This document shows, piece by piece, positions 1 through 64,000 of a stretch of 64,000 nucleotides of DNA (position 1 is its first letter; each line of letters begins with the position of its first letter). The notes below the pieces were generated by a model that searched no databases, was not told the DNA's origin, and saw only the letters and a list, made by a program, of their open reading frames with translations. A program made the translations under genes and the position numbers. The stretch is from Porphyromonadaceae bacterium H1 (GTDB lineage: Bacteria > Bacteroidota > Bacteroidia > Bacteroidales > Paludibacteraceae): contig BDEJ01000043.1 of assembly GCA_001653155.1 (NCBI GenBank), positions 1-64,000 on the forward strand. Reading direction: 5' to 3'.

Positions 1-168
1 CGTTTAGGACGGAACTTTTACAAGGGATTGATAGGGGATGCTATAAACATACTGCTGGCAGCTGCTGCTTATAACTTCAAAAGAGCCATGAGAGCTCTTT
101 GGCTGCTTATCAAAATAATAAGCGAGAGCCCATTTGAAAATCGAATCTCACTTAAAGAGAGTTTTTAA
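1..168 (+). CDS. IS5-family transposase, C-terminal fragment (cut by window edge)
   Basis: The first 168 bases read in frame 1 as the last 55 residues of a protein ending at TAA 166-168. The residues GLIGDAINILLAAAAYNFKR match the conserved end of IS5-family DDE transposases (the usual wording is close to GDxINxLLAAAAxNFK). The catalytic part lies outside the window, so intactness cannot be judged. It lies upstream of a gene on the same strand and is followed by a short TAAGGG/CCCTTA inverted repeat (166-171 and 185-190) and a larger hairpin. The element's terminal repeat could not be identified with confidence. Confidence 0.75.
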   Translation, partial: RLGRNFYKGLIGDAINILLAAAAYNFKRAMRALWLLIKIISESPFENRISLKESF

Positions 169-216
169 GGGATGACTAAATAAGCCCTTACTTTAAGGCC
201 TGAGCACCGAAACCAT

Positions 217-260
217 CCTTCCGCAGAAATAATATCAACTCGATGTATTTCTGCGGAAGG
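217..260. repeat. Perfect 14-bp inverted repeat (hairpin)
   Basis: CCTTCCGCAGAAAT (217-230) is followed after 16 bases by its exact reverse complement (247-260). It sits 49 bp downstream of the transposase stop. There is no strong T-tract on either side, so it may be a factor-assisted terminator for the IS transcript, part of the IS end, or a structured leader for the lipoprotein gene at 412. Confidence 0.6.
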
Positions 261-342
261 CTTATCAAAAACGAAAGGAATACGAACAGGAGGTATGTTT
301 GTATCTTCCTTTTAAAGCTGACGTTTCTTTGTATTTTCTTTT

Positions 343-373
343 TTTGTAGGAAAGAGATTTTTCTCTAATTTTG
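343..373 (+). promoter_or_regulatory. Bacteroidota-type promoter (-33 TTTG / -7 TAATTTTG)
   Basis: TTTG at 343-346 and TAATTTTG at 366-373 are separated by 19 bases. This fits the Bacteroidetes housekeeping consensus TTTG-N19-21-TAnnTTTG. It lies 38 bases before the ATG of the lipoprotein gene at 412. Confidence 0.6.
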
Positions 374-411
374 CTTGTCTTTCAACAACGTAAATCACAA
401 TACTCAAAAAC

Positions 412-1098
412 ATGAAAACAAGTTCCGGCTTTCTTTTCTTTCTGTCATTCCTGCTGCTGACCGCCTGTTCCGAAACAGAAGACAGTCCATCAAGCCTTCC
501 TCCCGGTATGTATAAATTCTGGAAACAAGAACGCTCGTCTTACTACGCATTCACCCAAGAGGGCCCGGTGGCATATTCTTCGGAGACTCAAGCAACAAAC
601 AATACGCTTAACATAATTATCAAAGATTTCTCTCCGGAATTAACCTTGCAGCGGGCAGACAGAATCCCTTTCGACAGTTTGCATTTTATATCAAACGATT
701 TTCTTTACATCTACCCCAGTAGCAATCCTTGGATCACTCATTACTCCCTGCCTCACCGGATAGAAAGCCATGGAGACAGTCTTTTCATACGTCCGCATAA
801 ACTGCCTAAAGCTTTTTTTCTTGTATTATCTCCTTTACCAAAGCACTGGTCGGTGGAGAAAGGCGGGGTAATCCCCATAGTCATAAACGACCCGGAAGAG
901 ATAAAAGCGTATTCGACCGTACGTGCTCAGAAATCTCAACAAGGTATTGTCGTAACAAGTTACGATGTCTCGATCCGATCGGAATTCACATCTGTCAATA
1001 ATAGCCTGTATTACCTTGACTTAAAGCGCTTCACGGAAAAGCTACAAAAAGGGGATACTCTGCTGTATGTAAAAAAAGAGAGCTATTACAGAAAATAA
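412..1098 (+). CDS. Hypothetical lipoprotein, 228 aa
   Basis: The product begins with a short charged n-region, a hydrophobic stretch (residues about 7-17) and a lipobox ending LLTACS. It is therefore predicted to be cleaved at Cys19 and anchored in an envelope membrane. The mature part is soluble, with many aromatic residues and no motif I recognise. The gene stands alone between the transposase tail and a thioredoxin-family gene, with its own promoter and a terminator right after the stop. I do not recognise a family; the function is unknown. The reading frame and start are well supported by the signal peptide and the promoter spacing. Confidence 0.8.
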   Translation: MKTSSGFLFFLSFLLLTACSETEDSPSSLPPGMYKFWKQERSSYYAFTQEGPVAYSSETQATNNTLNIIIKDFSPELTLQRADRIPFDSLHFISNDFLYIYPSSNPWITHYSLPHRIESHGDSLFIRPHKLPKAFFLVLSPLPKHWSVEKGGVIPIVINDPEEIKAYSTVRAQKSQQGIVVTSYDVSIRSEFTSVNNSLYYLDLKRFTEKLQKGDTLLYVKKESYYRK

Positions 1099-1124
1099 GC
1101 CCTGCCTCCGGAGAGGGGCTTTTC
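1097..1124 (+). terminator. Probable terminator after the lipoprotein gene
   Basis: AAGCC (1097-1101) can pair with GGCTT (1117-1121), and CCTC with GAGG inside that stem. TTTC follows. The hairpin starts at the stop codon of the preceding gene. Confidence 0.5.
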
Positions 1125-1351
1125 GCTTGCTGTGAGCAAACTTATGTCCGAAAGCAGAGCTCGACGGTCTTGTTTTTTCAGGCAATAGACGGTAACAGTT
1201 TCCACATTCCGCAGCCATGCCTCATTCTTTAGAGCATATCCAATAAGTTTTCCCGTAAACTTTGCTTGAATTGCGGCGAATTTTCGCAACAAAGAGTGAA
1301 TTTTACTTGTTTTTTTATTCCGATATCTTTCCTTTTTTGGAAAACTTCTCT

Positions 1352-1359
1352 TACCTTTG
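1352..1359 (+). promoter_or_regulatory. -7 promoter element TACCTTTG
   Basis: TACCTTTG matches the TAnnTTTG consensus and lies 31 bases before the ATG at 1391. No convincing -33 box was found at the expected spacing. The same TTACCTTTGC wording occurs before tRNA-Lys and priA in this window. Confidence 0.5.
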
Positions 1360-1390
1360 CAGGGAAGAAAATTTTATTATTTAAATCACA

Positions 1391-3433
1391 ATGAGACACA
1401 TTCTTTTCCCGATTCTCCTACTCGGCGCTATAAGTCTTCAAGCACGTCCCAAAAGTATAGCGCTACCTCCGGTCAGTTTTGCTAATACCCGCACTCTCGA
1501 AATTACTCGGGTAAATATTTCCGACACAGCTACTGTAGTGGAATTCGAGGCTTTCTCCACCCCCGGATTCTGGATTAAAATCGTATCCGACACTTACCTG
1601 GCCACTGACGGGAAGAAATACATGATCCGAAGTGGCGAAGGGATACAGCTCGACTCGCTTTTTTGGATGCCGGAGTCGGGGAAAGCGTCTTTTAAACTTT
1701 CTTTCGAAGCACTGCCTCGCAACACCAAAAACTTCGACTTCATTGAGAGCGATTGTGCCGAATGTTTCAAACTTTATGGAGTAGATATCAGTGGAAAACG
1801 CCGTAAAGCGCATACCTTCCCTGCTGAGTTTACACAGCGGCATAATCCGGAATCGGATTTCAGCACATCGCTTCAGAAAGGCAAGGCTACTATCAGCGGA
1901 CGTTTCATCGGCTATCGTCCTGCTTTCGGCGATGCCGAACTGATCTACACAAACCCTATCTTGGGGGAAAACAGGAAACAAAGTGTAAAGATAGCTCCCG
2001 ACGGAAGCTTCAACACCTCCGTTACGGTGTACAGCGCCACCCATATTGGCATTAATCTGGGAGTTGCCTATTCCCCGATCCGGGTAGCTCCGGGTAAAGA
2101 GTCGAAAATACAGATTAACCTCCCCGAACTCTACCGTTCCGGAAGTCGTCTGCTCCGCGAAACACCCTCTTATGGAGATGCTTATGCCTATGCCGGTTAC
2201 TTCGCCGCACTCAATACGGACATGAACAACAAGCGCATCATCAGGAGTCTCCGGGACGACCACTCCGAAGCAATTGCCGGCATGGATGCAAATACCTACA
2301 AGCAATATATGATGCAAGCTTGCGAGCAGACCTTGGCTCACAATGCCTCGCTTGACATTTCCCCCATGGCTAAAAGCATCCTCAGTACCGAAGCTGCTTT
2401 CGATCTGAGACTTCGAATCGAAAGAACCGATAATTACCTCATAGAAGCCTATGCCAGAAAGAACAAACTTTCGCTCGAAGAGGCCCGCAGCAACTACAAA
2501 GCTTCAAGAAGGCCGGCAGATTTCGACAACTTCTACCGCCTCTTGCCTTTTTCAAATCCCGATTTTCTTCTCCTGCCTCAGGCCGGACTGCTTATCACGC
2601 AACTTAGTTACTCCGGTTTGGAGAACATAACAAGTCAAGCGAAAGCAAACTATTTACTGAAACAGAAAATCAGCGGACAAGACCGAAAAGTTCTCGAAGA
2701 TTTTATCCGGAGCGGCAATACCGAATCGGCTTCCATCGATAAAGTTTTCGCCAAGTATCGTTCGGAATTAAGAAAACTCAACGAAGACCAGTGCGGAGTA
2801 AACTTCCTGGCTAAATATACCAACGAGAAAGAATCCCTACTGCTTACCCTGCTCAAGGCTCAGCGAATAATGAGTTCTTTACGCGAATTCACGCCTCTGA
2901 CGGAAGCTCAAAAACAGGAAATGGCTTCTTTCCCTCCATGCGTTCGCGAAGTACTGACCGAGCAAAATGATAAGCTTTTGGCTAAAATCGAAGAGAACAA
3001 GCGGAAAACAGGCTTTACCGTTCTTGATGTTCCCAAGGTATCCAACGAAGCCTTGCTCGCCGAAATACTGAAGCCTTTCAAAGGAAAAGTCGTATTAATA
3101 GACATCTGGGCGACTTGGTGTTCGCCTTGCCGCATAGCGAATAAAGCAATGGAACCAGTAAAAGCAGGCTTTGCCGGAAAAGAGGTTGTATTTCTTTATC
3201 TTGCCGGAGAGAACTCTCCGGAAGCAATGTGGAAGAACATGATTACCGATATAAAAGGCTACCACTGTCGCATGAGCGATGCCCAATGGGCCTATCTGCG
3301 AGATAGTCTGAATGCTAAAGGTGTTCCTACCTATGTGATTATCGACCGCAAAGGGAAACAAAGCTTCTATTCTTTAGGATTTCCGGGCGAAGAAAAAATT
3401 CGCAGTGAACTGCTCAATGCTTTGAGCAAATAA
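1391..3433 (+). CDS. Secreted TlpA-family thioredoxin-like protein, 680 aa
   Basis: An N-terminal signal peptide (residues 1-18) is followed by about 520 residues of uncharacterised, mostly beta and then helical sequence. A C-terminal thioredoxin-fold domain follows (about 545-680). Its active-site motif WCSPCR has Cys577 and Cys580, preceded by the strand VVLIDIWAT, and a cis-proline segment GVPTYVI lies further on. This layout (a long N-terminal part plus TlpA/AhpC-TSA domain) is common in Bacteroidales periplasmic thiol-disulfide oxidoreductases. These are thought to reduce or isomerise disulfides outside the cytoplasm, but the specific partner is unknown. It is followed 72 bp downstream by the alpha-2-macroglobulin gene on the same strand. 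Both cysteines are present, so the protein should be redox-active. Confidence 0.85.
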   Translation: MRHILFPILLLGAISLQARPKSIALPPVSFANTRTLEITRVNISDTATVVEFEAFSTPGFWIKIVSDTYLATDGKKYMIRSGEGIQLDSLFWMPESGKASFKLSFEALPRNTKNFDFIESDCAECFKLYGVDISGKRRKAHTFPAEFTQRHNPESDFSTSLQKGKATISGRFIGYRPAFGDAELIYTNPILGENRKQSVKIAPDGSFNTSVTVYSATHIGINLGVAYSPIRVAPGKESKIQINLPELYRSGSRLLRETPSYGDAYAYAGYFAALNTDMNNKRIIRSLRDDHSEAIAGMDANTYKQYMMQACEQTLAHNASLDISPMAKSILSTEAAFDLRLRIERTDNYLIEAYARKNKLSLEEARSNYKASRRPADFDNFYRLLPFSNPDFLLLPQAGLLITQLSYSGLENITSQAKANYLLKQKISGQDRKVLEDFIRSGNTESASIDKVFAKYRSELRKLNEDQCGVNFLAKYTNEKESLLLTLLKAQRIMSSLREFTPLTEAQKQEMASFPPCVREVLTEQNDKLLAKIEENKRKTGFTVLDVPKVSNEALLAEILKPFKGKVVLIDIWATWCSPCRIANKAMEPVKAGFAGKEVVFLYLAGENSPEAMWKNMITDIKGYHCRMSDAQWAYLRDSLNAKGVPTYVIIDRKGKQSFYSLGFPGEEKIRSELLNALSK

Positions 3434-3505
3434 GCCCTAAAGCTTCCCGCTACTTGCAGGCCTAAGATAAATTCCCCTTGTTTTACAGCAAAAATTTGCA
3501 AACAA

Positions 3506-6500
3506 ATGAAACGATTTTTTTCTCTCTCGAAACTATCGTTAGGCCTGATCTTGATCGGCCTTACGCTACACTCTTGTAAAAAGGAGCAGCAAGATCCCTC
3601 AATCAACTTTGCACCGTATATAAGCGCTTATACCGGAGGGATGATTTCTTCGCATGCTAGTATTCGGGTCGAATTGGCGGAGGATTTTCCGGCTGAAAAA
3701 ACAAATGAGAAAACAACGGAGAAACTCTTCAGTTTTTCGCCCAAGCTAAGAGGGACAACCCGTTGGGTTAACTCCCGGACTATTGAGTTTACCCCCGAAG
3801 CACAGGAGTTGGAATCCGGGAGCACCTACGAGGCCAGTTTTGCATTAGGCAAAATTGCCGAGGTGGGAAAAAAACTTCGTAAATTCGAATTCTCTTTCCG
3901 CGTAGAAGAAAAACGCTTTCACTTAACTACCGACCCGATAGAAATACGAAGTGACAATTCCATCGTTCTCTCTGGAGAACTCTCTTGCAACGAAGCTCTT
4001 ACACTGGCTACGGCAGGCCAAATGCTAAGCGCTCGTTTAGATAAACAAAAAATCGAGGTTCAAATTGAGGGTGAAGAAGAAGCCTCGGTCTTTCGCTTCT
4101 CCATCAAAGGCATTATACGCTCCGAAACAGATAAAAAGCTCTCCATAACGGTAGATGGCAAACCTGCAAATATCGACCGTAAAGAAAATATTGAGGTAGA
4201 AATACCTGCATCGGGCAGCTTCCGGCTCCACGAATCCAAAATAATAACTGCCCCCGATTATGGGTTGAGACTCGTATTTACCGACCTGCTTTCTGTAGAA
4301 CAGGATTTGCGCAGCATGATTACGCTTAGCAATATCTCGGAATACAGCATCCAGCAACAAGGCAATCAGGCGATGATTTATTTCAACCCCTCGTCGCAAA
4401 GCAATCTGCGGGGAACGATACACGGAGGGCTTAAAAGTCAATCCGGCCGTATGTTGGGCGAAGACATCCAACTCGACCTCCCGATGGAAACCCGTAAACC
4501 ACAAGTAGAGCTCCTTACTTCAGGCTCTATCATGCCTACTTCGGGAAACGTTATTTTGCCTTTCCGGACCATATCGTTATATGCTGTAGATCTGAAGATT
4601 ATACGCATTTTCGAAAGCAATGTGTTGATGTTCCTGCAAGAGAACAAGCTCGATACGGAATCATCGAATGGGCTCCGTCGCGCCGGGCGTCTGATCTGTA
4701 AAAAGACACTCCGCCTGAATGCAAATGCCGACAAAGAGCTTTCCGAATGGAAAAACTACTCTTTGGACATCACCAATCTTGTAAAGCAGCAACCCGGAGC
4801 CATTTATCGCATCGAGCTATCGTTCAAACAAGCTTATGCAGCTTATGACTGCTCGGACGAAACGTCTCGAGAAGAGGTCCTTGCCAATGCGAACGACTTG
4901 ACCCCGCTGCTGAACGATACGGAAGAGGATACATATTGGGACAGTCCCGACTCGTATTACTACAACGGCTACGACTTGGATATAGATTGGGATGAATACG
5001 ACTGGTCGGAAACCGATAATCCGTGTCACCCAACCTACTACATGCAGAGCAACCGGAAAGCATCTACCAATGTGCTGGTTTCGAACTTCGGGATAATTGC
5101 TAAAAGCAACTCCAACAACACAATTTGGGCCTCGGTAAGTAATCTGACCGACACGCAACCGGTTGAAGGAGCAAAGGTAACCGCATACAACTATCAACTG
5201 CAAGCTTTAGGCAGCAGCTTTACCGACAAGGATGGGTTTGTATTGCTGAAACTCAAAAGCAAGCCTTTTGTTCTCGTAGCCGAATCAGGCGATCAGAAAG
5301 CCTACCTCCGTTTGGTTGACGGAGAAGAAAACATGCTCAGCCGCTTCGACGTAGGAGGTGTGGAGCTGAAAAAAGGGCTCAAGGGCTACATCTACGGTGA
5401 ACGGGGCGTATGGCGGCCGGGAGATACGTTACACGTCGCTTTTATGATAGAAGATCGTGAACAGCAACTTCCCGAAAAACATCCCGTATCCCTCGAACTC
5501 TACAATCCTCAGGGTCAGTTTTACAAAAAAGTCGTTGTAACGAACAGCACAAACGGTTTTTATGTATTCCATCTGCCAACAAAGCCGAATGATCCAACCG
5601 GTCTTTGGAATGCTTACGTGAAGGTAGGAGGTGCGAGTTTTCATAAATCTTTGCGCATTGAGAGCATCAAGCCCAATCGTCTGAAAATAAAGCTGGATTT
5701 ACCAACGCGTATTGAGGCTTCGCATGGAAGCGTTCCGGTGGGCATTCATGCACAATGGCTTACAGGCGCTACGGCCCGTAACCTCGAGGCTCGAGCCGAA
5801 CTCCTGCTCAGCAAGACCAACACACAATTCAAAGGCTACGAAAAATTCAAGTTCAACAATCCCGCTACGCAATTCGAATCGAGCACAAGTGAAGTATTCA
5901 ACGCCAATCTCGACGCAAACGGAGATGCCTCGTTCAGCATGCGTGTCCCTTCGGCCTTGAGCGCTCCCGGCATGTTGAATGCCCGTCTTGTTTGCCGCGT
6001 ATTCGAACCGGGAGGCGATGCCAGTATCTTCTCCCAGTCCCTGCCTTTCTCGCCTTACAGTTCTTATGTGGGACTGAATGTCAACCGGAAGCAAGACGAG
6101 CAATACTTTGTCACCGACGAGGACTACGGCTTCGACGTAGTAAGCCTCAATTCCGAAGGACGCCCCGTCAACCGGAGCAAACTTGAATATAAAATATACC
6201 GCATCGGATGGAGCTGGTGGTGGGAGCGTGAGAATGAATCTTTCGACGCATACATCAACAACACAAATGCAACGATCGTTGCCTCAGGTAAACTGCAGGC
6301 TGTGAACGGAAAAGCAAGAATTAAATTCCGGATCAACTACCCGGATTGGGGACGTTATCTGGTTTATGTAAAAGACAACGAGAGTGGCCATGCTACGGGC
6401 GATGTAGTGTGGGTCGACTGGCCATCGTGGCGGGGGCGTTCCAACCGGCAAGACCCGACCGGTATCAAGATGCTCGCCTTCTCGCTGGACAAAAGCTCCT

Positions 6501-9085
6501 ACAACGTTGGAGAGGAAGCGACTGTTACCATCCCTCAAACCGCTTCAGGCGGACGGGCGCTTCTTGCTTTCGAGAATGGGACAGAAGTACTCCACCGCGA
6601 GTGGATTGTGCTGACACCGGGCGCCGACACGAAGTACAGCTTCAAAGTAAGCGATAAGATGGCCCCCAACATGTACGTACACATTTCGCTGCTGCAAGCC
6701 CATGCTGCAACTACGGACTTGCCGATACGCATGTATGGCGTGATGCCGGTCTTTGTTTCCAACAAAGAGTCCACTCTTAGCCCACTCATCAGCATGCCCG
6801 ATGTGTTGAAGCCTGAAAGTGATTTTGAAATCCGCATAAAAGAGAAAAATGCCAAAGCGATGACCTACACACTGGCTATCGTAGATGAAGGCTTGCTCGA
6901 TCTCACGAACTATAAAACACCCGATCCATGGAAGGAGTTTTATGCCCGCGAAGCACTCGGAATACGCACATGGGACCTCTTCGACAATGTAATGGGAGCT
7001 TATGCCGGCAAATTCGGTTCGCTCTTCAGTGTTGGTGGAGACGAAGAGCTCAATGCACAACCGAGCCAAGTCCAACGCTTTAAACCCGTTGTGCTCTATC
7101 TCGGCCCTATTGTGTTAAAAGCCGGTGAGGAGAAGAAGCATAAGCTCAGGCTACCCTCTTACGTCGGCTCTCTGCGTGTTATGGTGGTGGCGGGGCAAAA
7201 CGGATCTTACGGGAAGGCTGATAAAACCGTGCCCGTACGCACTCCACTGATGTTACTGTCTTCGCTGCCGCGGGTACTGAGTACTCAGGAAAGGATTTCC
7301 CTCCCGGTCAACGTCTTTGCCATGGAAGGAAAGTTGAAAGAAGTACGCGTAAAAATTGAGACAACCGGCAAATTACGCCCGGAAGGGAGTTCGACTCAAA
7401 CACTGAGCTTCAGCGACGTGGGCGACAAACTCTTATACTTCCCGATGCAAACGGGAGCTCAAACTGGAAAAGAAAAAATCCTGATTACGGCTACGAGCGG
7501 GAACCATACGTCGAAAGAAAGCATTGAAATCGAAATACGTAATCCCAATCCACCGGTCATCAGCTTCCAAAGCAAACTGTTGGAGAAAGGCCAGTCGGCA
7601 AGTTTCCCCTACCAACTCGATGCTTCTTTCGAGGGCAATTGGGTCAAAGCGGAAATGTCACGGATTCCTGCGGTAGACATCAGCCGGCGCTTCGATTTCC
7701 TCTATAACTACAGCCACTATTGTACGGAGCAACTCACTTCGCGAGCTCTCCCGCTGCTCTTCCTGCCGGATTTCAAGGAGTTGGACAAGCTTGAAGCCGA
7801 GCGCAGCAAAACCAATATCATGGAAGCCATCAGTCAGTTATACGGCCGGCAGTCGGCAAACGGCGGTTTTATCTACTGGCCCGGAGAAAGCTACATCAAC
7901 GATTGGGCTTCGTCCTACGCAGGCAGTTTCCTCATCCTCGCACGCGACCGGGGTTACCAAGTCAGCAAAGCTGTAATTGCCAAATGGATTAGCTACCAGC
8001 GCAAAGCAGCCCGACAATGGCGGAAGGCAAACGGCAGTAACAAGCGCTATGCCTACGACCAATCCGACTTACTACAGGCTTATCGGCTTTATACCCTGGC
8101 CTTAGCCGGAGAACCCGACATGGGAGCAATGAACCGTCTGAAAGAAGAAAAGAAACTCTCCTTGCAGGCTCGCTGGCGTTTGGCTGCCGCCTACGCCCTT
8201 TGTGGAAAAGCTGATGCTGCTTCAGGGCTGCTTTTCAACCTTACCACAACGGTAGAACCCTACTCATCCAACAACCCATCCTACGGTTCGGCCACACGCG
8301 ACGAAGCCATGTTCCTCGAGACTCTCGTGTTGATGAACAAAACGGAAGAAGCCTTTGCGCAAGCACGTAAGCTGTCGCGCAAACTGTCGCAGGAATCGCA
8401 GTTCGACACACAAACGACAGCCCATGCGATGATAGCACTGGGACAATTGGCGGCCAAGACATCGGGGAAACTGAAATTCACCTGGAGCCTGAACGGCGCG
8501 AGAGCTAACAAGGTAAACTCGAAACAAGCCTTGCTGCAAGAGCAAATTCCCCTCAAACCGGAACGAGGAGAACTGACGGTAAGCAACGGAGACGAAGGAG
8601 TCCTCTTTGTCAGTCTCGCTTCCAAAACCCGTCCCTTGAACGATACTCTGCCGGCGATAGCTGAAAATATACGTCTCGATGTGCGCTACACCGATTTGCA
8701 AGGAAATCCCATCGACGTGAGCCGGCTCCCGCAAGGCAGAGACTTCTACGCCATCGTACGCATATCAAATATCAGCGGAGGACAGTATTACTCCGATGTC
8801 GCTCTCACGCACATCATCCCCTCCGGTTGGGAGATTTACAACGAACGTCTGCTAAGCGGTAGTCCGAACGAAACCTCGTCGGGCCTCAACTATCAGGACA
8901 TTCGTGACGATCGCGTGCTGACCTACTTCGATTTGCCTGCTGCTGCGGTACGCGAGATTCCGCTCCGCCTGCAAGCCTCCTACCTCGGCGAATTCGTATT
9001 GCCGGCCATACTTTGCGAGGCCATGTACGACCCTGCGACACGTGCCCGCAGTACAGCCGGCCGCGTGGAGGTAAGTAAGGATTAG
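3506..9085 (+). CDS. Alpha-2-macroglobulin family lipoprotein, 1859 aa
   Basis: A lipoprotein signal (LTLHSC, Cys24) precedes a very long multi-domain protein. Around residues 630-640 it has the macroglobulin motif GERGVWRPGDT. The C-terminal thioester domain keeps the motif CTEQ at residues 1406-1409, which in this family forms an internal Cys-Gln thioester that can trap proteases covalently. An acidic, tyrosine-rich stretch lies at about 471-515. The family is thought to protect the bacterial envelope from host or competitor proteases, working in E. coli-like species with the peptidoglycan synthase PbpC. No pbpC is visible in this window. Length (about 1,850 aa) is typical for Bacteroidales members. 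The reading frame is intact and ends in a strong hairpin. Confidence 0.92.
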   Translation: MKRFFSLSKLSLGLILIGLTLHSCKKEQQDPSINFAPYISAYTGGMISSHASIRVELAEDFPAEKTNEKTTEKLFSFSPKLRGTTRWVNSRTIEFTPEAQELESGSTYEASFALGKIAEVGKKLRKFEFSFRVEEKRFHLTTDPIEIRSDNSIVLSGELSCNEALTLATAGQMLSARLDKQKIEVQIEGEEEASVFRFSIKGIIRSETDKKLSITVDGKPANIDRKENIEVEIPASGSFRLHESKIITAPDYGLRLVFTDLLSVEQDLRSMITLSNISEYSIQQQGNQAMIYFNPSSQSNLRGTIHGGLKSQSGRMLGEDIQLDLPMETRKPQVELLTSGSIMPTSGNVILPFRTISLYAVDLKIIRIFESNVLMFLQENKLDTESSNGLRRAGRLICKKTLRLNANADKELSEWKNYSLDITNLVKQQPGAIYRIELSFKQAYAAYDCSDETSREEVLANANDLTPLLNDTEEDTYWDSPDSYYYNGYDLDIDWDEYDWSETDNPCHPTYYMQSNRKASTNVLVSNFGIIAKSNSNNTIWASVSNLTDTQPVEGAKVTAYNYQLQALGSSFTDKDGFVLLKLKSKPFVLVAESGDQKAYLRLVDGEENMLSRFDVGGVELKKGLKGYIYGERGVWRPGDTLHVAFMIEDREQQLPEKHPVSLELYNPQGQFYKKVVVTNSTNGFYVFHLPTKPNDPTGLWNAYVKVGGASFHKSLRIESIKPNRLKIKLDLPTRIEASHGSVPVGIHAQWLTGATARNLEARAELLLSKTNTQFKGYEKFKFNNPATQFESSTSEVFNANLDANGDASFSMRVPSALSAPGMLNARLVCRVFEPGGDASIFSQSLPFSPYSSYVGLNVNRKQDEQYFVTDEDYGFDVVSLNSEGRPVNRSKLEYKIYRIGWSWWWERENESFDAYINNTNATIVASGKLQAVNGKARIKFRINYPDWGRYLVYVKDNESGHATGDVVWVDWPSWRGRSNRQDPTGIKMLAFSLDKSSYNVGEEATVTIPQTASGGRALLAFENGTEVLHREWIVLTPGADTKYSFKVSDKMAPNMYVHISLLQAHAATTDLPIRMYGVMPVFVSNKESTLSPLISMPDVLKPESDFEIRIKEKNAKAMTYTLAIVDEGLLDLTNYKTPDPWKEFYAREALGIRTWDLFDNVMGAYAGKFGSLFSVGGDEELNAQPSQVQRFKPVVLYLGPIVLKAGEEKKHKLRLPSYVGSLRVMVVAGQNGSYGKADKTVPVRTPLMLLSSLPRVLSTQERISLPVNVFAMEGKLKEVRVKIETTGKLRPEGSSTQTLSFSDVGDKLLYFPMQTGAQTGKEKILITATSGNHTSKESIEIEIRNPNPPVISFQSKLLEKGQSASFPYQLDASFEGNWVKAEMSRIPAVDISRRFDFLYNYSHYCTEQLTSRALPLLFLPDFKELDKLEAERSKTNIMEAISQLYGRQSANGGFIYWPGESYINDWASSYAGSFLILARDRGYQVSKAVIAKWISYQRKAARQWRKANGSNKRYAYDQSDLLQAYRLYTLALAGEPDMGAMNRLKEEKKLSLQARWRLAAAYALCGKADAASGLLFNLTTTVEPYSSNNPSYGSATRDEAMFLETLVLMNKTEEAFAQARKLSRKLSQESQFDTQTTAHAMIALGQLAAKTSGKLKFTWSLNGARANKVNSKQALLQEQIPLKPERGELTVSNGDEGVLFVSLASKTRPLNDTLPAIAENIRLDVRYTDLQGNPIDVSRLPQGRDFYAIVRISNISGGQYYSDVALTHIIPSGWEIYNERLLSGSPNETSSGLNYQDIRDDRVLTYFDLPAAAVREIPLRLQASYLGEFVLPAILCEAMYDPATRARSTAGRVEVSKD

Positions 9086-9108
9086 AATTTCTCGAAGAAG
9101 AGTTACAA

Positions 9109-9147
9109 CAGTCGATGCCGGCAAACTAAGTTTGCCGGCATCGACTG
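9109..9147. terminator. Long perfect hairpin, probable terminator
   Basis: The left arm 9109-9127 and right arm 9129-9147 are exact 19-bp reverse complements around a single central A. It begins 24 bp after the alpha-2-macroglobulin stop codon. The T-tract after it is weak (CATTATTC), so termination may depend on the very stable stem alone. Confidence 0.7.
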
Positions 9148-9269
9148 CATTATTCGAACCTCGAAACATCAAAGTTACCGCGCAGTCAAGGGAGGTTTAC
9201 TTCTCGGAAGGCAGCATGGAAGTGGGTCGTATTTCTCACCATGGAATTTCACATTTGCAATTGATTCAC

Positions 9270-9277
9270 TATTTTTG
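9270..9277 (+). promoter_or_regulatory. -7 promoter element TATTTTTG
   Basis: TATTTTTG fits TAnnTTTG and lies 74 bases before the ATG at 9352. A TTTC at 9247-9250 sits at the right distance (19 bases) for a degenerate -33 box. Confidence 0.4.
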
Positions 9278-9351
9278 CAAAAAGATTAGCGGCGCAACAC
9301 AAAGTCGTCGCTCTGCTTCTTTGGGAAAACAAACTTTGCAAAAAACAGCCA

Positions 9352-9930
9352 ATGCCACGAAACGAATTTCACGACGATCTGGAAGCCTGCCTGAAAGTAC
9401 TGCAAGGAGGAGGCATCATCCTCTACCCTACGGATACTATATGGGGCTTGGGTTGCGATGCCGGCAATGAGGCGGCTGTCAGCCGGATTTACAAAATAAA
9501 GAAACGCTCGGATGCACTGTCGATGCTCGTGCTTATAGACAGCCCTGCGAAGCTGCAAGCCTATGTCAGCGAAGTGCCCGATATGGCTTGGGATTTGATG
9601 GAACTGAGTGAAAAACCACTCACGATTATTTATCCCGATGCGCGAAACGTAGCCCCTAACCTTATGGCTGCCGACCGCTCTCTGGGCATTCGAGTAAGTA
9701 ACGAGGTTTTTTCGAAGGCATTATGCGAACGATTTCGACGTCCGATCGTATCTACCTCGGCCAACATAAGTGGACAGGCGGCACCGCAACATTTCGGAGA
9801 GATTGCTGAGGAGATAAAATCCTCGGTCGATTACGTTGTACAGTTTCGTCAGCAGGAACGAAAGCCCGCGCAGGCCTCCTCCATCATCAAATTGGGGAAA
9901 GGAAATCTAATCCAAATTATCAGACAATAA
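9352..9930 (+). CDS. L-threonylcarbamoyladenylate synthase (Sua5/YciO/YrdC family)
   Basis: The 192-residue protein is a single YrdC-type domain. Early residues GGIILYPTDTIWGLGCDA and the segment KIKKRSDALSMLVL are family hallmarks, and the later SANISGQAAP segment matches the nucleotide-binding end of the fold. The family makes threonylcarbamoyl-AMP from threonine, bicarbonate and ATP, the first step of the t6A37 modification of tRNAs reading ANN codons. It acts in the cytoplasm. The short, Sua5-domain-free length fits the TsaC/YrdC form, but the related YciO group cannot be excluded. The next gene starts 10 bp after its stop, so the two are probably cotranscribed. Confidence 0.88.
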   Translation: MPRNEFHDDLEACLKVLQGGGIILYPTDTIWGLGCDAGNEAAVSRIYKIKKRSDALSMLVLIDSPAKLQAYVSEVPDMAWDLMELSEKPLTIIYPDARNVAPNLMAADRSLGIRVSNEVFSKALCERFRRPIVSTSANISGQAAPQHFGEIAEEIKSSVDYVVQFRQQERKPAQASSIIKLGKGNLIQIIRQ

Positions 9931-9940
9931 ACCTCTCTCC

Positions 9941-11356
9941 ATGAGTCCTAAACAGTCTTCGCTACTGAAATATCTCTTTTTCGATATCTTGTCGGCTTTT
10001 GTCGTATGGGTGCTCTTCATGTATTTCAGACAGATTGTAAATGATGGAAAGCTTTTTGAGCACGTACAAGTATTCATCCCTAAATACAACTTCTTCTCAA
10101 GTCTGCTGGTATATCCCATCTTTTGCCTGTTTGTCCATTGGCTGTCGGGCTTCTATATAAACCCGCTATCGCACAATAAAACGAGCGATTTCCTGACTAC
10201 CTTTAGCTCTTCGATCATCATATCCATCACGATCTTCTTCCTACTGCTGCTCGACGACGTGGTTGTCGACTACCAGCAATATTACTATTCCCTACTCGTA
10301 CTGCTCGGGTTACAATTGAGCATCACTTTGGCCTTCCGGTTGATTATCACATCGAAAATTCAGTACAACTATCGGCGGAAACGCTGGAGTATAAACACGG
10401 CCATCGTCGGAGACGGCTCCAACGCCCAACGAATAGCGGGTGAAATACAGATGAATTCGGATCGCAACACAATCATCGGTTTCGTTAGCGAAAGAAGGCA
10501 AAGAGCGAGCAAGCAAGCGCATACAGCCTTCCCGATGCTGGGCGATTTATCTCAAATCGAGAAGCTTATCGAACAACACCGGATCGAGGAAGTAATCATA
10601 GCTCTGGACGAGAACGACGAACAAAGGCTCTACTCGATTATCAACACCCTGTTTCGTTTCAACATCGAAATCCGCTTTACCGCACGGATACACGAGATTC
10701 TGACCGGGAGTGCCGAAGTGCAGCGCCCCGGCATCAGCCCTTTGGTCAGCATTACCTCCCCTTCGATGCCCGACTGGCAGATCTGTGTAAAGCGCTTTTT
10801 CGACATAAGCATATCAGCCTTCTCCTTAAGCATCCTATCGCCTCTGCTGCTGCTTTTCTCCATCTGGATAAAAATAGACTCCCGCGGAAGCGTCTTCTAC
10901 AAGCAGGAGCGACTGGGGCGCAACGGCATTCCTTTCGACATACTCAAATTCAGAACGATGAAAGCCGGAGCTGAAAATGGTCTTCCTCAGCTCAGCAGCG
11001 CCCACGACGAGCGAGTCACCTCGGCCGGAAAGATACTACGTAAATACCGCTTGGACGAAATACCGCAATTCTGGAACGTTCTTAAAGGCGAGATGAGTAT
11101 CGTAGGCCCTCGACCCGAGCGCAGATATTACATCGAGAAAATTATGCAATCGGCTCCCTATTACTGCCTGATTTATAAAATCCGGCCCGGATTGACCTCG
11201 TGGGGGCCCATTCGGATCGGCTACTCGGACAGCATAGAAAAAATGATCGAACGACTCAATTACGACCTCGTGTATATGGACAAGATGTCGCTGATGGTTG
11301 ATTTGAAAATCCTCCTTCTCACCTTCGAAGTTATCTTCCGAGGCAAGGGAGTATAG
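9941..11356 (+). CDS. Polyprenyl-phosphate sugar-1-phosphate transferase (WcaJ/WbaP type)
   Basis: The 471-residue protein has four or five N-terminal transmembrane segments (about 10-125). A central nucleotide-binding-like domain follows (about 145-260). The C-terminal bacterial sugar transferase domain (about 280-471) carries the signature segments KFRTM, RKYRLDEIPQFWNVLKGEMS and VGPRPE. Enzymes of this type load the first sugar phosphate onto undecaprenyl phosphate at the cytoplasmic face, starting capsule, exopolysaccharide or O-antigen repeat units. The sugar used cannot be told from sequence. No other capsule genes are nearby, so it may serve a locus elsewhere. It sits directly after the YrdC-family gene with a 10-bp gap. 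Confidence 0.9.
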   Translation: MSPKQSSLLKYLFFDILSAFVVWVLFMYFRQIVNDGKLFEHVQVFIPKYNFFSSLLVYPIFCLFVHWLSGFYINPLSHNKTSDFLTTFSSSIIISITIFFLLLLDDVVVDYQQYYYSLLVLLGLQLSITLAFRLIITSKIQYNYRRKRWSINTAIVGDGSNAQRIAGEIQMNSDRNTIIGFVSERRQRASKQAHTAFPMLGDLSQIEKLIEQHRIEEVIIALDENDEQRLYSIINTLFRFNIEIRFTARIHEILTGSAEVQRPGISPLVSITSPSMPDWQICVKRFFDISISAFSLSILSPLLLLFSIWIKIDSRGSVFYKQERLGRNGIPFDILKFRTMKAGAENGLPQLSSAHDERVTSAGKILRKYRLDEIPQFWNVLKGEMSIVGPRPERRYYIEKIMQSAPYYCLIYKIRPGLTSWGPIRIGYSDSIEKMIERLNYDLVYMDKMSLMVDLKILLLTFEVIFRGKGV

Positions 11357-11376
11357 CAATATCGAAGTTATTTACC

Positions 11377-11384
11377 TATCTTTG
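11377..11384 (+). promoter_or_regulatory. -7 promoter element TATCTTTG
   Basis: TATCTTTG fits TAnnTTTG and lies 26 bases before the ATG of the ClC gene. No clear -33 box is present. Confidence 0.45.
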
Positions 11385-11410
11385 TTGTTCGCTTAGCCTG
11401 TAAGTAACAA

Positions 11411-13195
11411 ATGGATAAATTTGAAAATTATTATTCCCGAATGCTTGAATGGCGAGAACGCTACATCACGCAACGTCAGTTCATTCTTTTTCTAAGCTTT
11501 CTCGTCGGTCTTTTTGCCTCTTTGGCCGCCTTTCTACTCAAAACATCCATCCATGCCATCCACAGTTTTTTGGATAATCTCCTGGTCGACAACGACTCCG
11601 TCAACTATTGGTATCTCTTCACTCCTGCCATCGGAATTTTAATCACGATGCTCTTCGTGCGCTATGTAGTAAAGGACAATATCAGCCACGGGGTAACGCG
11701 TATTTTATATGCCATTTCACAGCGGAAAAGCATCATCAAACTGCACAACGTATGGACTTCGCTGGTGGGAAGCTCCATCACCATCGGTTTTGGTGGGTCG
11801 GTAGGGGCAGAAGCTCCGATCGTTCTCACCGGGTCCGCTATCGGTTCCAATCTGGGCAAGTTCTTCAAAATGGATCAAAAGACCCTGATGCTCCTCGTCG
11901 GATGCGGTGCGGCAGGCGCCATCGGAGGTATCTTTAAGGCTCCGATTGCCGGGCTGGTCTTCACCCTCGAGGTACTGATGCTCGACATGACTTTGACTTC
12001 CATCGTTCCCTTGCTGATAGCTTCGGTCACAGCAACCTCCTTTACTTACTTCCTGACCGGAAGCTCTTTTATGTTCGACTTTTCGGTACAAGAGGCCTTT
12101 GCGGTACAACGCATTCCCTTTTTAATCTTGCTGGGGGTGGTTTGCGGCTTGGTATCCCTTTATTTTACACGGGGTATGAACTGGCTCGAAGGGCTTTTCC
12201 GGAAAATCAAAAATCCTTTCATCAAATGGGCTGTCGGAGGCTCGGTGCTTAGCCTGCTGATTTTCATCTTCCCGCCTCTTTACGGAGAAGGCTATGGAGA
12301 AATCGAAGCGATACTCAACGGAGAAGCTTTTCAGACTCTTTCCAACAGTCCCTTTATGGCCTTAGCAGAAAGCCCCTACATATTGCTTATTTACTTTACG
12401 CTTATCGTAGGATTTAAGATATTCGCCTCCGCATCGACGACAAGCGGAGGGGGCGTCGGTGGAATTTTTGCTCCATCGCTGTTCATAGGCTGTTTTGCAG
12501 GATTTGTTGTTGCTCAAACACTCGGATACATCGGATTTCAGGTACCCGAGTCGAATTTTGCTTTGGCCGGCATGTCGGGAGTGATGTCGGGAGTAATGCA
12601 CGCCCCGTTAACCGGAATATTTCTGATTGCCGAACTGACGGGCAGCTACAACCTCTTCATGTCGTTGATGATTGTTTCCACCATTTCGTACTTGACCATC
12701 ATTCTTTTTGAACCCCACAGCCTTTACGCCATGCGTTTGGCGCAGCGAGGCGAGTTGCTCACCCACCACAAAGACAAAGCAGTGTTAACGCTCCTAAAAA
12801 CCGAAAACGTCATCGAGACCGATCTGACAGTTCTCTCTCCCGAAATGAACTTAGGAGAAATCGTAAAAGCCATATCTCAATCGAAACGAAATATTTTCCC
12901 GGTTGTGAACCCCAAGAACCAAGTTCTCATGGGCATCGTATTGTTGGACGAAGTGCGCAACATCATGTTCCGACCCGAACTTTACAAGCGATTTACGGCC
13001 AAACAACTGATGATATTCCCTCCGGCAACCATCAACCAAAATATGCCGATGGAAAAGGTCATGGAAATATTCGAAGACACCGGAGCCTGGAACCTCCCCG
13101 TGGTTGACGACCAAAAACATTACATCGGTTATGTATCCAAGTCGAAGATATTCAACTCTTATCGACACGTTTTGGTTCATTTCTCCGAGATATAA
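11411..13195 (+). CDS. ClC-family chloride channel/antiporter with CBS domain pair
   Basis: The 594-residue membrane protein has the ClC fold, with many transmembrane helices to about residue 440. Its selectivity segment GSVGAEAPIV corresponds to GxExP; Glu134 is in the place of the gating/proton glutamate, which suggests that H+/Cl- exchange or gating is possible. A second family segment, SGGGVGGIFAPSLFIG, lies in the middle, followed by GVMSGVMHAPLTGIFLI. The C-terminal 130 residues form two CBS domains (from about 465), which usually bind adenine nucleotides and regulate transport. It acts in the inner membrane in ion homeostasis or acid resistance. It has its own -7 element, and radA follows 21 bp after its stop. 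Confidence 0.92.
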   Translation: MDKFENYYSRMLEWRERYITQRQFILFLSFLVGLFASLAAFLLKTSIHAIHSFLDNLLVDNDSVNYWYLFTPAIGILITMLFVRYVVKDNISHGVTRILYAISQRKSIIKLHNVWTSLVGSSITIGFGGSVGAEAPIVLTGSAIGSNLGKFFKMDQKTLMLLVGCGAAGAIGGIFKAPIAGLVFTLEVLMLDMTLTSIVPLLIASVTATSFTYFLTGSSFMFDFSVQEAFAVQRIPFLILLGVVCGLVSLYFTRGMNWLEGLFRKIKNPFIKWAVGGSVLSLLIFIFPPLYGEGYGEIEAILNGEAFQTLSNSPFMALAESPYILLIYFTLIVGFKIFASASTTSGGGVGGIFAPSLFIGCFAGFVVAQTLGYIGFQVPESNFALAGMSGVMSGVMHAPLTGIFLIAELTGSYNLFMSLMIVSTISYLTIILFEPHSLYAMRLAQRGELLTHHKDKAVLTLLKTENVIETDLTVLSPEMNLGEIVKAISQSKRNIFPVVNPKNQVLMGIVLLDEVRNIMFRPELYKRFTAKQLMIFPPATINQNMPMEKVMEIFEDTGAWNLPVVDDQKHYIGYVSKSKIFNSYRHVLVHFSEI

Positions 13196-13216
13196 AAAGT
13201 AAGCAAAGCACTACCT

Positions 13217-14587
13217 ATGGCAAAAACAAAGTCGATTTACGTCTGTCAAAACTGCGGTGCGGATTCGCCCAAGTGGATCGGTAAGTGCCCCTCCTGCGGC
13301 GAATGGAACAGCTATGTCGAAGAAATCGTAAGTAAAGCGTCTACCGGCAAAATATCTTTGGCGGCATCGGAGCGGACGAAGCAAAAGCCGATACGTATTT
13401 CCGAAATCGAGACCGAAGAAGAAAGCCGTTTCGATACCGGAAGCCAAGAGTTGAATCGAGTGCTGGGAGGCGGCATGGTCGAAGGTTCTCTGGTGCTTAT
13501 CGGAGGAGAGCCGGGTATTGGAAAGTCGACGCTCGCCCTGCAAGTAGCGCTCCACATCCAATCCCGAAAGACCTTATACGTATCGGGCGAAGAGAGTAGC
13601 AAACAGATAAAACTACGTGCAGAACGTCTTTCCTTCAACAATCCCAATTGCTACATTCTGAGTGAAACCTCGCTCGAGCAAATCTTCACGCACATACAAA
13701 ACGTGCAACCCGATTTGGTGGTAATCGACTCGATACAAACCATCAGTACCGAAAGCATCGAGTCGTCCCCCGGCAGCGTATCACAAGTGCGCGAATGTGC
13801 TTCGGCCCTTCTCAAATTCTGCAAGACAAGTGCAACGCCCGTCATCCTGATTGGGCACATCAATAAAGAAGGTAGCATCGCCGGCCCAAAAGTATTGGAG
13901 CATATTGTGGACACAGTCCTGCAGTTCGAAGGCGACCAGCATTACATCTACCGTATTCTGCGCTCCATAAAGAATCGCTTCGGAAGCACATCGGAACTGG
14001 GTATTTTTGAGATGCAACAATCAGGCTTACGCGAAGTGAGCAACCCTTCGGAACTCCTGCTTTCACAAAATCACGAAGGCCTCAGCGGGGTAGCCATAGC
14101 CTCGGCCATAGAAGGAGTAAGACCCTTTCTTATCGAGGCGCAAGCCTTGGTGAGCTCCGCGGCCTATGGCACACCGCAACGCTCCAGCACCGGATTCGAC
14201 CTGCGGCGCCTGAACATGCTGCTGGCTGTTCTCGAAAAACGAGCCGGATTCAAGCTGGCACAAAAAGACGTCTTTCTGAACATTGCCGGAGGGATAAAAG
14301 TAAACGACCCAGCCATAGACCTGGCTATAATTTCCGCTATTCTTTCTTCCAATGTGGATGTAGCCATCGAAAGGCAGATATGTATGGCCGGAGAAGTCGG
14401 ACTCTCAGGAGAAATCCGTCCGGTAAACCGCGTTGAACAGCGCATACTCGAAGCCGAAAAACTGGGATTCCGGAAAATCATCGTTCCTCAGGCCAATCTC
14501 CGTAGCTTCGGAAACCGCAAGCTGAACATAGAGATTCTTCCTGTGAGAAAGGTAGAAGAAGCTTTCCGAAAACTGTTCAACCCCTGA
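13217..14587 (+). CDS. radA: DNA repair protein RadA (Sms)
   Basis: The 456-residue protein has all parts of RadA. There is an N-terminal C4 zinc finger (CQNCG and CPSCG within residues 10-30) and a RecA-like ATPase with Walker A GGEPGIGKST (Lys103). The RadA-specific KNRFGS motif follows, and a C-terminal Lon-protease-like domain (about 290-456) that has a structural rather than proteolytic role. RadA helps branch migration of recombination intermediates in the cytoplasm. Length and domain order match the family exactly. It lies 21 bp after the ClC gene and just before the tRNA-Lys gene, both on the plus strand. Confidence 0.97.
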   Translation: MAKTKSIYVCQNCGADSPKWIGKCPSCGEWNSYVEEIVSKASTGKISLAASERTKQKPIRISEIETEEESRFDTGSQELNRVLGGGMVEGSLVLIGGEPGIGKSTLALQVALHIQSRKTLYVSGEESSKQIKLRAERLSFNNPNCYILSETSLEQIFTHIQNVQPDLVVIDSIQTISTESIESSPGSVSQVRECASALLKFCKTSATPVILIGHINKEGSIAGPKVLEHIVDTVLQFEGDQHYIYRILRSIKNRFGSTSELGIFEMQQSGLREVSNPSELLLSQNHEGLSGVAIASAIEGVRPFLIEAQALVSSAAYGTPQRSSTGFDLRRLNMLLAVLEKRAGFKLAQKDVFLNIAGGIKVNDPAIDLAIISAILSSNVDVAIERQICMAGEVGLSGEIRPVNRVEQRILEAEKLGFRKIIVPQANLRSFGNRKLNIEILPVRKVEEAFRKLFNP

Positions 14588-14656
14588 TAACCAGCCAAGG
14601 AAGGAATAAGACTGTATTTTTTGACGGATTTTCGCCCGCAGTCCAAAATATTTGCT

Positions 14657-14664
14657 TACCTTTG
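14657..14664 (+). promoter_or_regulatory. -7 promoter element TACCTTTG for tRNA-Lys
   Basis: TACCTTTG ends 14 bases before the first base of the tRNA, a spacing that would give a very short 5' leader. It fits TAnnTTTG. No -33 box at the standard spacing was recognised. Confidence 0.5.
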
Positions 14665-14678
14665 CAGCCGAAGTGATT

Positions 14679-14751
14679 GACTCCGTAGCTCAGCTGGTAG
14701 AGCAACAGACTCTTAATCTGTGGGTCGTGGGTTCGAGCCCCACTGGGGTCA
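14679..14751 (+). tRNA. tRNA-Lys (anticodon CUU)
   Basis: The 73-base sequence folds as a full cloverleaf. The acceptor stem GACTCCG pairs with TGGGGTC. The anticodon stem ACAGA/TCTGT carries the loop CTCTTAA, giving anticodon CTT. The T arm is GTGGG-TTCGAGC-CCCAC. The CCA end is not encoded. A -7 promoter and a terminator flank it, so it is a single-gene unit. Confidence 0.95.
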
Positions 14752-14775
14752 CATAAACCTCCTTTAATAAAGACG

Positions 14776-14815
14776 GATGCCGTAGCAGCTTATTAGCTCT
14801 ACGGCATCTTTCTTT
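14776..14815 (+). terminator. Rho-independent terminator after tRNA-Lys
   Basis: GATGCCGTAG (14776-14785) pairs with CTACGGCATC (14799-14808). An inner AGCT/AGCT extension closes a TATT loop. TTTCTTTA follows. Confidence 0.8.
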
Positions 14816-15137
14816 ATATGCTCGAAAAGGACAAAGAGGTTATTCGTTTACCTCACTTAAGTCGAGCGTGTTTGGAGGTAATTTACTCCTCTCTTTTATC
14901 CAAAGGATATCAAAAGGTCAATAGATATACATCTTTTTTTGGGGGGGATAGCCCCACATCTGCTCGAACTTCAATAGTCTTCCGCTCTGTTTTATGATGC
15001 TTAGCGAATGCGATCAAGGCAGCGCAAGGTGAGCCAAAGAAAGTCAAGCAACTCCCTCAGCGGAGCAAGGCAGGATAAAAACGAATATAGCAGTTTTTCA
15101 GAATGAGATTTGGAAAAATCCTTCCGACTGATTAATT
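14816..15137. other. Intergenic region before the sigma-factor gene
   Basis: About 320 bases hold no open reading frame of note. A GGGGGGG run followed by GCCCC at about 14941-14956 could form a small stem. No TAnnTTTG promoter was recognised before the sigma gene, which may therefore use another promoter class. Nothing else was seen. Confidence 0.5.
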
Positions 15138-15758
15138 TTGAGCCGGATTAACCTTAGAAGTGTCAAATTGAATTCGGAAGATAAAATATTGGTTGAATTG
15201 CTTCAATCGGATTCTACTCATGCATTCGATTTGTTGTACAAACGCTATAGCGGCAAGTTGTACAACTTTGTCATGAAAATATCGAATTACGACGCCTACC
15301 GCTCGGAAGAGATTGTACAGCGCACTTTCATCAAAATTTGGGAGCTGCGAAAAGAACTGAATCCCGAGAAATCCTTCCATTCCTTTATCGGAACCATAGC
15401 ACGAAACATGTTGATGAACGAATATAACCACGAAGTAATCGAATATATTTACCGAAACTATATCGTCCGAAAAAAACAAGAGGCCGAAATCTCAACTTCT
15501 TCCGAAGAAAAGATCGAATACACATTTCTCACTCATTATCTCGATACGCTCATCGACGAACTCCCTTCAGCCTGCAAGGAAGTTTATCGCCTCAGCCGGC
15601 TGAATGCCTATAGCAATAAAGAAATAGCCTCTCGGCTTAGAAAATCGGAAAGCACAGTGGAGAAGCAGCTTATGAAGGCCAATAAATTCATACGTGAGAA
15701 GGTAAAACAACACTACGACAAGATATTTCTGACTTTGCTCCTTTGCAGCTTGTGCTAA
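15138..15758 (+). CDS. ECF-type RNA polymerase sigma factor (FecI-like)
   Basis: The protein has sigma region 2 at about residues 20-90 (DLLYKRYSGKLYNFV, then EEIVQRTFIKIWELR). Region 4 is at about 135-195, with the helix-turn-helix YSNKEIASRLRKSESTVEKQ. It lacks regions 1 and 3, as is usual for ECF factors. The first in-frame start that keeps region 2 whole is TTG at 15138; a second TTG is at 15168, and the first ATG comes too late (codon 46). In Bacteroidales such a factor, held by the FecR-like protein encoded next, activates the neighbouring SusC/SusD operon when SusC binds its ligand. The last residues (LTLLLCSLC) are unusually hydrophobic. The FecR gene starts 60 bp later. Confidence 0.88.
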   Translation: MSRINLRSVKLNSEDKILVELLQSDSTHAFDLLYKRYSGKLYNFVMKISNYDAYRSEEIVQRTFIKIWELRKELNPEKSFHSFIGTIARNMLMNEYNHEVIEYIYRNYIVRKKQEAEISTSSEEKIEYTFLTHYLDTLIDELPSACKEVYRLSRLNAYSNKEIASRLRKSESTVEKQLMKANKFIREKVKQHYDKIFLTLLLCSLC

Positions 15759-15818
15759 ATATTTAGCGAATGATAGAGGAGTTTTCCTCTTTGAATTGTA
15801 TAAAGTAAAAAAGAATAA

Positions 15819-16814
15819 ATGTCCGATCAAATAGTAAGTTTATTTGAGAAATATTTAGCCAACAGCGCCTCAGAGGCAGAAAAGTCTGAGCTGGACGGCT
15901 GGATAGCCCGTAACGAGGAATTACGGTCCTGGCTCGACTGCCAATTAGCGGACTCTCCGCAGTATATGGATGCAGCCCTACAACAGAAAATACTGGAAAA
16001 CATACATCAATTGCTAGTCCAACAGCAGAAAAAGAAGCGCCTCCGCTTGCCCTTTTGGACAAGATACGTTGCAGCAGCCGCGCTTGTACTCCTGCTCATC
16101 GGTAGCTTAGCAATCATTTGGCGAAACGATTCCAAGTCGGTTTTATATACCGAAGTCGAGGCTATTCGCGGGCAAAAGTCCACCGTTACACTGCCGGATG
16201 GAACGAAGGTGATACTCAACTCCGAATCAAAAATACGTTACGGTACAGACTTCAGCAAACCCAAACGCCGGGTGGAGTTGACCGGAGAAGCTTACTTTTA
16301 TGTTGCCACAGACAAAGACAAGCCCTTCGTCGTGCACGCCGGAGAGGTGTCGGTAAAAGCCTTAGGAACAAGCTTTAACGTTAGAGCCTACCCGGAAGAA
16401 AACTCGATCTCTACAACGCTGACCGAAGGACGAGTCGAGCTGGAAACCCCTTGTGAGAAAAAAAGTTTACAACCCAATCAGCGCCTCGAGTATGACTCCG
16501 GAAGCAAACAAACAGCTCTGATAGAGCTCAACGACGCTCAACAGTCTGTTGGCTGGCTCAACGACCAGCTCAGCTTCGAAAATGCCACCTTAGCGGAACT
16601 GGCAGGCAACCTAAGCAGAACTTATAACGTTGAAATCACCTTCTCTCCGGAATCCATCAAGGAACAACGCTTTACCGGATGCATACGAAACAACAGCTTA
16701 CAGTCTGTTCTGCGGATTCTTTCACTCACATCGCCCATCCGTTACGAAATACAAGAGCAGAAAATCATTCTCTACGAGGTACCGGGCGAGAGCAAGCTCT
16801 TCAAAAAGCCTTAA
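15819..16814 (+). CDS. FecR-type anti-sigma factor
   Basis: The 331-residue protein has an N-terminal cytoplasmic part (1-72) that would bind the sigma factor. A single transmembrane helix lies at about 75-97. A periplasmic FecR domain follows (about 108-205, with GQKSTVTLPDGTKVILNSES and the segment VKALGTSFNVRAY). The C-terminal domain (about 245-325) is of the DUF4974 type and resembles an STN fold. In this family the periplasmic part contacts the STN domain of the partner SusC and passes the signal to the sigma factor through the membrane. The gene lies between the sigma gene and the STN-bearing SusC, the canonical order for a trans-envelope signalling unit. Confidence 0.93.
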   Translation: MSDQIVSLFEKYLANSASEAEKSELDGWIARNEELRSWLDCQLADSPQYMDAALQQKILENIHQLLVQQQKKKRLRLPFWTRYVAAAALVLLLIGSLAIIWRNDSKSVLYTEVEAIRGQKSTVTLPDGTKVILNSESKIRYGTDFSKPKRRVELTGEAYFYVATDKDKPFVVHAGEVSVKALGTSFNVRAYPEENSISTTLTEGRVELETPCEKKSLQPNQRLEYDSGSKQTALIELNDAQQSVGWLNDQLSFENATLAELAGNLSRTYNVEITFSPESIKEQRFTGCIRNNSLQSVLRILSLTSPIRYEIQEQKIILYEVPGESKLFKKP

Positions 16815-17078
16815 CCCCGTCTGCTCAGCTCCACGAATAAGCTGTTATTTCCTCTCCGACTATCCGAAAGGATGTGATGCGTCTGCAAGCTACAAGCTTC
16901 GGCGAGCATGTCTTCTGACACATAGAAATTTACTCCGGCTCTCTGCAGCGGCATCCCGCTTAGGAAGTCAAGCAGAGCCTCATATTTTAACTTTCTTTAA
17001 ATAGAGGAATTCCCTCCTCTCGCTTGTATATATTACGTATATCAATGCTATTTATACCAATCAATAGAAAAACGGCCT

Positions 17079-20000
17079 ATGAAAACACATCTCTTCCGTT
17101 CTATCCAAGGAACGGTTACGTTACGGTATTTTTTATCCTTAGTTTTCTTTTTCTGGTTTTCGACACTTTTTTCACAAATCAGTATCAATGTCGAAAATCA
17201 ATCCATCCGCAGCATATTAAAGTCGATAGAAAGCCAGTCGAATCAGACTTTCTTTTTTAATGAAGGCTTACCCGAACTCGACAAGACCGCCTCGTTGAAA
17301 GTTAGCGGAGTAAGCTTAGAGGCTGCTCTCAAGAAACTATTCGAAAACACAGGTATCGCCTACAGCATCGAAGGGCAAACCATCGTCCTGACTTCGAAGT
17401 CCAAACTTCCGCCTCCGCCGGCATCATCGAAGGCGACTCTTTCCGGGCGTGTCGATATTTCCGGTTCCGTTACCGACGAGTCCGGCGAAGCCTTGCCCGG
17501 AGTATCGGTGGTAGTAAAAGGCAGTACGCAAGGCGTACTCACCAACGCAAAAGGAGTCTATAACCTCAAGAACGTTCCTGCTAACGGAAGCCTCGTGTTT
17601 ACTTATGTGGGAATGAAAAGTCTAGAAGTAGCCATTGAGAAGCAAAAACAAATCGACGTAAGCATGTCTTACGAGTCGAAAGAAATAGACGAATTGGTAA
17701 TCATCGGTTACGGAACGGTAAAGAAAAGAGACTTGACGGGCTCGGTAGCTTCCGTAAAGATGACGAATGTCAATACAATCTCAACCGCGTCTGTCATGCA
17801 AGCATTAAAAGGGAAAATAGCCGGATTAAGCATCATTCAAAACAGCGCCCAACCGGGTGGAGGATTGGATATATTGGTCCGAGGCGGTTCGGGCGGATCC
17901 AGATATACAGACGATACACCCTTGTATGTGATAGACGGAGTACCTGCTTTAGCTCTCGATCAACCCGGAAGTAACAACGAAAGGCTCAATGCCGGAACAC
18001 AAAGCATACTTAATTTTATCAACCCGAACGATGTCGCCTCAGTAGAAGTTTTGCGGGATGCCTCTGCAACAGCCATTTACGGAGCCCGGGCTGCAGCCGG
18101 TGTAATACTCATTACTACCAAAAGAGGTGAAACGGGTAAACCTCTCGTAAGCTATTCCAGCTCTTTTGCCCTGCAAAAACACAGCAACATTTTCGATGTG
18201 TTCTCGCTGAAAGAATGGATGGAGGAAAAAAACATCGCAAGTTGGGATTTCTGGATGTTCGATAACGGAGTAATACCCTATGGAAACCGAACATTGGAGA
18301 TAGCAATGAAATATCCGAAAAACGGCGTTGCTTATGAACTTCCTTACGATGACAATGATATCGCCCAAGCCGGCGAAGGTACGGATTGGGTCAATCTCGT
18401 TACCAGAGATGGTTCGATACAGCAACATAACTTAAGCCTACGAGGAGGCTCGTCGATGACCCAATATTTGCTATCGCTCAACTATTTCGACCATCAAGGA
18501 ATTATTAAAAATTCAGGGATAAAAAGGTATTCGACACGATTAAATTTTGACCAAACAATCAACAGAATCTTCAAAGCCGGTATAAATCTGACTCTGAATC
18601 GAGTTGAAAGTGATAATACCCCCTTAGGGGAAGAGCAGTACGAAAAATCGGGCTTGATACGCTCTGCAGTACAAATGGGTCCACACATCAAGGCCATAGA
18701 TGAAAACGGAAACTACCCGATCAATCCGCTTTTACCCACCCAACCCAATCCTTATTCACTGTTGTTGGTAACAGACGAGAGCCGGTCGGATCGCTTACTG
18801 GGGAACTTCTTCGTGACAATTGAGCCGCTCAAGAATCTCATATTCAAGCTAAATGCAGGCACCGATTTGGCTTATCAAACCCGCAATACTTATATGCCTA
18901 AGGCTACGCTACATGGTGGCCTTGCCGGAGGAGAGGCCGGCATCAGCCACACGAACTCCCAAAGTTTTTTGGCCGATATTCACGGAACATACACATTCGA
19001 TTTGAATAAGATACACCGCTTCACGATTATGGCAGGGGGTTCGGCCGAGAAAATTGTTTCCAATAGCCATTTTTTAGGAAACAATAAGTTCCTTACGGAT
19101 GGTTTTAAATGGTATAATCTCCAATCGGGTGAAGGTACGAGAAGAGTTGAGTCGTCAGGAGAAGAAAATCAAGTCCGTTCGGTGTTTTCACGGATTAATT
19201 ACAGCCTGATGGACCGCTATTTGTTTACCGGAACCTTCCGTATCGACGGAGCAAGCGTATTTGCAAAAAATCATAAATGGGGCTATTTCCCTTCGCTTGC
19301 ATTCGCCTGGAATATGGCAGAAGAACCCTTTATGGAGTTTGCCAAACCGACCTTGGACATGCTTAAACTACGACTGAGCTATGGCGAAACCGGAAACTCA
19401 AACATCCGGGAAAATGCATTTTTTACTTATTACGCGCAACACGCTTGGAACGACGGCACAAAAAAGCCACAGACCGGCGTTTTTACATTACAATTGGAGA
19501 ACCCCGACTTGAAATGGGAAACTACAGCAGTGTACAATGCAGGTATAAACCTGTCGCTCTTCAATAGTAAAGTAGACTTTTCATTCGATTATTTCAGACG
19601 GGTCACTTACGATTTGCTGCACCCTAAAGAGCTTAACTCCTACCACGATGTCAGCTTCGTAATGAGCAACATCGGTAAGATGCAGGGAAGCGGTTTTGAA
19701 ATCACATTGAATACCAAAAACTTCTCAAGAAAAAATTTCACCTGGCAAAGCGACTTCACCCTCTCGTTATACGAAAACCACTGGTTGGAGCGGGAACCCG
19801 ACTGGAAACCCAACATATATGAAAATATTAATGACCCCAAATACCCTCGTTACGGATATGTTGCCGAACGCATCCTGCAAATTGGCGATCCGCTTCCGGA
19901 AGCACAGCCCAATCTACTTCCGGGGCAGATTGTACTCAAGGATCTTAACGGTTACAAACGCGACTTAAACGGTGATCCTATATTTGAGAACGGTCGATTT

Positions 20001-20558
20001 CTCCTGACCGGAGGTCCCGACGGCATGATCGATGAAGCCGACATACAACTGTTGGGAAGTTACGATCCGGGACCGGTTATGGGTCTGACGAACCGATTCA
20101 CGCTCTATGACTTCGATTTCAGCTTTGACTTCAATGCGGTACTCGGACGCAAAATGGCAGATCCGACTTATCTTGCCTATGGAGCCAGTGCCGATGGAAT
20201 TGCACAGTATGGCTACAACGGGCTTCGGATTCTAAAAAAGCGCTGGATGCCCGAAAATCCTTCAACCACAATTCCAAGTTCTTTTTACGGATGGGAAAAA
20301 ACAGGAGGTTCTAAAGGGCCTGGAAACTGGTTCCTTCAAGATGCCTGGTACATCAGGTTACAAAGCATCACGCTGGGCTACCGCGTACCGATTAAGGGAG
20401 CATTGCAAAACGTATTCTCCTCTTTGCGTTTCTTTGCCGACGCGAGCAACCTCTTCGTCTTTACTCCCTACACAGGTTTGGACCCTGAAACCGATTCCTA
20501 TGCTGCCGCCTATCCGAATGCACGCACTTTTACGGTTGGTATTGATGTCAAGTTTTGA
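17079..20558 (+). CDS. SusC/RagA-type TonB-dependent transporter with STN signalling domain
   Basis: The 1,159-residue protein starts with a signal peptide (to about residue 32). It continues with an STN domain (about 33-98, NVENQSIRSILKSIES...), which contacts the FecR anti-sigma factor. A carboxypeptidase-regulatory-like domain follows (about 120-200), then the plug (from about 210, with GYGTVKKRDLTGSVASV and VLRDASATAIYGARAAAGVI), and a 22-strand barrel to the C-terminus. It would import glycan fragments across the outer membrane with energy from TonB-ExbBD, with the SusD protein as lid. The 264-bp upstream gap holds a small AGAGG/CCTCT stem (17003-17020) but no housekeeping promoter, consistent with ECF control. 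The SusD gene follows after 95 bp. Confidence 0.95.
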   Translation: MKTHLFRSIQGTVTLRYFLSLVFFFWFSTLFSQISINVENQSIRSILKSIESQSNQTFFFNEGLPELDKTASLKVSGVSLEAALKKLFENTGIAYSIEGQTIVLTSKSKLPPPPASSKATLSGRVDISGSVTDESGEALPGVSVVVKGSTQGVLTNAKGVYNLKNVPANGSLVFTYVGMKSLEVAIEKQKQIDVSMSYESKEIDELVIIGYGTVKKRDLTGSVASVKMTNVNTISTASVMQALKGKIAGLSIIQNSAQPGGGLDILVRGGSGGSRYTDDTPLYVIDGVPALALDQPGSNNERLNAGTQSILNFINPNDVASVEVLRDASATAIYGARAAAGVILITTKRGETGKPLVSYSSSFALQKHSNIFDVFSLKEWMEEKNIASWDFWMFDNGVIPYGNRTLEIAMKYPKNGVAYELPYDDNDIAQAGEGTDWVNLVTRDGSIQQHNLSLRGGSSMTQYLLSLNYFDHQGIIKNSGIKRYSTRLNFDQTINRIFKAGINLTLNRVESDNTPLGEEQYEKSGLIRSAVQMGPHIKAIDENGNYPINPLLPTQPNPYSLLLVTDESRSDRLLGNFFVTIEPLKNLIFKLNAGTDLAYQTRNTYMPKATLHGGLAGGEAGISHTNSQSFLADIHGTYTFDLNKIHRFTIMAGGSAEKIVSNSHFLGNNKFLTDGFKWYNLQSGEGTRRVESSGEENQVRSVFSRINYSLMDRYLFTGTFRIDGASVFAKNHKWGYFPSLAFAWNMAEEPFMEFAKPTLDMLKLRLSYGETGNSNIRENAFFTYYAQHAWNDGTKKPQTGVFTLQLENPDLKWETTAVYNAGINLSLFNSKVDFSFDYFRRVTYDLLHPKELNSYHDVSFVMSNIGKMQGSGFEITLNTKNFSRKNFTWQSDFTLSLYENHWLEREPDWKPNIYENINDPKYPRYGYVAERILQIGDPLPEAQPNLLPGQIVLKDLNGYKRDLNGDPIFENGRFLLTGGPDGMIDEADIQLLGSYDPGPVMGLTNRFTLYDFDFSFDFNAVLGRKMADPTYLAYGASADGIAQYGYNGLRILKKRWMPENPSTTIPSSFYGWEKTGGSKGPGNWFLQDAWYIRLQSITLGYRVPIKGALQNVFSSLRFFADASNLFVFTPYTGLDPETDSYAAAYPNARTFTVGIDVKF

Positions 20559-20653
20559 ATCGAATGAAGATGAAAGAAACACATAAGAGACAATTGCCCA
20601 ATTCAATAAATATATTCGCGTATCAACCAGATACGCTAAAAAACAAATACGCT

Positions 20654-22189
20654 ATGAAAACCCGCATCAAATATTTTTTCGCATATACAGCATTGGCCCT
20701 CTCGCTCACAGGATGCCAGCTGGATCCGATCAACTACGGAACGATGAATAAATCGAACTTCCCCAGAAACGAGTCCGACATCAGAGCCTTGGTATTGTCC
20801 TGTTACTATCCCTTGCGCGGGAGCTGGTGGAACGGCATCAACTCCAACTCGGAAAGAGGACAAATGTTTGTAAATGAAAGCTGCACCGAGGTTCTCGCCG
20901 GAAAATTCGGAGCACAAAAACTGTGTCATGAGCTATCTTTCAACGAAAGCAACGAAGAAATAACCTACTTCTACTACACTCGAAACGAGCCCTACGGTTT
21001 TTACGGAAAAGTGAGCCGTTGCACGCTGGTTTTAGACGAAATAGAGAATGCCGGTTATTTGAAAGAAGAAACAAAAAAGAAGTATATGGCCGAAGTTCGC
21101 TGTGCACGTGCTTATTTATCTTTCATCCTTTTCGACATGTACGGCCCTATTGTGGTTGCGCCATTGGAAGTACTCAAAAACCCATTGAAAGAAAAACCTT
21201 TGCCAAGACTGAGCAATGAAGAAATGGTGAAATTCATCGAAGACGATTTGCTATTTGCTGCCGAGCACCTTCCGATGCCTAAGGAAGCTGATTATGGAAA
21301 ATTCAGCCGGGCATTCGCAAAGACTTTGCTGATCAGACTATATCTGCATGAAACCGTACACGATAAGGCCTACTACAATAAAGTAGAAGCGCTTGCACGG
21401 GAATTGATGGAGCCTCAATACGGATTTAAGTTGGTTGAGAATTACCCCTCGTTGTTCGAATTTGCCGGCCAGACTAAAGAAAATCCGGAGTATATATTTG
21501 TAATTCCATCTTCAGTAGCAGGTCCCAATGAGTCGCAGTGGCACATGATGGTAATGCCTCCCGATTCGGATTCAAAAATAAAAGGTTGGGGTACGGTACA
21601 AAGTACCTGGTGGTTTTACGACACCTTCGAAGCGGATGACACACGCAAAACCTACCTTATTACAAGCTACATCAGCGCTGAAGACAACAAAGAGGTGAAC
21701 AGGAGCAATCCTAGAGCAACGATGGACTTAGGCCCCATTCCTCAAAAATACGAGATAGACCCGGATGTTCCCGGAAACAACGGTCTTAGTAATTTAGATA
21801 TGGTCATGTTTCGTTATCCCGAAGTCTTGCTGTCGTTGGCCGAAGCCCTTGTGATGAAACCCGGCGGCGCTCTCAATCAAGAGGCTGTAGATTTGATGAA
21901 TACCGTGCGGATAAGAGCCAAGCTTCAAGCCAAGCTGCTTTCCGACTTTCCCAGTAAGGAAGCCTTTATCGATCAGCTCCTGACCGAGCGAAGCCATGAG
22001 TTTTGGTGCGAAAACGGACAGTATCGCGCCGACCTGATTCGCTTCGATAAACTTTACGACCGGGTAATGCTATTAAACAACGATGTAGCTCCTCACGCAT
22101 CAAAAGACAAATATTTATACCCACTCCCCATATCCGTGATTGTGGACGGGAAGGGAGAAGTGAAACAGAATCCGGGTTATGCCCAATAA
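20654..22189 (+). CDS. SusD/RagB-type nutrient-binding lipoprotein (PUL1)
   Basis: The start at 20654 is chosen because it opens a lipoprotein signal (hydrophobic stretch, then LTGC). The frame also stays open upstream to 20555, but those codons do not look like a signal. The 511-residue protein has the helical SusD fold, with AEVRCARAYLSFILFDMYG in the TPR-like part and a C-terminal segment with ERSHEFWCENGQYRADLIRF and YPLPISV. It sits on the cell surface as the hinged lid of the SusC transporter and binds the glycan. The ligand cannot be predicted. The following DUF4832 gene starts 31 bp after its stop. Confidence 0.92.
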   Translation: MKTRIKYFFAYTALALSLTGCQLDPINYGTMNKSNFPRNESDIRALVLSCYYPLRGSWWNGINSNSERGQMFVNESCTEVLAGKFGAQKLCHELSFNESNEEITYFYYTRNEPYGFYGKVSRCTLVLDEIENAGYLKEETKKKYMAEVRCARAYLSFILFDMYGPIVVAPLEVLKNPLKEKPLPRLSNEEMVKFIEDDLLFAAEHLPMPKEADYGKFSRAFAKTLLIRLYLHETVHDKAYYNKVEALARELMEPQYGFKLVENYPSLFEFAGQTKENPEYIFVIPSSVAGPNESQWHMMVMPPDSDSKIKGWGTVQSTWWFYDTFEADDTRKTYLITSYISAEDNKEVNRSNPRATMDLGPIPQKYEIDPDVPGNNGLSNLDMVMFRYPEVLLSLAEALVMKPGGALNQEAVDLMNTVRIRAKLQAKLLSDFPSKEAFIDQLLTERSHEFWCENGQYRADLIRFDKLYDRVMLLNNDVAPHASKDKYLYPLPISVIVDGKGEVKQNPGYAQ

Positions 22190-22220
22190 GAAAATCCATC
22201 TACTGCTGAAAAGGAATAAC

Positions 22221-23663
22221 ATGAGAAAGAGGATGATAAACTGCCACGGCCTTTTACTTATCGGATGTATGCTGCTTAGCTCCTGTAAATCGCAGGAGCC
22301 GGGCACGCCCGACAACCAACTGCCAAAAATCGAGGTAAACTATACGGCGGATAACATCAGCAAATTTCCGAACCCCGAAAGAGGTTTTTATAAGTTCTCA
22401 AAAATAGATTTGGCTACAGGTAAAGAAGGCTTATCTCAGTCCCTCCTGACAAGCTATCGAAAGCACAACATCACCTTGGTAATGCGGATGTTTTATCTCA
22501 AACAATTTAGAGACAAGCCTCTGTCCCAAGTGGTATTGGATGAGATAGAGCGGGATTTTGCCACAGCACGTCGATCGGGAGTGAAGCTCATCGTACGTTT
22601 TGCCTACTCCGAAGCTAAAGAAGAGCCGGATGCTCCTCTCAATATCGTGCTGCAACATTTGGATCAGCTAAAACCTGTGTTACAAAAAAACCGGGATGTG
22701 ATTGCTATCGTCCAAGCCGGATTTATAGGAGCTTGGGGCGAGTGGTATTATACAAGCAACAATCTGAATAATGGCGGCGCACGACATAAAATAATCAAAA
22801 AGCTGCTTGAAGCCGTGCCGACAAAGAGATGTATTCAGCTACGCACTCCGGCCTATAAACACGAATACTTCAAACGCTCGACTCCTTTAACTTTTCAGGA
22901 AGCATTCAAGGATACCGAGATAGCACGAGTAGGGCATCATAACGATTGCTTCTTAGCAAGTTCGACAGACTACGGCACCTACATAAATCCGAAAGCCGAC
23001 AAAGCATTTCTGAATAAAGACTGCCTGTTTGTCCCGATTGGCGGGGAAACCTGTCCGCCGGATGGAGTAGATCCGGCCACATCATTGCAAGCTCAATCGG
23101 AAATGCGCCAGCTAAGGTGGAGTTATCTGAATGAAGATTATTATCAGGCTGTAAATGATATTTGGAAATTGGATGGCGGCATGGAAAATATAATACGGGA
23201 TTTAGGTTACAGATTCCAACTGACATCGGGCGAATACTCCAACAAGGTGAAACCGGGAGGGATTTTCAAAGCCCGCATCACGGTCAAGAATCTGGGCTAT
23301 GCCCCCTTATACAACCCTCGTTTGGTCGAGTTGATATTAGTAAACAGCCAATCGGACGAAAAATACCGATTGCGGATAAACTCCATCGAAGCCCGATTCT
23401 GGCAGCCTGCTGTATCCAGCGAGGTTAAAATAGAAGGGGGCTTACCCGCTGATATTGCAGCCGGGAGCTATAAACTCTATCTCAACCTGCCCGATCCGGA
23501 GGAAAGTTTATATTCCAATCCCGCATATTCCATCCGGCTGGCAAACAGCAACATGTGGGAGGAGGCGACAGGTTACAACAACCTGAATGTCAGCATTGAT
23601 GTTTCACCCGATCATGAAAGCGAAAGCTACACGGGGGACTGCATTTTCGAAAAGATAAAATAA
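22221..23663 (+). CDS. DUF4874/DUF4832-type surface lipoprotein, 480 aa
   Basis: The start at 22221 gives a lipoprotein signal ending LLSSC. The mature protein begins with FPNPERGFYKF, the mark of the DUF4874 N-terminal domain. It continues as a predicted (beta/alpha)-barrel-like region (ITLVMRMFYLKQF, KLIVRFAYSE, AGFIGAWGEWYYTSN). A C-terminal beta-sandwich of the DUF4832 type starts at about residue 330 (KARITVKNLGYAPLYNPR). The family is common in Bacteroidota glycan loci and looks like an uncharacterised glycoside-hydrolase-type fold; the paired acidic residues in GEW could be catalytic, which is inference. A related, more divergent copy lies at 35532-36806 in the same cluster. Confidence 0.8.
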   Translation: MRKRMINCHGLLLIGCMLLSSCKSQEPGTPDNQLPKIEVNYTADNISKFPNPERGFYKFSKIDLATGKEGLSQSLLTSYRKHNITLVMRMFYLKQFRDKPLSQVVLDEIERDFATARRSGVKLIVRFAYSEAKEEPDAPLNIVLQHLDQLKPVLQKNRDVIAIVQAGFIGAWGEWYYTSNNLNNGGARHKIIKKLLEAVPTKRCIQLRTPAYKHEYFKRSTPLTFQEAFKDTEIARVGHHNDCFLASSTDYGTYINPKADKAFLNKDCLFVPIGGETCPPDGVDPATSLQAQSEMRQLRWSYLNEDYYQAVNDIWKLDGGMENIIRDLGYRFQLTSGEYSNKVKPGGIFKARITVKNLGYAPLYNPRLVELILVNSQSDEKYRLRINSIEARFWQPAVSSEVKIEGGLPADIAAGSYKLYLNLPDPEESLYSNPAYSIRLANSNMWEEATGYNNLNVSIDVSPDHESESYTGDCIFEKIK

Positions 23664-23732
23664 TAACGACAAAAAGGGAGCTCGCTTTAAATGAGATCTT
23701 CCGTCTTACTTCACCTACTAAATCCGATCGAT

Positions 23733-26700
23733 ATGAAAAAACAAATTTCTATTCAACTGCTTATTGCTGCTTTAATTTGGATGAGTTCTACCACTGCAGC
23801 CAATCGTTATGTCTCAATCGGCGGGAATGGAGACGGACTTTCTTGGGCTACGGCTCAATCTTCGATTCAAGCAGCCATCCAAGCTTGTGCGGCAGGAGAT
23901 ACGGTATTCGTATCCTCGGGCATCTACAACGAGATGTTCGCAATAAAAGATGGAGTTTCCGTCCTCGGAGGATATAACAAAGCTACCGGTGAGCGCAATT
24001 GGAAAGACTTTGAAAGCATCCTTGATGGTAGCGGGTTGGGTAAATTTCTAATTGTAAAATACGACTCCGACTGCAGCCATCCGACCCTTATCGAAGGATT
24101 CATCCTGCAAAATGCAGAACATTCCAATGAGGGAGGCGGAGCATACATCCGGGGGAATGTAACGATTGCGAATTCCGTAATCCGGAACTGTAAGGGTTCA
24201 AACGGCGGAGGAGTATTCATCAACGGGGCCGCTACGCTTCGCAACTGCATCATTGAGCTGTGTGCAGCTACAAGCTCCGGTGGAGCCATTCGTAACATGG
24301 GTGGATTGGTAGAAAACTGCATCATACGGGGAAATCAAGGTAAATACGGCAGTATCCGGAACGACGCCGGAACGGTTCGTAACTGTATTCTCCATAACAA
24401 CTCGGCAACGGTAAGCGGTTGGCCTAATAGCGGTGGCATATACAATCCGGGTGGTGTGGTAGTGAACTGTACTTTAGCTTGCAACTACGGCAGCCAATAC
24501 GCTGCCATGCACAGCAACAGCACTGCCATAAATAACGTTTGCTGGAACAATAAGGCAGAGGCCGGTTTTGCCGATCCGGTGGCTTTCATCAGCAACGAGG
24601 GCAGTTCTTCGGGGAATAATGCTGCGGACTCGGGCTTCGATGCAGAAATGTTTATTCTGACGCTCAACAAAGACAACACAGCTCCTGACGGCCCAAACTT
24701 CAAAGCGCCAAGTGCTTTTGTAGGGCTTCCGAACTCCCCGGCCGACATAGCAGCCATGCGCGCGGCTGATTTTTCCTTCATGTCAGCATCTCCCTGTATC
24801 GACAAAGGAAGTCCTAGCTTGGCTCCGACACAAGATATATTGGGAGTGGCTCGCCCCAAAGGGAAAGCGATTGATTTAGGAGCCTACGAATACGATCCGG
24901 CAGCTGCAGTTGTAGCGGTTTCTGGTGTAAAAATTACTGTAGATACTTTGCGTTTGAAAGAGTCTGAGGAGGCTTGGCTATCCGTCGTTATAAGCCCTGC
25001 CAATGCAAGCAATAAGCGAGTAACATGGAAGTCGCTCGATAGCCATATCGCAAGTGTGGAAAAGGGTCTGGTTAGCGGCATCCGGCATGGAAAAACCAAG
25101 GTGGTAGTTACGACAGAAGACGGAAACTTCCGGGATACCTGTGTCCTTATCATAGACAAAAAACCGATTGTAATCATTCATGCCGAAGTGCTGGCTGCTG
25201 ATACGCTGTACAAGGAAAAAGATTACACCGTGCCGTCATTTACTCCATTCCTGGTAGCAAAAGAGACTGCTCGTTCCGATAGCTCAGAACTAAACTTGCA
25301 AGCCTTAAGAACAAGCATTTCCAATCTGGTAAATAAGAATATGCCGTACTGTGTTGTTGCCAACATCAACGGTGACCCGACCCGGCAGATGGGCTTTGCC
25401 TGGTTTACCAACAGCGATGTAACAGGCGGTAAAGTACAGATTGTAGCCAAAGAAAACGCCACTGTTGCCGATTTTACAAACCCTGCTTTTGAAATCACAG
25501 CCTCGAGTCAGGCGGCCCCTAATTTGAATTATGCCGTATCGACAAGCGGTATTTTAAAAGCGGCGAATCTTCCGCCCGGAACCAAACGCAGCTACGTAAG
25601 TCACAAAGCATTAGCCACGACATTAACAGCCAATCAGACATACTCCTATCGGGTTGGCAAAGAAGGATACTGGAGCGAGATCAAGACCTTCAAAACCGCC
25701 AAGAATGACAAATCCGAGTTTTCATTTCTATACATGACCGATTCACATATCATGGACGCCGAATACATCGAGAATGCCCGTTGGTCGGCAATTACAGCTG
25801 CCGCTAATGCCTCCGATGCGCGCTTCCTTCTATTCACGGGCGATTTTGTGGAAACCGGCACCGAGCAAAACTCAGAATGGGAGTGGGAACAATGGTTCGA
25901 GAGCTCCATGAAGCCGATATTAACGAAAATGCCACTTGCCCCTACGGATGGGAACCACGATGACAGCAAAAATTTGAACTACACCTATCATTTCAACACA
26001 AATAACGATTTCAACAAGTCTGCTGTCATAAAGCCTCAATTCGACGGAATAACCTATTCCTTTGTTTACGGCGATGCTTTATTCCTGATTTATAGTGTTC
26101 AGGACTTCTGGCGAGGCAGTTACAGCTATGCAAACGGAACAAGTGCATATCTGAACAACGATGTCGCAAACTGGTTTCGCTCTCAGGTAGCAACACACCC
26201 CAATACGAAATGGCGCATCGTAGCCATGCACAAAAATTTATTTACAGGCAGTTCGCACCAAACCGACGAAGAAAGCGTACTGTTCCGAACAACATTATTG
26301 CCCGTATTTCATGAACTGGATATCGATTTTGTTATTCAAGGCCATGATCATATTTATGAAGTGATGGGGCCTATTAACAATTTAAGTAAAACGATTGTCC
26401 CCAATGCTATTTCCGATGTAAGCACCGGAGTTATTGACAATAATAAAAATCCACGAGGACAGGAAGGCGGTAAATTTACGGTAGATAAGGGCACTATGTA
26501 TTTCGTAAATGCAACATGCGGGCGCAAGCGGTATTATCCCTATACCAGAGAGCAGATGGAAGCCGGCTACAGCAAGCATAAAGTAGCCAATTACTGGGAT
26601 CTGTTTACCGGTAAGTACGGGCAACCGGGAGCACCGACTTACAGCAAAATCACGGTATCTACCGAGGCTATTCAGGTGGACAGCTATACGGCTAATTCCT

Positions 26701-26993
26701 CTGCAAGCGCCACTCCTTTCGATTCTTTTAAAATCCTAAAGAACAAGAACAACAGCGCCTCGAAGCACATCGAGGCCTCAGACAGGATGTTATACCCCAT
26801 ACCTGCCGGAAGGTTCATAAACACAAGACTTTCGGACATTGTCAAAGTAGAAGCCATTGATCTTGCCGGCAGAACAACGACATTACCATTCGAACTGCAA
26901 CAAATCGATACATCGATGCTGGATACAGGGATGTATCTGCTGCAAATTACAACTCAGCAAAGCAGTAATATGTACAAGCTTTTAAAACAATAA
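23733..26993 (+). CDS. Large T9SS-sorted metallophosphoesterase with beta-helix and Ig-like domains
   Basis: The start at 23733 opens a signal peptide; the frame also stays open back to 23691. The 1,086-residue protein has a right-handed beta-helix (about 25-360, with repeated NCI/NCx turns such as LRNCIIELC and VRNCILHNN). A Big_2-type Ig domain follows (about 395-480), then a purple-acid-phosphatase-like N domain, then a calcineurin-type phosphoesterase domain. Its metal ligands lie in DSH (Asp670, His672), GDFVE (Asp704), GNHDD, MHKN and GHDHIYE. The last 70 residues form a T9SS sorting domain ending YKLLKQ. It would act outside the cell on a phosphoester or phosphodiester. The neighbour downstream, 13 bp away, is a second protein of similar build, so the two are probably cotranscribed. 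Confidence 0.85.
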   Translation: MKKQISIQLLIAALIWMSSTTAANRYVSIGGNGDGLSWATAQSSIQAAIQACAAGDTVFVSSGIYNEMFAIKDGVSVLGGYNKATGERNWKDFESILDGSGLGKFLIVKYDSDCSHPTLIEGFILQNAEHSNEGGGAYIRGNVTIANSVIRNCKGSNGGGVFINGAATLRNCIIELCAATSSGGAIRNMGGLVENCIIRGNQGKYGSIRNDAGTVRNCILHNNSATVSGWPNSGGIYNPGGVVVNCTLACNYGSQYAAMHSNSTAINNVCWNNKAEAGFADPVAFISNEGSSSGNNAADSGFDAEMFILTLNKDNTAPDGPNFKAPSAFVGLPNSPADIAAMRAADFSFMSASPCIDKGSPSLAPTQDILGVARPKGKAIDLGAYEYDPAAAVVAVSGVKITVDTLRLKESEEAWLSVVISPANASNKRVTWKSLDSHIASVEKGLVSGIRHGKTKVVVTTEDGNFRDTCVLIIDKKPIVIIHAEVLAADTLYKEKDYTVPSFTPFLVAKETARSDSSELNLQALRTSISNLVNKNMPYCVVANINGDPTRQMGFAWFTNSDVTGGKVQIVAKENATVADFTNPAFEITASSQAAPNLNYAVSTSGILKAANLPPGTKRSYVSHKALATTLTANQTYSYRVGKEGYWSEIKTFKTAKNDKSEFSFLYMTDSHIMDAEYIENARWSAITAAANASDARFLLFTGDFVETGTEQNSEWEWEQWFESSMKPILTKMPLAPTDGNHDDSKNLNYTYHFNTNNDFNKSAVIKPQFDGITYSFVYGDALFLIYSVQDFWRGSYSYANGTSAYLNNDVANWFRSQVATHPNTKWRIVAMHKNLFTGSSHQTDEESVLFRTTLLPVFHELDIDFVIQGHDHIYEVMGPINNLSKTIVPNAISDVSTGVIDNNKNPRGQEGGKFTVDKGTMYFVNATCGRKRYYPYTREQMEAGYSKHKVANYWDLFTGKYGQPGAPTYSKITVSTEAIQVDSYTANSSASATPFDSFKILKNKNNSASKHIEASDRMLYPIPAGRFINTRLSDIVKVEAIDLAGRTTTLPFELQQIDTSMLDTGMYLLQITTQQSSNMYKLLKQ

Positions 26994-27006
26994 ATACTTA
27001 GAAATC

Positions 27007-30000
27007 ATGAAAAAACAATTTCTTTTCCTAAGCTTATTGCTGTTGTACGGAATAAACCTAACGGCGGCCGTCATAACGGTAGAACCGGGTGAAAACACAA
27101 TAAAAGCAGCATTATCGACTGCTTCGGCCGGGGACATTTTAGAGCTAAAAACAGGAACTTATATTAGCTCGAGTAATATTGACATAACAAAATCAATTAC
27201 CCTTAGAGCAGCCAGCGGACAGGATGCTCTGATAACAATCAGCGGAGGAGCTTCATTCCGTTTGCGGGCCTCAAACATAAACGTCGTTTTTGAAAATCTC
27301 AAGATTGACGGTGGCGGCCGGACAGCCTCACAACGTGCCATAAAGCCCTATGGAGCTGCATTCGGCAAATGTTCGAACACAAGTTTAAGCATCAAAGGTT
27401 GCAGCTTTCAAAATATGGATCGAGCGATTGAAGTTTATTCGACCACATCCGAAATGACATTATCAGTTACGGGAAGCCTTTTCCAAAATATCAACCGGGG
27501 AATACAAATAGCATCCTATCTCGATTCAGGCGACCCTTTCCACAGCACAACACGAAGCGACTACGAGCTATCCTTATTGAGCGTTGACAATTGCCGGTTT
27601 TACAACATGCAAAGGGCTTTGAATATCGCAGGAGCTTACCGCTCCATAAAAAAAACACGAATCAAAAACACAACTTTCAAAGACATAGGCGATACAAGCA
27701 ACAATGCTATTTATTTCGCAGCTATAGACGGAGACAGCAATTCACACCCTTTTGATTTCGAGATGGATCATTGTACTCTCTACAACTGTCCGAATACACG
27801 GAGCGTATATTTGCCCAATCTGAACGGCTGCTTGATTAGCAACTGTATCGCTGCCTTAGCGGAAAAGAACTCCAGTTGCAGAAGTTTTGCCATTTACGGA
27901 GCCAATAGCAGCTTGAAAAATTCCATCTCACACAATATTGACCCTTATATCCGCTCCGGAGCAACATCCCAAAACATAAGCGCAGCCGATCCGCTGTTTG
28001 TTGACGCAGCAAACGGTAATTTTCAGCTTTATAAAAACTCACCGGCTGTGGGCACAGCAACAGACGGAAGAAATTTAGGGGATCCGCATTGGGGAGTTTC
28101 CACGGAAAACTCCAATCCGGCTCTGCTTCCATACGTCCCTATTAAAAAACCATACAGCATGTGCCCGACCACTTCATCCGTCCGCATACTATGGCAAATG
28201 CCCGATTCCGAGGCTACAGGCGTGGTATATTACGGAGAGACTGAGGCTTTGGGGCAGCAAGTGAGCTCTTCCGGAGGCTGGAATGTGGCAGGCGAAGGCT
28301 ACGTACATGTTGTAGAAATAAGCGGACTGAAAGCCAACACCAAGTATTATTACACGGTGGGCGATGGAAAGCGCACCTTCGAGAAAATCCAAAGTACTCA
28401 AACAGCACCCAACAGCGGCAGTGCTTTTCGTATTTTTACGATATCCGACACCCACGAAAATGCAAAAAAAATATGGGAGAACATGCAAGATTTCGTTGTC
28501 GGACTGCAGCCGAACTTAACCGTGTTGAATGGCGACCTCATCAACGAAGGAGATCAACGGCCGTGGAATAACGCTTTCTTCACTCCGGGCGAAAAGCTTC
28601 TGAGCAAAGTACCCATGATAAGTGCAGTGGGCAATCATGAAACCGGAGATCCGCTTACCTTCCGCTACTCAACCTACTACGATTATTTCTCACACTTTTC
28701 GCACGGAGCAAGCGAGGGCGACATCATAGACCCGCGGGGCGAATCTTATCACTCCAGCATTTATGGCGACGCACACATCATCGCCATTAACATCAACAAC
28801 GATCCTTCATCACCGAAGTTTACCCCCGGAAGCAAGCAATATACTTGGCTGGAAGAGCAGATAAAAAACTCAAGCTCCAAATGGATTTTTCTATTTGCGC
28901 ATGTAGGAATTTACACGACAGGTTCTCACGGAGAATGGTCGGCCGAACAAAAGAAAATAGCCCCTTTGCTTGAAAAATATGCCCTCAAAGGCAAGCACAT
29001 CATTGTCTTCGCCGGCGACGACCACAGCTTTGAACATCTCTACAAGTCCGGAGTACACTACGTTCGACCGGGCTGCGGACGTGATGCCAACTATGCACAA
29101 AAGACCTTCCTGATAGACTATCAGTATTCGTTGTATTACAATCAGATATCGTGTTTCTCAACATTAGACATGGCGGCAGACGGCAAAACAATCCTGTTGA
29201 CAGCCCGAGATTCTGTAGGTAACGAATTTTACAGCTACACCTTCTCCAATACAAACAGCGTATCACCCAGTCTGTATATAACCCGCCCCAACGGCAAAGA
29301 GGGAGATGTCACAGACAGCATCATGATTGAGTGGAGCTGTTTTGACCCGGTTGGCGATGCAAAAATCAGCCTCTATTACTCCAGCACGAAGGACGGTAAA
29401 AACGGCAAACCCATTCTACAAAACCTCCCAAGCTACGGAATAAAAAAATACTGGTGGAATGTGCGCAATCTCTATCCGAAAGGCGATTACTACATATACG
29501 GTATTCTGAGCAATTCGCAAGGCACGAGCACCAGTTTTGGGAAAGGAAAAATTCATTTGGTTGACGATACCACAGCTCCACCCGCGCCGACAGACTTAAA
29601 AGGAGTCGTGCAGGACGATAAAATTATAATGACTTGGAAAAATCCAACGCATGCGACGGAAATAGAGAAGCTTTTGCAAAATTTTGAGCATTCAACAGCA
29701 GGATTTGTTGGCTCCGGAAGCTCGGGCAATGCAACACTTTCTACCGGAAGCGGGTACAACTCCAAGTCATCCTTGAAAATCGATTACAACGTAACAGCTC
29801 CATGGGGTGAAGGTTCTGCTGTTTACAAATACGCTTCCTTGCAGGATTTACGTTCGACGCCGAAGTTAAGCTTTTGGTACAAGGGCGACGGCTCATCACG
29901 CAAGCTGCGCTTAGTAATCAAACAGGATGCAAATGCGGACGGAGCCGAAGACGATTGGTGGTACAACGAGAGTCTCTCTCTTAGTTCTACGGAATGGAAG

Positions 30001-30624
30001 GAAGCTTCTATCGATTTAAATAGCTTCACGGCCTTCTCATGGCATCCCAACTCGACAACACAGCTGGAACTTACCAAGCTCTCTTCAATCCACTTCATCG
30101 TTCCGAGTGCAGAAATAGCCTCCGGAACAATCTATCTTGATGACATCAGGCTTTCGGGCAAGATTCCACCGGCAGCCGACTATGCCGGAACAAAAATTCT
30201 CCGTCGGAACGATAGATACCCTGCAAATGAAAGAGATGGAAGCGTAGTATATAATGGAAAGGAAGAAAGCTGTTCGGATAACGGTTTCACGACAGGACAG
30301 ACTCTCTACTACGCAGCTTTTGCCTACGACGACAAGAACAACTACTCCGCAGCAGCTCAATGGAAGATCGTGCTAATTCACAATTCCTTGGAAGAGACAA
30401 GCGGGAATAGAATAAAAATATCTTACCCAGGCATGAGTCCTAATGAAATACGCTATTGTGGAAAAATACGTTCCGCCAATGCCGTAAATATGGCCGGAAA
30501 AAGGATTGAGCTGCCCTTCTCCTCCGAAACAATTCATCTCTCTCACTTGGAAAAAGGCTTCTACTTTATAGAAATCCATCCTTTTGAAGGACGACAAGAA
30601 ACTTTCAAATTAATTAAAGAATGA
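27007..30624 (+). CDS. Second large T9SS-sorted metallophosphoesterase with beta-helix and carbohydrate-binding-like domain
   Basis: The 1,205-residue protein has a signal peptide (1-20) and a pectate-lyase-like beta-helix (about 20-360). A fibronectin-like purple-acid-phosphatase N domain follows (about 385-460, ending KANTKYYYTVGDG). A calcineurin-type phosphoesterase domain comes next, with SDTHE (Asp481, His483), NGDLIN, GNHE, FAHVG and FAGDDHSFEH. After an Ig-like region comes a galactose-binding-like sandwich (about 900-1060, FEHSTAGFVGSG to GTIYLDDIRLSG) like CBM11-type modules. A T9SS sorting domain closes the protein (FKLIKE end). All metal-binding motifs are present. The domain set suggests an extracellular enzyme that binds a polysaccharide and cleaves a phosphate link. 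The substrate is unknown. Confidence 0.85.
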   Translation: MKKQFLFLSLLLLYGINLTAAVITVEPGENTIKAALSTASAGDILELKTGTYISSSNIDITKSITLRAASGQDALITISGGASFRLRASNINVVFENLKIDGGGRTASQRAIKPYGAAFGKCSNTSLSIKGCSFQNMDRAIEVYSTTSEMTLSVTGSLFQNINRGIQIASYLDSGDPFHSTTRSDYELSLLSVDNCRFYNMQRALNIAGAYRSIKKTRIKNTTFKDIGDTSNNAIYFAAIDGDSNSHPFDFEMDHCTLYNCPNTRSVYLPNLNGCLISNCIAALAEKNSSCRSFAIYGANSSLKNSISHNIDPYIRSGATSQNISAADPLFVDAANGNFQLYKNSPAVGTATDGRNLGDPHWGVSTENSNPALLPYVPIKKPYSMCPTTSSVRILWQMPDSEATGVVYYGETEALGQQVSSSGGWNVAGEGYVHVVEISGLKANTKYYYTVGDGKRTFEKIQSTQTAPNSGSAFRIFTISDTHENAKKIWENMQDFVVGLQPNLTVLNGDLINEGDQRPWNNAFFTPGEKLLSKVPMISAVGNHETGDPLTFRYSTYYDYFSHFSHGASEGDIIDPRGESYHSSIYGDAHIIAININNDPSSPKFTPGSKQYTWLEEQIKNSSSKWIFLFAHVGIYTTGSHGEWSAEQKKIAPLLEKYALKGKHIIVFAGDDHSFEHLYKSGVHYVRPGCGRDANYAQKTFLIDYQYSLYYNQISCFSTLDMAADGKTILLTARDSVGNEFYSYTFSNTNSVSPSLYITRPNGKEGDVTDSIMIEWSCFDPVGDAKISLYYSSTKDGKNGKPILQNLPSYGIKKYWWNVRNLYPKGDYYIYGILSNSQGTSTSFGKGKIHLVDDTTAPPAPTDLKGVVQDDKIIMTWKNPTHATEIEKLLQNFEHSTAGFVGSGSSGNATLSTGSGYNSKSSLKIDYNVTAPWGEGSAVYKYASLQDLRSTPKLSFWYKGDGSSRKLRLVIKQDANADGAEDDWWYNESLSLSSTEWKEASIDLNSFTAFSWHPNSTTQLELTKLSSIHFIVPSAEIASGTIYLDDIRLSGKIPPAADYAGTKILRRNDRYPANERDGSVVYNGKEESCSDNGFTTGQTLYYAAFAYDDKNNYSAAAQWKIVLIHNSLEETSGNRIKISYPGMSPNEIRYCGKIRSANAVNMAGKRIELPFSSETIHLSHLEKGFYFIEIHPFEGRQETFKLIKE

Positions 30625-30684
30625 CAAACCCATTGCCTCTAAGTCTCAATAACAGAATATTAGAGGTAATATAAAATTAAAACC

Positions 30685-31932
30685 ATGAAAAAAATATTTT
30701 TTACAGCTTTATTCTTAAGCAGTATGCTATGCAGCATCAATGCACAAGTAACGATTGACGGCAATACGAGCGATTGGGACAAAATTCCGATTCTGAGCGA
30801 ACCCGGCGTATTCCCTTTTGCAAAAACAATCAATGAAAACGGCAAACTCTTCTTTATGTTCAAACTGGACGCCCCATTGGCTTCCGGTTGGAACATTATC
30901 GACATCTACCTCGATGCCGACTTGAAAGCGACTACCGGCATGAAGAGCGACTGGCTTTATACCCACTCCGGTATCGATTATCTGGTACAGGGTAGCGACA
31001 TCTTCGAGTATTCGGGCGCCCCCGGAACAAACGCCTGGAGTTGGAAATCAATCACGGGTAACAATGCGGAAAGACAAGTATCGGTCGACAATAAGTCGAT
31101 AGAATTATCTCTGCCCGTCACTGCCCTGAAAAGCAAATCGTTAGAGAGCAGCTACTCCGTAGCCATCCCCTATTACAACTCAACATGGACAACAGGAGAC
31201 CCTTCGGGTTACTTGCCTGCGAACGATTGGAATTTCTCAGAACGAAAAGCATTTACGGTGAAAGCACGAACCGAACTTAGATTAGGGGCATCGGCTGAAT
31301 TTACTGCGCCGAATGCCTATTACCATTCGTTTATGAAAGACGCTAACATCGCTCAGTATCTCGACTTCCAATCGGGAGCTTACTCCAGCGACAATCCAAA
31401 GCATTGGGCAAGCTGGGCGCTCGATTTAAGCGATCCCGCGAAGTACGACATGCAGATGATCTCGAGTGCAACGGCGAGTGGTAAGATCGAGTTAAGCCTC
31501 GTGAACAGAGCTGACAACAAAATAGTGAAAACATTCTCCGAGATATGGTATCCGGCCAATGCAAGTATGACGACCAATTCCTATGCATCATTGGATCTAT
31601 CGGATGTGCCGGCAGGAAAATACATGCTGAAACTACGCCATACCTCCGATTGGGATAGCGGGCTGAAAGTGGAGAAAATCAGCTTAAGCAAGACCGGAAC
31701 AGGCCTGGCAGAACAAAACTACGACTCAAACGCAATACTGAGAATTGAAGACGGTATGCTACACATAAGCACTCAAGAATCAACGGAAGTAAAACTGCTG
31801 TCTATAGAAGGGAAATTACTGCAAGAAGCCGGACCTGATCAAGCCTTCCTGTTTCCTTTAAAAAACGGATCATACATCGTAAGCCTGATAACAAATACTA
31901 AAAAACAAATTCATAAAATCACCGTTCAATAA
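30685..31932 (+). CDS. T9SS-sorted protein with CBM9-like N-terminal domain
   Basis: The 415-residue protein has a signal peptide (to SINAQ). A domain starting VTIDGNTSDWDKIP then follows, the usual opening of CBM9/DOMON-like carbohydrate-binding folds, to about residue 190. A second beta-rich domain (about 195-335) follows, and a T9SS C-terminal domain ends KITVQ. No catalytic motif was recognised. It is therefore most likely a surface or secreted binding protein for the locus's glycan. The gene sits 60 bp after the second metallophosphoesterase and 38 bp before a SusE/F-position lipoprotein gene, all on the plus strand. The binding role is inferred from the fold and context. Confidence 0.7.
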   Translation: MKKIFFTALFLSSMLCSINAQVTIDGNTSDWDKIPILSEPGVFPFAKTINENGKLFFMFKLDAPLASGWNIIDIYLDADLKATTGMKSDWLYTHSGIDYLVQGSDIFEYSGAPGTNAWSWKSITGNNAERQVSVDNKSIELSLPVTALKSKSLESSYSVAIPYYNSTWTTGDPSGYLPANDWNFSERKAFTVKARTELRLGASAEFTAPNAYYHSFMKDANIAQYLDFQSGAYSSDNPKHWASWALDLSDPAKYDMQMISSATASGKIELSLVNRADNKIVKTFSEIWYPANASMTTNSYASLDLSDVPAGKYMLKLRHTSDWDSGLKVEKISLSKTGTGLAEQNYDSNAILRIEDGMLHISTQESTEVKLLSIEGKLLQEAGPDQAFLFPLKNGSYIVSLITNTKKQIHKITVQ

Positions 31933-31970
31933 AAAGAGCTATCTATTAACCCTTTAAATCATATTTTGTT

Positions 31971-33758
31971 ATGAAAACAACATGCCAATATCTTTTCATT
32001 GCGCTCATTACGGCATCTTTGGCGGTTATTCCTGCCTGTAAAACAGATGAGCCTGTAAAACCCAATGAGAAAAAACCGAAAGTGGAAAATCTGGTCGTGA
32101 CACCCACAAGCGACTTAAAATACGGAGACAAAATAACAGTAAGCGCGAATCTCTCCGACGAAGTGGGCCTACGTATGTACACCATACAAATGAGCAATTC
32201 TACCGGAAGCATTTATTCCAAAAGCGAAATGCTTACCGGAAAAGCATTTACCTTAAACCTGGAGTTACCCATTCCGCTACCCAAGAATGCCGTTGCCGGC
32301 GACATGAAAATCGCTATCACGGTGAAGAATTCGGGTAACCAGCTGGCAACCGCCGAAAATGTGATCAAAAATTTGGCCTTACCAAGTTTCGAGCAACTCT
32401 ATCTCATTATCAACAGCACCGCCTTTCCCATGATCAAAAACGGAGATGTGTATGAAACGGAAGATTTTTTCCCAGCTGAGGCCAAAGGAAAAATCTATGC
32501 AAATCCCGACAAAAGCGGTTTGTATTGGGGTGAAGAAAATGCTGAAATTAAAGCATTGGGAGCAAACGACATTGTCATCGGAAAAGACGAAGAAAAATTT
32601 TTCAAAGTTTCTTTCAATCCCGTCAGCTTTACACTGACAATGGGCAATCCGCAAGATTGGAAACCTATGGACGAAAGTTTATATATCTACGGAGATATTT
32701 CGGGACATTGGGCAGATGGGGAGATAAAAGAAGAAAAAAAACACGTAAAAATGAAAGGACTCACTCTGGGCAACTGGAAAATGTGGACTTGGACTCCACC
32801 CAATACAGGATCAGAAAAACCGGGTGACGACATGTGGGGAAACATTAAAGCCGGACAGTTCCGCTTCAAAAAAGCCGGTAAGGAGGAATACATTACCTAC
32901 AGTGCCGGACAAATTGTTACGGGTGCCGATAACAAAGCGAACAGCTTCGTAATAACAGATGGCGGCAATTATACCTTTAAGATTTTTGCCAATTCCGACA
33001 ATGCGATTCAAGAAGTGCGCATGGATAACGGCAACAGAAGATTGGTTTACAAAAACGACGGCATCTATATCAATGGAACCAAAGCGGGTTCGGCAATTAC
33101 GTTTGCAGGCAGCTCTCTGACATTAAAGCCGGGCCACTTTTTCGCATACGAAGGCACACTTAATCTAAACAAGGACCAAAGCATCAGCGCATCAGGTGTT
33201 GATTTGCGGCAGGCATTCTGCGATCCCGATGTATTTACAGGAAAAGGTAACAGCACTTGGAGTTGCATACAAGCTTCCGGCGAGTATTACGTCTGCATCG
33301 ATGCTTTCTCGGGCAATATTTATATCCGCAACAACAAAGGCTATCCCGACGCCATCTATATGGATGGATGGAGCTGGGGAAAATTCAAAGATAACGCGAA
33401 AGGCGACTGGGAACCCTCATCAAGACTGACCCTTTACAAAACAGGCACTGGCAATGTGTATGAGGGCCAACTTTACATATATCCTTGGGGTGGCGATGTC
33501 TCCTTCTTTGCGGCACCGGCAATCGAAGGCAGCGACTTCGCGAAACGCGAAATTTTTGGGAAATACTTCGAAAACGTACTCTTAAACGGGAACAACGTCA
33601 AATTTCCCGAAGGATTGGCAGAAGGTTACTATAAAGTTTCCGTTGATCTCAAAGACGGCTTCACTTTCGATACTGCCCAACAGGACGGAACTACAACAAA
33701 TTACCTGTTATTACCCACAAATAACAAGAAATTTACGGTAAAATTCACCCCGCTATAA
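31971..33758 (+). CDS. SusE/SusF-position surface glycan-binding lipoprotein (DUF5125/DUF5121-like), 595 aa
   Basis: The signal ends VIPACK, so the protein is lipidated. The sequence starts with an Ig-like domain (about 35-135, LVVTPTSDLKYGDKITVSANL), followed by repeated beta-sandwich units with aromatic-rich loops (WKPMDESLYIYGDISGHWAD; MDGWSWGKFKDN; YIYPWGGDVSFF). These resemble the tandem binding modules of SusE/SusF and of the DUF5125/DUF5121 lipoproteins of Bacteroidales glycan loci. Exposed tryptophans suggest carbohydrate stacking. No catalytic residues were recognised. It lies downstream of the CBM9-like gene, and its stop is followed by two strong hairpins before the GH31 gene, so it may close the first, more highly expressed part of the operon. 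Confidence 0.75.
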   Translation: MKTTCQYLFIALITASLAVIPACKTDEPVKPNEKKPKVENLVVTPTSDLKYGDKITVSANLSDEVGLRMYTIQMSNSTGSIYSKSEMLTGKAFTLNLELPIPLPKNAVAGDMKIAITVKNSGNQLATAENVIKNLALPSFEQLYLIINSTAFPMIKNGDVYETEDFFPAEAKGKIYANPDKSGLYWGEENAEIKALGANDIVIGKDEEKFFKVSFNPVSFTLTMGNPQDWKPMDESLYIYGDISGHWADGEIKEEKKHVKMKGLTLGNWKMWTWTPPNTGSEKPGDDMWGNIKAGQFRFKKAGKEEYITYSAGQIVTGADNKANSFVITDGGNYTFKIFANSDNAIQEVRMDNGNRRLVYKNDGIYINGTKAGSAITFAGSSLTLKPGHFFAYEGTLNLNKDQSISASGVDLRQAFCDPDVFTGKGNSTWSCIQASGEYYVCIDAFSGNIYIRNNKGYPDAIYMDGWSWGKFKDNAKGDWEPSSRLTLYKTGTGNVYEGQLYIYPWGGDVSFFAAPAIEGSDFAKREIFGKYFENVLLNGNNVKFPEGLAEGYYKVSVDLKDGFTFDTAQQDGTTTNYLLLPTNNKKFTVKFTPL

Positions 33759-33773
33759 ACATATCAAACACGC

Positions 33774-33836
33774 CATCTTTAAAGATGCTCCGAGACATCT
33801 GCGTCATTAATCGCTTTTGAGCGATTGGTGACGCAG
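33774..33836 (+). terminator. Palindrome plus 17-bp hairpin between binding-protein and GH31 genes
   Basis: CATCTTTAAAGATG (33774-33787) is a perfect palindrome. The segment 33799-33815 then pairs with 33820-33836 over 17 positions (two of them G-U), with a TTTG loop. There is no T-tract, so partial termination or transcript processing is more likely than full termination. Confidence 0.5.
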
Positions 33837-33876
33837 ACTCTCTCGCAAACACAATAAGCAACATTCTAATGAAATT

Positions 33877-35484
33877 ATGATGCCGAAGCAAGCTCTTATA
33901 TCTGTTTTACTCTTATTCAGCACTTGCTCGTTTGTAGCTTTTTCTCAGCACAGCATTCCCGTCGAAGAGGGAGAATTCTGGTATGGCGGCGCAGTAAACG
34001 AAGGGGACAAAATGCCCATGAAAGAAGGCTATTCCAATAGTCTGATTAATTTCATACAAGGCAATCAGGCCGCTCCTCTGCTTATTTCCTCCAAAGGCCG
34101 TTACATCTGGAGCGAGGCTCCCTTTGCCTGGAAGTTGCAGGAGGGCAAACTCATTATTACCGAGAATAAAAGCCCCATCGACTTGCAGAAAGGCGGAAAC
34201 AATCTGAAAGGAGCCTACCGGACGGCTTCCAAAAAGTATTTCCCCACCATGGGAAAGATGCCGGACACAACGCTTTTTATTGCCCCGCAGTACAACACTT
34301 GGATTGAGCTGATTTACAATCAAAATCAAGAGGATATTCTAAAATACGCCCGAAGCATCGTTAACAATAATTATCCGCCGGGGGTATTGATGATAGACGA
34401 TAACTGGGCGCCGTATTACGGTAAATTTGAATTCCGTAAGGATCGCTTCCCCGATGCCAAAGCCATGGTGGACGAACTCCATGCCCTCGGATTCAAGGTG
34501 ATGTTGTGGGTATGTCCCTTCATTTCGCCGGATACGGAGGTATTCAGAGAGTTGCACAAGGATAGCCTACTGTTGATGAGCAACGAAGGGAAGGCTGAAA
34601 TGAAGCGTAGGGAAGCACAAGATCCGGCACTAATCAATTGGTGGAATGGCTACAGTGCCGTATTGGACTTCAGCAACCCTCGTGCCGCCCTGTGGTTCGA
34701 TAAGCAATTGGAAAGTGTGGTAAAACGTTACGGCATAGACGGATTTAAGCTGGATGCCGGCGATCCCGAGTTCTACGCCGGAAACACAGTCTCCTACGTA
34801 AAAGGCACTGCGCCCAACGAACACTGCGAACTCTTCGGAATGTTCGGACTGAAGTATCCGTTAAACGAGTATCGAGCCATGTGGAAGCGGGGTGGCCAAC
34901 CCTTGGCCGAGCGCTTAAGGGATAAATTCCATACTTGGGAGGATCTCCGGAAACTGATTCCGCACATCACAATTTCGGGATTACTCGGATATGCTTTTAC
35001 CTGTCCCGACATGATCGGAGGAGGTGATTATTCCTCCTTTATCGATGGAAAATCCTTGGATCAGGAGCTAATCGTACGCTCCGCTCAGTGCCATGCTCTG
35101 ATGCCGATGATGCAGTTTTCGGTAGCCCCTTGGCGCATACTCGACAGCAAGCACCACGAAGCCGTAAAAAAAGCCGTTGCGCTGCGCCAAACCCTCATAC
35201 CGGAATTGATGCTGTGGGTACGAAATGCAGCCGAAACGGGCGAACCGATCGTCCGGAGTATGGAGTACGAATTTCCGGGACAAGGTTTCGAGGCTTGTCA
35301 AGATCAATTCATGTTAGGAAATCGCATTTTGGTAGCACCGATGCTCGTGAAAGCGACCCAACGCGCAGTAAAATTTCCTGCCGGAGTCTGGCTTGGGAGC
35401 GATGGGAAAAAATATAAAGGTAGTAGTCAGCAAGTTTTCAATGTGCCGATAGATACCTTATTATGGTTCCGCAAAATCAAATAA
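33877..35484 (+). CDS. GH31-family glycoside hydrolase
   Basis: The 535-residue protein has a signal peptide (1-24), an N-terminal beta domain and a (beta/alpha)8 barrel. Barrel marks are GVLMIDDNWAPYYGKFEF, GFKVMLWVCPFIS and GIDGFKLDAGD. In GH31 enzymes the last motif carries the nucleophile (Asp293); Asp378 in CPDMIGGGD fits the acid/base. A C-terminal beta domain follows. The KLDAGD and DMIGG wording differs from classical alpha-glucosidases (WxDMNE) and resembles the GH31 branch that includes MYORG-type alpha-galactosidases, so an alpha-galactosidase or other alpha-glycosidase role is possible. It is exported, probably periplasmic. The next gene starts 47 bp after the stop. Confidence 0.85.
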   Translation: MMPKQALISVLLLFSTCSFVAFSQHSIPVEEGEFWYGGAVNEGDKMPMKEGYSNSLINFIQGNQAAPLLISSKGRYIWSEAPFAWKLQEGKLIITENKSPIDLQKGGNNLKGAYRTASKKYFPTMGKMPDTTLFIAPQYNTWIELIYNQNQEDILKYARSIVNNNYPPGVLMIDDNWAPYYGKFEFRKDRFPDAKAMVDELHALGFKVMLWVCPFISPDTEVFRELHKDSLLLMSNEGKAEMKRREAQDPALINWWNGYSAVLDFSNPRAALWFDKQLESVVKRYGIDGFKLDAGDPEFYAGNTVSYVKGTAPNEHCELFGMFGLKYPLNEYRAMWKRGGQPLAERLRDKFHTWEDLRKLIPHITISGLLGYAFTCPDMIGGGDYSSFIDGKSLDQELIVRSAQCHALMPMMQFSVAPWRILDSKHHEAVKKAVALRQTLIPELMLWVRNAAETGEPIVRSMEYEFPGQGFEACQDQFMLGNRILVAPMLVKATQRAVKFPAGVWLGSDGKKYKGSSQQVFNVPIDTLLWFRKIK

Positions 35485-35531
35485 GACAGACGCAAAAACA
35501 ACAAGTTAATTTTCAACTCAATCTGCTGAAC

Positions 35532-36806
35532 ATGAAAGCAAAGCCTTTATGGACGACAATGTGTTTTATCTGGCTTCTATCAATGGCTTGTGGAGAATCC
35601 AAGCAACAGCCGGATAAGATGGAATACCAGGCCCTCCCCCTCCAGAGCAGCATCGACTCGGTAGCGCCAATGACCGGAATCGTATTGTGGACGAACAACC
35701 CCCTGAATTACACGCAAGCTATTTCTTTGGAATTCTCCTACATGCTCTACAAGGATGTGGTAAAAGCCAAAGGGGTTTACGACTGGAGCAGTGTGGACAG
35801 ATTGCTCGAAGCAGTAGCTTCACGAGGGCATCATGCCATTCTGCGCTTTCGCTATGTATACGTTGGAGACAAAGAAAGCGCTGTACCTCAATACATCCGC
35901 GACTTACCGGACTACGAGGAGACAATCGCTATCAGCGAGGGACGCGAAACCTGCTTCCCCGATTGGCGGCATCCTGAACTACAACGTTTCCATCTTGAAT
36001 TTCATAAAAAACTGGCCGAAAGATACAACCACGATAAGCGGATTGCTTTTCTCCAAACCGGTTTCGGGCTTTGGGCGGAATACCATATTTATCAAGGCAG
36101 CTTTATTCTGGGAAGAACCTTTCCTTCGAAAGATTTTCAAGCCCGATTTTTTCGTGTAATGAATGAAAACTTTACCGAACTGCCGTGGAGCATCTCCAAA
36201 GATGCGGCCAACGAGCAATATTCACCTTTTTCCGCACAAGCCGAGCTAAAAAAGCTGAAATTCGGAATCTTCGACGATTCGTTTATGCACGAAAAACACG
36301 ACGAATACAATACCGATTGCTGGAACTTCTTCGACCGGAACCGTTATAAGCACTCTCCTGCCGGGGGCGAGTTCGGGTATTATCGCGATTACGACCAAAG
36401 GCATGTGCTTGACCCAGAGGGAATATACGGAAGAAATTTCGAGTCGGAGGCAAAAAAATTTCACATTACCTACATGATTGGTAACGATCAGCCTCGATAT
36501 CAATCTTTAGAAAGGATCAAAGAAGCAAGCATGGCCTGCGGCTACAAATTCAGCATTACTCGATTTGCCGCATCAAGCGATTCGGTATTGGTAGAAATAA
36601 AAAACACAGGCGTGGCTCCCATTTACCGGGATGCCTATGTGACGGTAGATGGAATAAGATCCTCGAAATCGCTACGTAAACTGCAACCTAACAGCAGAAT
36701 GCGTCTTGCATTTAAACGAAAAACAGCTAAGCCTCAGCTGAGCATTGAAAGCGATTTCCTGCTTGAGGGACAAAAAATTAAATTTGCAGCAGATTTAAAA
36801 CAATAA
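35532..36806 (+). CDS. Second DUF4832-type lipoprotein, 424 aa
   Basis: The start at 35532 gives a lipoprotein signal (LLSMACG); the frame is open from 35463 and overlaps the GH31 end. The protein has a barrel-like region with SLEFSYMLYKDVVKAKGVYDW, HHAILRFRYVY and FLQTGFGLWAEYHIYQGSF. A C-terminal sandwich (about 340-424) carries the wording VEIKNTGVAPIYRDAYV, close to the DUF4832 end of the first copy. The NPERGF opening of the first copy is missing. The conserved acidic residue in GLWAEYH matches GEWYY of the other copy in position. The function is unknown; a surface glycoside hydrolase or binding protein is plausible. It lies between the GH31 and GH109-like genes. Confidence 0.75.
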   Translation: MKAKPLWTTMCFIWLLSMACGESKQQPDKMEYQALPLQSSIDSVAPMTGIVLWTNNPLNYTQAISLEFSYMLYKDVVKAKGVYDWSSVDRLLEAVASRGHHAILRFRYVYVGDKESAVPQYIRDLPDYEETIAISEGRETCFPDWRHPELQRFHLEFHKKLAERYNHDKRIAFLQTGFGLWAEYHIYQGSFILGRTFPSKDFQARFFRVMNENFTELPWSISKDAANEQYSPFSAQAELKKLKFGIFDDSFMHEKHDEYNTDCWNFFDRNRYKHSPAGGEFGYYRDYDQRHVLDPEGIYGRNFESEAKKFHITYMIGNDQPRYQSLERIKEASMACGYKFSITRFAASSDSVLVEIKNTGVAPIYRDAYVTVDGIRSSKSLRKLQPNSRMRLAFKRKTAKPQLSIESDFLLEGQKIKFAADLKQ

Positions 36807-36822
36807 CTTAAAAAAAACAATT

Positions 36823-38247
36823 ATGAAGAAAAACATCCTATTGGCACTCGCAGTAATTCTGGCAGCCGGGCTGCAGACACAGTGCGTTAAGAGCGATAAG
36901 CATTCACAAGGGCAAGAAGCAAAAATAATTAAAACAGAAACACCTTCTCGACCGGCAGGACAGGAACACGCCCTGCTAATGACGGCTCCCAAGCTCGATA
37001 CCGTGAGAGTCGGATTTATTGGTTTGGGTATGCGCGGTCCGAGCGCCGTAGAGCGTTTCACACACATCGAAGGCGTAAAAATCCTTGCTCTCTGCGACAT
37101 ATACCAACAACAAGTAGATAGTTGCCAAAATATTTTACGGCGGGCAGGCTGGCCCGAGGCCACAGGTTATGCCGGCAGCCCCGAGGCTTGGAAGCAACTC
37201 TGCGAACGAAGCGACATTGATTTGGTGTACATCTGTACGGATTGGCGCTCGCATGCTGAAATGGCGCTTTACGCTATGGAACGAGGTAAGCACGTAGCCA
37301 TAGAAGTACCCGCCGCTATGAATATGAAAGACATCTGGGCGCTCATCGATGCATCCGAAAGGACACGGAAACACTGCATGATGCTTGAAAACTGCATTTA
37401 CGATTTCTTCGAACTCACCACCCTCAATATGGCCCAACAAGGAGTTTTCGGTGAAATACTCCATGCTGAAGGTGCATACATCCACAATTTGGACGAAATA
37501 TGGGAACTCTATTGGAACAACTGGCGACTCGATTACAACGAGCAGCACCGTGGCGACGTATATCCCACACACGGAATCGGTCCGGTTTGCCAAGCGCTGG
37601 ACATACATCGCGGAGACAAAATGAACTACTTGGTATCCGTTGACACCAAAGCCGTAAACGGCCCGGCAACGGTAAAAAGACTGCAAGGAAGGGAAAGCAG
37701 CAACTTCAAGAACGGAGACCATACCATGACCATGATACGCAGCGAAAAGGGAAAAACCATCCTCATACAGCACAACGTAATGACTCCCCGTCCCTACAGC
37801 CGCATGTATCAGCTTACCGGAACCGACGGATTTGCCAACAAATATCCGATAGAAGGCTATGCCTTACGCCCGAAGCAGTTAACCGGAGAAGGAAAACTGA
37901 TTGAGAATTTCTCGGCACACGACTTCCTTTCCGAAAAAGCCAAAGAAGCCCTGATGGAGAAATACAAACACCCCATATTGAAAGACATCGAAGAAAAAGC
38001 TAAAAAAGTAGGTGGACACGGAGGTATGGACTTCATCATGGATTATCGCTTGATTTACTGCCTGCGCAACGGCCTGCCTCTCGACATGGATGTGTACGAC
38101 ATGGCTGAATGGTGCTGCTTGACGGAACTGACAGCCATTTCGCTCGAAAACAACAGTGCCCCGGTAGAAATACCCGATTTCACGCGAGGTGCATGGAATC
38201 AAGTACAGGGATACCGACACGCCTTTGCCGAACAAACGGGGAAATAG
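36823..38247 (+). CDS. Gfo/Idh/MocA-fold protein resembling GH109 alpha-N-acetylgalactosaminidase
   Basis: The 474-residue protein has an N-terminal export signal. A Rossmann domain follows (VRVGFIGLGMRGP at about 52-64, then LALCDIY), then an oxidoreductase-type C-terminal domain. The segments GKHVAIEVPAAM, QHRGDVYPTHGIGPV (His250) and ALDIHRGDKMNYLVS closely follow the wording of GH109 enzymes, which bind NAD tightly and cleave terminal alpha-GalNAc (blood-group A type) by a redox-assisted mechanism. An ordinary sugar dehydrogenase is less likely, because the protein is exported. Specificity beyond alpha-linked HexNAc cannot be read from sequence. It is 16 bp after the DUF4832 gene and belongs to the same transcript. 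Confidence 0.82.
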   Translation: MKKNILLALAVILAAGLQTQCVKSDKHSQGQEAKIIKTETPSRPAGQEHALLMTAPKLDTVRVGFIGLGMRGPSAVERFTHIEGVKILALCDIYQQQVDSCQNILRRAGWPEATGYAGSPEAWKQLCERSDIDLVYICTDWRSHAEMALYAMERGKHVAIEVPAAMNMKDIWALIDASERTRKHCMMLENCIYDFFELTTLNMAQQGVFGEILHAEGAYIHNLDEIWELYWNNWRLDYNEQHRGDVYPTHGIGPVCQALDIHRGDKMNYLVSVDTKAVNGPATVKRLQGRESSNFKNGDHTMTMIRSEKGKTILIQHNVMTPRPYSRMYQLTGTDGFANKYPIEGYALRPKQLTGEGKLIENFSAHDFLSEKAKEALMEKYKHPILKDIEEKAKKVGGHGGMDFIMDYRLIYCLRNGLPLDMDVYDMAEWCCLTELTAISLENNSAPVEIPDFTRGAWNQVQGYRHAFAEQTGK

Positions 38248-38322
38248 AGAGCAGGAAAAAACGACCCGACATAGAGGTTTAAAGCGTAATCGCATCAGTT
38301 TCACCACAAAAAGAAAAGACGA

Positions 38323-39456
38323 ATGAGGACGCAAAAACATAGTGTAAATCCGAGCGAGAGGCTTGCTTCGCTCGACATACTACGAGGTTTCGATCTGTTT
38401 ATGCTCGTATTTTTCCAGCCCGTATTTGTAGAGCTGGCTGCGCATTGGGCAGACATGCCTCTCTTCGATTTTCTGCTCCGGCAGTTCGAACACGAAGATT
38501 GGGTGGGTTTTCGAGCTTGGGACTTGGTCATGCCTCTCTTCCTCTTTATGGTGGGAGCAGCCATGCCTTTCTCTTTCGAAAAATTCAAGCAGGCTAGCGA
38601 CAAATCGGCTATTTACCGAAAAATCATCCGCCGCTTCATCATTCTGTTCGTGTTGGGCATGGTGGTGCAAGGCAATTTACTGAGCTTTGATCCCAAGCAG
38701 ATACGCCTCTACTCCAACACGCTTCAGGCAATTGCCACCGGCTATCTGATAGCGGCAATCTTTCAGTTGCATCTATCCAAACGAGGACAGTACATAGCCA
38801 CAGCCCTCCTTCTGACGGGATATTGGGCCTTGCTGAGCATCTTCGGCGATTTTACTCCCGAAGGGAACTTCGCCGAGCAGGTTGACCGGCTCCTACTCGG
38901 ACGCTTCCGCGACGGTGTGAGTTATAACCCCGACGGCAGCTGGCAATTCGATCCCAATTACCGCTACACCTGGATGCTCTCCGGAATGACCTTTGCCGTA
39001 ACGGTGATGCTGGGAGTTTTTGCCGGAAAAATCATGAAAAACGGTAGTGACAAACGAAAAAACAGCCTCCGTCTTTTCATTTGGGGAGTGGCGCTGATAG
39101 CCGCCGGATTGCTAATGGGATTACAAACTCCCATTATCAAGAAAATCTGGTCGAGCAGCATGACCCTCTATTCGGGTGGTTTGTGCTTCCTGCTGATGGC
39201 GCTTTTCTACTACGTGGTCGATTACAGGAAAAAATCCAAAGGCTTGGAGTGGCTCAAAATATACGGCATGAACTCCATTGTAGCCTATACTTTGGGTATG
39301 GTAGTCGATTTCAGAAGCATTGCCCATTCCCTCTTGTGGGGACTGGAGACATACGCACAAGACTACTATCCGGTATTGCTCAGCTTCGCCAATTTTCTGA
39401 TTCTTTTCTTTATTCTCCGGCTGATGTACCGGGCCAAAGTATTTGTGAAGATCTAA
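38323..39456 (+). CDS. Heparan-alpha-glucosaminide N-acetyltransferase-like membrane protein (DUF5009/NagX type)
   Basis: The 377-residue protein has about ten transmembrane segments. Near the N-terminus are the two family motifs SLDILRGFDLF and GFRAWDLVMPLFLFMVGAAM. Related proteins (HGSNAT in lysosomes; NagX in bacteria) pass acetyl groups from cytosolic acetyl-CoA across the membrane to amino sugars. It would act in the inner membrane, possibly acetylating glucosamine-type sugars released in the periplasm. It is the last gene of the PUL1 row, 75 bp after the GH109-like gene and just before a strong terminator. The link to the locus's substrate is inferred from position. Confidence 0.78.
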   Translation: MRTQKHSVNPSERLASLDILRGFDLFMLVFFQPVFVELAAHWADMPLFDFLLRQFEHEDWVGFRAWDLVMPLFLFMVGAAMPFSFEKFKQASDKSAIYRKIIRRFIILFVLGMVVQGNLLSFDPKQIRLYSNTLQAIATGYLIAAIFQLHLSKRGQYIATALLLTGYWALLSIFGDFTPEGNFAEQVDRLLLGRFRDGVSYNPDGSWQFDPNYRYTWMLSGMTFAVTVMLGVFAGKIMKNGSDKRKNSLRLFIWGVALIAAGLLMGLQTPIIKKIWSSSMTLYSGGLCFLLMALFYYVVDYRKKSKGLEWLKIYGMNSIVAYTLGMVVDFRSIAHSLLWGLETYAQDYYPVLLSFANFLILFFILRLMYRAKVFVKI

Positions 39457-39476
39457 AGGAAAAAAGGGTTTACAAA

Positions 39477-39523
39477 GGGGAGCTGTGTCGCCGGAAATGT
39501 TTCGGCACAGCTCCCTGCTTTTA
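39477..39523 (+). terminator. Terminator at the end of PUL1
   Basis: GGGAGCTGTG (39478-39487) pairs with CACAGCTCCC (39506-39515). An inner CCG-AAA/TTT-CGG stem lies between them, and CTTTT follows. It closes the row of co-directed genes before priA. Confidence 0.8.
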
Positions 39524-39572
39524 AGTCTTACGAAAATGAATGCCTTATTCAGCACTCCTGCAAATCTTTTCT

Positions 39573-39580
39573 TACCTTTG
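39573..39580 (+). promoter_or_regulatory. -7 promoter element TACCTTTG of priA
   Basis: TACCTTTG ends only 8 bases before the ATG at 39589. If this box is used, transcription would start at or next to the start codon, so the mRNA would be leaderless. The wording TTACCTTTGC is the same as before tRNA-Lys. Confidence 0.55.
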
Positions 39581-39588
39581 CGGGACAA

Positions 39589-42060
39589 ATGGCTGCCTGT
39601 AAATACATCGACGTTATTCTACCCATCCCTTTGGCACAAAGCTTTACCTACTCGGTTCCTGCCGAATGGAGCGATGCGCTACGGATAGGCATGCGGGTGG
39701 TAGTGCCTTTCGGATCGAAGAAAATGTACACCGGCATCGTTTGCCTCTGTCACACAAACAAGCCCAATCTAACCGAGATAAAAGAAGTCATCTGCTTGCT
39801 CGACAAAAGGCCTGTACTGCGCCACCCGCAACTCAAATTCTGGGAATGGATTGCGGCTTATTATCTATCCTCCGTAGGAGAAGTTTACCGAGCTGCCCTC
39901 CCTTCCGGCCTGAAGCTGGAAAGCGAAACGACAGTGCGTATCAACGAAGTCGTTGACACAGAAGACTCATGGAGTCCTAAAGAGCTGAAATTAATAGACT
40001 TACTTTTCGACGGACATTCCAAGACGATATCCGAGCTGAACAAAGCCCTCCATCAGCGCGATGTGATGCCTACATTGAAGATACTGCTCGAAAAAAACGT
40101 CATTGAGATAGAGGAAAAACTCTGTGAAAAATACCGTGCCAAAACAGAAAGCTTCTTACGCCTGACAAAAAAAGCCTCTGATGAGAAAGGTCTCGAGGAA
40201 ATATTTAAAGACTTAAAACGAGCTCCCAAGCAGGAAAAACTCTTAATGGAGTTTATCGAGCTTTCCAAATATTTTATCCCCGGGAAACAGCGTGAGGTGA
40301 GCCGGCGGGAAATACAGCAACGAATCCCCGGGACGAGCGCAGGAGCACTAAAATCACTCATAGACAAAGGGATACTGGAGAGCTTCTCGAAGGAAGTAGG
40401 GCGCTTGGAAGCTACTGAAATCAGCACACAAGAAGCCTTCCCCTTAAATGAGCACCAACAGGCGGCTTATCGTAAAATCCGGCAGCACTTTGCAAGCAAG
40501 CAGGTAGTATTGCTCCACGGTGTCACATCGAGCGGGAAAACCGAAGTTTACATCCACTTAGCGCAGCAAGTACTGAGTGAGGGCAAACAAGTGCTTTATC
40601 TGGTTCCGGAGATTGCACTCACGACCCAGCTGACAACCCGGCTCCAACGGGTTTTCGGAAGACGTTTGGCTGTATATCACTCCAAGTTCCCCGATGCCGA
40701 ACGCGTAGAAATCTGGAACAAGATGTTGCAAGATGAGGGATACGACATCATCATCGGAGTACGCTCTTCCATCTTTCTTCCTTTCCGGAAACTGGGACTG
40801 GTTATCGTAGACGAAGAGCACGAATCCAGCTACAAACAATTGGACCCAGCCCCCCGTTATCATGCTCGTAATGCGGCCATCGTCCTCGCTTCCATGCACG
40901 GAGCAAAGACCCTCCTCGGATCGGCTACTCCTGCTATCGAAAGCTACTACAACGCCCAAATGGGGAAATACGCCCTGGTAGAGCTCAAACAACGCCATCG
41001 GGAACAAGAACTCCCGGACATATACACCTTGGATGTAAAGGAGGCTTACCGAAAAAAGAGAATGGAGACACACTTCAGCGATGTATTGCTCGAGAAAACA
41101 GAGCAAGCCTTGAAGCATAACGAGCAGGTTCTCCTGTTTCAAAACCGAAGAGGCTATGCTCCTTACCTCGAATGCAAATGCTGCGCTTACGTTCCTCGAT
41201 GTACAAACTGCGATGTCAGCCTGACGGTACACAAGGGTATCAATACCTTAAGCTGCCACTATTGTGGCGCCAGCGAAACGATCCCCGACAGCTGTCCCAA
41301 CTGTAAAACCCCCGGCAGTTTATTGACACGCGGATTTGGGACGGAAAAAATCGAAGAGGAAATCAAGCTCCTCTTTCCCGAAGCACGGGTAGCTCGGATG
41401 GATCTCGACACGACGCGTTCGCGCAAATCCTACACAAACATCATCGGGGCATTTGAATCTCATAAAATAGACATCCTCATCGGAACACAGATGATATCGA
41501 AAGGTCTTGATTTCGATAAGGTCAATCTCGTAGGCATACTGAATGCCGACAACATACTCAACTTTCCGGATTTCAGATCGGCCGAACGCGCCTTTCAGAT
41601 GTTGACACAAGTCAGCGGACGTGCCGGCCGAAAAGACAAAAAAGGCGAGGTCGTCCTGCAGACATCACAACCGGAACACCCCGTCATACAACAAGTGCTT
41701 CGCAACGATTATGCAGCAATGTACGAACAACAATGCAAGGAAAGAGCTTGTTTTCATTACCCTCCCTTTTGTCGGCTGATACGTATCACCTTGCGGCATC
41801 GTGATGCCCATACCCTTGAACGTGCGGCCTCACAATTCGCCGTGGCGATGAGAAAGGTTTTCGGAACACGGGTTTTAGGCCCGAACTCCCCCATCATAGG
41901 ACGCATTCAGAATCTGTATTTAAAAGATTTACTGCTGAAAATCGAGCCTCAAGCTTCGCAGGAACGAGCCAAAGACTTAGTTCAACAGCTGATAAAGCAA
42001 TTCGACTCATTTCAGGAGTTCAGAGCCATAAAATTTATCGTTGACGTCGATCCCGTCTGA
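39589..42060 (+). CDS. priA: Primosomal protein N' (PriA helicase)
   Basis: The 823-residue protein starts with the PriA DNA-binding domain (YIDVILPIPLAQSFTYSVP). The superfamily 2 helicase core follows, with Walker A GVTSSGKTEVY, the DEEH box in IVDEEHESSYKQ and GSATPAIESYY. Within it is the PriA zinc-binding insertion (CKCCAYVPRCTNCD, CHYCG, CPNC). The C-terminal helicase lobe has QMISKGLDFDKVNLVG and QVSGRAGR. PriA restarts collapsed replication forks by loading the replicative helicase. All motifs are present and the length is normal for Bacteroidales. The start is fixed by the conserved N-terminus and lies very close to the -7 box. Confidence 0.97.
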   Translation: MAACKYIDVILPIPLAQSFTYSVPAEWSDALRIGMRVVVPFGSKKMYTGIVCLCHTNKPNLTEIKEVICLLDKRPVLRHPQLKFWEWIAAYYLSSVGEVYRAALPSGLKLESETTVRINEVVDTEDSWSPKELKLIDLLFDGHSKTISELNKALHQRDVMPTLKILLEKNVIEIEEKLCEKYRAKTESFLRLTKKASDEKGLEEIFKDLKRAPKQEKLLMEFIELSKYFIPGKQREVSRREIQQRIPGTSAGALKSLIDKGILESFSKEVGRLEATEISTQEAFPLNEHQQAAYRKIRQHFASKQVVLLHGVTSSGKTEVYIHLAQQVLSEGKQVLYLVPEIALTTQLTTRLQRVFGRRLAVYHSKFPDAERVEIWNKMLQDEGYDIIIGVRSSIFLPFRKLGLVIVDEEHESSYKQLDPAPRYHARNAAIVLASMHGAKTLLGSATPAIESYYNAQMGKYALVELKQRHREQELPDIYTLDVKEAYRKKRMETHFSDVLLEKTEQALKHNEQVLLFQNRRGYAPYLECKCCAYVPRCTNCDVSLTVHKGINTLSCHYCGASETIPDSCPNCKTPGSLLTRGFGTEKIEEEIKLLFPEARVARMDLDTTRSRKSYTNIIGAFESHKIDILIGTQMISKGLDFDKVNLVGILNADNILNFPDFRSAERAFQMLTQVSGRAGRKDKKGEVVLQTSQPEHPVIQQVLRNDYAAMYEQQCKERACFHYPPFCRLIRITLRHRDAHTLERAASQFAVAMRKVFGTRVLGPNSPIIGRIQNLYLKDLLLKIEPQASQERAKDLVQQLIKQFDSFQEFRAIKFIVDVDPV

Positions 42061-42192
42061 GATCCAGAACTTGCATCGAAAGCAAGATAAACAGCTAATT
42101 AATTTTTCCGCAGCAACTGCAAACTCTCATACAAATTCAACCGCTTGCAAGAATGCCAACAAGAGAATACTTTCCGAAACAAAAAAAATTAG

Positions 42193-42200
42193 TACATTTG
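42193..42200 (+). promoter_or_regulatory. -7 promoter element TACATTTG of dnaN
   Basis: TACATTTG fits TAnnTTTG and lies 38 bases before the ATG at 42239. A TTTC about 18 bases upstream could be a weak -33 box. Confidence 0.5.
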
Positions 42201-42238
42201 TTGTTCGAAATATAAAAAGCACAAAAACACATTACAAT

Positions 42239-43375
42239 ATGAAATTCATTGTCTCAAGTACCGAGTTACTCGGCCATCTACAGGCTATCAGTCGTGTAAT
42301 CAACAATAAAAACACCTTGTCGATATTAGACAATTTTTTGTTCGATCTCCAAGGGAACACCCTCTTCATGACGGCTTCCGACATCGAAACGACCCTGATT
42401 ACCTCCATGCAGGTAGACAGTGCCGAAGGCGAAGGAAAAGTAGCCATAGCCTCCCGCTTGTTACTGGACACCTTACGTGAGTTTCCGGAGCAACCACTTT
42501 CTTTCGATATAAATAATTCGAACTTGGCTATGGTCATCACCTCCGCCAACGGCTCATACAACTTTATCGGACAAAACGGAGACGAATACCCTCGCCTACC
42601 CGAGATGCAAGAAGACGCACAAAGCCTCAGCTTGTCGGTGCCGCAACTCTCCTCAGGAATATCAAAAACACTATTCTGCACCGCTGACGACGAGTTGCGT
42701 CCCGTTATGAACGGCGTGTATTTCGACATCAAGGACAAAGAGGTAACCCTTGTAGCTACCGATGCCCATAAATTAGCCCGTTTTACCGTTCCCTACCTGA
42801 ACTCGTCGGTTACAGACGAACAGCAGGCAGCCTTCATTCTGCCTAAAAAACCCGCAGCAATGCTCAAAAACATCCTCCCTAAAGAGTCGGGAGAGGTTAA
42901 CATTACATTCGACAACAAGAACGCCCGCTTCAGCTTATCGAAATACACCATGGTATGCCGGCAAGTAGAAGGACGCTTCCCGAACTACGCCGGAGTTATC
43001 CCTCAGTCGAACCTGCACCGGATCATACTCGACCGATTGAGTTTTGTAAATGCTCTGAAACGGGTTTCGGTCTTCTCCAATCAAGCAAGTAATCTTGTAA
43101 AGCTCGATTTCTCGGTCAACCAGCTCAGAATCTCCGCACAAGACATCGACTTTTCCATATCGGCGGAAGAGACGATTAATTGCCAGTTTGGGGGAGAAGC
43201 TCTGAAGATTGGCTTCAAATCATCTTTCCTCATCGAGATACTGAACAACATTTCTTCTTCGGACATCGTGCTGGAGCTTTCCGACGCCTCGAGGGCGGGA
43301 TTAATTCTTCCTTTCGAAAAAGAGAAGGATGAAGACGTACTGATGCTGCTCATGCCGATGCTCATCAACGATTAA
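42239..43375 (+). CDS. dnaN: DNA polymerase III beta subunit (sliding clamp)
   Basis: The start at 42239 gives MKFIVSSTELLGHLQAIS, the typical beta-clamp opening. The frame is open further back, but that part has no homology-like features and overlaps priA. The 378-residue product shows the three repeated clamp domains, with the markers LFMTASDIETTL, RPVMNGVYFDI and ATDAHKLARF in the second. The end LLMPMLIND resembles the usual C-terminus (VMPMRL-like). The clamp encircles DNA and tethers polymerase III. Here it follows priA rather than dnaA/recF, as is common in Bacteroidales. A perfect hairpin terminator follows. Confidence 0.97.
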   Translation: MKFIVSSTELLGHLQAISRVINNKNTLSILDNFLFDLQGNTLFMTASDIETTLITSMQVDSAEGEGKVAIASRLLLDTLREFPEQPLSFDINNSNLAMVITSANGSYNFIGQNGDEYPRLPEMQEDAQSLSLSVPQLSSGISKTLFCTADDELRPVMNGVYFDIKDKEVTLVATDAHKLARFTVPYLNSSVTDEQQAAFILPKKPAAMLKNILPKESGEVNITFDNKNARFSLSKYTMVCRQVEGRFPNYAGVIPQSNLHRIILDRLSFVNALKRVSVFSNQASNLVKLDFSVNQLRISAQDIDFSISAEETINCQFGGEALKIGFKSSFLIEILNNISSSDIVLELSDASRAGLILPFEKEKDEDVLMLLMPMLIND

Positions 43376-43400
43376 GTAAAATCATAAAACAAATTATTTT

Positions 43401-43437
43401 GCGTAAAACCTTCTGCGGAAGGTTTTACGCCATTTTT
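43401..43437 (+). terminator. Rho-independent terminator after dnaN
   Basis: GCGTAAAACCTTC (43401-43413) pairs perfectly with GAAGGTTTTACGC (43418-43430) around a TGCG loop. CATTTTTT follows. This is a textbook terminator. Confidence 0.9.
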
Positions 43438-43451
43438 TATACCCTATCACA

Positions 43452-44219
43452 ATGAAGTTGCAGCTGAAAAATCCAATTGTCTTTTTCGATCTTGAGACCA
43501 CAGGAACAGACATCATCAACGACCGTATCGTTGAAATCGCCTACCACAAAGTATACCCCAACGGACGCGAGGAGACGAAAACAATTCGCATCAACCCCGG
43601 CATCCCCATCCCTCCGGGAGCAACAGCCATACACGGAATTTCGGATGCCGACGTAGCGGAATGCCCTACCTTCAAGGAGCTTGCCAAAGAAATAGCCCGA
43701 GACATCGAAGGTTGCGATTTAGGCGGCTACAACTCCAATCGCTTCGATGTGCCTCTCTTGGCCGAAGAACTTTTGCGCGCAGGGGTTGACATCGATTTGA
43801 TGAAACGGAAAATGGTAGATGTACAAGTGATTTTTCACAAAATGGAGCAACGAACCTTGTCGGCAGCTTACAAATTCTACTGCAATAAAGAACTCACCGA
43901 CGCTCACAGTGCCGAAGCCGATACCATTGCAACCTACGAAGTACTGCAAGCACAGCTCGACCGCTATCCGGAACTGAAAAACGACATTGAATTTCTTGCA
44001 CAGTTTACCGCTTATACGAATAATGCCGACTTTGCAGGCCGCATCATTTTTGACGAAAAAGGCGAAGAAGTATTTAACTTCGGGAAATACAAAGGACGAA
44101 AAGTATCGGAGGTGCTAAGCAGCGATACCGGCTACTACGGTTGGATGATGAATAGCGATTTTTCCTTACACACAAAAAAAGTACTTACCGCCATTAAATT
44201 ACGTAATTTTAATAAGTAA
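43452..44219 (+). CDS. DnaQ-like DEDDh 3'-5' exonuclease
   Basis: The 255-residue protein has an exonuclease fold: Exo I is FFDLETTG (Asp and Glu metal ligands), Exo II is GGYNSNRFDVPLL, and Exo III is HSAEADTIATYEVL (His and Asp). A C-terminal tail of about 50 residues (FNFGKYKGRKVSEVL) is a small domain often fused to such exonucleases in Bacteroidales. It could be a proofreading (epsilon-like) subunit or a stand-alone exonuclease of the RNase T group; sequence alone does not decide. It starts 76 bp after dnaN, behind the terminator, with the near-consensus sequence TTATTTTG upstream. Confidence 0.88.
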   Translation: MKLQLKNPIVFFDLETTGTDIINDRIVEIAYHKVYPNGREETKTIRINPGIPIPPGATAIHGISDADVAECPTFKELAKEIARDIEGCDLGGYNSNRFDVPLLAEELLRAGVDIDLMKRKMVDVQVIFHKMEQRTLSAAYKFYCNKELTDAHSAEADTIATYEVLQAQLDRYPELKNDIEFLAQFTAYTNNADFAGRIIFDEKGEEVFNFGKYKGRKVSEVLSSDTGYYGWMMNSDFSLHTKKVLTAIKLRNFNK

Positions 44220-44316
44220 CCCGGATAAACAGACCCAATGAAAAAAATTAGGGCCTTAAAATGGCACGAAGATTGTTCCTATAGAGGGGCTATCGACTAA
44301 AACCCTACTTTAAAAA

Positions 44317-44658
44317 ATGAAAAAAATACTTTGTTTGTTTGCTTTAGTTCTGTTTTCCTGTGGCATTGTATACGGGCAAATGCTAAATGCATCACCGAAC
44401 CGAAGCCCGGAATACGAGGCCAGCAGACAGACAGGAAAAATGCAGGCAGCACTGCGACTCAGTAAGGATCAAATTCAGAAAGTTTACGACATTAATCTTT
44501 TCTACGAACGCGAAAGGCAACTTAAAGGGAACAAAGATGCAGCATCCAGAGCCAAGAAAAAAGACGCTTCCCTGAAGAAAGTTTTGTCGCCCGAGCAATA
44601 CAGGAAATTGCAACAAATGCGAAAATCCGAACCCAAGCAACGCGATACAAGTTTTTAG
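44317..44658 (+). CDS. Small exported protein, possibly Spy/CpxP-like
   Basis: The 113-residue product has a signal peptide (1-20, ending VYGQ) and a highly charged helical mature part. The mature part has LRLSKDQIQKVYDINLFY and KKVLSPEQYRKLQQMRK. The pattern of LSxDQxxK and LSPEQYxK, separated by a basic linker, resembles the periplasmic Spy/CpxP and similar Bacteroidales small stress proteins, which act as chaperones or sensors. There is no clear LTxxQ pair, so the assignment is tentative. It converges with metG, sharing a bidirectional hairpin downstream. Confidence 0.65.
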   Translation: MKKILCLFALVLFSCGIVYGQMLNASPNRSPEYEASRQTGKMQAALRLSKDQIQKVYDINLFYERERQLKGNKDAASRAKKKDASLKKVLSPEQYRKLQQMRKSEPKQRDTSF

Positions 44659-44681
44659 TTTCCTGCTTAGGAAGCAATAAC

Positions 44682-44726
44682 ACAGACAGAGCATTTACTT
44701 TTCGTAAATGCTCTGTCTGTATTTTA
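44682..44726. terminator. Bidirectional terminator between the small exported protein and metG
   Basis: ACAGACAGAGCATTTAC (44682-44698) pairs with GTAAATGCTCTGTCTGT (44704-44720) around a TTTTC loop. ATTTTAT follows on the plus strand. It lies between convergent genes and can serve both. Confidence 0.88.
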
Positions 44727-44749
44727 TAGAATATCCTCAAAATCAGCGA

Positions 44750-46807
44750 TCAAACGATTGCGGCTCCATTGCTCAGTTCTTTTTTCGGCTGGATAAGAGT
44801 CAGACTACCATCGGGGTTCTCAGCCGACAGGATCATACCCTCACTGTCGATACCGCGCAATTTACGAGGAGGAAAGTTGGCCACAAAACAAACCTGTGTG
44901 CCGATCAGCTCTTCGGGTTTCGGGTAATAAGCTGCAATGCCCGATAAAATCGTACGTCCACCCATCCCGTCGTCAATACGGAACTCAAGCAGTTTATCGG
45001 CTTTAGGCACTTTCCGGCAGTCCAGCACGGTCCCTACCCGAATATCCAGCCGCGTAAAATCTTCGAAAGAGACATCGGCTTTCTGAGGCTGCGGACGATA
45101 TTCGGAGCTTTCGTTGGCATGCTTTGTTTCTTGCAGTTTCTTCACCTGTGCCTCAATTCGGTTGTCTTCTATCTTTTCGAAAAGCAACTCGGGAGCAGCA
45201 AGACGATGACCTTCCGGCAACAAATCAGTTCGACCCAAATCCCTCCAAACCAGAGCGTTTAGGTGAAGCATCCTGCGTAATTTTTCGGAGGAGAAAGGCA
45301 GGAAAGGTTCAAATACGATGGCCAAATTAGCTGCAAGCTGTAAGCTGACATTCAAAATGCTGCCTGTTCGTTTTAAGTCGTTTTTTACAACTTTCCAAGG
45401 CTCGGTATCAGCCAGATATTTATTACCGATACGGGCCAGATTCATGGCCTCTTTCTGAGCATCGCGGAAGTGAAAGCTATCGAGCAGAGTCTCCACTTTT
45501 TCCTTTATGCTGGCACAATCGGCCAGAACCTGCCGGTCGTAATCATCAAGAGCTCCCAAGGCAGGAACACATCCATCAAAGTACTTTTGTGTAAGCACCA
45601 AGGCTCGGTTCACAAAATTACCGTAGATAGCAACAAGCTCGTTGTTATTACGAGCCTGAAAGTCTTTCCAGGTAAAGTCGTTATCTTTGGTTTCCGGCGC
45701 ATTGGCAGTAAGCACATAGCGTAAAACATCCTGTTGACCCGGAAAGTCCTCCAGATACTCGTGGAGCCATACCGCCCAGTTGCGTGAAGTGGATATTTTA
45801 TCGCCTTCGAGATTGAGAAACTCGTTGGCAGGAACATTCTCGGGAAGTATGTAAGTCCCTTCGGCTCGAAGCATCGAGGGGAAAACGATGCAGTGAAATA
45901 CAATGTTGTCCTTTCCGATGAAATGCAAGAGACGGGTTTCCGGATCCTTCCACCAACGCTCCCAGTTCCCGTATTTTTCGGGCTGCGCGGCACACATCTC
46001 CTGTGTATTGGAGATATATCCGATGGGAGCGTCAAACCAGACATAAAGAACCTTGCCCTCAACTCCGGCTACCGGAACGGGGATACCCCAATCGAGGTCG
46101 CGGCTTACGGCACGAGGCTGTAAGCCCATGTCAAGCCAGCTTTTACATTGTCCGTAAACGTTAGGCTTCCATTCTTTATGTCCTTGCAGTATCCAGTCGG
46201 AAAGAAAATCCTGATATTGGTCAAGAGGGAGGTACCAGTGTTTGGTCTCGCGCATCACGGGCACACTTCCGCTGATGGCCGATTTGGGATTTAAAAGCTC
46301 TGTAGGGCTGAGAGACGTGCCGCATTGTTCACACTGATCACCATACGCAGCTTCGTTCTTGCAATGGGGACAGGTGCCGGTAATATAGCGATCGGCGAGG
46401 AATTGCCCTGCTTCCGCATCGTAATACTGCTCGGATGTTTTCTCCACAAATTTGCCCTTCTCGTACAGAGAACGGAAAAACTCGGAAGCCACTTGCTTGT
46501 GGGTATCGGAAGTCGTACGCGAATATACATCGAAGGAGATGCCGAAATCTTCAAAGGATTTCTTAATGATACTGTGGTAACGATCCACGATATCCTGCGG
46601 TCTAAGGCCCTCTTTGCGGGCTTTGATCGTAATGGGGACGCCGTGTTCGTCGGAACCGCCGATGTAAACAACCTCTTCGCCGCGAAGACGCAGGTAACGG
46701 GCATAAATATCCGCCGGAATGTAAACCCCGGCAAGGTGTCCGATGTGTACCGGCCCGTTAGCATAAGGCAAAGCAGAGGTGATGGTAGTGCGTTTGAATG
46801 TTTTCAT
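44750..46807 (-). CDS. metG: Methionyl-tRNA synthetase
   Basis: The start at 46807 yields [20 protein letters not shown], the normal MetRS opening; the open frame extends 66 codons further back but overlaps the next gene's 3' end. The 685-residue protein has the HIGH motif (HIGH), a zinc knuckle (CPHC and CEQCG), and a KMSKS-type loop as DKISTSRN. An anticodon-binding helical domain follows, and the C-terminal tRNA-binding (EMAP II-like) domain from about 580 ([24 protein letters not shown]). It charges initiator and elongator tRNA-Met. A TATCTTTG -7 element lies 52 bases upstream of the ATG. Confidence 0.97.
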
Positions 46808-46859
46808 ATATCCTGTATATCTTGGCTGCTCACGATGAGCAAAGTCTGTTTTGCAGCTG

Positions 46860-46867
46860 CAAAGATA
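46860..46867 (-). promoter_or_regulatory. -7 promoter element TATCTTTG of metG
   Basis: On the minus strand the bases read TATCTTTG, matching TAnnTTTG. It is 52 bases before the metG ATG and inside the 137-bp gap after the glycosyltransferase gene. Confidence 0.5.
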
Positions 46868-46944
46868 CGTACAAAATACGATACATGCAGCCCATCGAAG
46901 CGATAAAAGTCCGGAGCCCTTCCTCTGTAGGAAACGACACCGGG

Positions 46945-48033
46945 TCAGTGAGCCTGAGGCAGTCCGAGTGCACTGAGGAAGCGGCTTTCGGCCTCCCCTA
47001 CCCAAGAACGAAAAGTCTCAGTAACCGGAGTTTGCTTATCGGCTTGGCTGAGGAGGCGGCTCAAATCGAAGCTCCGGCTTACAAGGCATGCGGCATAAGC
47101 TTGTGCATCGGCGGCATTTACTTCCTGTTCGATGTGTGCGGGAATGAGCATCAGAGGCTTACCGAGATAAAGCGCCTCGCAAACCGATTCGAAACCAGCC
47201 GTGCTGACATAAGCCCGGCAGGCCGCCATATTATGGAGAAAAGCCTCATCGTCGATGCCGTAAAGGGTTAAGGTATCATCCACCTTCCAAACCTTCGGTA
47301 CGCCTTTCTTATCCCAGAAAAAACGGAGCGGCACTTCGGGATGTACTTCGTGCCAGGCCCTGACCTCCTCCTCGTAGCCGGGATTGAGCATGTAGCCCAA
47401 GAGATAATCTCCTTGGGAGCTTTCCAGTGCGAGCACTTCGGAGCGCAAGAGAGGGGGCACCACAACAAGACCCTTCCGCTCTACGGAGGGCAAGGGATAG
47501 AAAGAGAGCACCAACGTGCGGGTAGCGCCACGCATAGTAACACGGGTAGCAAATCGCAGACCCCAAAAGGCGGGCCGGAAGCCTTTAGCGTGGGGAAAAT
47601 CGGGATGCTCGGTGATGAACTGATGCGCAATGCAATAAACCGGAATGGAACTGCCGGTATAGCTCCGGTAAAAACCCATCAGTATCTCGTAGAAGCAGAT
47701 GATGGCATCGGCTCCGGATTGCTGCGCCCGTTCGTGGATGAAGCGAAGGCTCTTCCGGTAACGTCGCAAAGCCTTGGGATTGAGATTGTGAATAGCTGTT
47801 CGCCAGACATCCACCCCACGCCCACGGCGGTCGAAGACAAAGGAAAAAGTCTCGAAAACACTTACAGTTGTCCCTATCTTATCGCGGAAAAAGGCCGGTA
47901 CCTCCCGGCTGATGCTGTGTCCGAGGAGGACTTCGACAAGCTCGTGTCCGTTACGCCGGAGCATAGCCGCCAAAGCGAGAGCCTGCGTCATATGCCCTCG
48001 CCCATCACCTTGTACTACAAAAAGATACTTCAT
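46945..48033 (-). CDS. MurG-like glycosyltransferase (GT-B fold)
   Basis: The 362-residue protein starts [31 protein letters not shown], with the glycine-rich GxGRGHxxxA loop of MurG/monogalactosyl-diacylglycerol synthase-like GT-B enzymes. The C-terminal half has [31 protein letters not shown], the usual donor-binding motif of this group. It would transfer a sugar from a nucleotide donor to a lipid or glycan acceptor at the inner face of the membrane. The donor and acceptor cannot be predicted. It lies 29 bp after the stop of the T9SS-sorted amylase gene and could be cotranscribed with it. It is not the peptidoglycan MurG itself, judging by its divergent sequence. Confidence 0.85.
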
Positions 48034-48062
48034 TGTTATTCGTTTTTGGAAATTCCCGGTTC

Positions 48063-50837
48063 TCAGTTCCGGATAAGTTTAAACGTATATTGGCCTGAGG
48101 GCGTATGGACCCGCAGGACGTAAATACCTTTCTCAAGGAAAGAGGCATCCAGTTTCTTTTTTCCGGAACGGTCATGCAGCAACAGATTACCACGCAAATC
48201 GTAGAGCAAGATTTGTTCGACTGCAGAGGACGTTTGCAGCACAATTTCGCCTCTTACGGGATTCACTACCTGAGGAATGAGCGGACGGCGGTCGGTGAAC
48301 TCTCCCGGATGTCGGTAACGCTGCAAGCCCTCGGGGAAATTTATGCGCCGATCCACAAAAACATAAAGCTGCCCGGGAGCAAGGTTGAGCAGAGTGTCGC
48401 GGGATGTTACCTGCAAAGGCGCATCGTTGATGATTTCGTGCCAGACTCCCGAATGCGGGAAAGAGACTTGCGCCTCGATACCCTGTGCAGGCTTGAAGTT
48501 ACCCAGCACAACGATATTGAGATCCGGGTGCTCGATGTGAAGACTGCGTCCGGTTTCCCAGTCGTTGTCGGAGAAAGCCACGCGCAGTTTTCCTTCCCGG
48601 AATACGGCCGGGAATTGCTTGCGCAGATTGATGCAGCGGGCTGTATGCACGTAAGCCATTTCTCGTTTACTGTCGTCGAGCCAATGCCAAACAGCCGGTT
48701 TATCGCCTGTACGACCGTTATGCTCGATGGAGTAGTCGTAGCCCATTTCGCCGAATTGCCAAATCATCTTAGGACCGGGCGTCAGCACATTGAAGGCCAT
48801 GTTGAGAGGAACACGCCGCAAGCGAAGCGCTGCATTGGTTTTAAGAGTATCGGCTCCCCAAGTGGCAGCTTTGTAGAAATTACGTTCTTCGTCGTGGCTC
48901 TCGGCGTAGCCCACCCAGCGACGGGGTGTACTCAGCAAAGGGCCGAAGGAGCTCCCGCCGGGATAACCCATGGCGGCCTGTGAGAAAGCGTGGTTGACAT
49001 TACGCCAAAGGTACATGCCCTTTTCGGCCAATTCCTGTTCTTCGCGCTTCTCGCAGAAATGTTCGAGTATAAAAATCACATCCGACTTAGCCTGGCGGGC
49101 GGCATCGTAGTAGTCGCTGAGGATGGCTACGCGGCTGGCGTCGTAGGCCGATGCAGTAGCTTCGGTACTGCGGCGCTGGGTGAAGCCCTTGGTCAAGTCC
49201 ATGCGAAAACCGTCGACCCGATACTCGCGTAGCCAGTAACGGAGCACCTCCCGGAAATAGCGCCGGGTACCTTCGAACTCGTGGTTGAAGTCGTGAAAGA
49301 CACTGTAAGGATGAGGTGCTATGGGATTGAACCACGGATTATCGGGAGCCGTGCGCGAAGCGGCAGCATCCCAATAAAGGCGGGCAAAAGGATGGGCTCC
49401 CGTGGCATGATTAAATACCATATCGAGGATGACGGCCATGCCTCGCTTGTGACATTCGTCCACGAAACGACGATACATATCGGGACTACCGTAGGCTTTG
49501 TCCGGAGCAAAGAAATGATTGGGATTGTAGCCCCAGCTGCGGTTTCCGTCAAACTCCTGTATGGGCATCAACTCTATGGCCGTTACCCCGAGAGTCTGGA
49601 GGTAGTCGAGGCGTTCGATGGCAGCGCGGAGACTTCCTTCATCCGTGAAATCACGAAGCAACATTTCATATATCACGAGGTTCTCGGCATCGGGAAGAAC
49701 AAAGTCTTTCACCTCCCACTGATAAACCGAAGGACGGGTAGTGAGTGTAGCCACCAAGCCTTGAGCTTTTCCGACAGGATAGGATAAGTTTTGGGGGAAG
49801 ACTCCCGGAGCAATATGACTATCGTTCCAAGGGTCGAGCACCAGTTCGGTATAAGGATCGCTCAAGCGCAGGCTAGCGTTGTCTACAGCATACTGGAAGC
49901 TGTAGAGGCTGTCGGGGCTCAGGCCTTGGAGGCTAAGCCACCAATAATTACCGTCTCGCTTCATCTGGTAACGAGGATCGAAACGCCAGGCGTTAAAGCT
50001 CCCCAGCACGAAAATATTCTGTTTGCGCGGCGCATACAAAAGCAATCCGGCTTCGGTATCGCTGCGGCGGGTGATGCCTTCGCGAAGCCATTCCGGTCGG
50101 GGAGCCTCTTGTGTAGGATGAGGCAGATAGCGTTCGAGACGCTCTTCTACTTCGTTCCCGTCGCTACTGCGTGCACGGGCTACAAAAGCGATGGCTCCCG
50201 CCTCCGAAGGTGTATAGCGGTAGTGCAGCTGTGTTGCAGCGCTTTCCTGTGCCAGCAGAACCCCGTTGGCATAAAGGCTGAGGGTAGCCGGCTGCGAGGC
50301 GTCGAGGCGTATGTCGAAAGCTTCGCCGGCAGGCAGCATCGGGAGATCGGGAGTCGTGGCAAGACGGAGAGCAAAGCCTTCGGGAGCGAGGTCGAGAAAG
50401 ATATCGCCGCCTTCGGCTGTTTTTCCTTCACGGCTTTTGTCGGCGCTGCGGAAAACAAAGGCCAGACGACGCACCCGCTCGCCGGCCGAAAGACCGTAAT
50501 AGCCTTCGATATCGGGATCGATTCGGAGACTCCAGCGGTCGTTACCGAGGGCTTCGAGGCGGTACTTAGGGGCATTGTCACCCCAAGCCGGGGCATGACG
50601 CCAATCGCTGTCGGAGCTACTTTGGGCAGTGATGACTCCCGTATGCGCATAGAGCTCACCGGTATATCCGCGGAGACCGCCGTTGCCCTGCGAGGCGTCG
50701 AAAATGATGCGCAATCCCTTGGTACGGGGACCAAAAAAAAGCGGCTCGGAAGTAATGAGCTGTGCCCTAACGCCTCCAAAGAGAGTCAGCGCAAGTATGA
50801 GGGAACCAACGAGGCGTTTGATAACTGTCTGTTGCAT
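48063..50837 (-). CDS. T9SS-sorted GH13 alpha-amylase-family enzyme, 924 aa
   Basis: A signal peptide (to VRAQ) is followed by two beta-sandwich domains. The second (about 270-360, ENIFVLGSFNAWRFDP-like wording) resembles the CBM48 domain of branching and pullulanase-type enzymes. The GH13 barrel follows: VVFNH-type motif as DMVFNHATG, nucleophile Asp547 in VDGFRMDLTKGF, acid/base Glu592 in FILEHFCEK, and Asp649 in ESHDEERN. A C-terminal beta domain and a T9SS sorting domain (ending YTFKLIRN) complete it. All three catalytic acids are present. It would hydrolyse alpha-glucans at or outside the cell surface. A 393-bp gap separates it from the GH53 gene, so it may have its own promoter. Confidence 0.9.
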   Translation of the reverse strand: MQQTVIKRLVGSLILALTLFGGVRAQLITSEPLFFGPRTKGLRIIFDASQGNGGLRGYTGELYAHTGVITAQSSSDSDWRHAPAWGDNAPKYRLEALGNDRWSLRIDPDIEGYYGLSAGERVRRLAFVFRSADKSREGKTAEGGDIFLDLAPEGFALRLATTPDLPMLPAGEAFDIRLDASQPATLSLYANGVLLAQESAATQLHYRYTPSEAGAIAFVARARSSDGNEVEERLERYLPHPTQEAPRPEWLREGITRRSDTEAGLLLYAPRKQNIFVLGSFNAWRFDPRYQMKRDGNYWWLSLQGLSPDSLYSFQYAVDNASLRLSDPYTELVLDPWNDSHIAPGVFPQNLSYPVGKAQGLVATLTTRPSVYQWEVKDFVLPDAENLVIYEMLLRDFTDEGSLRAAIERLDYLQTLGVTAIELMPIQEFDGNRSWGYNPNHFFAPDKAYGSPDMYRRFVDECHKRGMAVILDMVFNHATGAHPFARLYWDAAASRTAPDNPWFNPIAPHPYSVFHDFNHEFEGTRRYFREVLRYWLREYRVDGFRMDLTKGFTQRRSTEATASAYDASRVAILSDYYDAARQAKSDVIFILEHFCEKREEQELAEKGMYLWRNVNHAFSQAAMGYPGGSSFGPLLSTPRRWVGYAESHDEERNFYKAATWGADTLKTNAALRLRRVPLNMAFNVLTPGPKMIWQFGEMGYDYSIEHNGRTGDKPAVWHWLDDSKREMAYVHTARCINLRKQFPAVFREGKLRVAFSDNDWETGRSLHIEHPDLNIVVLGNFKPAQGIEAQVSFPHSGVWHEIINDAPLQVTSRDTLLNLAPGQLYVFVDRRINFPEGLQRYRHPGEFTDRRPLIPQVVNPVRGEIVLQTSSAVEQILLYDLRGNLLLHDRSGKKKLDASFLEKGIYVLRVHTPSGQYTFKLIRN

Positions 50838-51230
50838 GTTTTCTGTCTGTATTCTGTCGTTTTCTATTATTATGGAGGATAAGAAATAACGGCCAAGTTG
50901 TCCTCCAACAAATCCTGCCTTGTTTTTCGCCGGGACGATCCTCCGGCTGAAAAAGCGACGGTGCTAAGCCCTGAAATAAGATAAATCAAGCGGGAAAGCT
51001 TCTCCGGAGCAATGTCTCAGGGTTCGTCCCGGATTCTTCGCTTATTAAAATCACCATCGGTCTCTTATCAAAGTTTCAAATTTACAAGTAATCTGCGTCC
51101 GGCATCGCCACAATTACATTATGGTTTCACAAAGTTCCGCAAGTTTTACGACATATCCAAATCCGCAGGTCTGTTTTTAGCTCTGCTTCTTAGCTTTTGT
51201 AGCGGAAAAGAGCGGAATCTCATCCTTTTT
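50838..51230 (-). other. Intergenic region between GH53 and T9SS-sorted GH13 genes
   Basis: The 393 bases hold no convincing gene. On the minus strand TAAATTTG (51084 to 51077) fits a -7 element but lies 240 bases before the GH13 ATG and has no -33 box at the right distance. A short GCCGG/CCGGC stem is at 50929-50947. A direct repeat of GCGGAA occurs near 51200-51216. Confidence 0.4.
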
Positions 51231-52256
51231 TCAGTTCCGGAAAGGATCGAGGGCAGGAGTAGGTCGCCCACTGTGGTCGAAGGCTCCAAGGCCGTAGCCT
51301 TTCCATCCGCCGTAGCATTGAGGTTCCCAGTAAAACAGCCCAAGGCAGCTAGCGCTTCCGAGGGCGCGGACTTTGGCCATCAGGTCGGCAATGAAGTCGC
51401 GGGCCACATCGGGGCGGTCGACGGGCATACCTACTTCGCAAATGACCACCGGGGTGGCATAACGAGTCCTCAGGTCGCGGATGTTGTCCAGCATGGCTTC
51501 GTTTTTACTGCGCCAATTATCCGGTGTAGGGTATAGCGACATACCGATGGCATCCCAGCGGGCTCCGTGGCTGCGCAGCCCGTCGAATATCCATCGAAAG
51601 AGCTCTTTGCGATCGCCCTCTTGTATGTGTACGATGACCTTGGCACGAGGAAAAATCTCCTTCACCGCGTCATATCCGGCCTGACTCAAACGTGCATAAC
51701 CGGCCATGTTCACGGAGGCTTTTCCGTCTTCCCAAAGCATGCCGTTGCCGGTCTCGTTACCTACCTGTACCCATTCGGGCTCGATACCTTCGGCACGGAG
51801 GGCTTGCAAAAGCTCTCGGGTATGCCGGGCGAGGGCTTCTTGGAGCTCTTCGAAAGGGAGATTGAGCCAAGCGGCAGGCTTGTGTTGCTTGCCGGGATCG
51901 GCCCAGGAGTCGCTGTAGTGAAAATCGACCATCAAGCGCATGCCGAGCTTGTGCGCACGGCAGGCCTTGACCATAAAGTCGGCTGTATTACACCAGCCGT
52001 CGGGGGGATTGACCCATACGCGTAGGCGAATGGCATTCATTCCGAGATCACGAAGGAGCTGCATGCATTCGCTTTCACGGCCTTCGGCGTCGTAAAACTT
52101 TCGTCCCGCGGCTTCCATCTCCGTCAGCCAACTGACATCAGCTCCACGGGCAAAAGTATCGGGAGCGGGCTCCTGTTTGTTGGGAGCAGGCTTGCAGGAT
52201 CCCAAGAGCAAACTTGCAGCCAGACTAAGATAAAGTATTCCGTATCCCTTCTTCAT
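51231..52256 (-). CDS. GH53 endo-beta-1,4-galactanase-like lipoprotein
   Basis: The signal ends LLGSC, so the protein is lipidated. The single barrel domain (about 35-341) starts FARGADVSWLTEME, the standard GH53 opening, and has NAIRLRVWVNP and MRLMVDFHYSDSWADPGKQ. Glu168 in VQVGNETGNGMLW fits the acid/base and Glu274 in VVICEVGMP the nucleophile. Family members cut beta-1,4-galactan of pectin side chains. All key residues are present and the length is normal. Its place in an alpha-glucan locus is unusual; either the locus also serves galactan or the enzyme has another substrate. A strong hairpin lies between it and the SusE-like gene upstream. Confidence 0.92.
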   Translation of the reverse strand: MKKGYGILYLSLAASLLLGSCKPAPNKQEPAPDTFARGADVSWLTEMEAAGRKFYDAEGRESECMQLLRDLGMNAIRLRVWVNPPDGWCNTADFMVKACRAHKLGMRLMVDFHYSDSWADPGKQHKPAAWLNLPFEELQEALARHTRELLQALRAEGIEPEWVQVGNETGNGMLWEDGKASVNMAGYARLSQAGYDAVKEIFPRAKVIVHIQEGDRKELFRWIFDGLRSHGARWDAIGMSLYPTPDNWRSKNEAMLDNIRDLRTRYATPVVICEVGMPVDRPDVARDFIADLMAKVRALGSASCLGLFYWEPQCYGGWKGYGLGAFDHSGRPTPALDPFRN

Positions 52257-52299
52257 GGCCTTTAATTTATTGCGGGTTGTATATAATATCGGTATAGGA

Positions 52300-52345
52300 A
52301 AATCAAGCCCGCGCCCTGCTTCGCACAGGCCCGCGGGCTTGATTT
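52300..52345 (-). terminator. Hairpin between SusE-like and GH53 genes
   Basis: The 14-bp arms 52300-52313 and 52332-52345 are perfect reverse complements (AAATCAAGCCCGCG on the plus strand), with an inner CCTG/CAGG stem. It lies 18 bp past the SusE-like stop. The T-tract on the minus strand is short, so it probably acts as a partial terminator or mRNA 3'-end stabiliser. Confidence 0.65.
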
Positions 52346-52363
52346 CAAGAGCAGGGACGCTTA

Positions 52364-53314
52364 TTAGTTATCGGGACAGGAGTCAAGCCCATCGATGCCC
52401 TTCCAATTTTCGACCGTGTCGGCGATAGCGGCTTTATTAGCCGTCTTGCGGTTGGGAATATTCTTGGCACAAGTGGCTCCGGCTTCCTTGGCGGCCAATT
52501 CCACGTTATCCCAACTTCCGTTGATCACATACTTATACTCGGTGCCTTCTTCCACATTCTCGAGTGTGATTTTGTAGCTGCCGTCGGCTTGTTTCTTCAT
52601 CACGGTAGCGTCGGCTGCAGGATCCCAGCTGGGTAGCGGCGCTTTGAATCCGCCCACGATACGCACTACAGCGTCCGCAGGAGTGGAAGCAGGTACTTTC
52701 AGCGTAAAGGTGTAGGTGTGCTTGGGTGTTTCCACGCAGGGGTTATTCTTCCATTTGTCGAAAATCAATACGGCTGCTTCGGCATCAGAGGCGAAGAATA
52801 TGTCACACTCACCGGGATAACCTTTGTAGATATCCACCTCGCCGGCTTTTTTAGTAACGCCTTTCAACTCGTCGGTGTTGTACCCCACTTGATGTGCCCA
52901 ATCGAAGCTTCCGTCTTTCTTCAACTGCACCGGCTTAGCGGCCAAAGCGTATTTCTTGGTAATTTTCGTACCGTTTTCTTCTATTTCTTTTGTAGCGGCT
53001 GCACCTACGGTATCGACTTCGACTTTGTACCAGCCTTTCCATTCCTTGTTGCCCACTTTGCCCACAGGCTGAAACTTGAGGAGATTTTTGAGGTCGTCGG
53101 TCTTCCAAGCGTTATAGCTTCCTACCAGAACGACAGGATTACAAGGTTCTTCTTTAAAGTTGGCCACGATCACAATTTTACCTTTCACGGGCTTCAGTTC
53201 CGGATAATCCAGTTCGACTGCAGGAGGAGGCAGAGGCGGCGTGGCCGGACTGCAGGAGAAGAGGATGCCTGCCAAAGCCAGGCAAAACGAATAAATTACA
53301 TGTTGCTTTTTCAT
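52364..53314 (-). CDS. SusE-like starch-binding lipoprotein, 316 aa
   Basis: The signal ends GILFSCS, giving a lipidated N-terminus. A proline-rich linker (PATPPLPPPAVE) is followed by two beta-sandwich domains. The first starts KGKIVIVANFKEEPCNPVVLVGSYNAW. The second (about 215-285) has TYTFTLKVPAS, VRIVGGFKAPLPSWDP and EEGTEYKYVINGSWDNVEL, wording close to CBM20-type starch-binding modules. It is expected on the cell surface next to SusC and SusD, holding alpha-glucan. It is shorter than classical SusE/SusF, with probably one true starch site. The gene is 65 bp after SusD and 19 bp before the terminator-like hairpin. Confidence 0.82.
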   Translation of the reverse strand: MKKQHVIYSFCLALAGILFSCSPATPPLPPPAVELDYPELKPVKGKIVIVANFKEEPCNPVVLVGSYNAWKTDDLKNLLKFQPVGKVGNKEWKGWYKVEVDTVGAAATKEIEENGTKITKKYALAAKPVQLKKDGSFDWAHQVGYNTDELKGVTKKAGEVDIYKGYPGECDIFFASDAEAAVLIFDKWKNNPCVETPKHTYTFTLKVPASTPADAVVRIVGGFKAPLPSWDPAADATVMKKQADGSYKITLENVEEGTEYKYVINGSWDNVELAAKEAGATCAKNIPNRKTANKAAIADTVENWKGIDGLDSCPDN

Positions 53315-53379
53315 AACGATTTATTTTTAAAATTTACTGAAATATAATTAATCCCTTTTCGAGGAAGTTTTTGTTTTTA

Positions 53380-55053
53380 TCAATAGCCATGAGAAGGCTT
53401 CAGTTTTTTGTTCGAGACTAAATCCGTAAGGGGTATGGGGTAGATGTTGTATTTCTCATCGATGTTTTTACCCTCAGGGCTGCCGCCTTTACCTTCCCAA
53501 TTGTAATTAGCCTGCGCTCCGCCAAACTTCCCAAAACGCACGAGATCGCTGCGGCGGCGGCCTTCACAGTAAAACTCACGGGCCCATTCGTCGAGCAGCT
53601 TGTCGAGAGTCAGGTCGGCATCCGTCCACGGAGTCGCTTTAGCACGATTACGTATTTGGTTCACAGCATCAAGGGCTGTTTTTCCTCCTTGTGGAGCTCC
53701 ACCACGCAAGAGGGCTTCGGCGTAAGTGAGGTAAGCTTCAGCCGCACGCATAAAAGGAATGTCCATATCGGGGAAGCTGGTATCGGTCGTCATCCCTCCG
53801 TCAACGCGAAGATTCGAGAATTTGGCAATGCCCCATCCCTTTTTGAAGGCTTCGGAACCGTTGCTCGCACCTCCTTCGAGACTCGGCTCGTAGGTTATCA
53901 CAACAACTTGATCATCTTTTTTCTCCGTTACCGTGTTGTTGAAGCTCTCCAGCAGACAGCGCTCATCCTTAGCCAAACCGGGCATAGCCTCCACATTGGC
54001 CTTGATGCCCTGTGCCGTCGTCAGGTCGGGGAAAAATTTCTGCACCAAAGTATTTTTAGCTCGGAAACACTCCCACTGTTCGGTAATTCCCGAAGGGGTC
54101 ATACCTTTCACGTGCGAAGCAGCTATCAGGAAAAGAGAGCCTCCCCAAGAGCGGACGTGCTGCCCTTCCTGTGCAATGGGCAGGATGATTTCCTGCGAAG
54201 CCTTGCTGGCCGTCCCGAACTTGTCGTTGTCGCCCATGAAAAGGTGGCGGTACACGGGTGCAAGGGTATAGGACGAATTCATAACTTTAGCAGCATATTC
54301 AGCAGCCTCGTTCCAGCGAGGACTTCCCGTATATACGTCGGCATTAAGATAGATACGGGCCAGCAACAACCAGGATGCCGCGCGGTCGATCCGGTAGTAA
54401 GCGGGCTTCGCTCCCGCGTCAAAGAGTTGCGTTTCGATGTCTTTCAACTCCTTCTCAATCCAAGTAAAAAGATCTTTGCGAGATATGGGCTCGGGCAGCA
54501 GCTTCTCGTCTACCGGCACCTCGTCGATGATACCTGTGGCAAAGGGCACTCCCTCGCCGAAGAGATCCATGAGGTAGTAGAAGTTCAAAGCCCGGATAAA
54601 GCGTACTTCGGCAATTTGCTTAAGGCTTTTCTCGTCGGTCTTGCCTTCGGTCTGCTTCAGGAAGAAGTTGCAAAGGTTGATATCGAAATAGAGGCGGGCA
54701 TAAAGCCCCTCTACCAAGTCGTTGGACGAATCCCAAGAGTGGTCACGGATATTGGTTACCCCCACATCGGTCCACACCCACCAACTCTCGTCACTCCCGA
54801 ACTGATTCAGGCTCCAGATAGTCCGGAAGAAAGAAGAGGTTCCTTCGTCTATACCGGCTACATCGCCCATACCACTGGGCCCCTGGCTTCCGGTGAGAGC
54901 AAGGGTGGCATAAATCTTCCCAAAGAGGGCATCTTGATTGTAGTCCTGTACCACGTTCGGGTTGATGGGAGCCCGGTCGAGATCGCCCAAACAATTAGAA
55001 AAGCTAAGGATAATGCCTATCGATAAGGCTATCTTGTTCATTAGTGTTTTCAT
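53380..55053 (-). CDS. SusD/RagB-type glycan-binding lipoprotein (PUL2)
   Basis: ATG at 55053 is preceded by AGGAA and gives MKTLMNKIALSIGIILSFSNC; the frame also opens at TTG 55065, and another ATG is at 55041. The lipobox is slightly unusual, with Asn before Cys. The 557-residue protein has the SusD fold (EVRFIRALNFYYLMDLFGEGVPFAT; ERRCLLES-like loop; REFYCEGRRRSDLVRFGKFGG; YPIPLTDLV). It forms the lid over SusC and binds the substrate, here most likely maltooligosaccharides by context. It starts 20 bp after the susC stop, so the two are tightly coupled. Confidence 0.93.
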   Translation of the reverse strand: MKTLMNKIALSIGIILSFSNCLGDLDRAPINPNVVQDYNQDALFGKIYATLALTGSQGPSGMGDVAGIDEGTSSFFRTIWSLNQFGSDESWWVWTDVGVTNIRDHSWDSSNDLVEGLYARLYFDINLCNFFLKQTEGKTDEKSLKQIAEVRFIRALNFYYLMDLFGEGVPFATGIIDEVPVDEKLLPEPISRKDLFTWIEKELKDIETQLFDAGAKPAYYRIDRAASWLLLARIYLNADVYTGSPRWNEAAEYAAKVMNSSYTLAPVYRHLFMGDNDKFGTASKASQEIILPIAQEGQHVRSWGGSLFLIAASHVKGMTPSGITEQWECFRAKNTLVQKFFPDLTTAQGIKANVEAMPGLAKDERCLLESFNNTVTEKKDDQVVVITYEPSLEGGASNGSEAFKKGWGIAKFSNLRVDGGMTTDTSFPDMDIPFMRAAEAYLTYAEALLRGGAPQGGKTALDAVNQIRNRAKATPWTDADLTLDKLLDEWAREFYCEGRRRSDLVRFGKFGGAQANYNWEGKGGSPEGKNIDEKYNIYPIPLTDLVSNKKLKPSHGY

Positions 55054-55073
55054 TTCCTGTTTCAATTAGCAAA

Positions 55074-58000
55074 TTAGAAATTGTAGGTAAGTCCCAGTAT
55101 GGTGGTCATCGAACGCGGATAGGCGTTATTGTCGATACCTAAGACATTATCTTTTATAACCTCCGGGTCGAGACCGCGGTATCCGGTCAGCACAAGGGGA
55201 TTTTGCACGGTCAAGTAAACGCGTAGTTTACTGTTGGGGTTGTAGCCCAGCGTAGCCCGGTCGAGGCGGAGGAAGGAGGCGTCTTCGACCAGATAGTCGG
55301 CAAGATACCAGTCGTTCAGTTTGTCGGATCGGAAACCCTCGCCGTAAAATACAGCGTAGGCAGCCTTAGATACGTTGGAGAAACCGCCGGACTTCGCCGA
55401 AACGATGTTGGTGCGTTCCACCCCACGTAGCGAGCTGCTCAGGTAGTCGTTATAGACGTAGTTTCCCAATTTACTTCTCATAAACAAGCTAAGATCCCAT
55501 TTGCGGAAGTTGAAAGTAGAGCTGAATCCGAAGAACAAGGGAGCTTGTGCACTCTTATGAACATAACGGTCGAGGCCGGTAATCTGCCCATCGACAAAAC
55601 GATCGACAAAATGGAAGTTTCCGTCGGCATCGCGTTGCGTTTCATAAACGAAGAAAGATGAAGCCGGATAGCCTTTTTTGTGCACCAGAATCGTGTTACC
55701 GACGCCACTGGAGACACCACCGAGCGAAATATGGTAGTTCGGGTCGTTGCTCAACGTCAGATTTTCGATGCGGTTCTGGTTGTAAGTGGCATTGAAGCTG
55801 ATGTCCCAGGAAAAGTCCTTGCTGTCGATAGCGCGGGCATTCACGGCAAACTCCACTCCCGTATTGGAAAGAGAGCCTACGTTGGCTACAGCCTTATTGC
55901 TGAAATTCGTCCCGTTAGGGATGTCCACTTCGTTGATGAGGTCTGTGGTAAGACGGTAGTAAGCATCCAAAGACCCGCTGATGCGTCCATTGAGAAATGC
56001 GTAGTCGACACCGACGTTGTAGGTTGTGGTTTTTTCCCAGGTGATATCCCGGTTGATGGCCTTGGGACGGTAGGTGCCCAAGTAGCTGTATGCGCCGGCA
56101 CTATCGTCACCTACGGGATAATGTGCATACTCTTTGTTTTTATCGTAAACGGGCAAGTAAGGCGCTTCGTTAAGTCCCAGCTCTTGCTGACCGGTAATAC
56201 CCCAGCCGAGACGGAGCTTCAGGTCGGAAAGAGCCTTAAAATCGCGCAAGAAAGTTTCCTCGTTTATCTTCCATGCAAAGGCCGCCGCAGGGAAAAGCCC
56301 CCAACGTCTATCGGGAGCGAAATAAGACGACCCGTCGGTACGGAAAGTAAGGGTAAGCAGGTAGCGCTCGAAGGCCGAGTAGTTCATCCGCCCGAAGAAA
56401 GAGGCAAGGAAGAGCTGCTTACCGAAGGCGTCATGCCTCGGATCGAACTTCTGCCCTCTTTTCGACACATCGGGATAGGTGTCCGGATAAATACCCCAGC
56501 CATTCTTCTCGCCTTTCTCACGAAGGTAGTGCTGATATTCGTGCCCGACCATGATGTCAAAAGACTGCTTTTTGCTCAGGTCTTTGCTGTAATGCGCATA
56601 GGCACTGAGGGTTTTGGTGTATTTAAACTTGCGCTCGGTTTCGTCCCATCCGTAGTAGTTGTTCGAGAAAGAATGCCTGTCGATAATATTTCGCTGGCTC
56701 CCGTCGCCGTACTCTCCGGCGAGATTAAGGTGGAGGCTCAGATCTTCAAAGCCATGAACTTTATACTGCATGTCGATGTTTCCGAGCAACTGATAAGAGC
56801 GCGAGCGCTCGTTTTTGTGCATCAGGGTAGCCAAGGGGTTGGCCGTAGCCTGAGAGTTGCTTTTGTACTTCCAGCTAGGGTCGCCGAAATTGGCGTTATC
56901 CGGGCGCTGGAAGTAGCCTCCAAACTCACTGAAAGTCGTATCGTAAACCGGTTGGGTGGGATCCATAGCAAGCGCAGCTCCTACCACACCTGCATCCGCC
57001 CAACGATTGCCTACATACATCGCTTTGAAGTTGATGTTCAGACTAAGGTGTTTGTCGAAAAAGGTGGGAGTGAAACTTCCGGAAAGCGTTCCTCGGTGCA
57101 TGTTGGAGGTTTTGATAATTCCGTCCTGGTAAGTCAGGCCCAAGCCAATACGGTAAGGCATGCTTTTAAGGCCACCACTCATGGTTATATTGTGATCGCT
57201 TCCGATACCCATGCGATAAATCTGATTTTGCCAGTCCGTATTGGCCTGTCCGAGGTATTTCATATTCTCCGCAGAGAGCTTCAATTGCGATGCATAGTTC
57301 CTCAGCTCATCGCCAGACATCACCTCAAGGCGCTTAACGAGGGTCGAAGCCGAAAGATTCCCGCTGTAGCTGAAGGAAGGCTTACTTCCCACAGTGCCTT
57401 TCTTGGTGGTGATGAGAATAACCCCATTGGAGGCACGCGATCCGTAAATAGCCGTAGCAGAAGCATCCTTCAACACAGTGAAAGACTCAATGTCGTTAGG
57501 ATTTATAACGGAGAGCGGATTGCCTACTCCCTTCACGGATTCGTTGCTCATAGGCATTCCGTCAATTACGATAAGGGGATCGTTACTGGCTTTCAGAGAC
57601 GAGCCTCCGCGAATACGAATTTGCGCTCCGCCACCGGGAGCTCCGTCGTTACTGGTAATATTGACACCGGCCACCCTGCCCTGTAAAGCATCCTGTGGAT
57701 TGAGATTCAGTCCCTTATTCAGCTCGTCGGGTTTGATGGCTGAAATAGAACCTGTGGCATCTTTTTTCTTTACCGCTCCGTAACCAATTACAACTACTTC
57801 GTCGAGCAAGCGAGTGTCTTCCTCCAACAGAATGTTGAAGAAAGTATTGCTTTCGACGGGAATTTCCTTCGGATTGTAGCCGAGGTAGGAGACCACAAGA
57901 ACGGATGAAGAGGAGGTAAGCGAAAGGCTGAAGCGGCCGTCAATATCGGTCATTGCTCCATTGGTCGTACCTTTCTCGATAACGCTAACACCGTAGAGCG

Positions 58001-58133
58001 GCTCGCTCGAAGTACGATCTTTTACTACTCCCGAAACAGCGACACGCTGGGCATGAAGACCGGCCACAAACAGCAGCAATACGGCCAACAAACTTAAACA
58101 GCGAAGTGCTTTTTGTTGATTTATGAACTTCAT
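55074..58133 (-). CDS. SusC/RagA-type TonB-dependent transporter without STN domain (PUL2)
   Basis: The 1,019-residue protein has a signal peptide (to LHAQ). A carboxypeptidase-regulatory-like domain follows (about 30-110, VSGVVKDRTSSEPLYGVSV). The TonB-dependent plug (GYGAVKKKDATGSISAIKPDE; VLKDASATAIYGSRASNGVI) and the barrel come next. The end AYPRSMTTILGLTYNF is typical of SusC. Unlike the PUL1 SusC it has no STN domain, so it should not signal through an anti-sigma factor. It imports alpha-glucan fragments into the periplasm. The 203-bp region upstream holds a promoter and a palindromic LacI-type operator. Confidence 0.95.
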   Translation of the reverse strand: MKFINQQKALRCLSLLAVLLLFVAGLHAQRVAVSGVVKDRTSSEPLYGVSVIEKGTTNGAMTDIDGRFSLSLTSSSSVLVVSYLGYNPKEIPVESNTFFNILLEEDTRLLDEVVVIGYGAVKKKDATGSISAIKPDELNKGLNLNPQDALQGRVAGVNITSNDGAPGGGAQIRIRGGSSLKASNDPLIVIDGMPMSNESVKGVGNPLSVINPNDIESFTVLKDASATAIYGSRASNGVILITTKKGTVGSKPSFSYSGNLSASTLVKRLEVMSGDELRNYASQLKLSAENMKYLGQANTDWQNQIYRMGIGSDHNITMSGGLKSMPYRIGLGLTYQDGIIKTSNMHRGTLSGSFTPTFFDKHLSLNINFKAMYVGNRWADAGVVGAALAMDPTQPVYDTTFSEFGGYFQRPDNANFGDPSWKYKSNSQATANPLATLMHKNERSRSYQLLGNIDMQYKVHGFEDLSLHLNLAGEYGDGSQRNIIDRHSFSNNYYGWDETERKFKYTKTLSAYAHYSKDLSKKQSFDIMVGHEYQHYLREKGEKNGWGIYPDTYPDVSKRGQKFDPRHDAFGKQLFLASFFGRMNYSAFERYLLTLTFRTDGSSYFAPDRRWGLFPAAAFAWKINEETFLRDFKALSDLKLRLGWGITGQQELGLNEAPYLPVYDKNKEYAHYPVGDDSAGAYSYLGTYRPKAINRDITWEKTTTYNVGVDYAFLNGRISGSLDAYYRLTTDLINEVDIPNGTNFSNKAVANVGSLSNTGVEFAVNARAIDSKDFSWDISFNATYNQNRIENLTLSNDPNYHISLGGVSSGVGNTILVHKKGYPASSFFVYETQRDADGNFHFVDRFVDGQITGLDRYVHKSAQAPLFFGFSSTFNFRKWDLSLFMRSKLGNYVYNDYLSSSLRGVERTNIVSAKSGGFSNVSKAAYAVFYGEGFRSDKLNDWYLADYLVEDASFLRLDRATLGYNPNSKLRVYLTVQNPLVLTGYRGLDPEVIKDNVLGIDNNAYPRSMTTILGLTYNF

Positions 58134-58222
58134 GTGATATGATTTAATTGTTTTTATTGAATTAGCCCCTTCCGGCTCTCAGGCTTCGCCAAGCAACTCT
58201 AACACCGGAATCAAGCAGAATG

Positions 58223-58252
58223 CAAATATAAAGCATTCGGCATGTGAGCAAT
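58223..58252 (-). promoter_or_regulatory. Promoter of the susC operon (PUL2)
   Basis: On the minus strand TATATTTG (58230 to 58223) fits the -7 consensus TAnnTTTG, and ATTG (58252 to 58249) lies 18 bases upstream, near the -33 position. It is about 90 bases before the susC ATG. Confidence 0.6.
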
Positions 58253-58285
58253 GGCTCTTTCCGGAAATAAAACAGAAAAAAGCAG

Positions 58286-58299
58286 TGCAAACGTTTGCA
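58286..58299. promoter_or_regulatory. Palindromic LacI-family operator upstream of susC
   Basis: TGCAAACGTTTGCA is a perfect 14-bp palindrome with a central CG, the shape of LacI/GalR-family operators. It lies upstream of the susC promoter, with its centre about 40 bases above the -33 box, a position that suits activation or looping more than simple blocking. The LacI-type regulator gene is at the end of the same row. Confidence 0.75.
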
Positions 58300-58336
58300 A
58301 GCTGTCCGCACTCTTTTTACCGAAGCAAGTTAAGTC

Positions 58337-59716
58337 CTAATTCTGCTTAATCAGAACCAGATACTCCCAGGCATCAAGCCTGTTGGGAAGAGCTGCATAT
58401 TCCTCTCCGCTGAAATATTCACGGTAGGTGCTTCCCGACAGAACAGCCGAAGTTGAAAACTCCAGCGAAGCCGCTGAAAGATTGAGCAACACGATCAGTT
58501 CCTGCGAAGCCTTCGTACGACTGAAAGCTAAAATCCTCTCGGGCTCCGAGGTGGGAATACGGTGGAAAGCCCCGCCTTCCTTACCGGCTTTGAGCAGCTC
58601 CTGACTGTGTTTAAGCTCATTCAGAGCCTTGTAAAAAGCTGTAGTTTCATTGTCTTTAAAAGAAGGTATCAGGTCCTTTTCGAAAAAAAGCAAACGTTTG
58701 CGTAAACCTACTTCCTGTCCGGAGTAGATGAGCGGCATACCGTTAAGGGTGTAAGTCAAAACTGCAAAGGCCGCTACACCGGCTCCGTAGCGTTCGTATT
58801 CCGTACCGTTCCACGAATTTTCATCGTGGTTGGTAAGAAAATTCATCTTATACGCATCTGGACAAAGCAGAGTGTCGTTTTTGAACAGATAGGCCTCTAT
58901 ATCTTTCACGTTTTTCTCTCCTTTGGCCACGGCGTTCATGATGTGCATCAGCTCCCAAGCATAATCGGCGTCAAAAGCGAGGTTGAGAAGTTCCGGCTTT
59001 TCGGACTCAGCAAGCATGAAAAGTGGTTTTATCTCATTGAGTTCAGCCCGTGCCTGCTCCCAAAAAGAGGTCGGAACTTCGTAGGCTACATCGCAGCGGA
59101 AGCCATCGATATCGAAGTTTTCAACCCAAAACCTCATGGCATCGAGCATAGCCCTACGCAGGTCTTCGTTGTCGTAGTTCAGTTTCGCAACATCCGTCCA
59201 GTCGTAAGGAGCAACAGGCCTGCCAAGACTATCGCAAACATACCAGTCGGGGTGCTCGTGCAACCAATGGCAGTCCCAGCCACTGTGATTAGCTACCCAG
59301 TCGAGCATCACCTTAAAACCCATCTCATGGGCCTTTTCTACGAGTCTTTTAAAATCGACCAAAGTCCCGAATTCGGGATTCACTGCCTTGTAGTCGCTTA
59401 TAGCGTAATAGCTTCCCAAGCTTCCCTTACGTTTGGTTTGAGAGATAGGGTGGATGGGCATGAACCACAGGATGTCAACACCCAAGTCGCGCAAACGCGG
59501 AAGGTGGCGCTCAAAAGCCTCAAAGCTGCCTTCAGGGGTATATTGACGGACATTGACTTCGTATATAACAGCCGAACGAGTCCACTCGGGATGCTCCACC
59601 CTACAAGGGTCATCGGCCGCTTGCTTAGTTTGAGAAGAGCAGGAATAAAAGAGCCAGGATAAGAGCAACAAGCCCGTAACATATTTCATATTCATTTTTC
59701 TAAACAGCTTCATCAT
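58337..59716 (-). CDS. GH13 alpha-amylase-family lipoprotein
   Basis: The signal ends LFYSCS. The frame starts at 59716, but ATG codons at 59713, 59695 and 59689 are also possible. The GH13 barrel has VIYEVNVRQYTPEGSF, MLDWVANHSGWD, nucleophile Asp209 in GFRCDVAYE, acid/base Glu237 in MLAESEKPE and Asp298 in NHDENSW. All catalytic residues are present. The protein is short (459 aa) and lacks extra N-terminal domains. It is probably attached to the outer membrane and cuts maltooligosaccharides or starch. It follows the MFS gene by 17 bp. A second copy of the operator palindrome lies inside its 3' third. Confidence 0.92.
   Translation of the reverse strand: MMKLFRKMNMKYVTGLLLLSWLFYSCSSQTKQAADDPCRVEHPEWTRSAVIYEVNVRQYTPEGSFEAFERHLPRLRDLGVDILWFMPIHPISQTKRKGSLGSYYAISDYKAVNPEFGTLVDFKRLVEKAHEMGFKVMLDWVANHSGWDCHWLHEHPDWYVCDSLGRPVAPYDWTDVAKLNYDNEDLRRAMLDAMRFWVENFDIDGFRCDVAYEVPTSFWEQARAELNEIKPLFMLAESEKPELLNLAFDADYAWELMHIMNAVAKGEKNVKDIEAYLFKNDTLLCPDAYKMNFLTNHDENSWNGTEYERYGAGVAAFAVLTYTLNGMPLIYSGQEVGLRKRLLFFEKDLIPSFKDNETTAFYKALNELKHSQELLKAGKEGGAFHRIPTSEPERILAFSRTKASQELIVLLNLSAASLEFSTSAVLSGSTYREYFSGEEYAALPNRLDAWEYLVLIKQN
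58690..58701. promoter_or_regulatory. Second operator copy inside the GH13 gene
   Basis: GCAAACGTTTGC is a perfect 12-bp palindrome identical to the core of the operator at 58286-58299. The two centres are 403 bp apart. Here it encodes part of the segment RKRL of the amylase. It could be an auxiliary site for DNA looping, or coincidental. Confidence 0.5.
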
Positions 59717-59733
59717 TCGTAAGTTTCCGATAG

Positions 59734-61038
59734 TTATTCTTTCTCCTTAATAAAGATAACACAAATTGCAGCCAACACCAAAGAGCAACCGGCTGCAACA
59801 AGCATCATAGGTTGCGAGTTACCGAGCAAGAGCAGGATAGCTCCTCCGGCAAGTGCCGCAACAATCTGCGGGATACAGATCGTTCCGTTGAAGAGTCCCA
59901 GATAAGCCCCCATATTTTCGCCCGACAGAGCGTTTGTAAGTATGGTGAAGGGCAGCGCCAACATCGCCGCCCAAGCGCATCCTATGAGACTGTAAGAAAC
60001 AAATAGCCCATAGGCATCGTGCACGAAGTAGGTGGACACAAAGCCAGCAGCTCCCAGCAACAGGCTGAGGGAATAGGCCATCTTCTTACTGCGAAAGAGT
60101 GGTATAAGCAAAGCCCAAAGCACCGATGCCAAGCCTTGTACGGCAAAAAGAACACCGACCCAGTTTCCGGCCTGCTGGTATTCGGCCGAGCCGCTATCAC
60201 TAACACCCCATACGTTGTCGGCAATCGCCCCATTGGTGTAAGTCCACATGTACATAAAAGCAACCCAACTGAAAAACTGTACAAGGCCAACCGTCCAAAA
60301 CACCTTCGGAGCTTTCCGCAGCAAATGAACTATATTTGTTTTAGCTGCTTTAACCTGTTGCTCGTCGATCCCATGAAATCGGGCGTATTCGGCAGGAGGC
60401 ATCTCCTTCACCTTGCGCACGGTATAAAGCACGCAAAGAATAAGTATGCCTGCGCCGACGTAAAAGGAATAAATAACCGAATCGGGAACAACCCCCGGTT
60501 CAGCGATATTGCGTATTCCCAACCAAGTAAAGACAATCGGGAACAGAAAACCCAAGACACTACCGGCGTTTACCAAAAAACTTTGGATGGAGTAGGCAAA
60601 GGTCTTCTGCTTCTCGTTCACCATGTCGCCAACAAGCATTTTGAAGGGTTGCATTGCCATATTGATGGAGGTATCAAGCAACATCAAGGCCGTAAGCCCG
60701 AAAATCATCGCCGCTCCTACGGTCATACCGAAACTGCCGGCATTGGGCAGCAGACACATGACCACTACGGCAGCCAGCGCTCCTCCCAGCAAGTATGGTA
60801 TTCGGCGTCCGAAACGGGTCCAGGTACGGTCACTCAGGCTGCCTACGATGGGTTGAACGATAATTCCCATGAGGGGAGGAAGTATCCAAAAATAAGAGAG
60901 TTCATGAGGGTCGGCTCCCAAGGTGGCGAAAATGCGGCTGATATTCGCACTTTGCAAGGCATAAGCTATCTGAACTCCAAAAAATCCGAAGCTTAAGTTC
61001 CAGATTTGCCAAAACGAAAGATTGGGTTTGCTATTCAT
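59734..61038 (-). CDS. MFS sugar permease (SLC45/maltose-type)
   Basis: The 434-residue protein has twelve transmembrane segments. The loop between segments 2 and 3 is VGSLSDRTWTRFGRRIPYLLGG, the MFS signature in the wording of the SLC45/GPH-like disaccharide transporters. The N-terminus LSFWQIWNLSFGFFGVQIAYALQ is typical of Bacteroidota permeases next to starch genes. It would bring maltose or short maltodextrins across the inner membrane, probably with protons. It lies between the neopullulanase gene (20 bp) and the GH13 lipoprotein gene (17 bp) on one transcript. Confidence 0.9.
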   Translation of the reverse strand: MNSKPNLSFWQIWNLSFGFFGVQIAYALQSANISRIFATLGADPHELSYFWILPPLMGIIVQPIVGSLSDRTWTRFGRRIPYLLGGALAAVVVMCLLPNAGSFGMTVGAAMIFGLTALMLLDTSINMAMQPFKMLVGDMVNEKQKTFAYSIQSFLVNAGSVLGFLFPIVFTWLGIRNIAEPGVVPDSVIYSFYVGAGILILCVLYTVRKVKEMPPAEYARFHGIDEQQVKAAKTNIVHLLRKAPKVFWTVGLVQFFSWVAFMYMWTYTNGAIADNVWGVSDSGSAEYQQAGNWVGVLFAVQGLASVLWALLIPLFRSKKMAYSLSLLLGAAGFVSTYFVHDAYGLFVSYSLIGCAWAAMLALPFTILTNALSGENMGAYLGLFNGTICIPQIVAALAGGAILLLLGNSQPMMLVAAGCSLVLAAICVIFIKEKE

Positions 61039-61058
61039 ATTACAATCAATGTGTTTTC

Positions 61059-62972
<1,914 letters not shown>

Positions 62973-63023
62973 TCAAAATAAAAGCAGTCAGGATTTCCCG
63001 AGACAAGCGCTTAATAAACATTT

Positions 63024-64000
63024 TCATTCGATTCTTCGTGTCGTTTCGCGCAAAATCATGGTAGTGCGCACCAGTCTGTTTTTCGTTCTCTCGCCCCCCT
63101 GGCCCTTTATATGCTCGATAATCAATCTCATTGCCTCCTCTCCTACCTTCTGTGGATGCTGGTCCATAGTCGATAACATAGGATCGGTATCCTGCGATAT
63201 GTTGGAGTTGGAAAAGCCGAATATCGACACTTCTTCGGGGACTTTCAGCCTCAACTGCTTGGTTGCACACAGTACTCCGGAAGCCGTGTAATCGTTCATT
63301 GCCATAAAGGCATCGGGACGCAAGTCGGACTGTAGTAAATCCATAGCCTCCTGATAGCCCAATTGTTTGGTATCGGCTTGGCGTATCAAGTTTTCATCAA
63401 CCGGAAGACCGTACTTTATAAGAGCATCGAGGTAACCGTTGCGCCGATTCTTCGATATCTCCAAATTCAGGGTTGCACCGAGAAAAGCGATACGCCGACA
63501 TCCGCTTCGAATCATGTAATCTACTGCCGTAAAAGTACCGTAATAATCATCCACAACGACCTTGCTCGAATCAATCCCGGTACAAATCCGGTCAAAAAAA
63601 ACAAGGGGTATTTCACTGTCCACCAACTCTTTGAAATGTCGGTAGTCCGTCGTGGTTTTTGCCATCGAGACCAACACACCGCATACACGGGCGTTAATCA
63701 AAGTCTGTATGTTATGCTTCTCCTTCTCGCTGTTTTCCGAAGACTGACAAACGATGACCCGGTAGTCTTCCTCTTCGGCCACCATCTCCATCCCGGAAAG
63801 AACGGAGGAAAAGAAATGATTAGCCAACTCGGGCACAATGACACCGATGATGTTCGATTGCTTGGTGCGCAAACTTAAAGCAAGTGAGTTGGGTGTGTAT
63901 TTATGCTCCTTAGCATAATTCTGCACCATCTCTATGGTCTCACGGCTGATGTCGGGATGGTTGTTTAGTGCGCGGGATACGGTAGATACGGATATATTCA
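63024..64000 (-). CDS. LacI-family transcriptional regulator (5' end beyond the window)
   Basis: The frame runs off the right edge. Its first visible residues form the LacI helix-turn-helix (ISVSTVSRALNNHPDISRET) and the hinge (KYTPNSLALSLRTKQ), so only a few N-terminal codons are missing. The rest is a periplasmic-binding-protein-like ligand domain (IGVIVPELANHFFSSVL; VFFDRICTGID; FMAMNDYTASGV). Such regulators sense sugars in the cytoplasm. Its binding site is probably the palindrome at 58286-58299. The start is not visible. Confidence 0.93.
   Translation of the reverse strand, partial: NISVSTVSRALNNHPDISRETIEMVQNYAKEHKYTPNSLALSLRTKQSNIIGVIVPELANHFFSSVLSGMEMVAEEEDYRVIVCQSSENSEKEKHNIQTLINARVCGVLVSMAKTTTDYRHFKELVDSEIPLVFFDRICTGIDSSKVVVDDYYGTFTAVDYMIRSGCRRIAFLGATLNLEISKNRRNGYLDALIKYGLPVDENLIRQADTKQLGYQEAMDLLQSDLRPDAFMAMNDYTASGVLCATKQLRLKVPEEVSIFGFSNSNISQDTDPMLSTMDQHPQKVGEEAMRLIIEHIKGQGGERTKNRLVRTTMILRETTRRIE

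Follow-up and report, generated by a model that had tools for sequence, protein, structure and literature searches.

The 13 genes at positions 15138-39456 of the window, the 64,000-nucleotide stretch of Porphyromonadaceae bacterium H1 DNA analysed here, raise the question whether they form one unit and, if so, which glycan it serves. An earlier note had read them as a single glycan-utilization unit with amino-sugar (GalNAc) functions, a claim that our analysis supports. We propose, with moderate confidence, that they constitute a PUL for a polymer of alpha-linked galactose and (partly de-N-acetylated) GalNAc, most likely alpha-1,4-linked like the Pel of bacteria or the galactosaminogalactan of fungi, and here probably carrying phosphate. 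The genes are as follows, with percentages giving identity in the genome (G) or locus (L) named.

15138..15758, + strand: ECF sigma factor with a TTG start (Sigma70_r2, Sigma70_r4_2; 61% in G453).
15819..16814, + strand: FecR anti-sigma factor (FecR, FecR_C; 58% in G453).
17079..20558, + strand: SusC TonB-dependent transporter with an STN signalling domain (STN, CarbopepD_reg_2, Plug; 70% in G453, 51% in oral Prevotella L185).
20555..22189, + strand: SusD surface lipoprotein (SusD_RagB; lipobox LTGC; 82% in G453); the listed start is TTG, and the true start is probably an internal ATG (Met34) directly before the signal peptide.
22179..23663, + strand: DUF4832a, a DUF4874-DUF4832 lipoprotein and putative endo-glycoside hydrolase (Pfam 2e-62 and 1.5e-52).
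23691..26993, + strand: MPE1, 1100 aa, with an N-terminal region, Big_2, PAP-N and Metallophos domains and a T9SS tail (Pfam; TIGR04183; model).
27007..30624, + strand: MPE2, 1205 aa, with a beta-helix-like N-terminal region (DUF5123), PAP-N and Metallophos domains and a CBM11-like domain (Pfam; structure match).
30685..31932, + strand: T9SS-exported glycan-binding candidate, 'CBM9-like' (Por_Secre_tail; TIGR04183 23.6 bits, cut-off 23; 46% in L043).
31971..33758, + strand: SusE-position surface lipoprotein candidate (weak DUF4625; lipobox by eye; 61% in L043, 37% in L185).
33877..35484, + strand: GH31 alpha-galactosidase candidate (best PDB 8j50, E 2e-208; MYORG 7qqf, E 6e-59).
35463..36806, + strand: DUF4832b, a second DUF4832-related lipoprotein and putative hydrolase (weak Pfam; hhalign; alignment of 4; lipobox by eye); the true start is probably an internal ATG (Met24).
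36823..38247, + strand: GH109 NAD-dependent alpha-N-acetylgalactosaminidase candidate (Glyco_hydro_109_C; 6t2b E 2e-92, 2ixa E 2e-63).
38323..39456, + strand: NagX/HGSNAT-type (DUF5009) inner-membrane N-acetyltransferase candidate (HGSNAT 8vkj E 1e-10; NagX model E 3.5e-53).

All 13 ORFs lie on one strand, and the intergenic gaps are short or overlapping, the widest internal ones being 264 bp upstream of SusC and 118 bp upstream of GH31. In a second genome (G453, MAG ADurb.Bin174) all 13 genes were found with their order kept at 46-82% identity, and with different flanking genes. Because the full order is kept in another genome, the grouping is not due to chance, and the 13 genes are one unit. 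Promoter and terminator scans were uninformative: the former gave 29 sites where chance predicts 29.2, the latter 25 where it predicts 22.7. As in other PULs, SusC adjoins SusD, and a regulator and glycan-active enzyme families are co-located with them. Pfam matched ECF sigma, FecR, SusC with STN, SusD, DUF4874 with DUF4832, two Metallophos proteins with a PAP N domain, GH31, GH109 and DUF5009. The same-strand set, the ECF sigma/FecR/SusC(STN)/SusD unit, the GH31 and GH109-like labels and the two giant metallophosphoesterases of the earlier note were borne out. Its CBM9 label for 30685-31932 was not: the Pfam search gave no CBM match, and a T9SS tail was the only match. The binding lipoprotein at 31971-33758 had DUF4625 as its only match (28.1 bits, cut-off 27).

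A smaller core of this unit recurs. Among 8 loci with orthologous SusC/SusD, DUF4832 was present in all, GH31 in 7 and the NagX-like gene in 7; other related loci add GH109 and GalNAc-1-kinase, and one from Mucilaginibacter has NahK, GalE, NagB and a transporter resembling NagP/gluP besides. The locus of oral Prevotella (L185) consists of SusC-SusD-DUF4832-NagX-SusE-GH31 alone. Variants lack GH31 (L138, L144), GH109 (L185) or both GH31 and DUF4832 (L153). Across 80 GH31 loci, DUF4832a was found in 24, the NagX-like protein in 22, NahK in 15 and GH109 in 14, while 56 had no DUF4832a within the stretch examined; DUF4832a itself occurs in merely 11 of 395 genomes of the class. Nine other DUF4832 neighbourhoods included 6 without any of the set and one (L139) with only SusC/SusD and a PKD protein. 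Of ten NagX-like loci inspected, L153 alone was a related PUL; among the remaining nine, a distant NahK occurs in L155 and a distant GH109 in L158. The earlier note had made co-occurrence of the DUF4832 and phosphoesterase genes with orthologous SusC/SusD the test of its reading; the former were there in 8 of 8 loci, whereas MPE1/MPE2 orthologues were found in 1 of 8, that of G453, the closest relative. The unit, its families, the recurrence of its core and the conserved active-site residues given below can be read directly from the sequences.

DUF4832a gives a hint of the polymer. Its E188 and E290 are invariant in 15/15 aligned sequences, and its AF2 model (pLDDT 86.2) has a TIM barrel followed by a C-terminal beta-sandwich. 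Compared with the PDB, the model matched folds of GH5 and of beta-amylase; we noticed no GH114, GH135 or GH166 among the matches listed, which is no evidence against them. Pfam, the model and the fold search thus agree on a TIM barrel joined to a DUF4832 domain. The same architecture, a TIM barrel with C-terminal DUF4832 and a beta-amylase/beta-galactosidase-like fold, is described for SIR_1591 of the Streptococcus intermedius pel cluster in the available part of PMC12345266, with which the predicted fold of DUF4832a agrees; the likeness is one of description. According to the same excerpt, SIR_1591 is a DUF4832 hydrolase that disperses aggregates of Pel, an alpha-1,4-GalNAc-rich polymer; it belongs to a Gram-positive Pel synthesis cluster, whereas the family stands in an uptake locus in the window. 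The reach of DUF4832 is wider than Pel, since an exopolysaccharide cluster of Klebsiella and a cellulosomal protein of a rumen Ruminococcus are also listed as containing it. Of the two DUF4832 lipoproteins claimed earlier, the first was thus recognised by Pfam; the second fell below the cut-off (21.5 bits against 29.2), but profile comparison with DUF4832a (hhalign probability 90.9) supports homology, and in an alignment of 4 its E206 and E303 stand where DUF4832a has E188 and E290. Both are treated as putative TIM-barrel hydrolases.

The closest PDB relatives of the GH31 protein were solved GH31 alpha-galactosidases (8j50, homologous over nearly the full length), a group that presumably prefers alpha-1,4-galactobiose, and then MYORG. 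Alpha-glucosidase and alpha-xylosidase activities were considered and rejected, as alpha-galactosidases were the best PDB relatives by a very wide margin; the alpha-glycosidase reading of the earlier note was too unspecific in this respect. Alignment with MYORG paired D293 with D463, D349 with D520, D174-D175 with D353-D354 and K291 with K461. With the roles of the MYORG residues taken from the available part of PMC9491548, D293 was assigned as nucleophile and D349 as acid/base, and both Asp are invariant in 7/7 sequences. The catalytic pair is shared with 8j50-8j53 and MYORG. MYORG itself prefers Gal-alpha1,4-Glc and, in the same excerpt, did not significantly process Gal-alpha1,4-Gal, whereas the window GH31 is a candidate whose linkage specificity is predicted.

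The two phosphoesterases suggest a phosphate-bearing substrate. The metal motifs of MPE1 are intact, and its model (pLDDT 68.7, moderately confident) combines the PAP N domain with a metallophosphoesterase fold of PAP type, resembling plant purple acid phosphatases (Z 24.6). By eye alone, its N-terminal region looks beta-helix-like. A Tyr metal ligand in GDxxY is a feature of purple acid phosphatases; MPE1 lacks it, having GDFVE and DSH, and we assign it a predicted metallophosphoesterase-like function and do not file it as a true purple enzyme. MPE2 matches PL6 lyase 7dmk over residues 16-207, and its last metal motif is altered (GDDH), with one metal-ligand His lost. When MPE2 was searched in 60 relatives and its own genome, 17 of 61 genomes gave matches at E<=0.001, its own included, those elsewhere being weak and partial. 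A beta-helix protein of L067 did not match the window proteins. T9SS sorting tails scored above the TIGR04183 cut-off in MPE1 and in the 30685-31932 protein.

Could phosphate then be the key to the locus? We consider it unlikely that the locus serves a phosphate-linked glycan containing galactose and (N-acetyl)galactosamine, for instance the teichoic acid, cell-wall polysaccharide or capsule of a Gram-positive, a reading in which the phosphoesterases would be central and Pel-type polymers would play no part. Two such large enzymes, at least MPE1 with an export tail and intact motifs, speak for it, as do the NagX-like protein adjoining a PAP-type phosphoesterase in G445, G349, G401 and L107, and GDPD or further phosphodiesterase-type genes in both Pfam-scanned genomes among the first three. 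Against it, the fold that MPE1 resembles is that of a monoesterase, and L185 is among several loci that have the core but no recognised phosphoesterase. Beyond the single locus with MPE1/MPE2 orthologues, one more of the 8 (L098) has a phosphoesterase of a different type, and an HMM-recognised Metallophos protein of any kind occurs in 8 of the 80 GH31 loci. An MPE1 homologue in G167 (42%) stands alone, outside any PUL. The phosphoesterases were rejected as the defining core of the locus, being missing from most related loci, and for the same reason phosphate may be incidental. Phosphate does recur elsewhere, because a kinase of CotH type and a polyphosphate polymerase domain are also encoded in the SIR_1591 cluster, according to the part of PMC12345266 available.

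The GH109 protein has a Rossmann domain and a GH109 C domain, with H250 and Y247 within the conserved YPTHG motif, whose counterparts in 2ixa we take to be His228 and Tyr225. A GH109 enzyme also accompanies SusC/SusD in PUL BT4240-50 of Bacteroides thetaiotaomicron (mucin core-1/Tn, GalNAc metabolism), where, in the available part of PMC11992087, BT4243 has the GalNAc of Tn, blood group A and Forssman structures as its substrate and partners a GalNAc-1-kinase related to the Bifidobacterium longum N-acetylhexosamine kinase, the end point for GalNAc proposed here too. This precedent, the presence of SusC/SusD, a distant DUF4832 and GH31 together in a Bacteroidales genome (G167), and the oral Prevotella carrier would fit a host-glycan PUL in which GH31 and GH109 remove alpha-1,4-Gal (P1/globo) and alpha-GalNAc (mucin core, blood group A, Forssman). 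We regard this as distinctly unlikely: Pfam found no hexosaminidase, fucosidase, sialidase, beta-galactosidase or mucin-peptidase family among the 13 proteins, many named carriers (Mucilaginibacter, Pedobacter, Gelidibacter) are soil or marine by genus name, from which habitat was inferred, and such a PUL would not account for an enzyme that acetylates a free amino sugar. BT4240-50 moreover holds a GH2, an M60-like peptidase and the kinase, whereas Pfam gave no GH2 or M60 match among the 13 proteins and NahK (GalNAc-1-kinase) is encoded at another place in the same genome; conversely, the DUF4832 hydrolases, the GH31 candidate, the NagX-like acetyltransferase and the phosphoesterases set the window locus apart. 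Carriers of the core range from oral to, by genus name, soil and marine Bacteroidota, and include Mucilaginibacter rigui, Parapedobacter defluvii and Sphingobacterium chuzhouense. Host O-glycan and teichoic acid, both suggested earlier, thus keep some standing, but the companion genes better fit an alpha-linked Gal/GalN(Ac) exopolysaccharide.

HGSNAT is the acetyl-adding membrane enzyme missing in Sanfilippo disease type C. The protein at 38323-39456, labelled HGSNAT-like earlier, is indeed homologous to it and more precisely a NagX/HGSNAT relative (DUF5009), so that the broad amino-sugar reading narrows to N-acetylation of a free amino sugar. Its His57 and D18xxR21, kept in 9/9 aligned sequences, correspond to the catalytic His and DxxR common to NagX and lysosomal HGSNAT in the excerpts of PMC9007349 and PMC12423673. 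The match to the NCBIfam NagX equivalog spans the full length and reaches 181 bits against a cut-off of 480; it is therefore a family relative and is not called NagX. In those excerpts a glycosidase can act only once HGSNAT has acetylated the terminal alpha-glucosamine, whereas the predicted acceptor here is galactosamine; PMC12423673, in the part available, states that no DUF5009 protein has been experimentally confirmed. Very unlikely, in our view, is a variant with the same polymer class in which the protein acetylates nothing but the free monosaccharide galactosamine, leaves chain ends alone and has no role in depolymerization. In its favour, such a reaction is proposed for NagX with glucosamine, five bacteria are described in which NagX takes part in using glucosamine (PMC9007349, available part), and the full-length match agrees. 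Against it, Pfam recognised no galactosaminidase family in the locus (though DUF4832 specificity leaves room), GH109 enzymes are described as N-acetylgalactosaminidases, and chain ends are what HGSNAT, the second relative to have been characterised, works on.

For the galactose and GalNAc polymer that we favour, we infer the linkage, every activity, the order of steps and their locations as follows. ECF/FecR and the SusC STN domain would sense uptake of the substrate and switch the locus on. Outside the cell, the chain would be bound by the CBM-like protein, SusD and the SusE-position lipoprotein, stripped of phosphate groups by the exported phosphoesterases and cut endo-wise by both DUF4832 lipoproteins, and SusC/SusD would import the oligosaccharides. 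In the periplasm GH31 would remove terminal alpha-galactose; the NagX/HGSNAT-type protein would then acetylate the exposed galactosamine across the inner membrane with cytosolic acetyl-CoA, and GH109 would remove the resulting alpha-GalNAc, much as HGSNAT and the next glycosidase act on lysosomal heparan. GalNAc would finally pass to NahK, which is encoded in-locus in many relatives.

The interpretation of the earlier note is thus partly supported. The 13-gene set looks undescribed, and among the matches listed in the open-access literature we found no description of a galactosaminogalactan or Pel PUL; the three DUF names appear there in 6 papers, DUF4832 by itself in 4. Tentatively, the locus may represent the first system by which cationic galactosamine exopolysaccharides of Pel/galactosaminogalactan type are taken up and degraded. 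At its centre would stand a bacterial equivalent of what HGSNAT does in the lysosome: galactosamine at the chain end would be re-acetylated across the membrane, whereupon an exo-alpha-GalNAcase could act. The exported phosphatases would be an addition of this Bacteroidales variant for a phosphorylated form of the polymer, in keeping with the phosphate-related genes that pel clusters of Gram-positives contain. The question is a broad one, because the core spans several orders of Bacteroidota, human oral Prevotella included. In biofilms of bacteria and fungi, Pel and galactosaminogalactan serve as protective matrix polymers. If the proposal is true, a bacterial system that eats them would be a source of new enzymes for dispersing such matrices and would model the acetylation step of Sanfilippo C in a bacterium; it would also give DUF5009 membrane proteins their first role and assign DUF4832/DUF4874 a function in uptake loci.

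The 13 consecutive + strand ORFs at 15138-39456, named PUL1 in the earlier note, form a real, conserved and coherent locus. Reading of the contig and comparison of the locus (L043) revealed all 13 genes, in unchanged order, in the nearest relative ADurb.Bin174 (G453), whose identities to the window are given in brackets:

15138-39456, + strand: whole locus, opening with ECF sigma (61%), FecR (58%), SusC with STN (70%, also the match obtained by SusC search of that genome) and SusD (82%)
22179-23663, + strand: DUF4874+DUF4832 protein, DUF4832a (65%)
23691-26993, + strand: metallophosphoesterase MPE1 (73%)
27007-30624, + strand: metallophosphoesterase MPE2 (46%)
30685-31932, + strand: T9SS-tailed 'CBM9' protein (46%)
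31971-33758, + strand: DUF4625-like lipoprotein in the SusE position (61%)
33877-35484, + strand: GH31 (70%)
35463-36806, + strand: DUF4832 relative, DUF4832b (67%)
36823-38247, + strand: GH109 (75%)
38323-39456, + strand: DUF5009 membrane protein, NagX-like (81%)

The gene list proposed earlier was correct, but the CBM9 label had no support from Pfam, which gave no carbohydrate-binding match for that T9SS-tailed protein, and the second DUF4832 call lay under the curated cut-off. The locus is flanked by tRNA-Lys (14679-14752) on the left and by priA, dnaN and an exonuclease gene on the right. The borders proposed earlier were roughly borne out, since the L043 ORFs past the last gene differ (opposite strand, sizes unlike those of the window) and the 20 kb holding the left end of the G453 locus yielded no tRNA. 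In L152 (G453, contig C40), an otherwise collinear 13-gene locus, the DUF4832a gene is tandemly duplicated (second copy 63%). The locus is not general among relatives, given that a search of 60 further genomes yielded just weak, partial matches to MPE2 (the best at 27% with E 2e-19). It belongs to a known kind of system, the PUL, with a gene set that is undescribed as far as the literature searched shows. The window also holds the following:

48063-63929, - strand: another PUL of the starch/maltodextrin type, made up of SusC, SusD, an X25-like protein, three proteins of GH13 type (a weak T9SS tail on one of them), GH53, an MFS transporter and a LacI-type sugar-binding protein, adjoined by metG and a glycosyltransferase
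3506-9085, + strand: bacterial alpha-2-macroglobulin, 1859 aa
1391-3433: adjoining thioredoxin-like protein

Recurrence of the set was followed in a GH31-alignment scan of named genomes, from which 80 of 544 confirmed relatives were kept; the 80 loci total 1.42 Mb, many being shortened by contig ends. By tblastn (E<=1e-6) these contained SusC (38), DUF4832a (24), NagX-like (22), FecR (16), GH109 (14), SusD (13), ECF (12), 'CBM9' protein (6), MPE2 (4), DUF4832b (3), MPE1 (1) and SusE (1). Class-wide, 395 genomes carried DUF4832a (E<=1e-15) in 11, GH31 (E<=1e-40) in 7 and both in 5. With the window genome excluded, both were present in 4 of 394 (GH31 in 6, DUF4832a in 10; hypergeometric P 3e-6), but the fair figure is that at genus level (of 196 genera, 2 have both, against totals of 4 and 7; P 0.006), because three of the four sharing genomes belong to one genus. 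The two genes share a neighbourhood in G361, G174 and G167, and lie apart in G421. Eight loci had orthologous SusC/SusD (SusC 45-70%, or SusD 45% where SusC was cut off), namely L043, L062, L074, L075, L085, L098, L138 and L185. DUF4832a was present in all eight, GH31 in seven (missing from L138), NagX-like in seven (missing from L098) and GH109 in three (L043, L075, L085). Six of the loci came to light via GH31 and two (L138, L185) via DUF4832, which biases the counts for these two families; the NagX-like count is free of this bias. The smallest form, L185 of Prevotella sp. oral taxon 299, retains SusC (51%), SusD (54%), DUF4832a (37%), NagX-like (45%), SusE (37%) and GH31 (46%), the rest of the set not being recognised in the 29 kb read. 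This six-gene core of a human oral bacterium lies at L185 9153-20277, where the record has no annotated features.

The AlphaFold2 model of DUF4832a (pLDDT 86.2, 15 sequences) is a TIM barrel with a beta-sandwich. Among PDB structures, GH5 enzymes (Z 13.8 over 236 residues, 4.2 A) and beta-amylase (Z 13.1 over 243 residues, 4.2 A) tie for the best match, in agreement with the fold described for SIR_1591, the DUF4832 hydrolase of the Streptococcus intermedius pel cluster. E188 and E290, near barrel strands 4 and 7, are invariant in 15/15 and align with E206 and E303 of DUF4832b; we infer that these pairs are catalytic. Excerpts of PMC12345266 report that SIR_1591 disperses Pel aggregates and describe the Pel polymer as rich in alpha-1,4-linked GalNAc. 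The family is broader than Pel, with members listed for an exopolysaccharide cluster of Klebsiella and for a dockerin protein from rumen Ruminococcus, and none of the locus set was seen in six of nine other DUF4832 neighbourhoods fetched. Another DUF4874-DUF4832-type protein of the window genome (contig C64, 30946-33036) has a T9SS tail and an aspartokinase/homoserine dehydrogenase gene upstream.

The NagX model matches the DUF5009 protein across its length (3.5e-53, under the equivalog cut-off), and human HGSNAT matches it as well. Its His57 aligns opposite HGSNAT His297, the catalytic histidine according to the part of PMC9007349 seen, and D18xxR21 corresponds to the DxxR motif in an excerpt of PMC12423673; both are invariant in 9/9 relatives. 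The protein may instead have a transport role, since NagX is distantly related to a putative N-acetylmuramate transporter (PMC9007349, in part). Some NagX-like protein (E<=1e-30) occurs in 62 of 395 genomes, and the five best matches beyond the window genome (G361, G421, G288, G382, G174) are all in related loci.

The GH31 can be aligned along 508 residues to 8j50, a solved GH31 alpha-galactosidase (E 2e-208) whose group we take to prefer alpha-1,4-galactobiose, and along 419 residues to human MYORG (E 6e-59), other GH31 members being much weaker (E 4e-21 and worse). D293, D349, D174/D175 and K291, invariant in 7/7 relatives, lie opposite MYORG nucleophile D463, acid D520, D353/D354 and K461 (PMC9491548, excerpts; chain numbers in the alignment are those of the paper minus 78). 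Simple transfer of specificity is disfavoured, because MYORG prefers Gal-alpha1,4-Glc and does not significantly process Gal-alpha1,4-Gal (same excerpts). The nearest structures to GH109 are 6t2b and 2ixa, and His and Tyr of YPTHG are kept.

The Mucilaginibacter locus L068 reads SusC, SusD, PKD lipoprotein, NagX-like, DUF4832, GH31, kinase, CBM9_2, MFS transporter, GH109, epimerase and NagB. The kinase matches N-acetylhexosamine 1-kinase structures (E 7e-64), the epimerase matches GalE and the last gene NagB (each over cut-off), and the transporter matches NagP under and the gluP subfamily over cut-off. With L068/L067 queries (E<=1e-10), the 80 GH31 loci contained NahK (15), CBM9_2 (11), NagB (7), GalE (6) and MFS (6); NahK of the window genome (44%) is on another contig, adjoining a CBM9_2-like protein. 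GH31 is missing from L138 and L144 (of G421, whose GH31 sits elsewhere), and L153 lacks both GH31 and DUF4832. Therefore NagX-like, GH109 and NahK constitute the amino-sugar heart in that lineage, and these three loci suggest a galactosamine-only version of the substrate.

The earlier reading as a PUL holds, but its emphasis on phosphoesterases should shift to a core of DUF4832, NagX-like, GH31 and GH109. MPE1 has intact motifs (DSH, GD, GNHD, H, GHDH), and its catalytic half, in a model of pLDDT 68.7, has the fold of a purple acid phosphatase (Z 24.6 over 372 residues, 3.9 A) without the Tyr ligand; the GHxH position is GDDH in MPE2 and GNCH in its G453 orthologue. MPE1 and the 'CBM9' protein, and not MPE2, are among 54 T9SS-tail matches over cut-off in the window genome. 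By HMM, 8 of the 80 GH31 loci held a Metallophos protein (raw count); it adjoins GH31 in L045, L046, L087 and L098, and Pfam scan of L045, L087 and L098 showed that of L087 to be PhoD-like. L045 (Parabacteroides MAG) and L046 ('Eubacteriales' MAG, which may be mis-binned) score identically both for GH31 and for the phosphoesterase beside it. Among 395 genomes, the only close MPE1 homologue beyond the window genome is in G167 (42%, E 2.5e-131), away from the GH31 and DUF4832 also present there. Excerpts of PMC7112168 and PMC12345266 place DUF4832 together with CotH kinase and polyphosphate polymerase in Gram-positive pel clusters. The substrate may plausibly carry phosphate. A PAP-type gene adjoining a NagX-like gene recurs in G445, G349, G401 and L107. 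Such pairs in three genomes are perhaps a separate phospho-aminoglycan system (extra neighbours from Pfam scans of L182 and L184):

L182 8059-10649: PAP-type phosphoesterase beside NagX-like acetyltransferase, with a GDPD gene
L183 7817-10482: the same pair
L184 5459-10533: the same pair, with SusC/SusD and two more phosphoesterase-type genes

Terminal alpha-galactose is implied by GH31, terminal alpha-GalNAc by GH109 and GalNAc catabolism by NahK, and acetylation of NagX type implies a free amino group on the substrate. Two polymers contain alpha-linked, partly de-acetylated galactosamine: Pel, and galactosaminogalactan of fungi, in which alpha-1,4-galactose is present too. An exo-N-acetylgalactosaminidase would stop at every free galactosamine until that residue is acetylated. 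Acetylation before the glycosidase step is the mode of HGSNAT on heparan, and its galactosamine version is proposed here. We see about an even chance that the locus is a PUL for a polymer of Pel/galactosaminogalactan type, in which galactosamine of the chain would be re-acetylated before cleavage by GH109.
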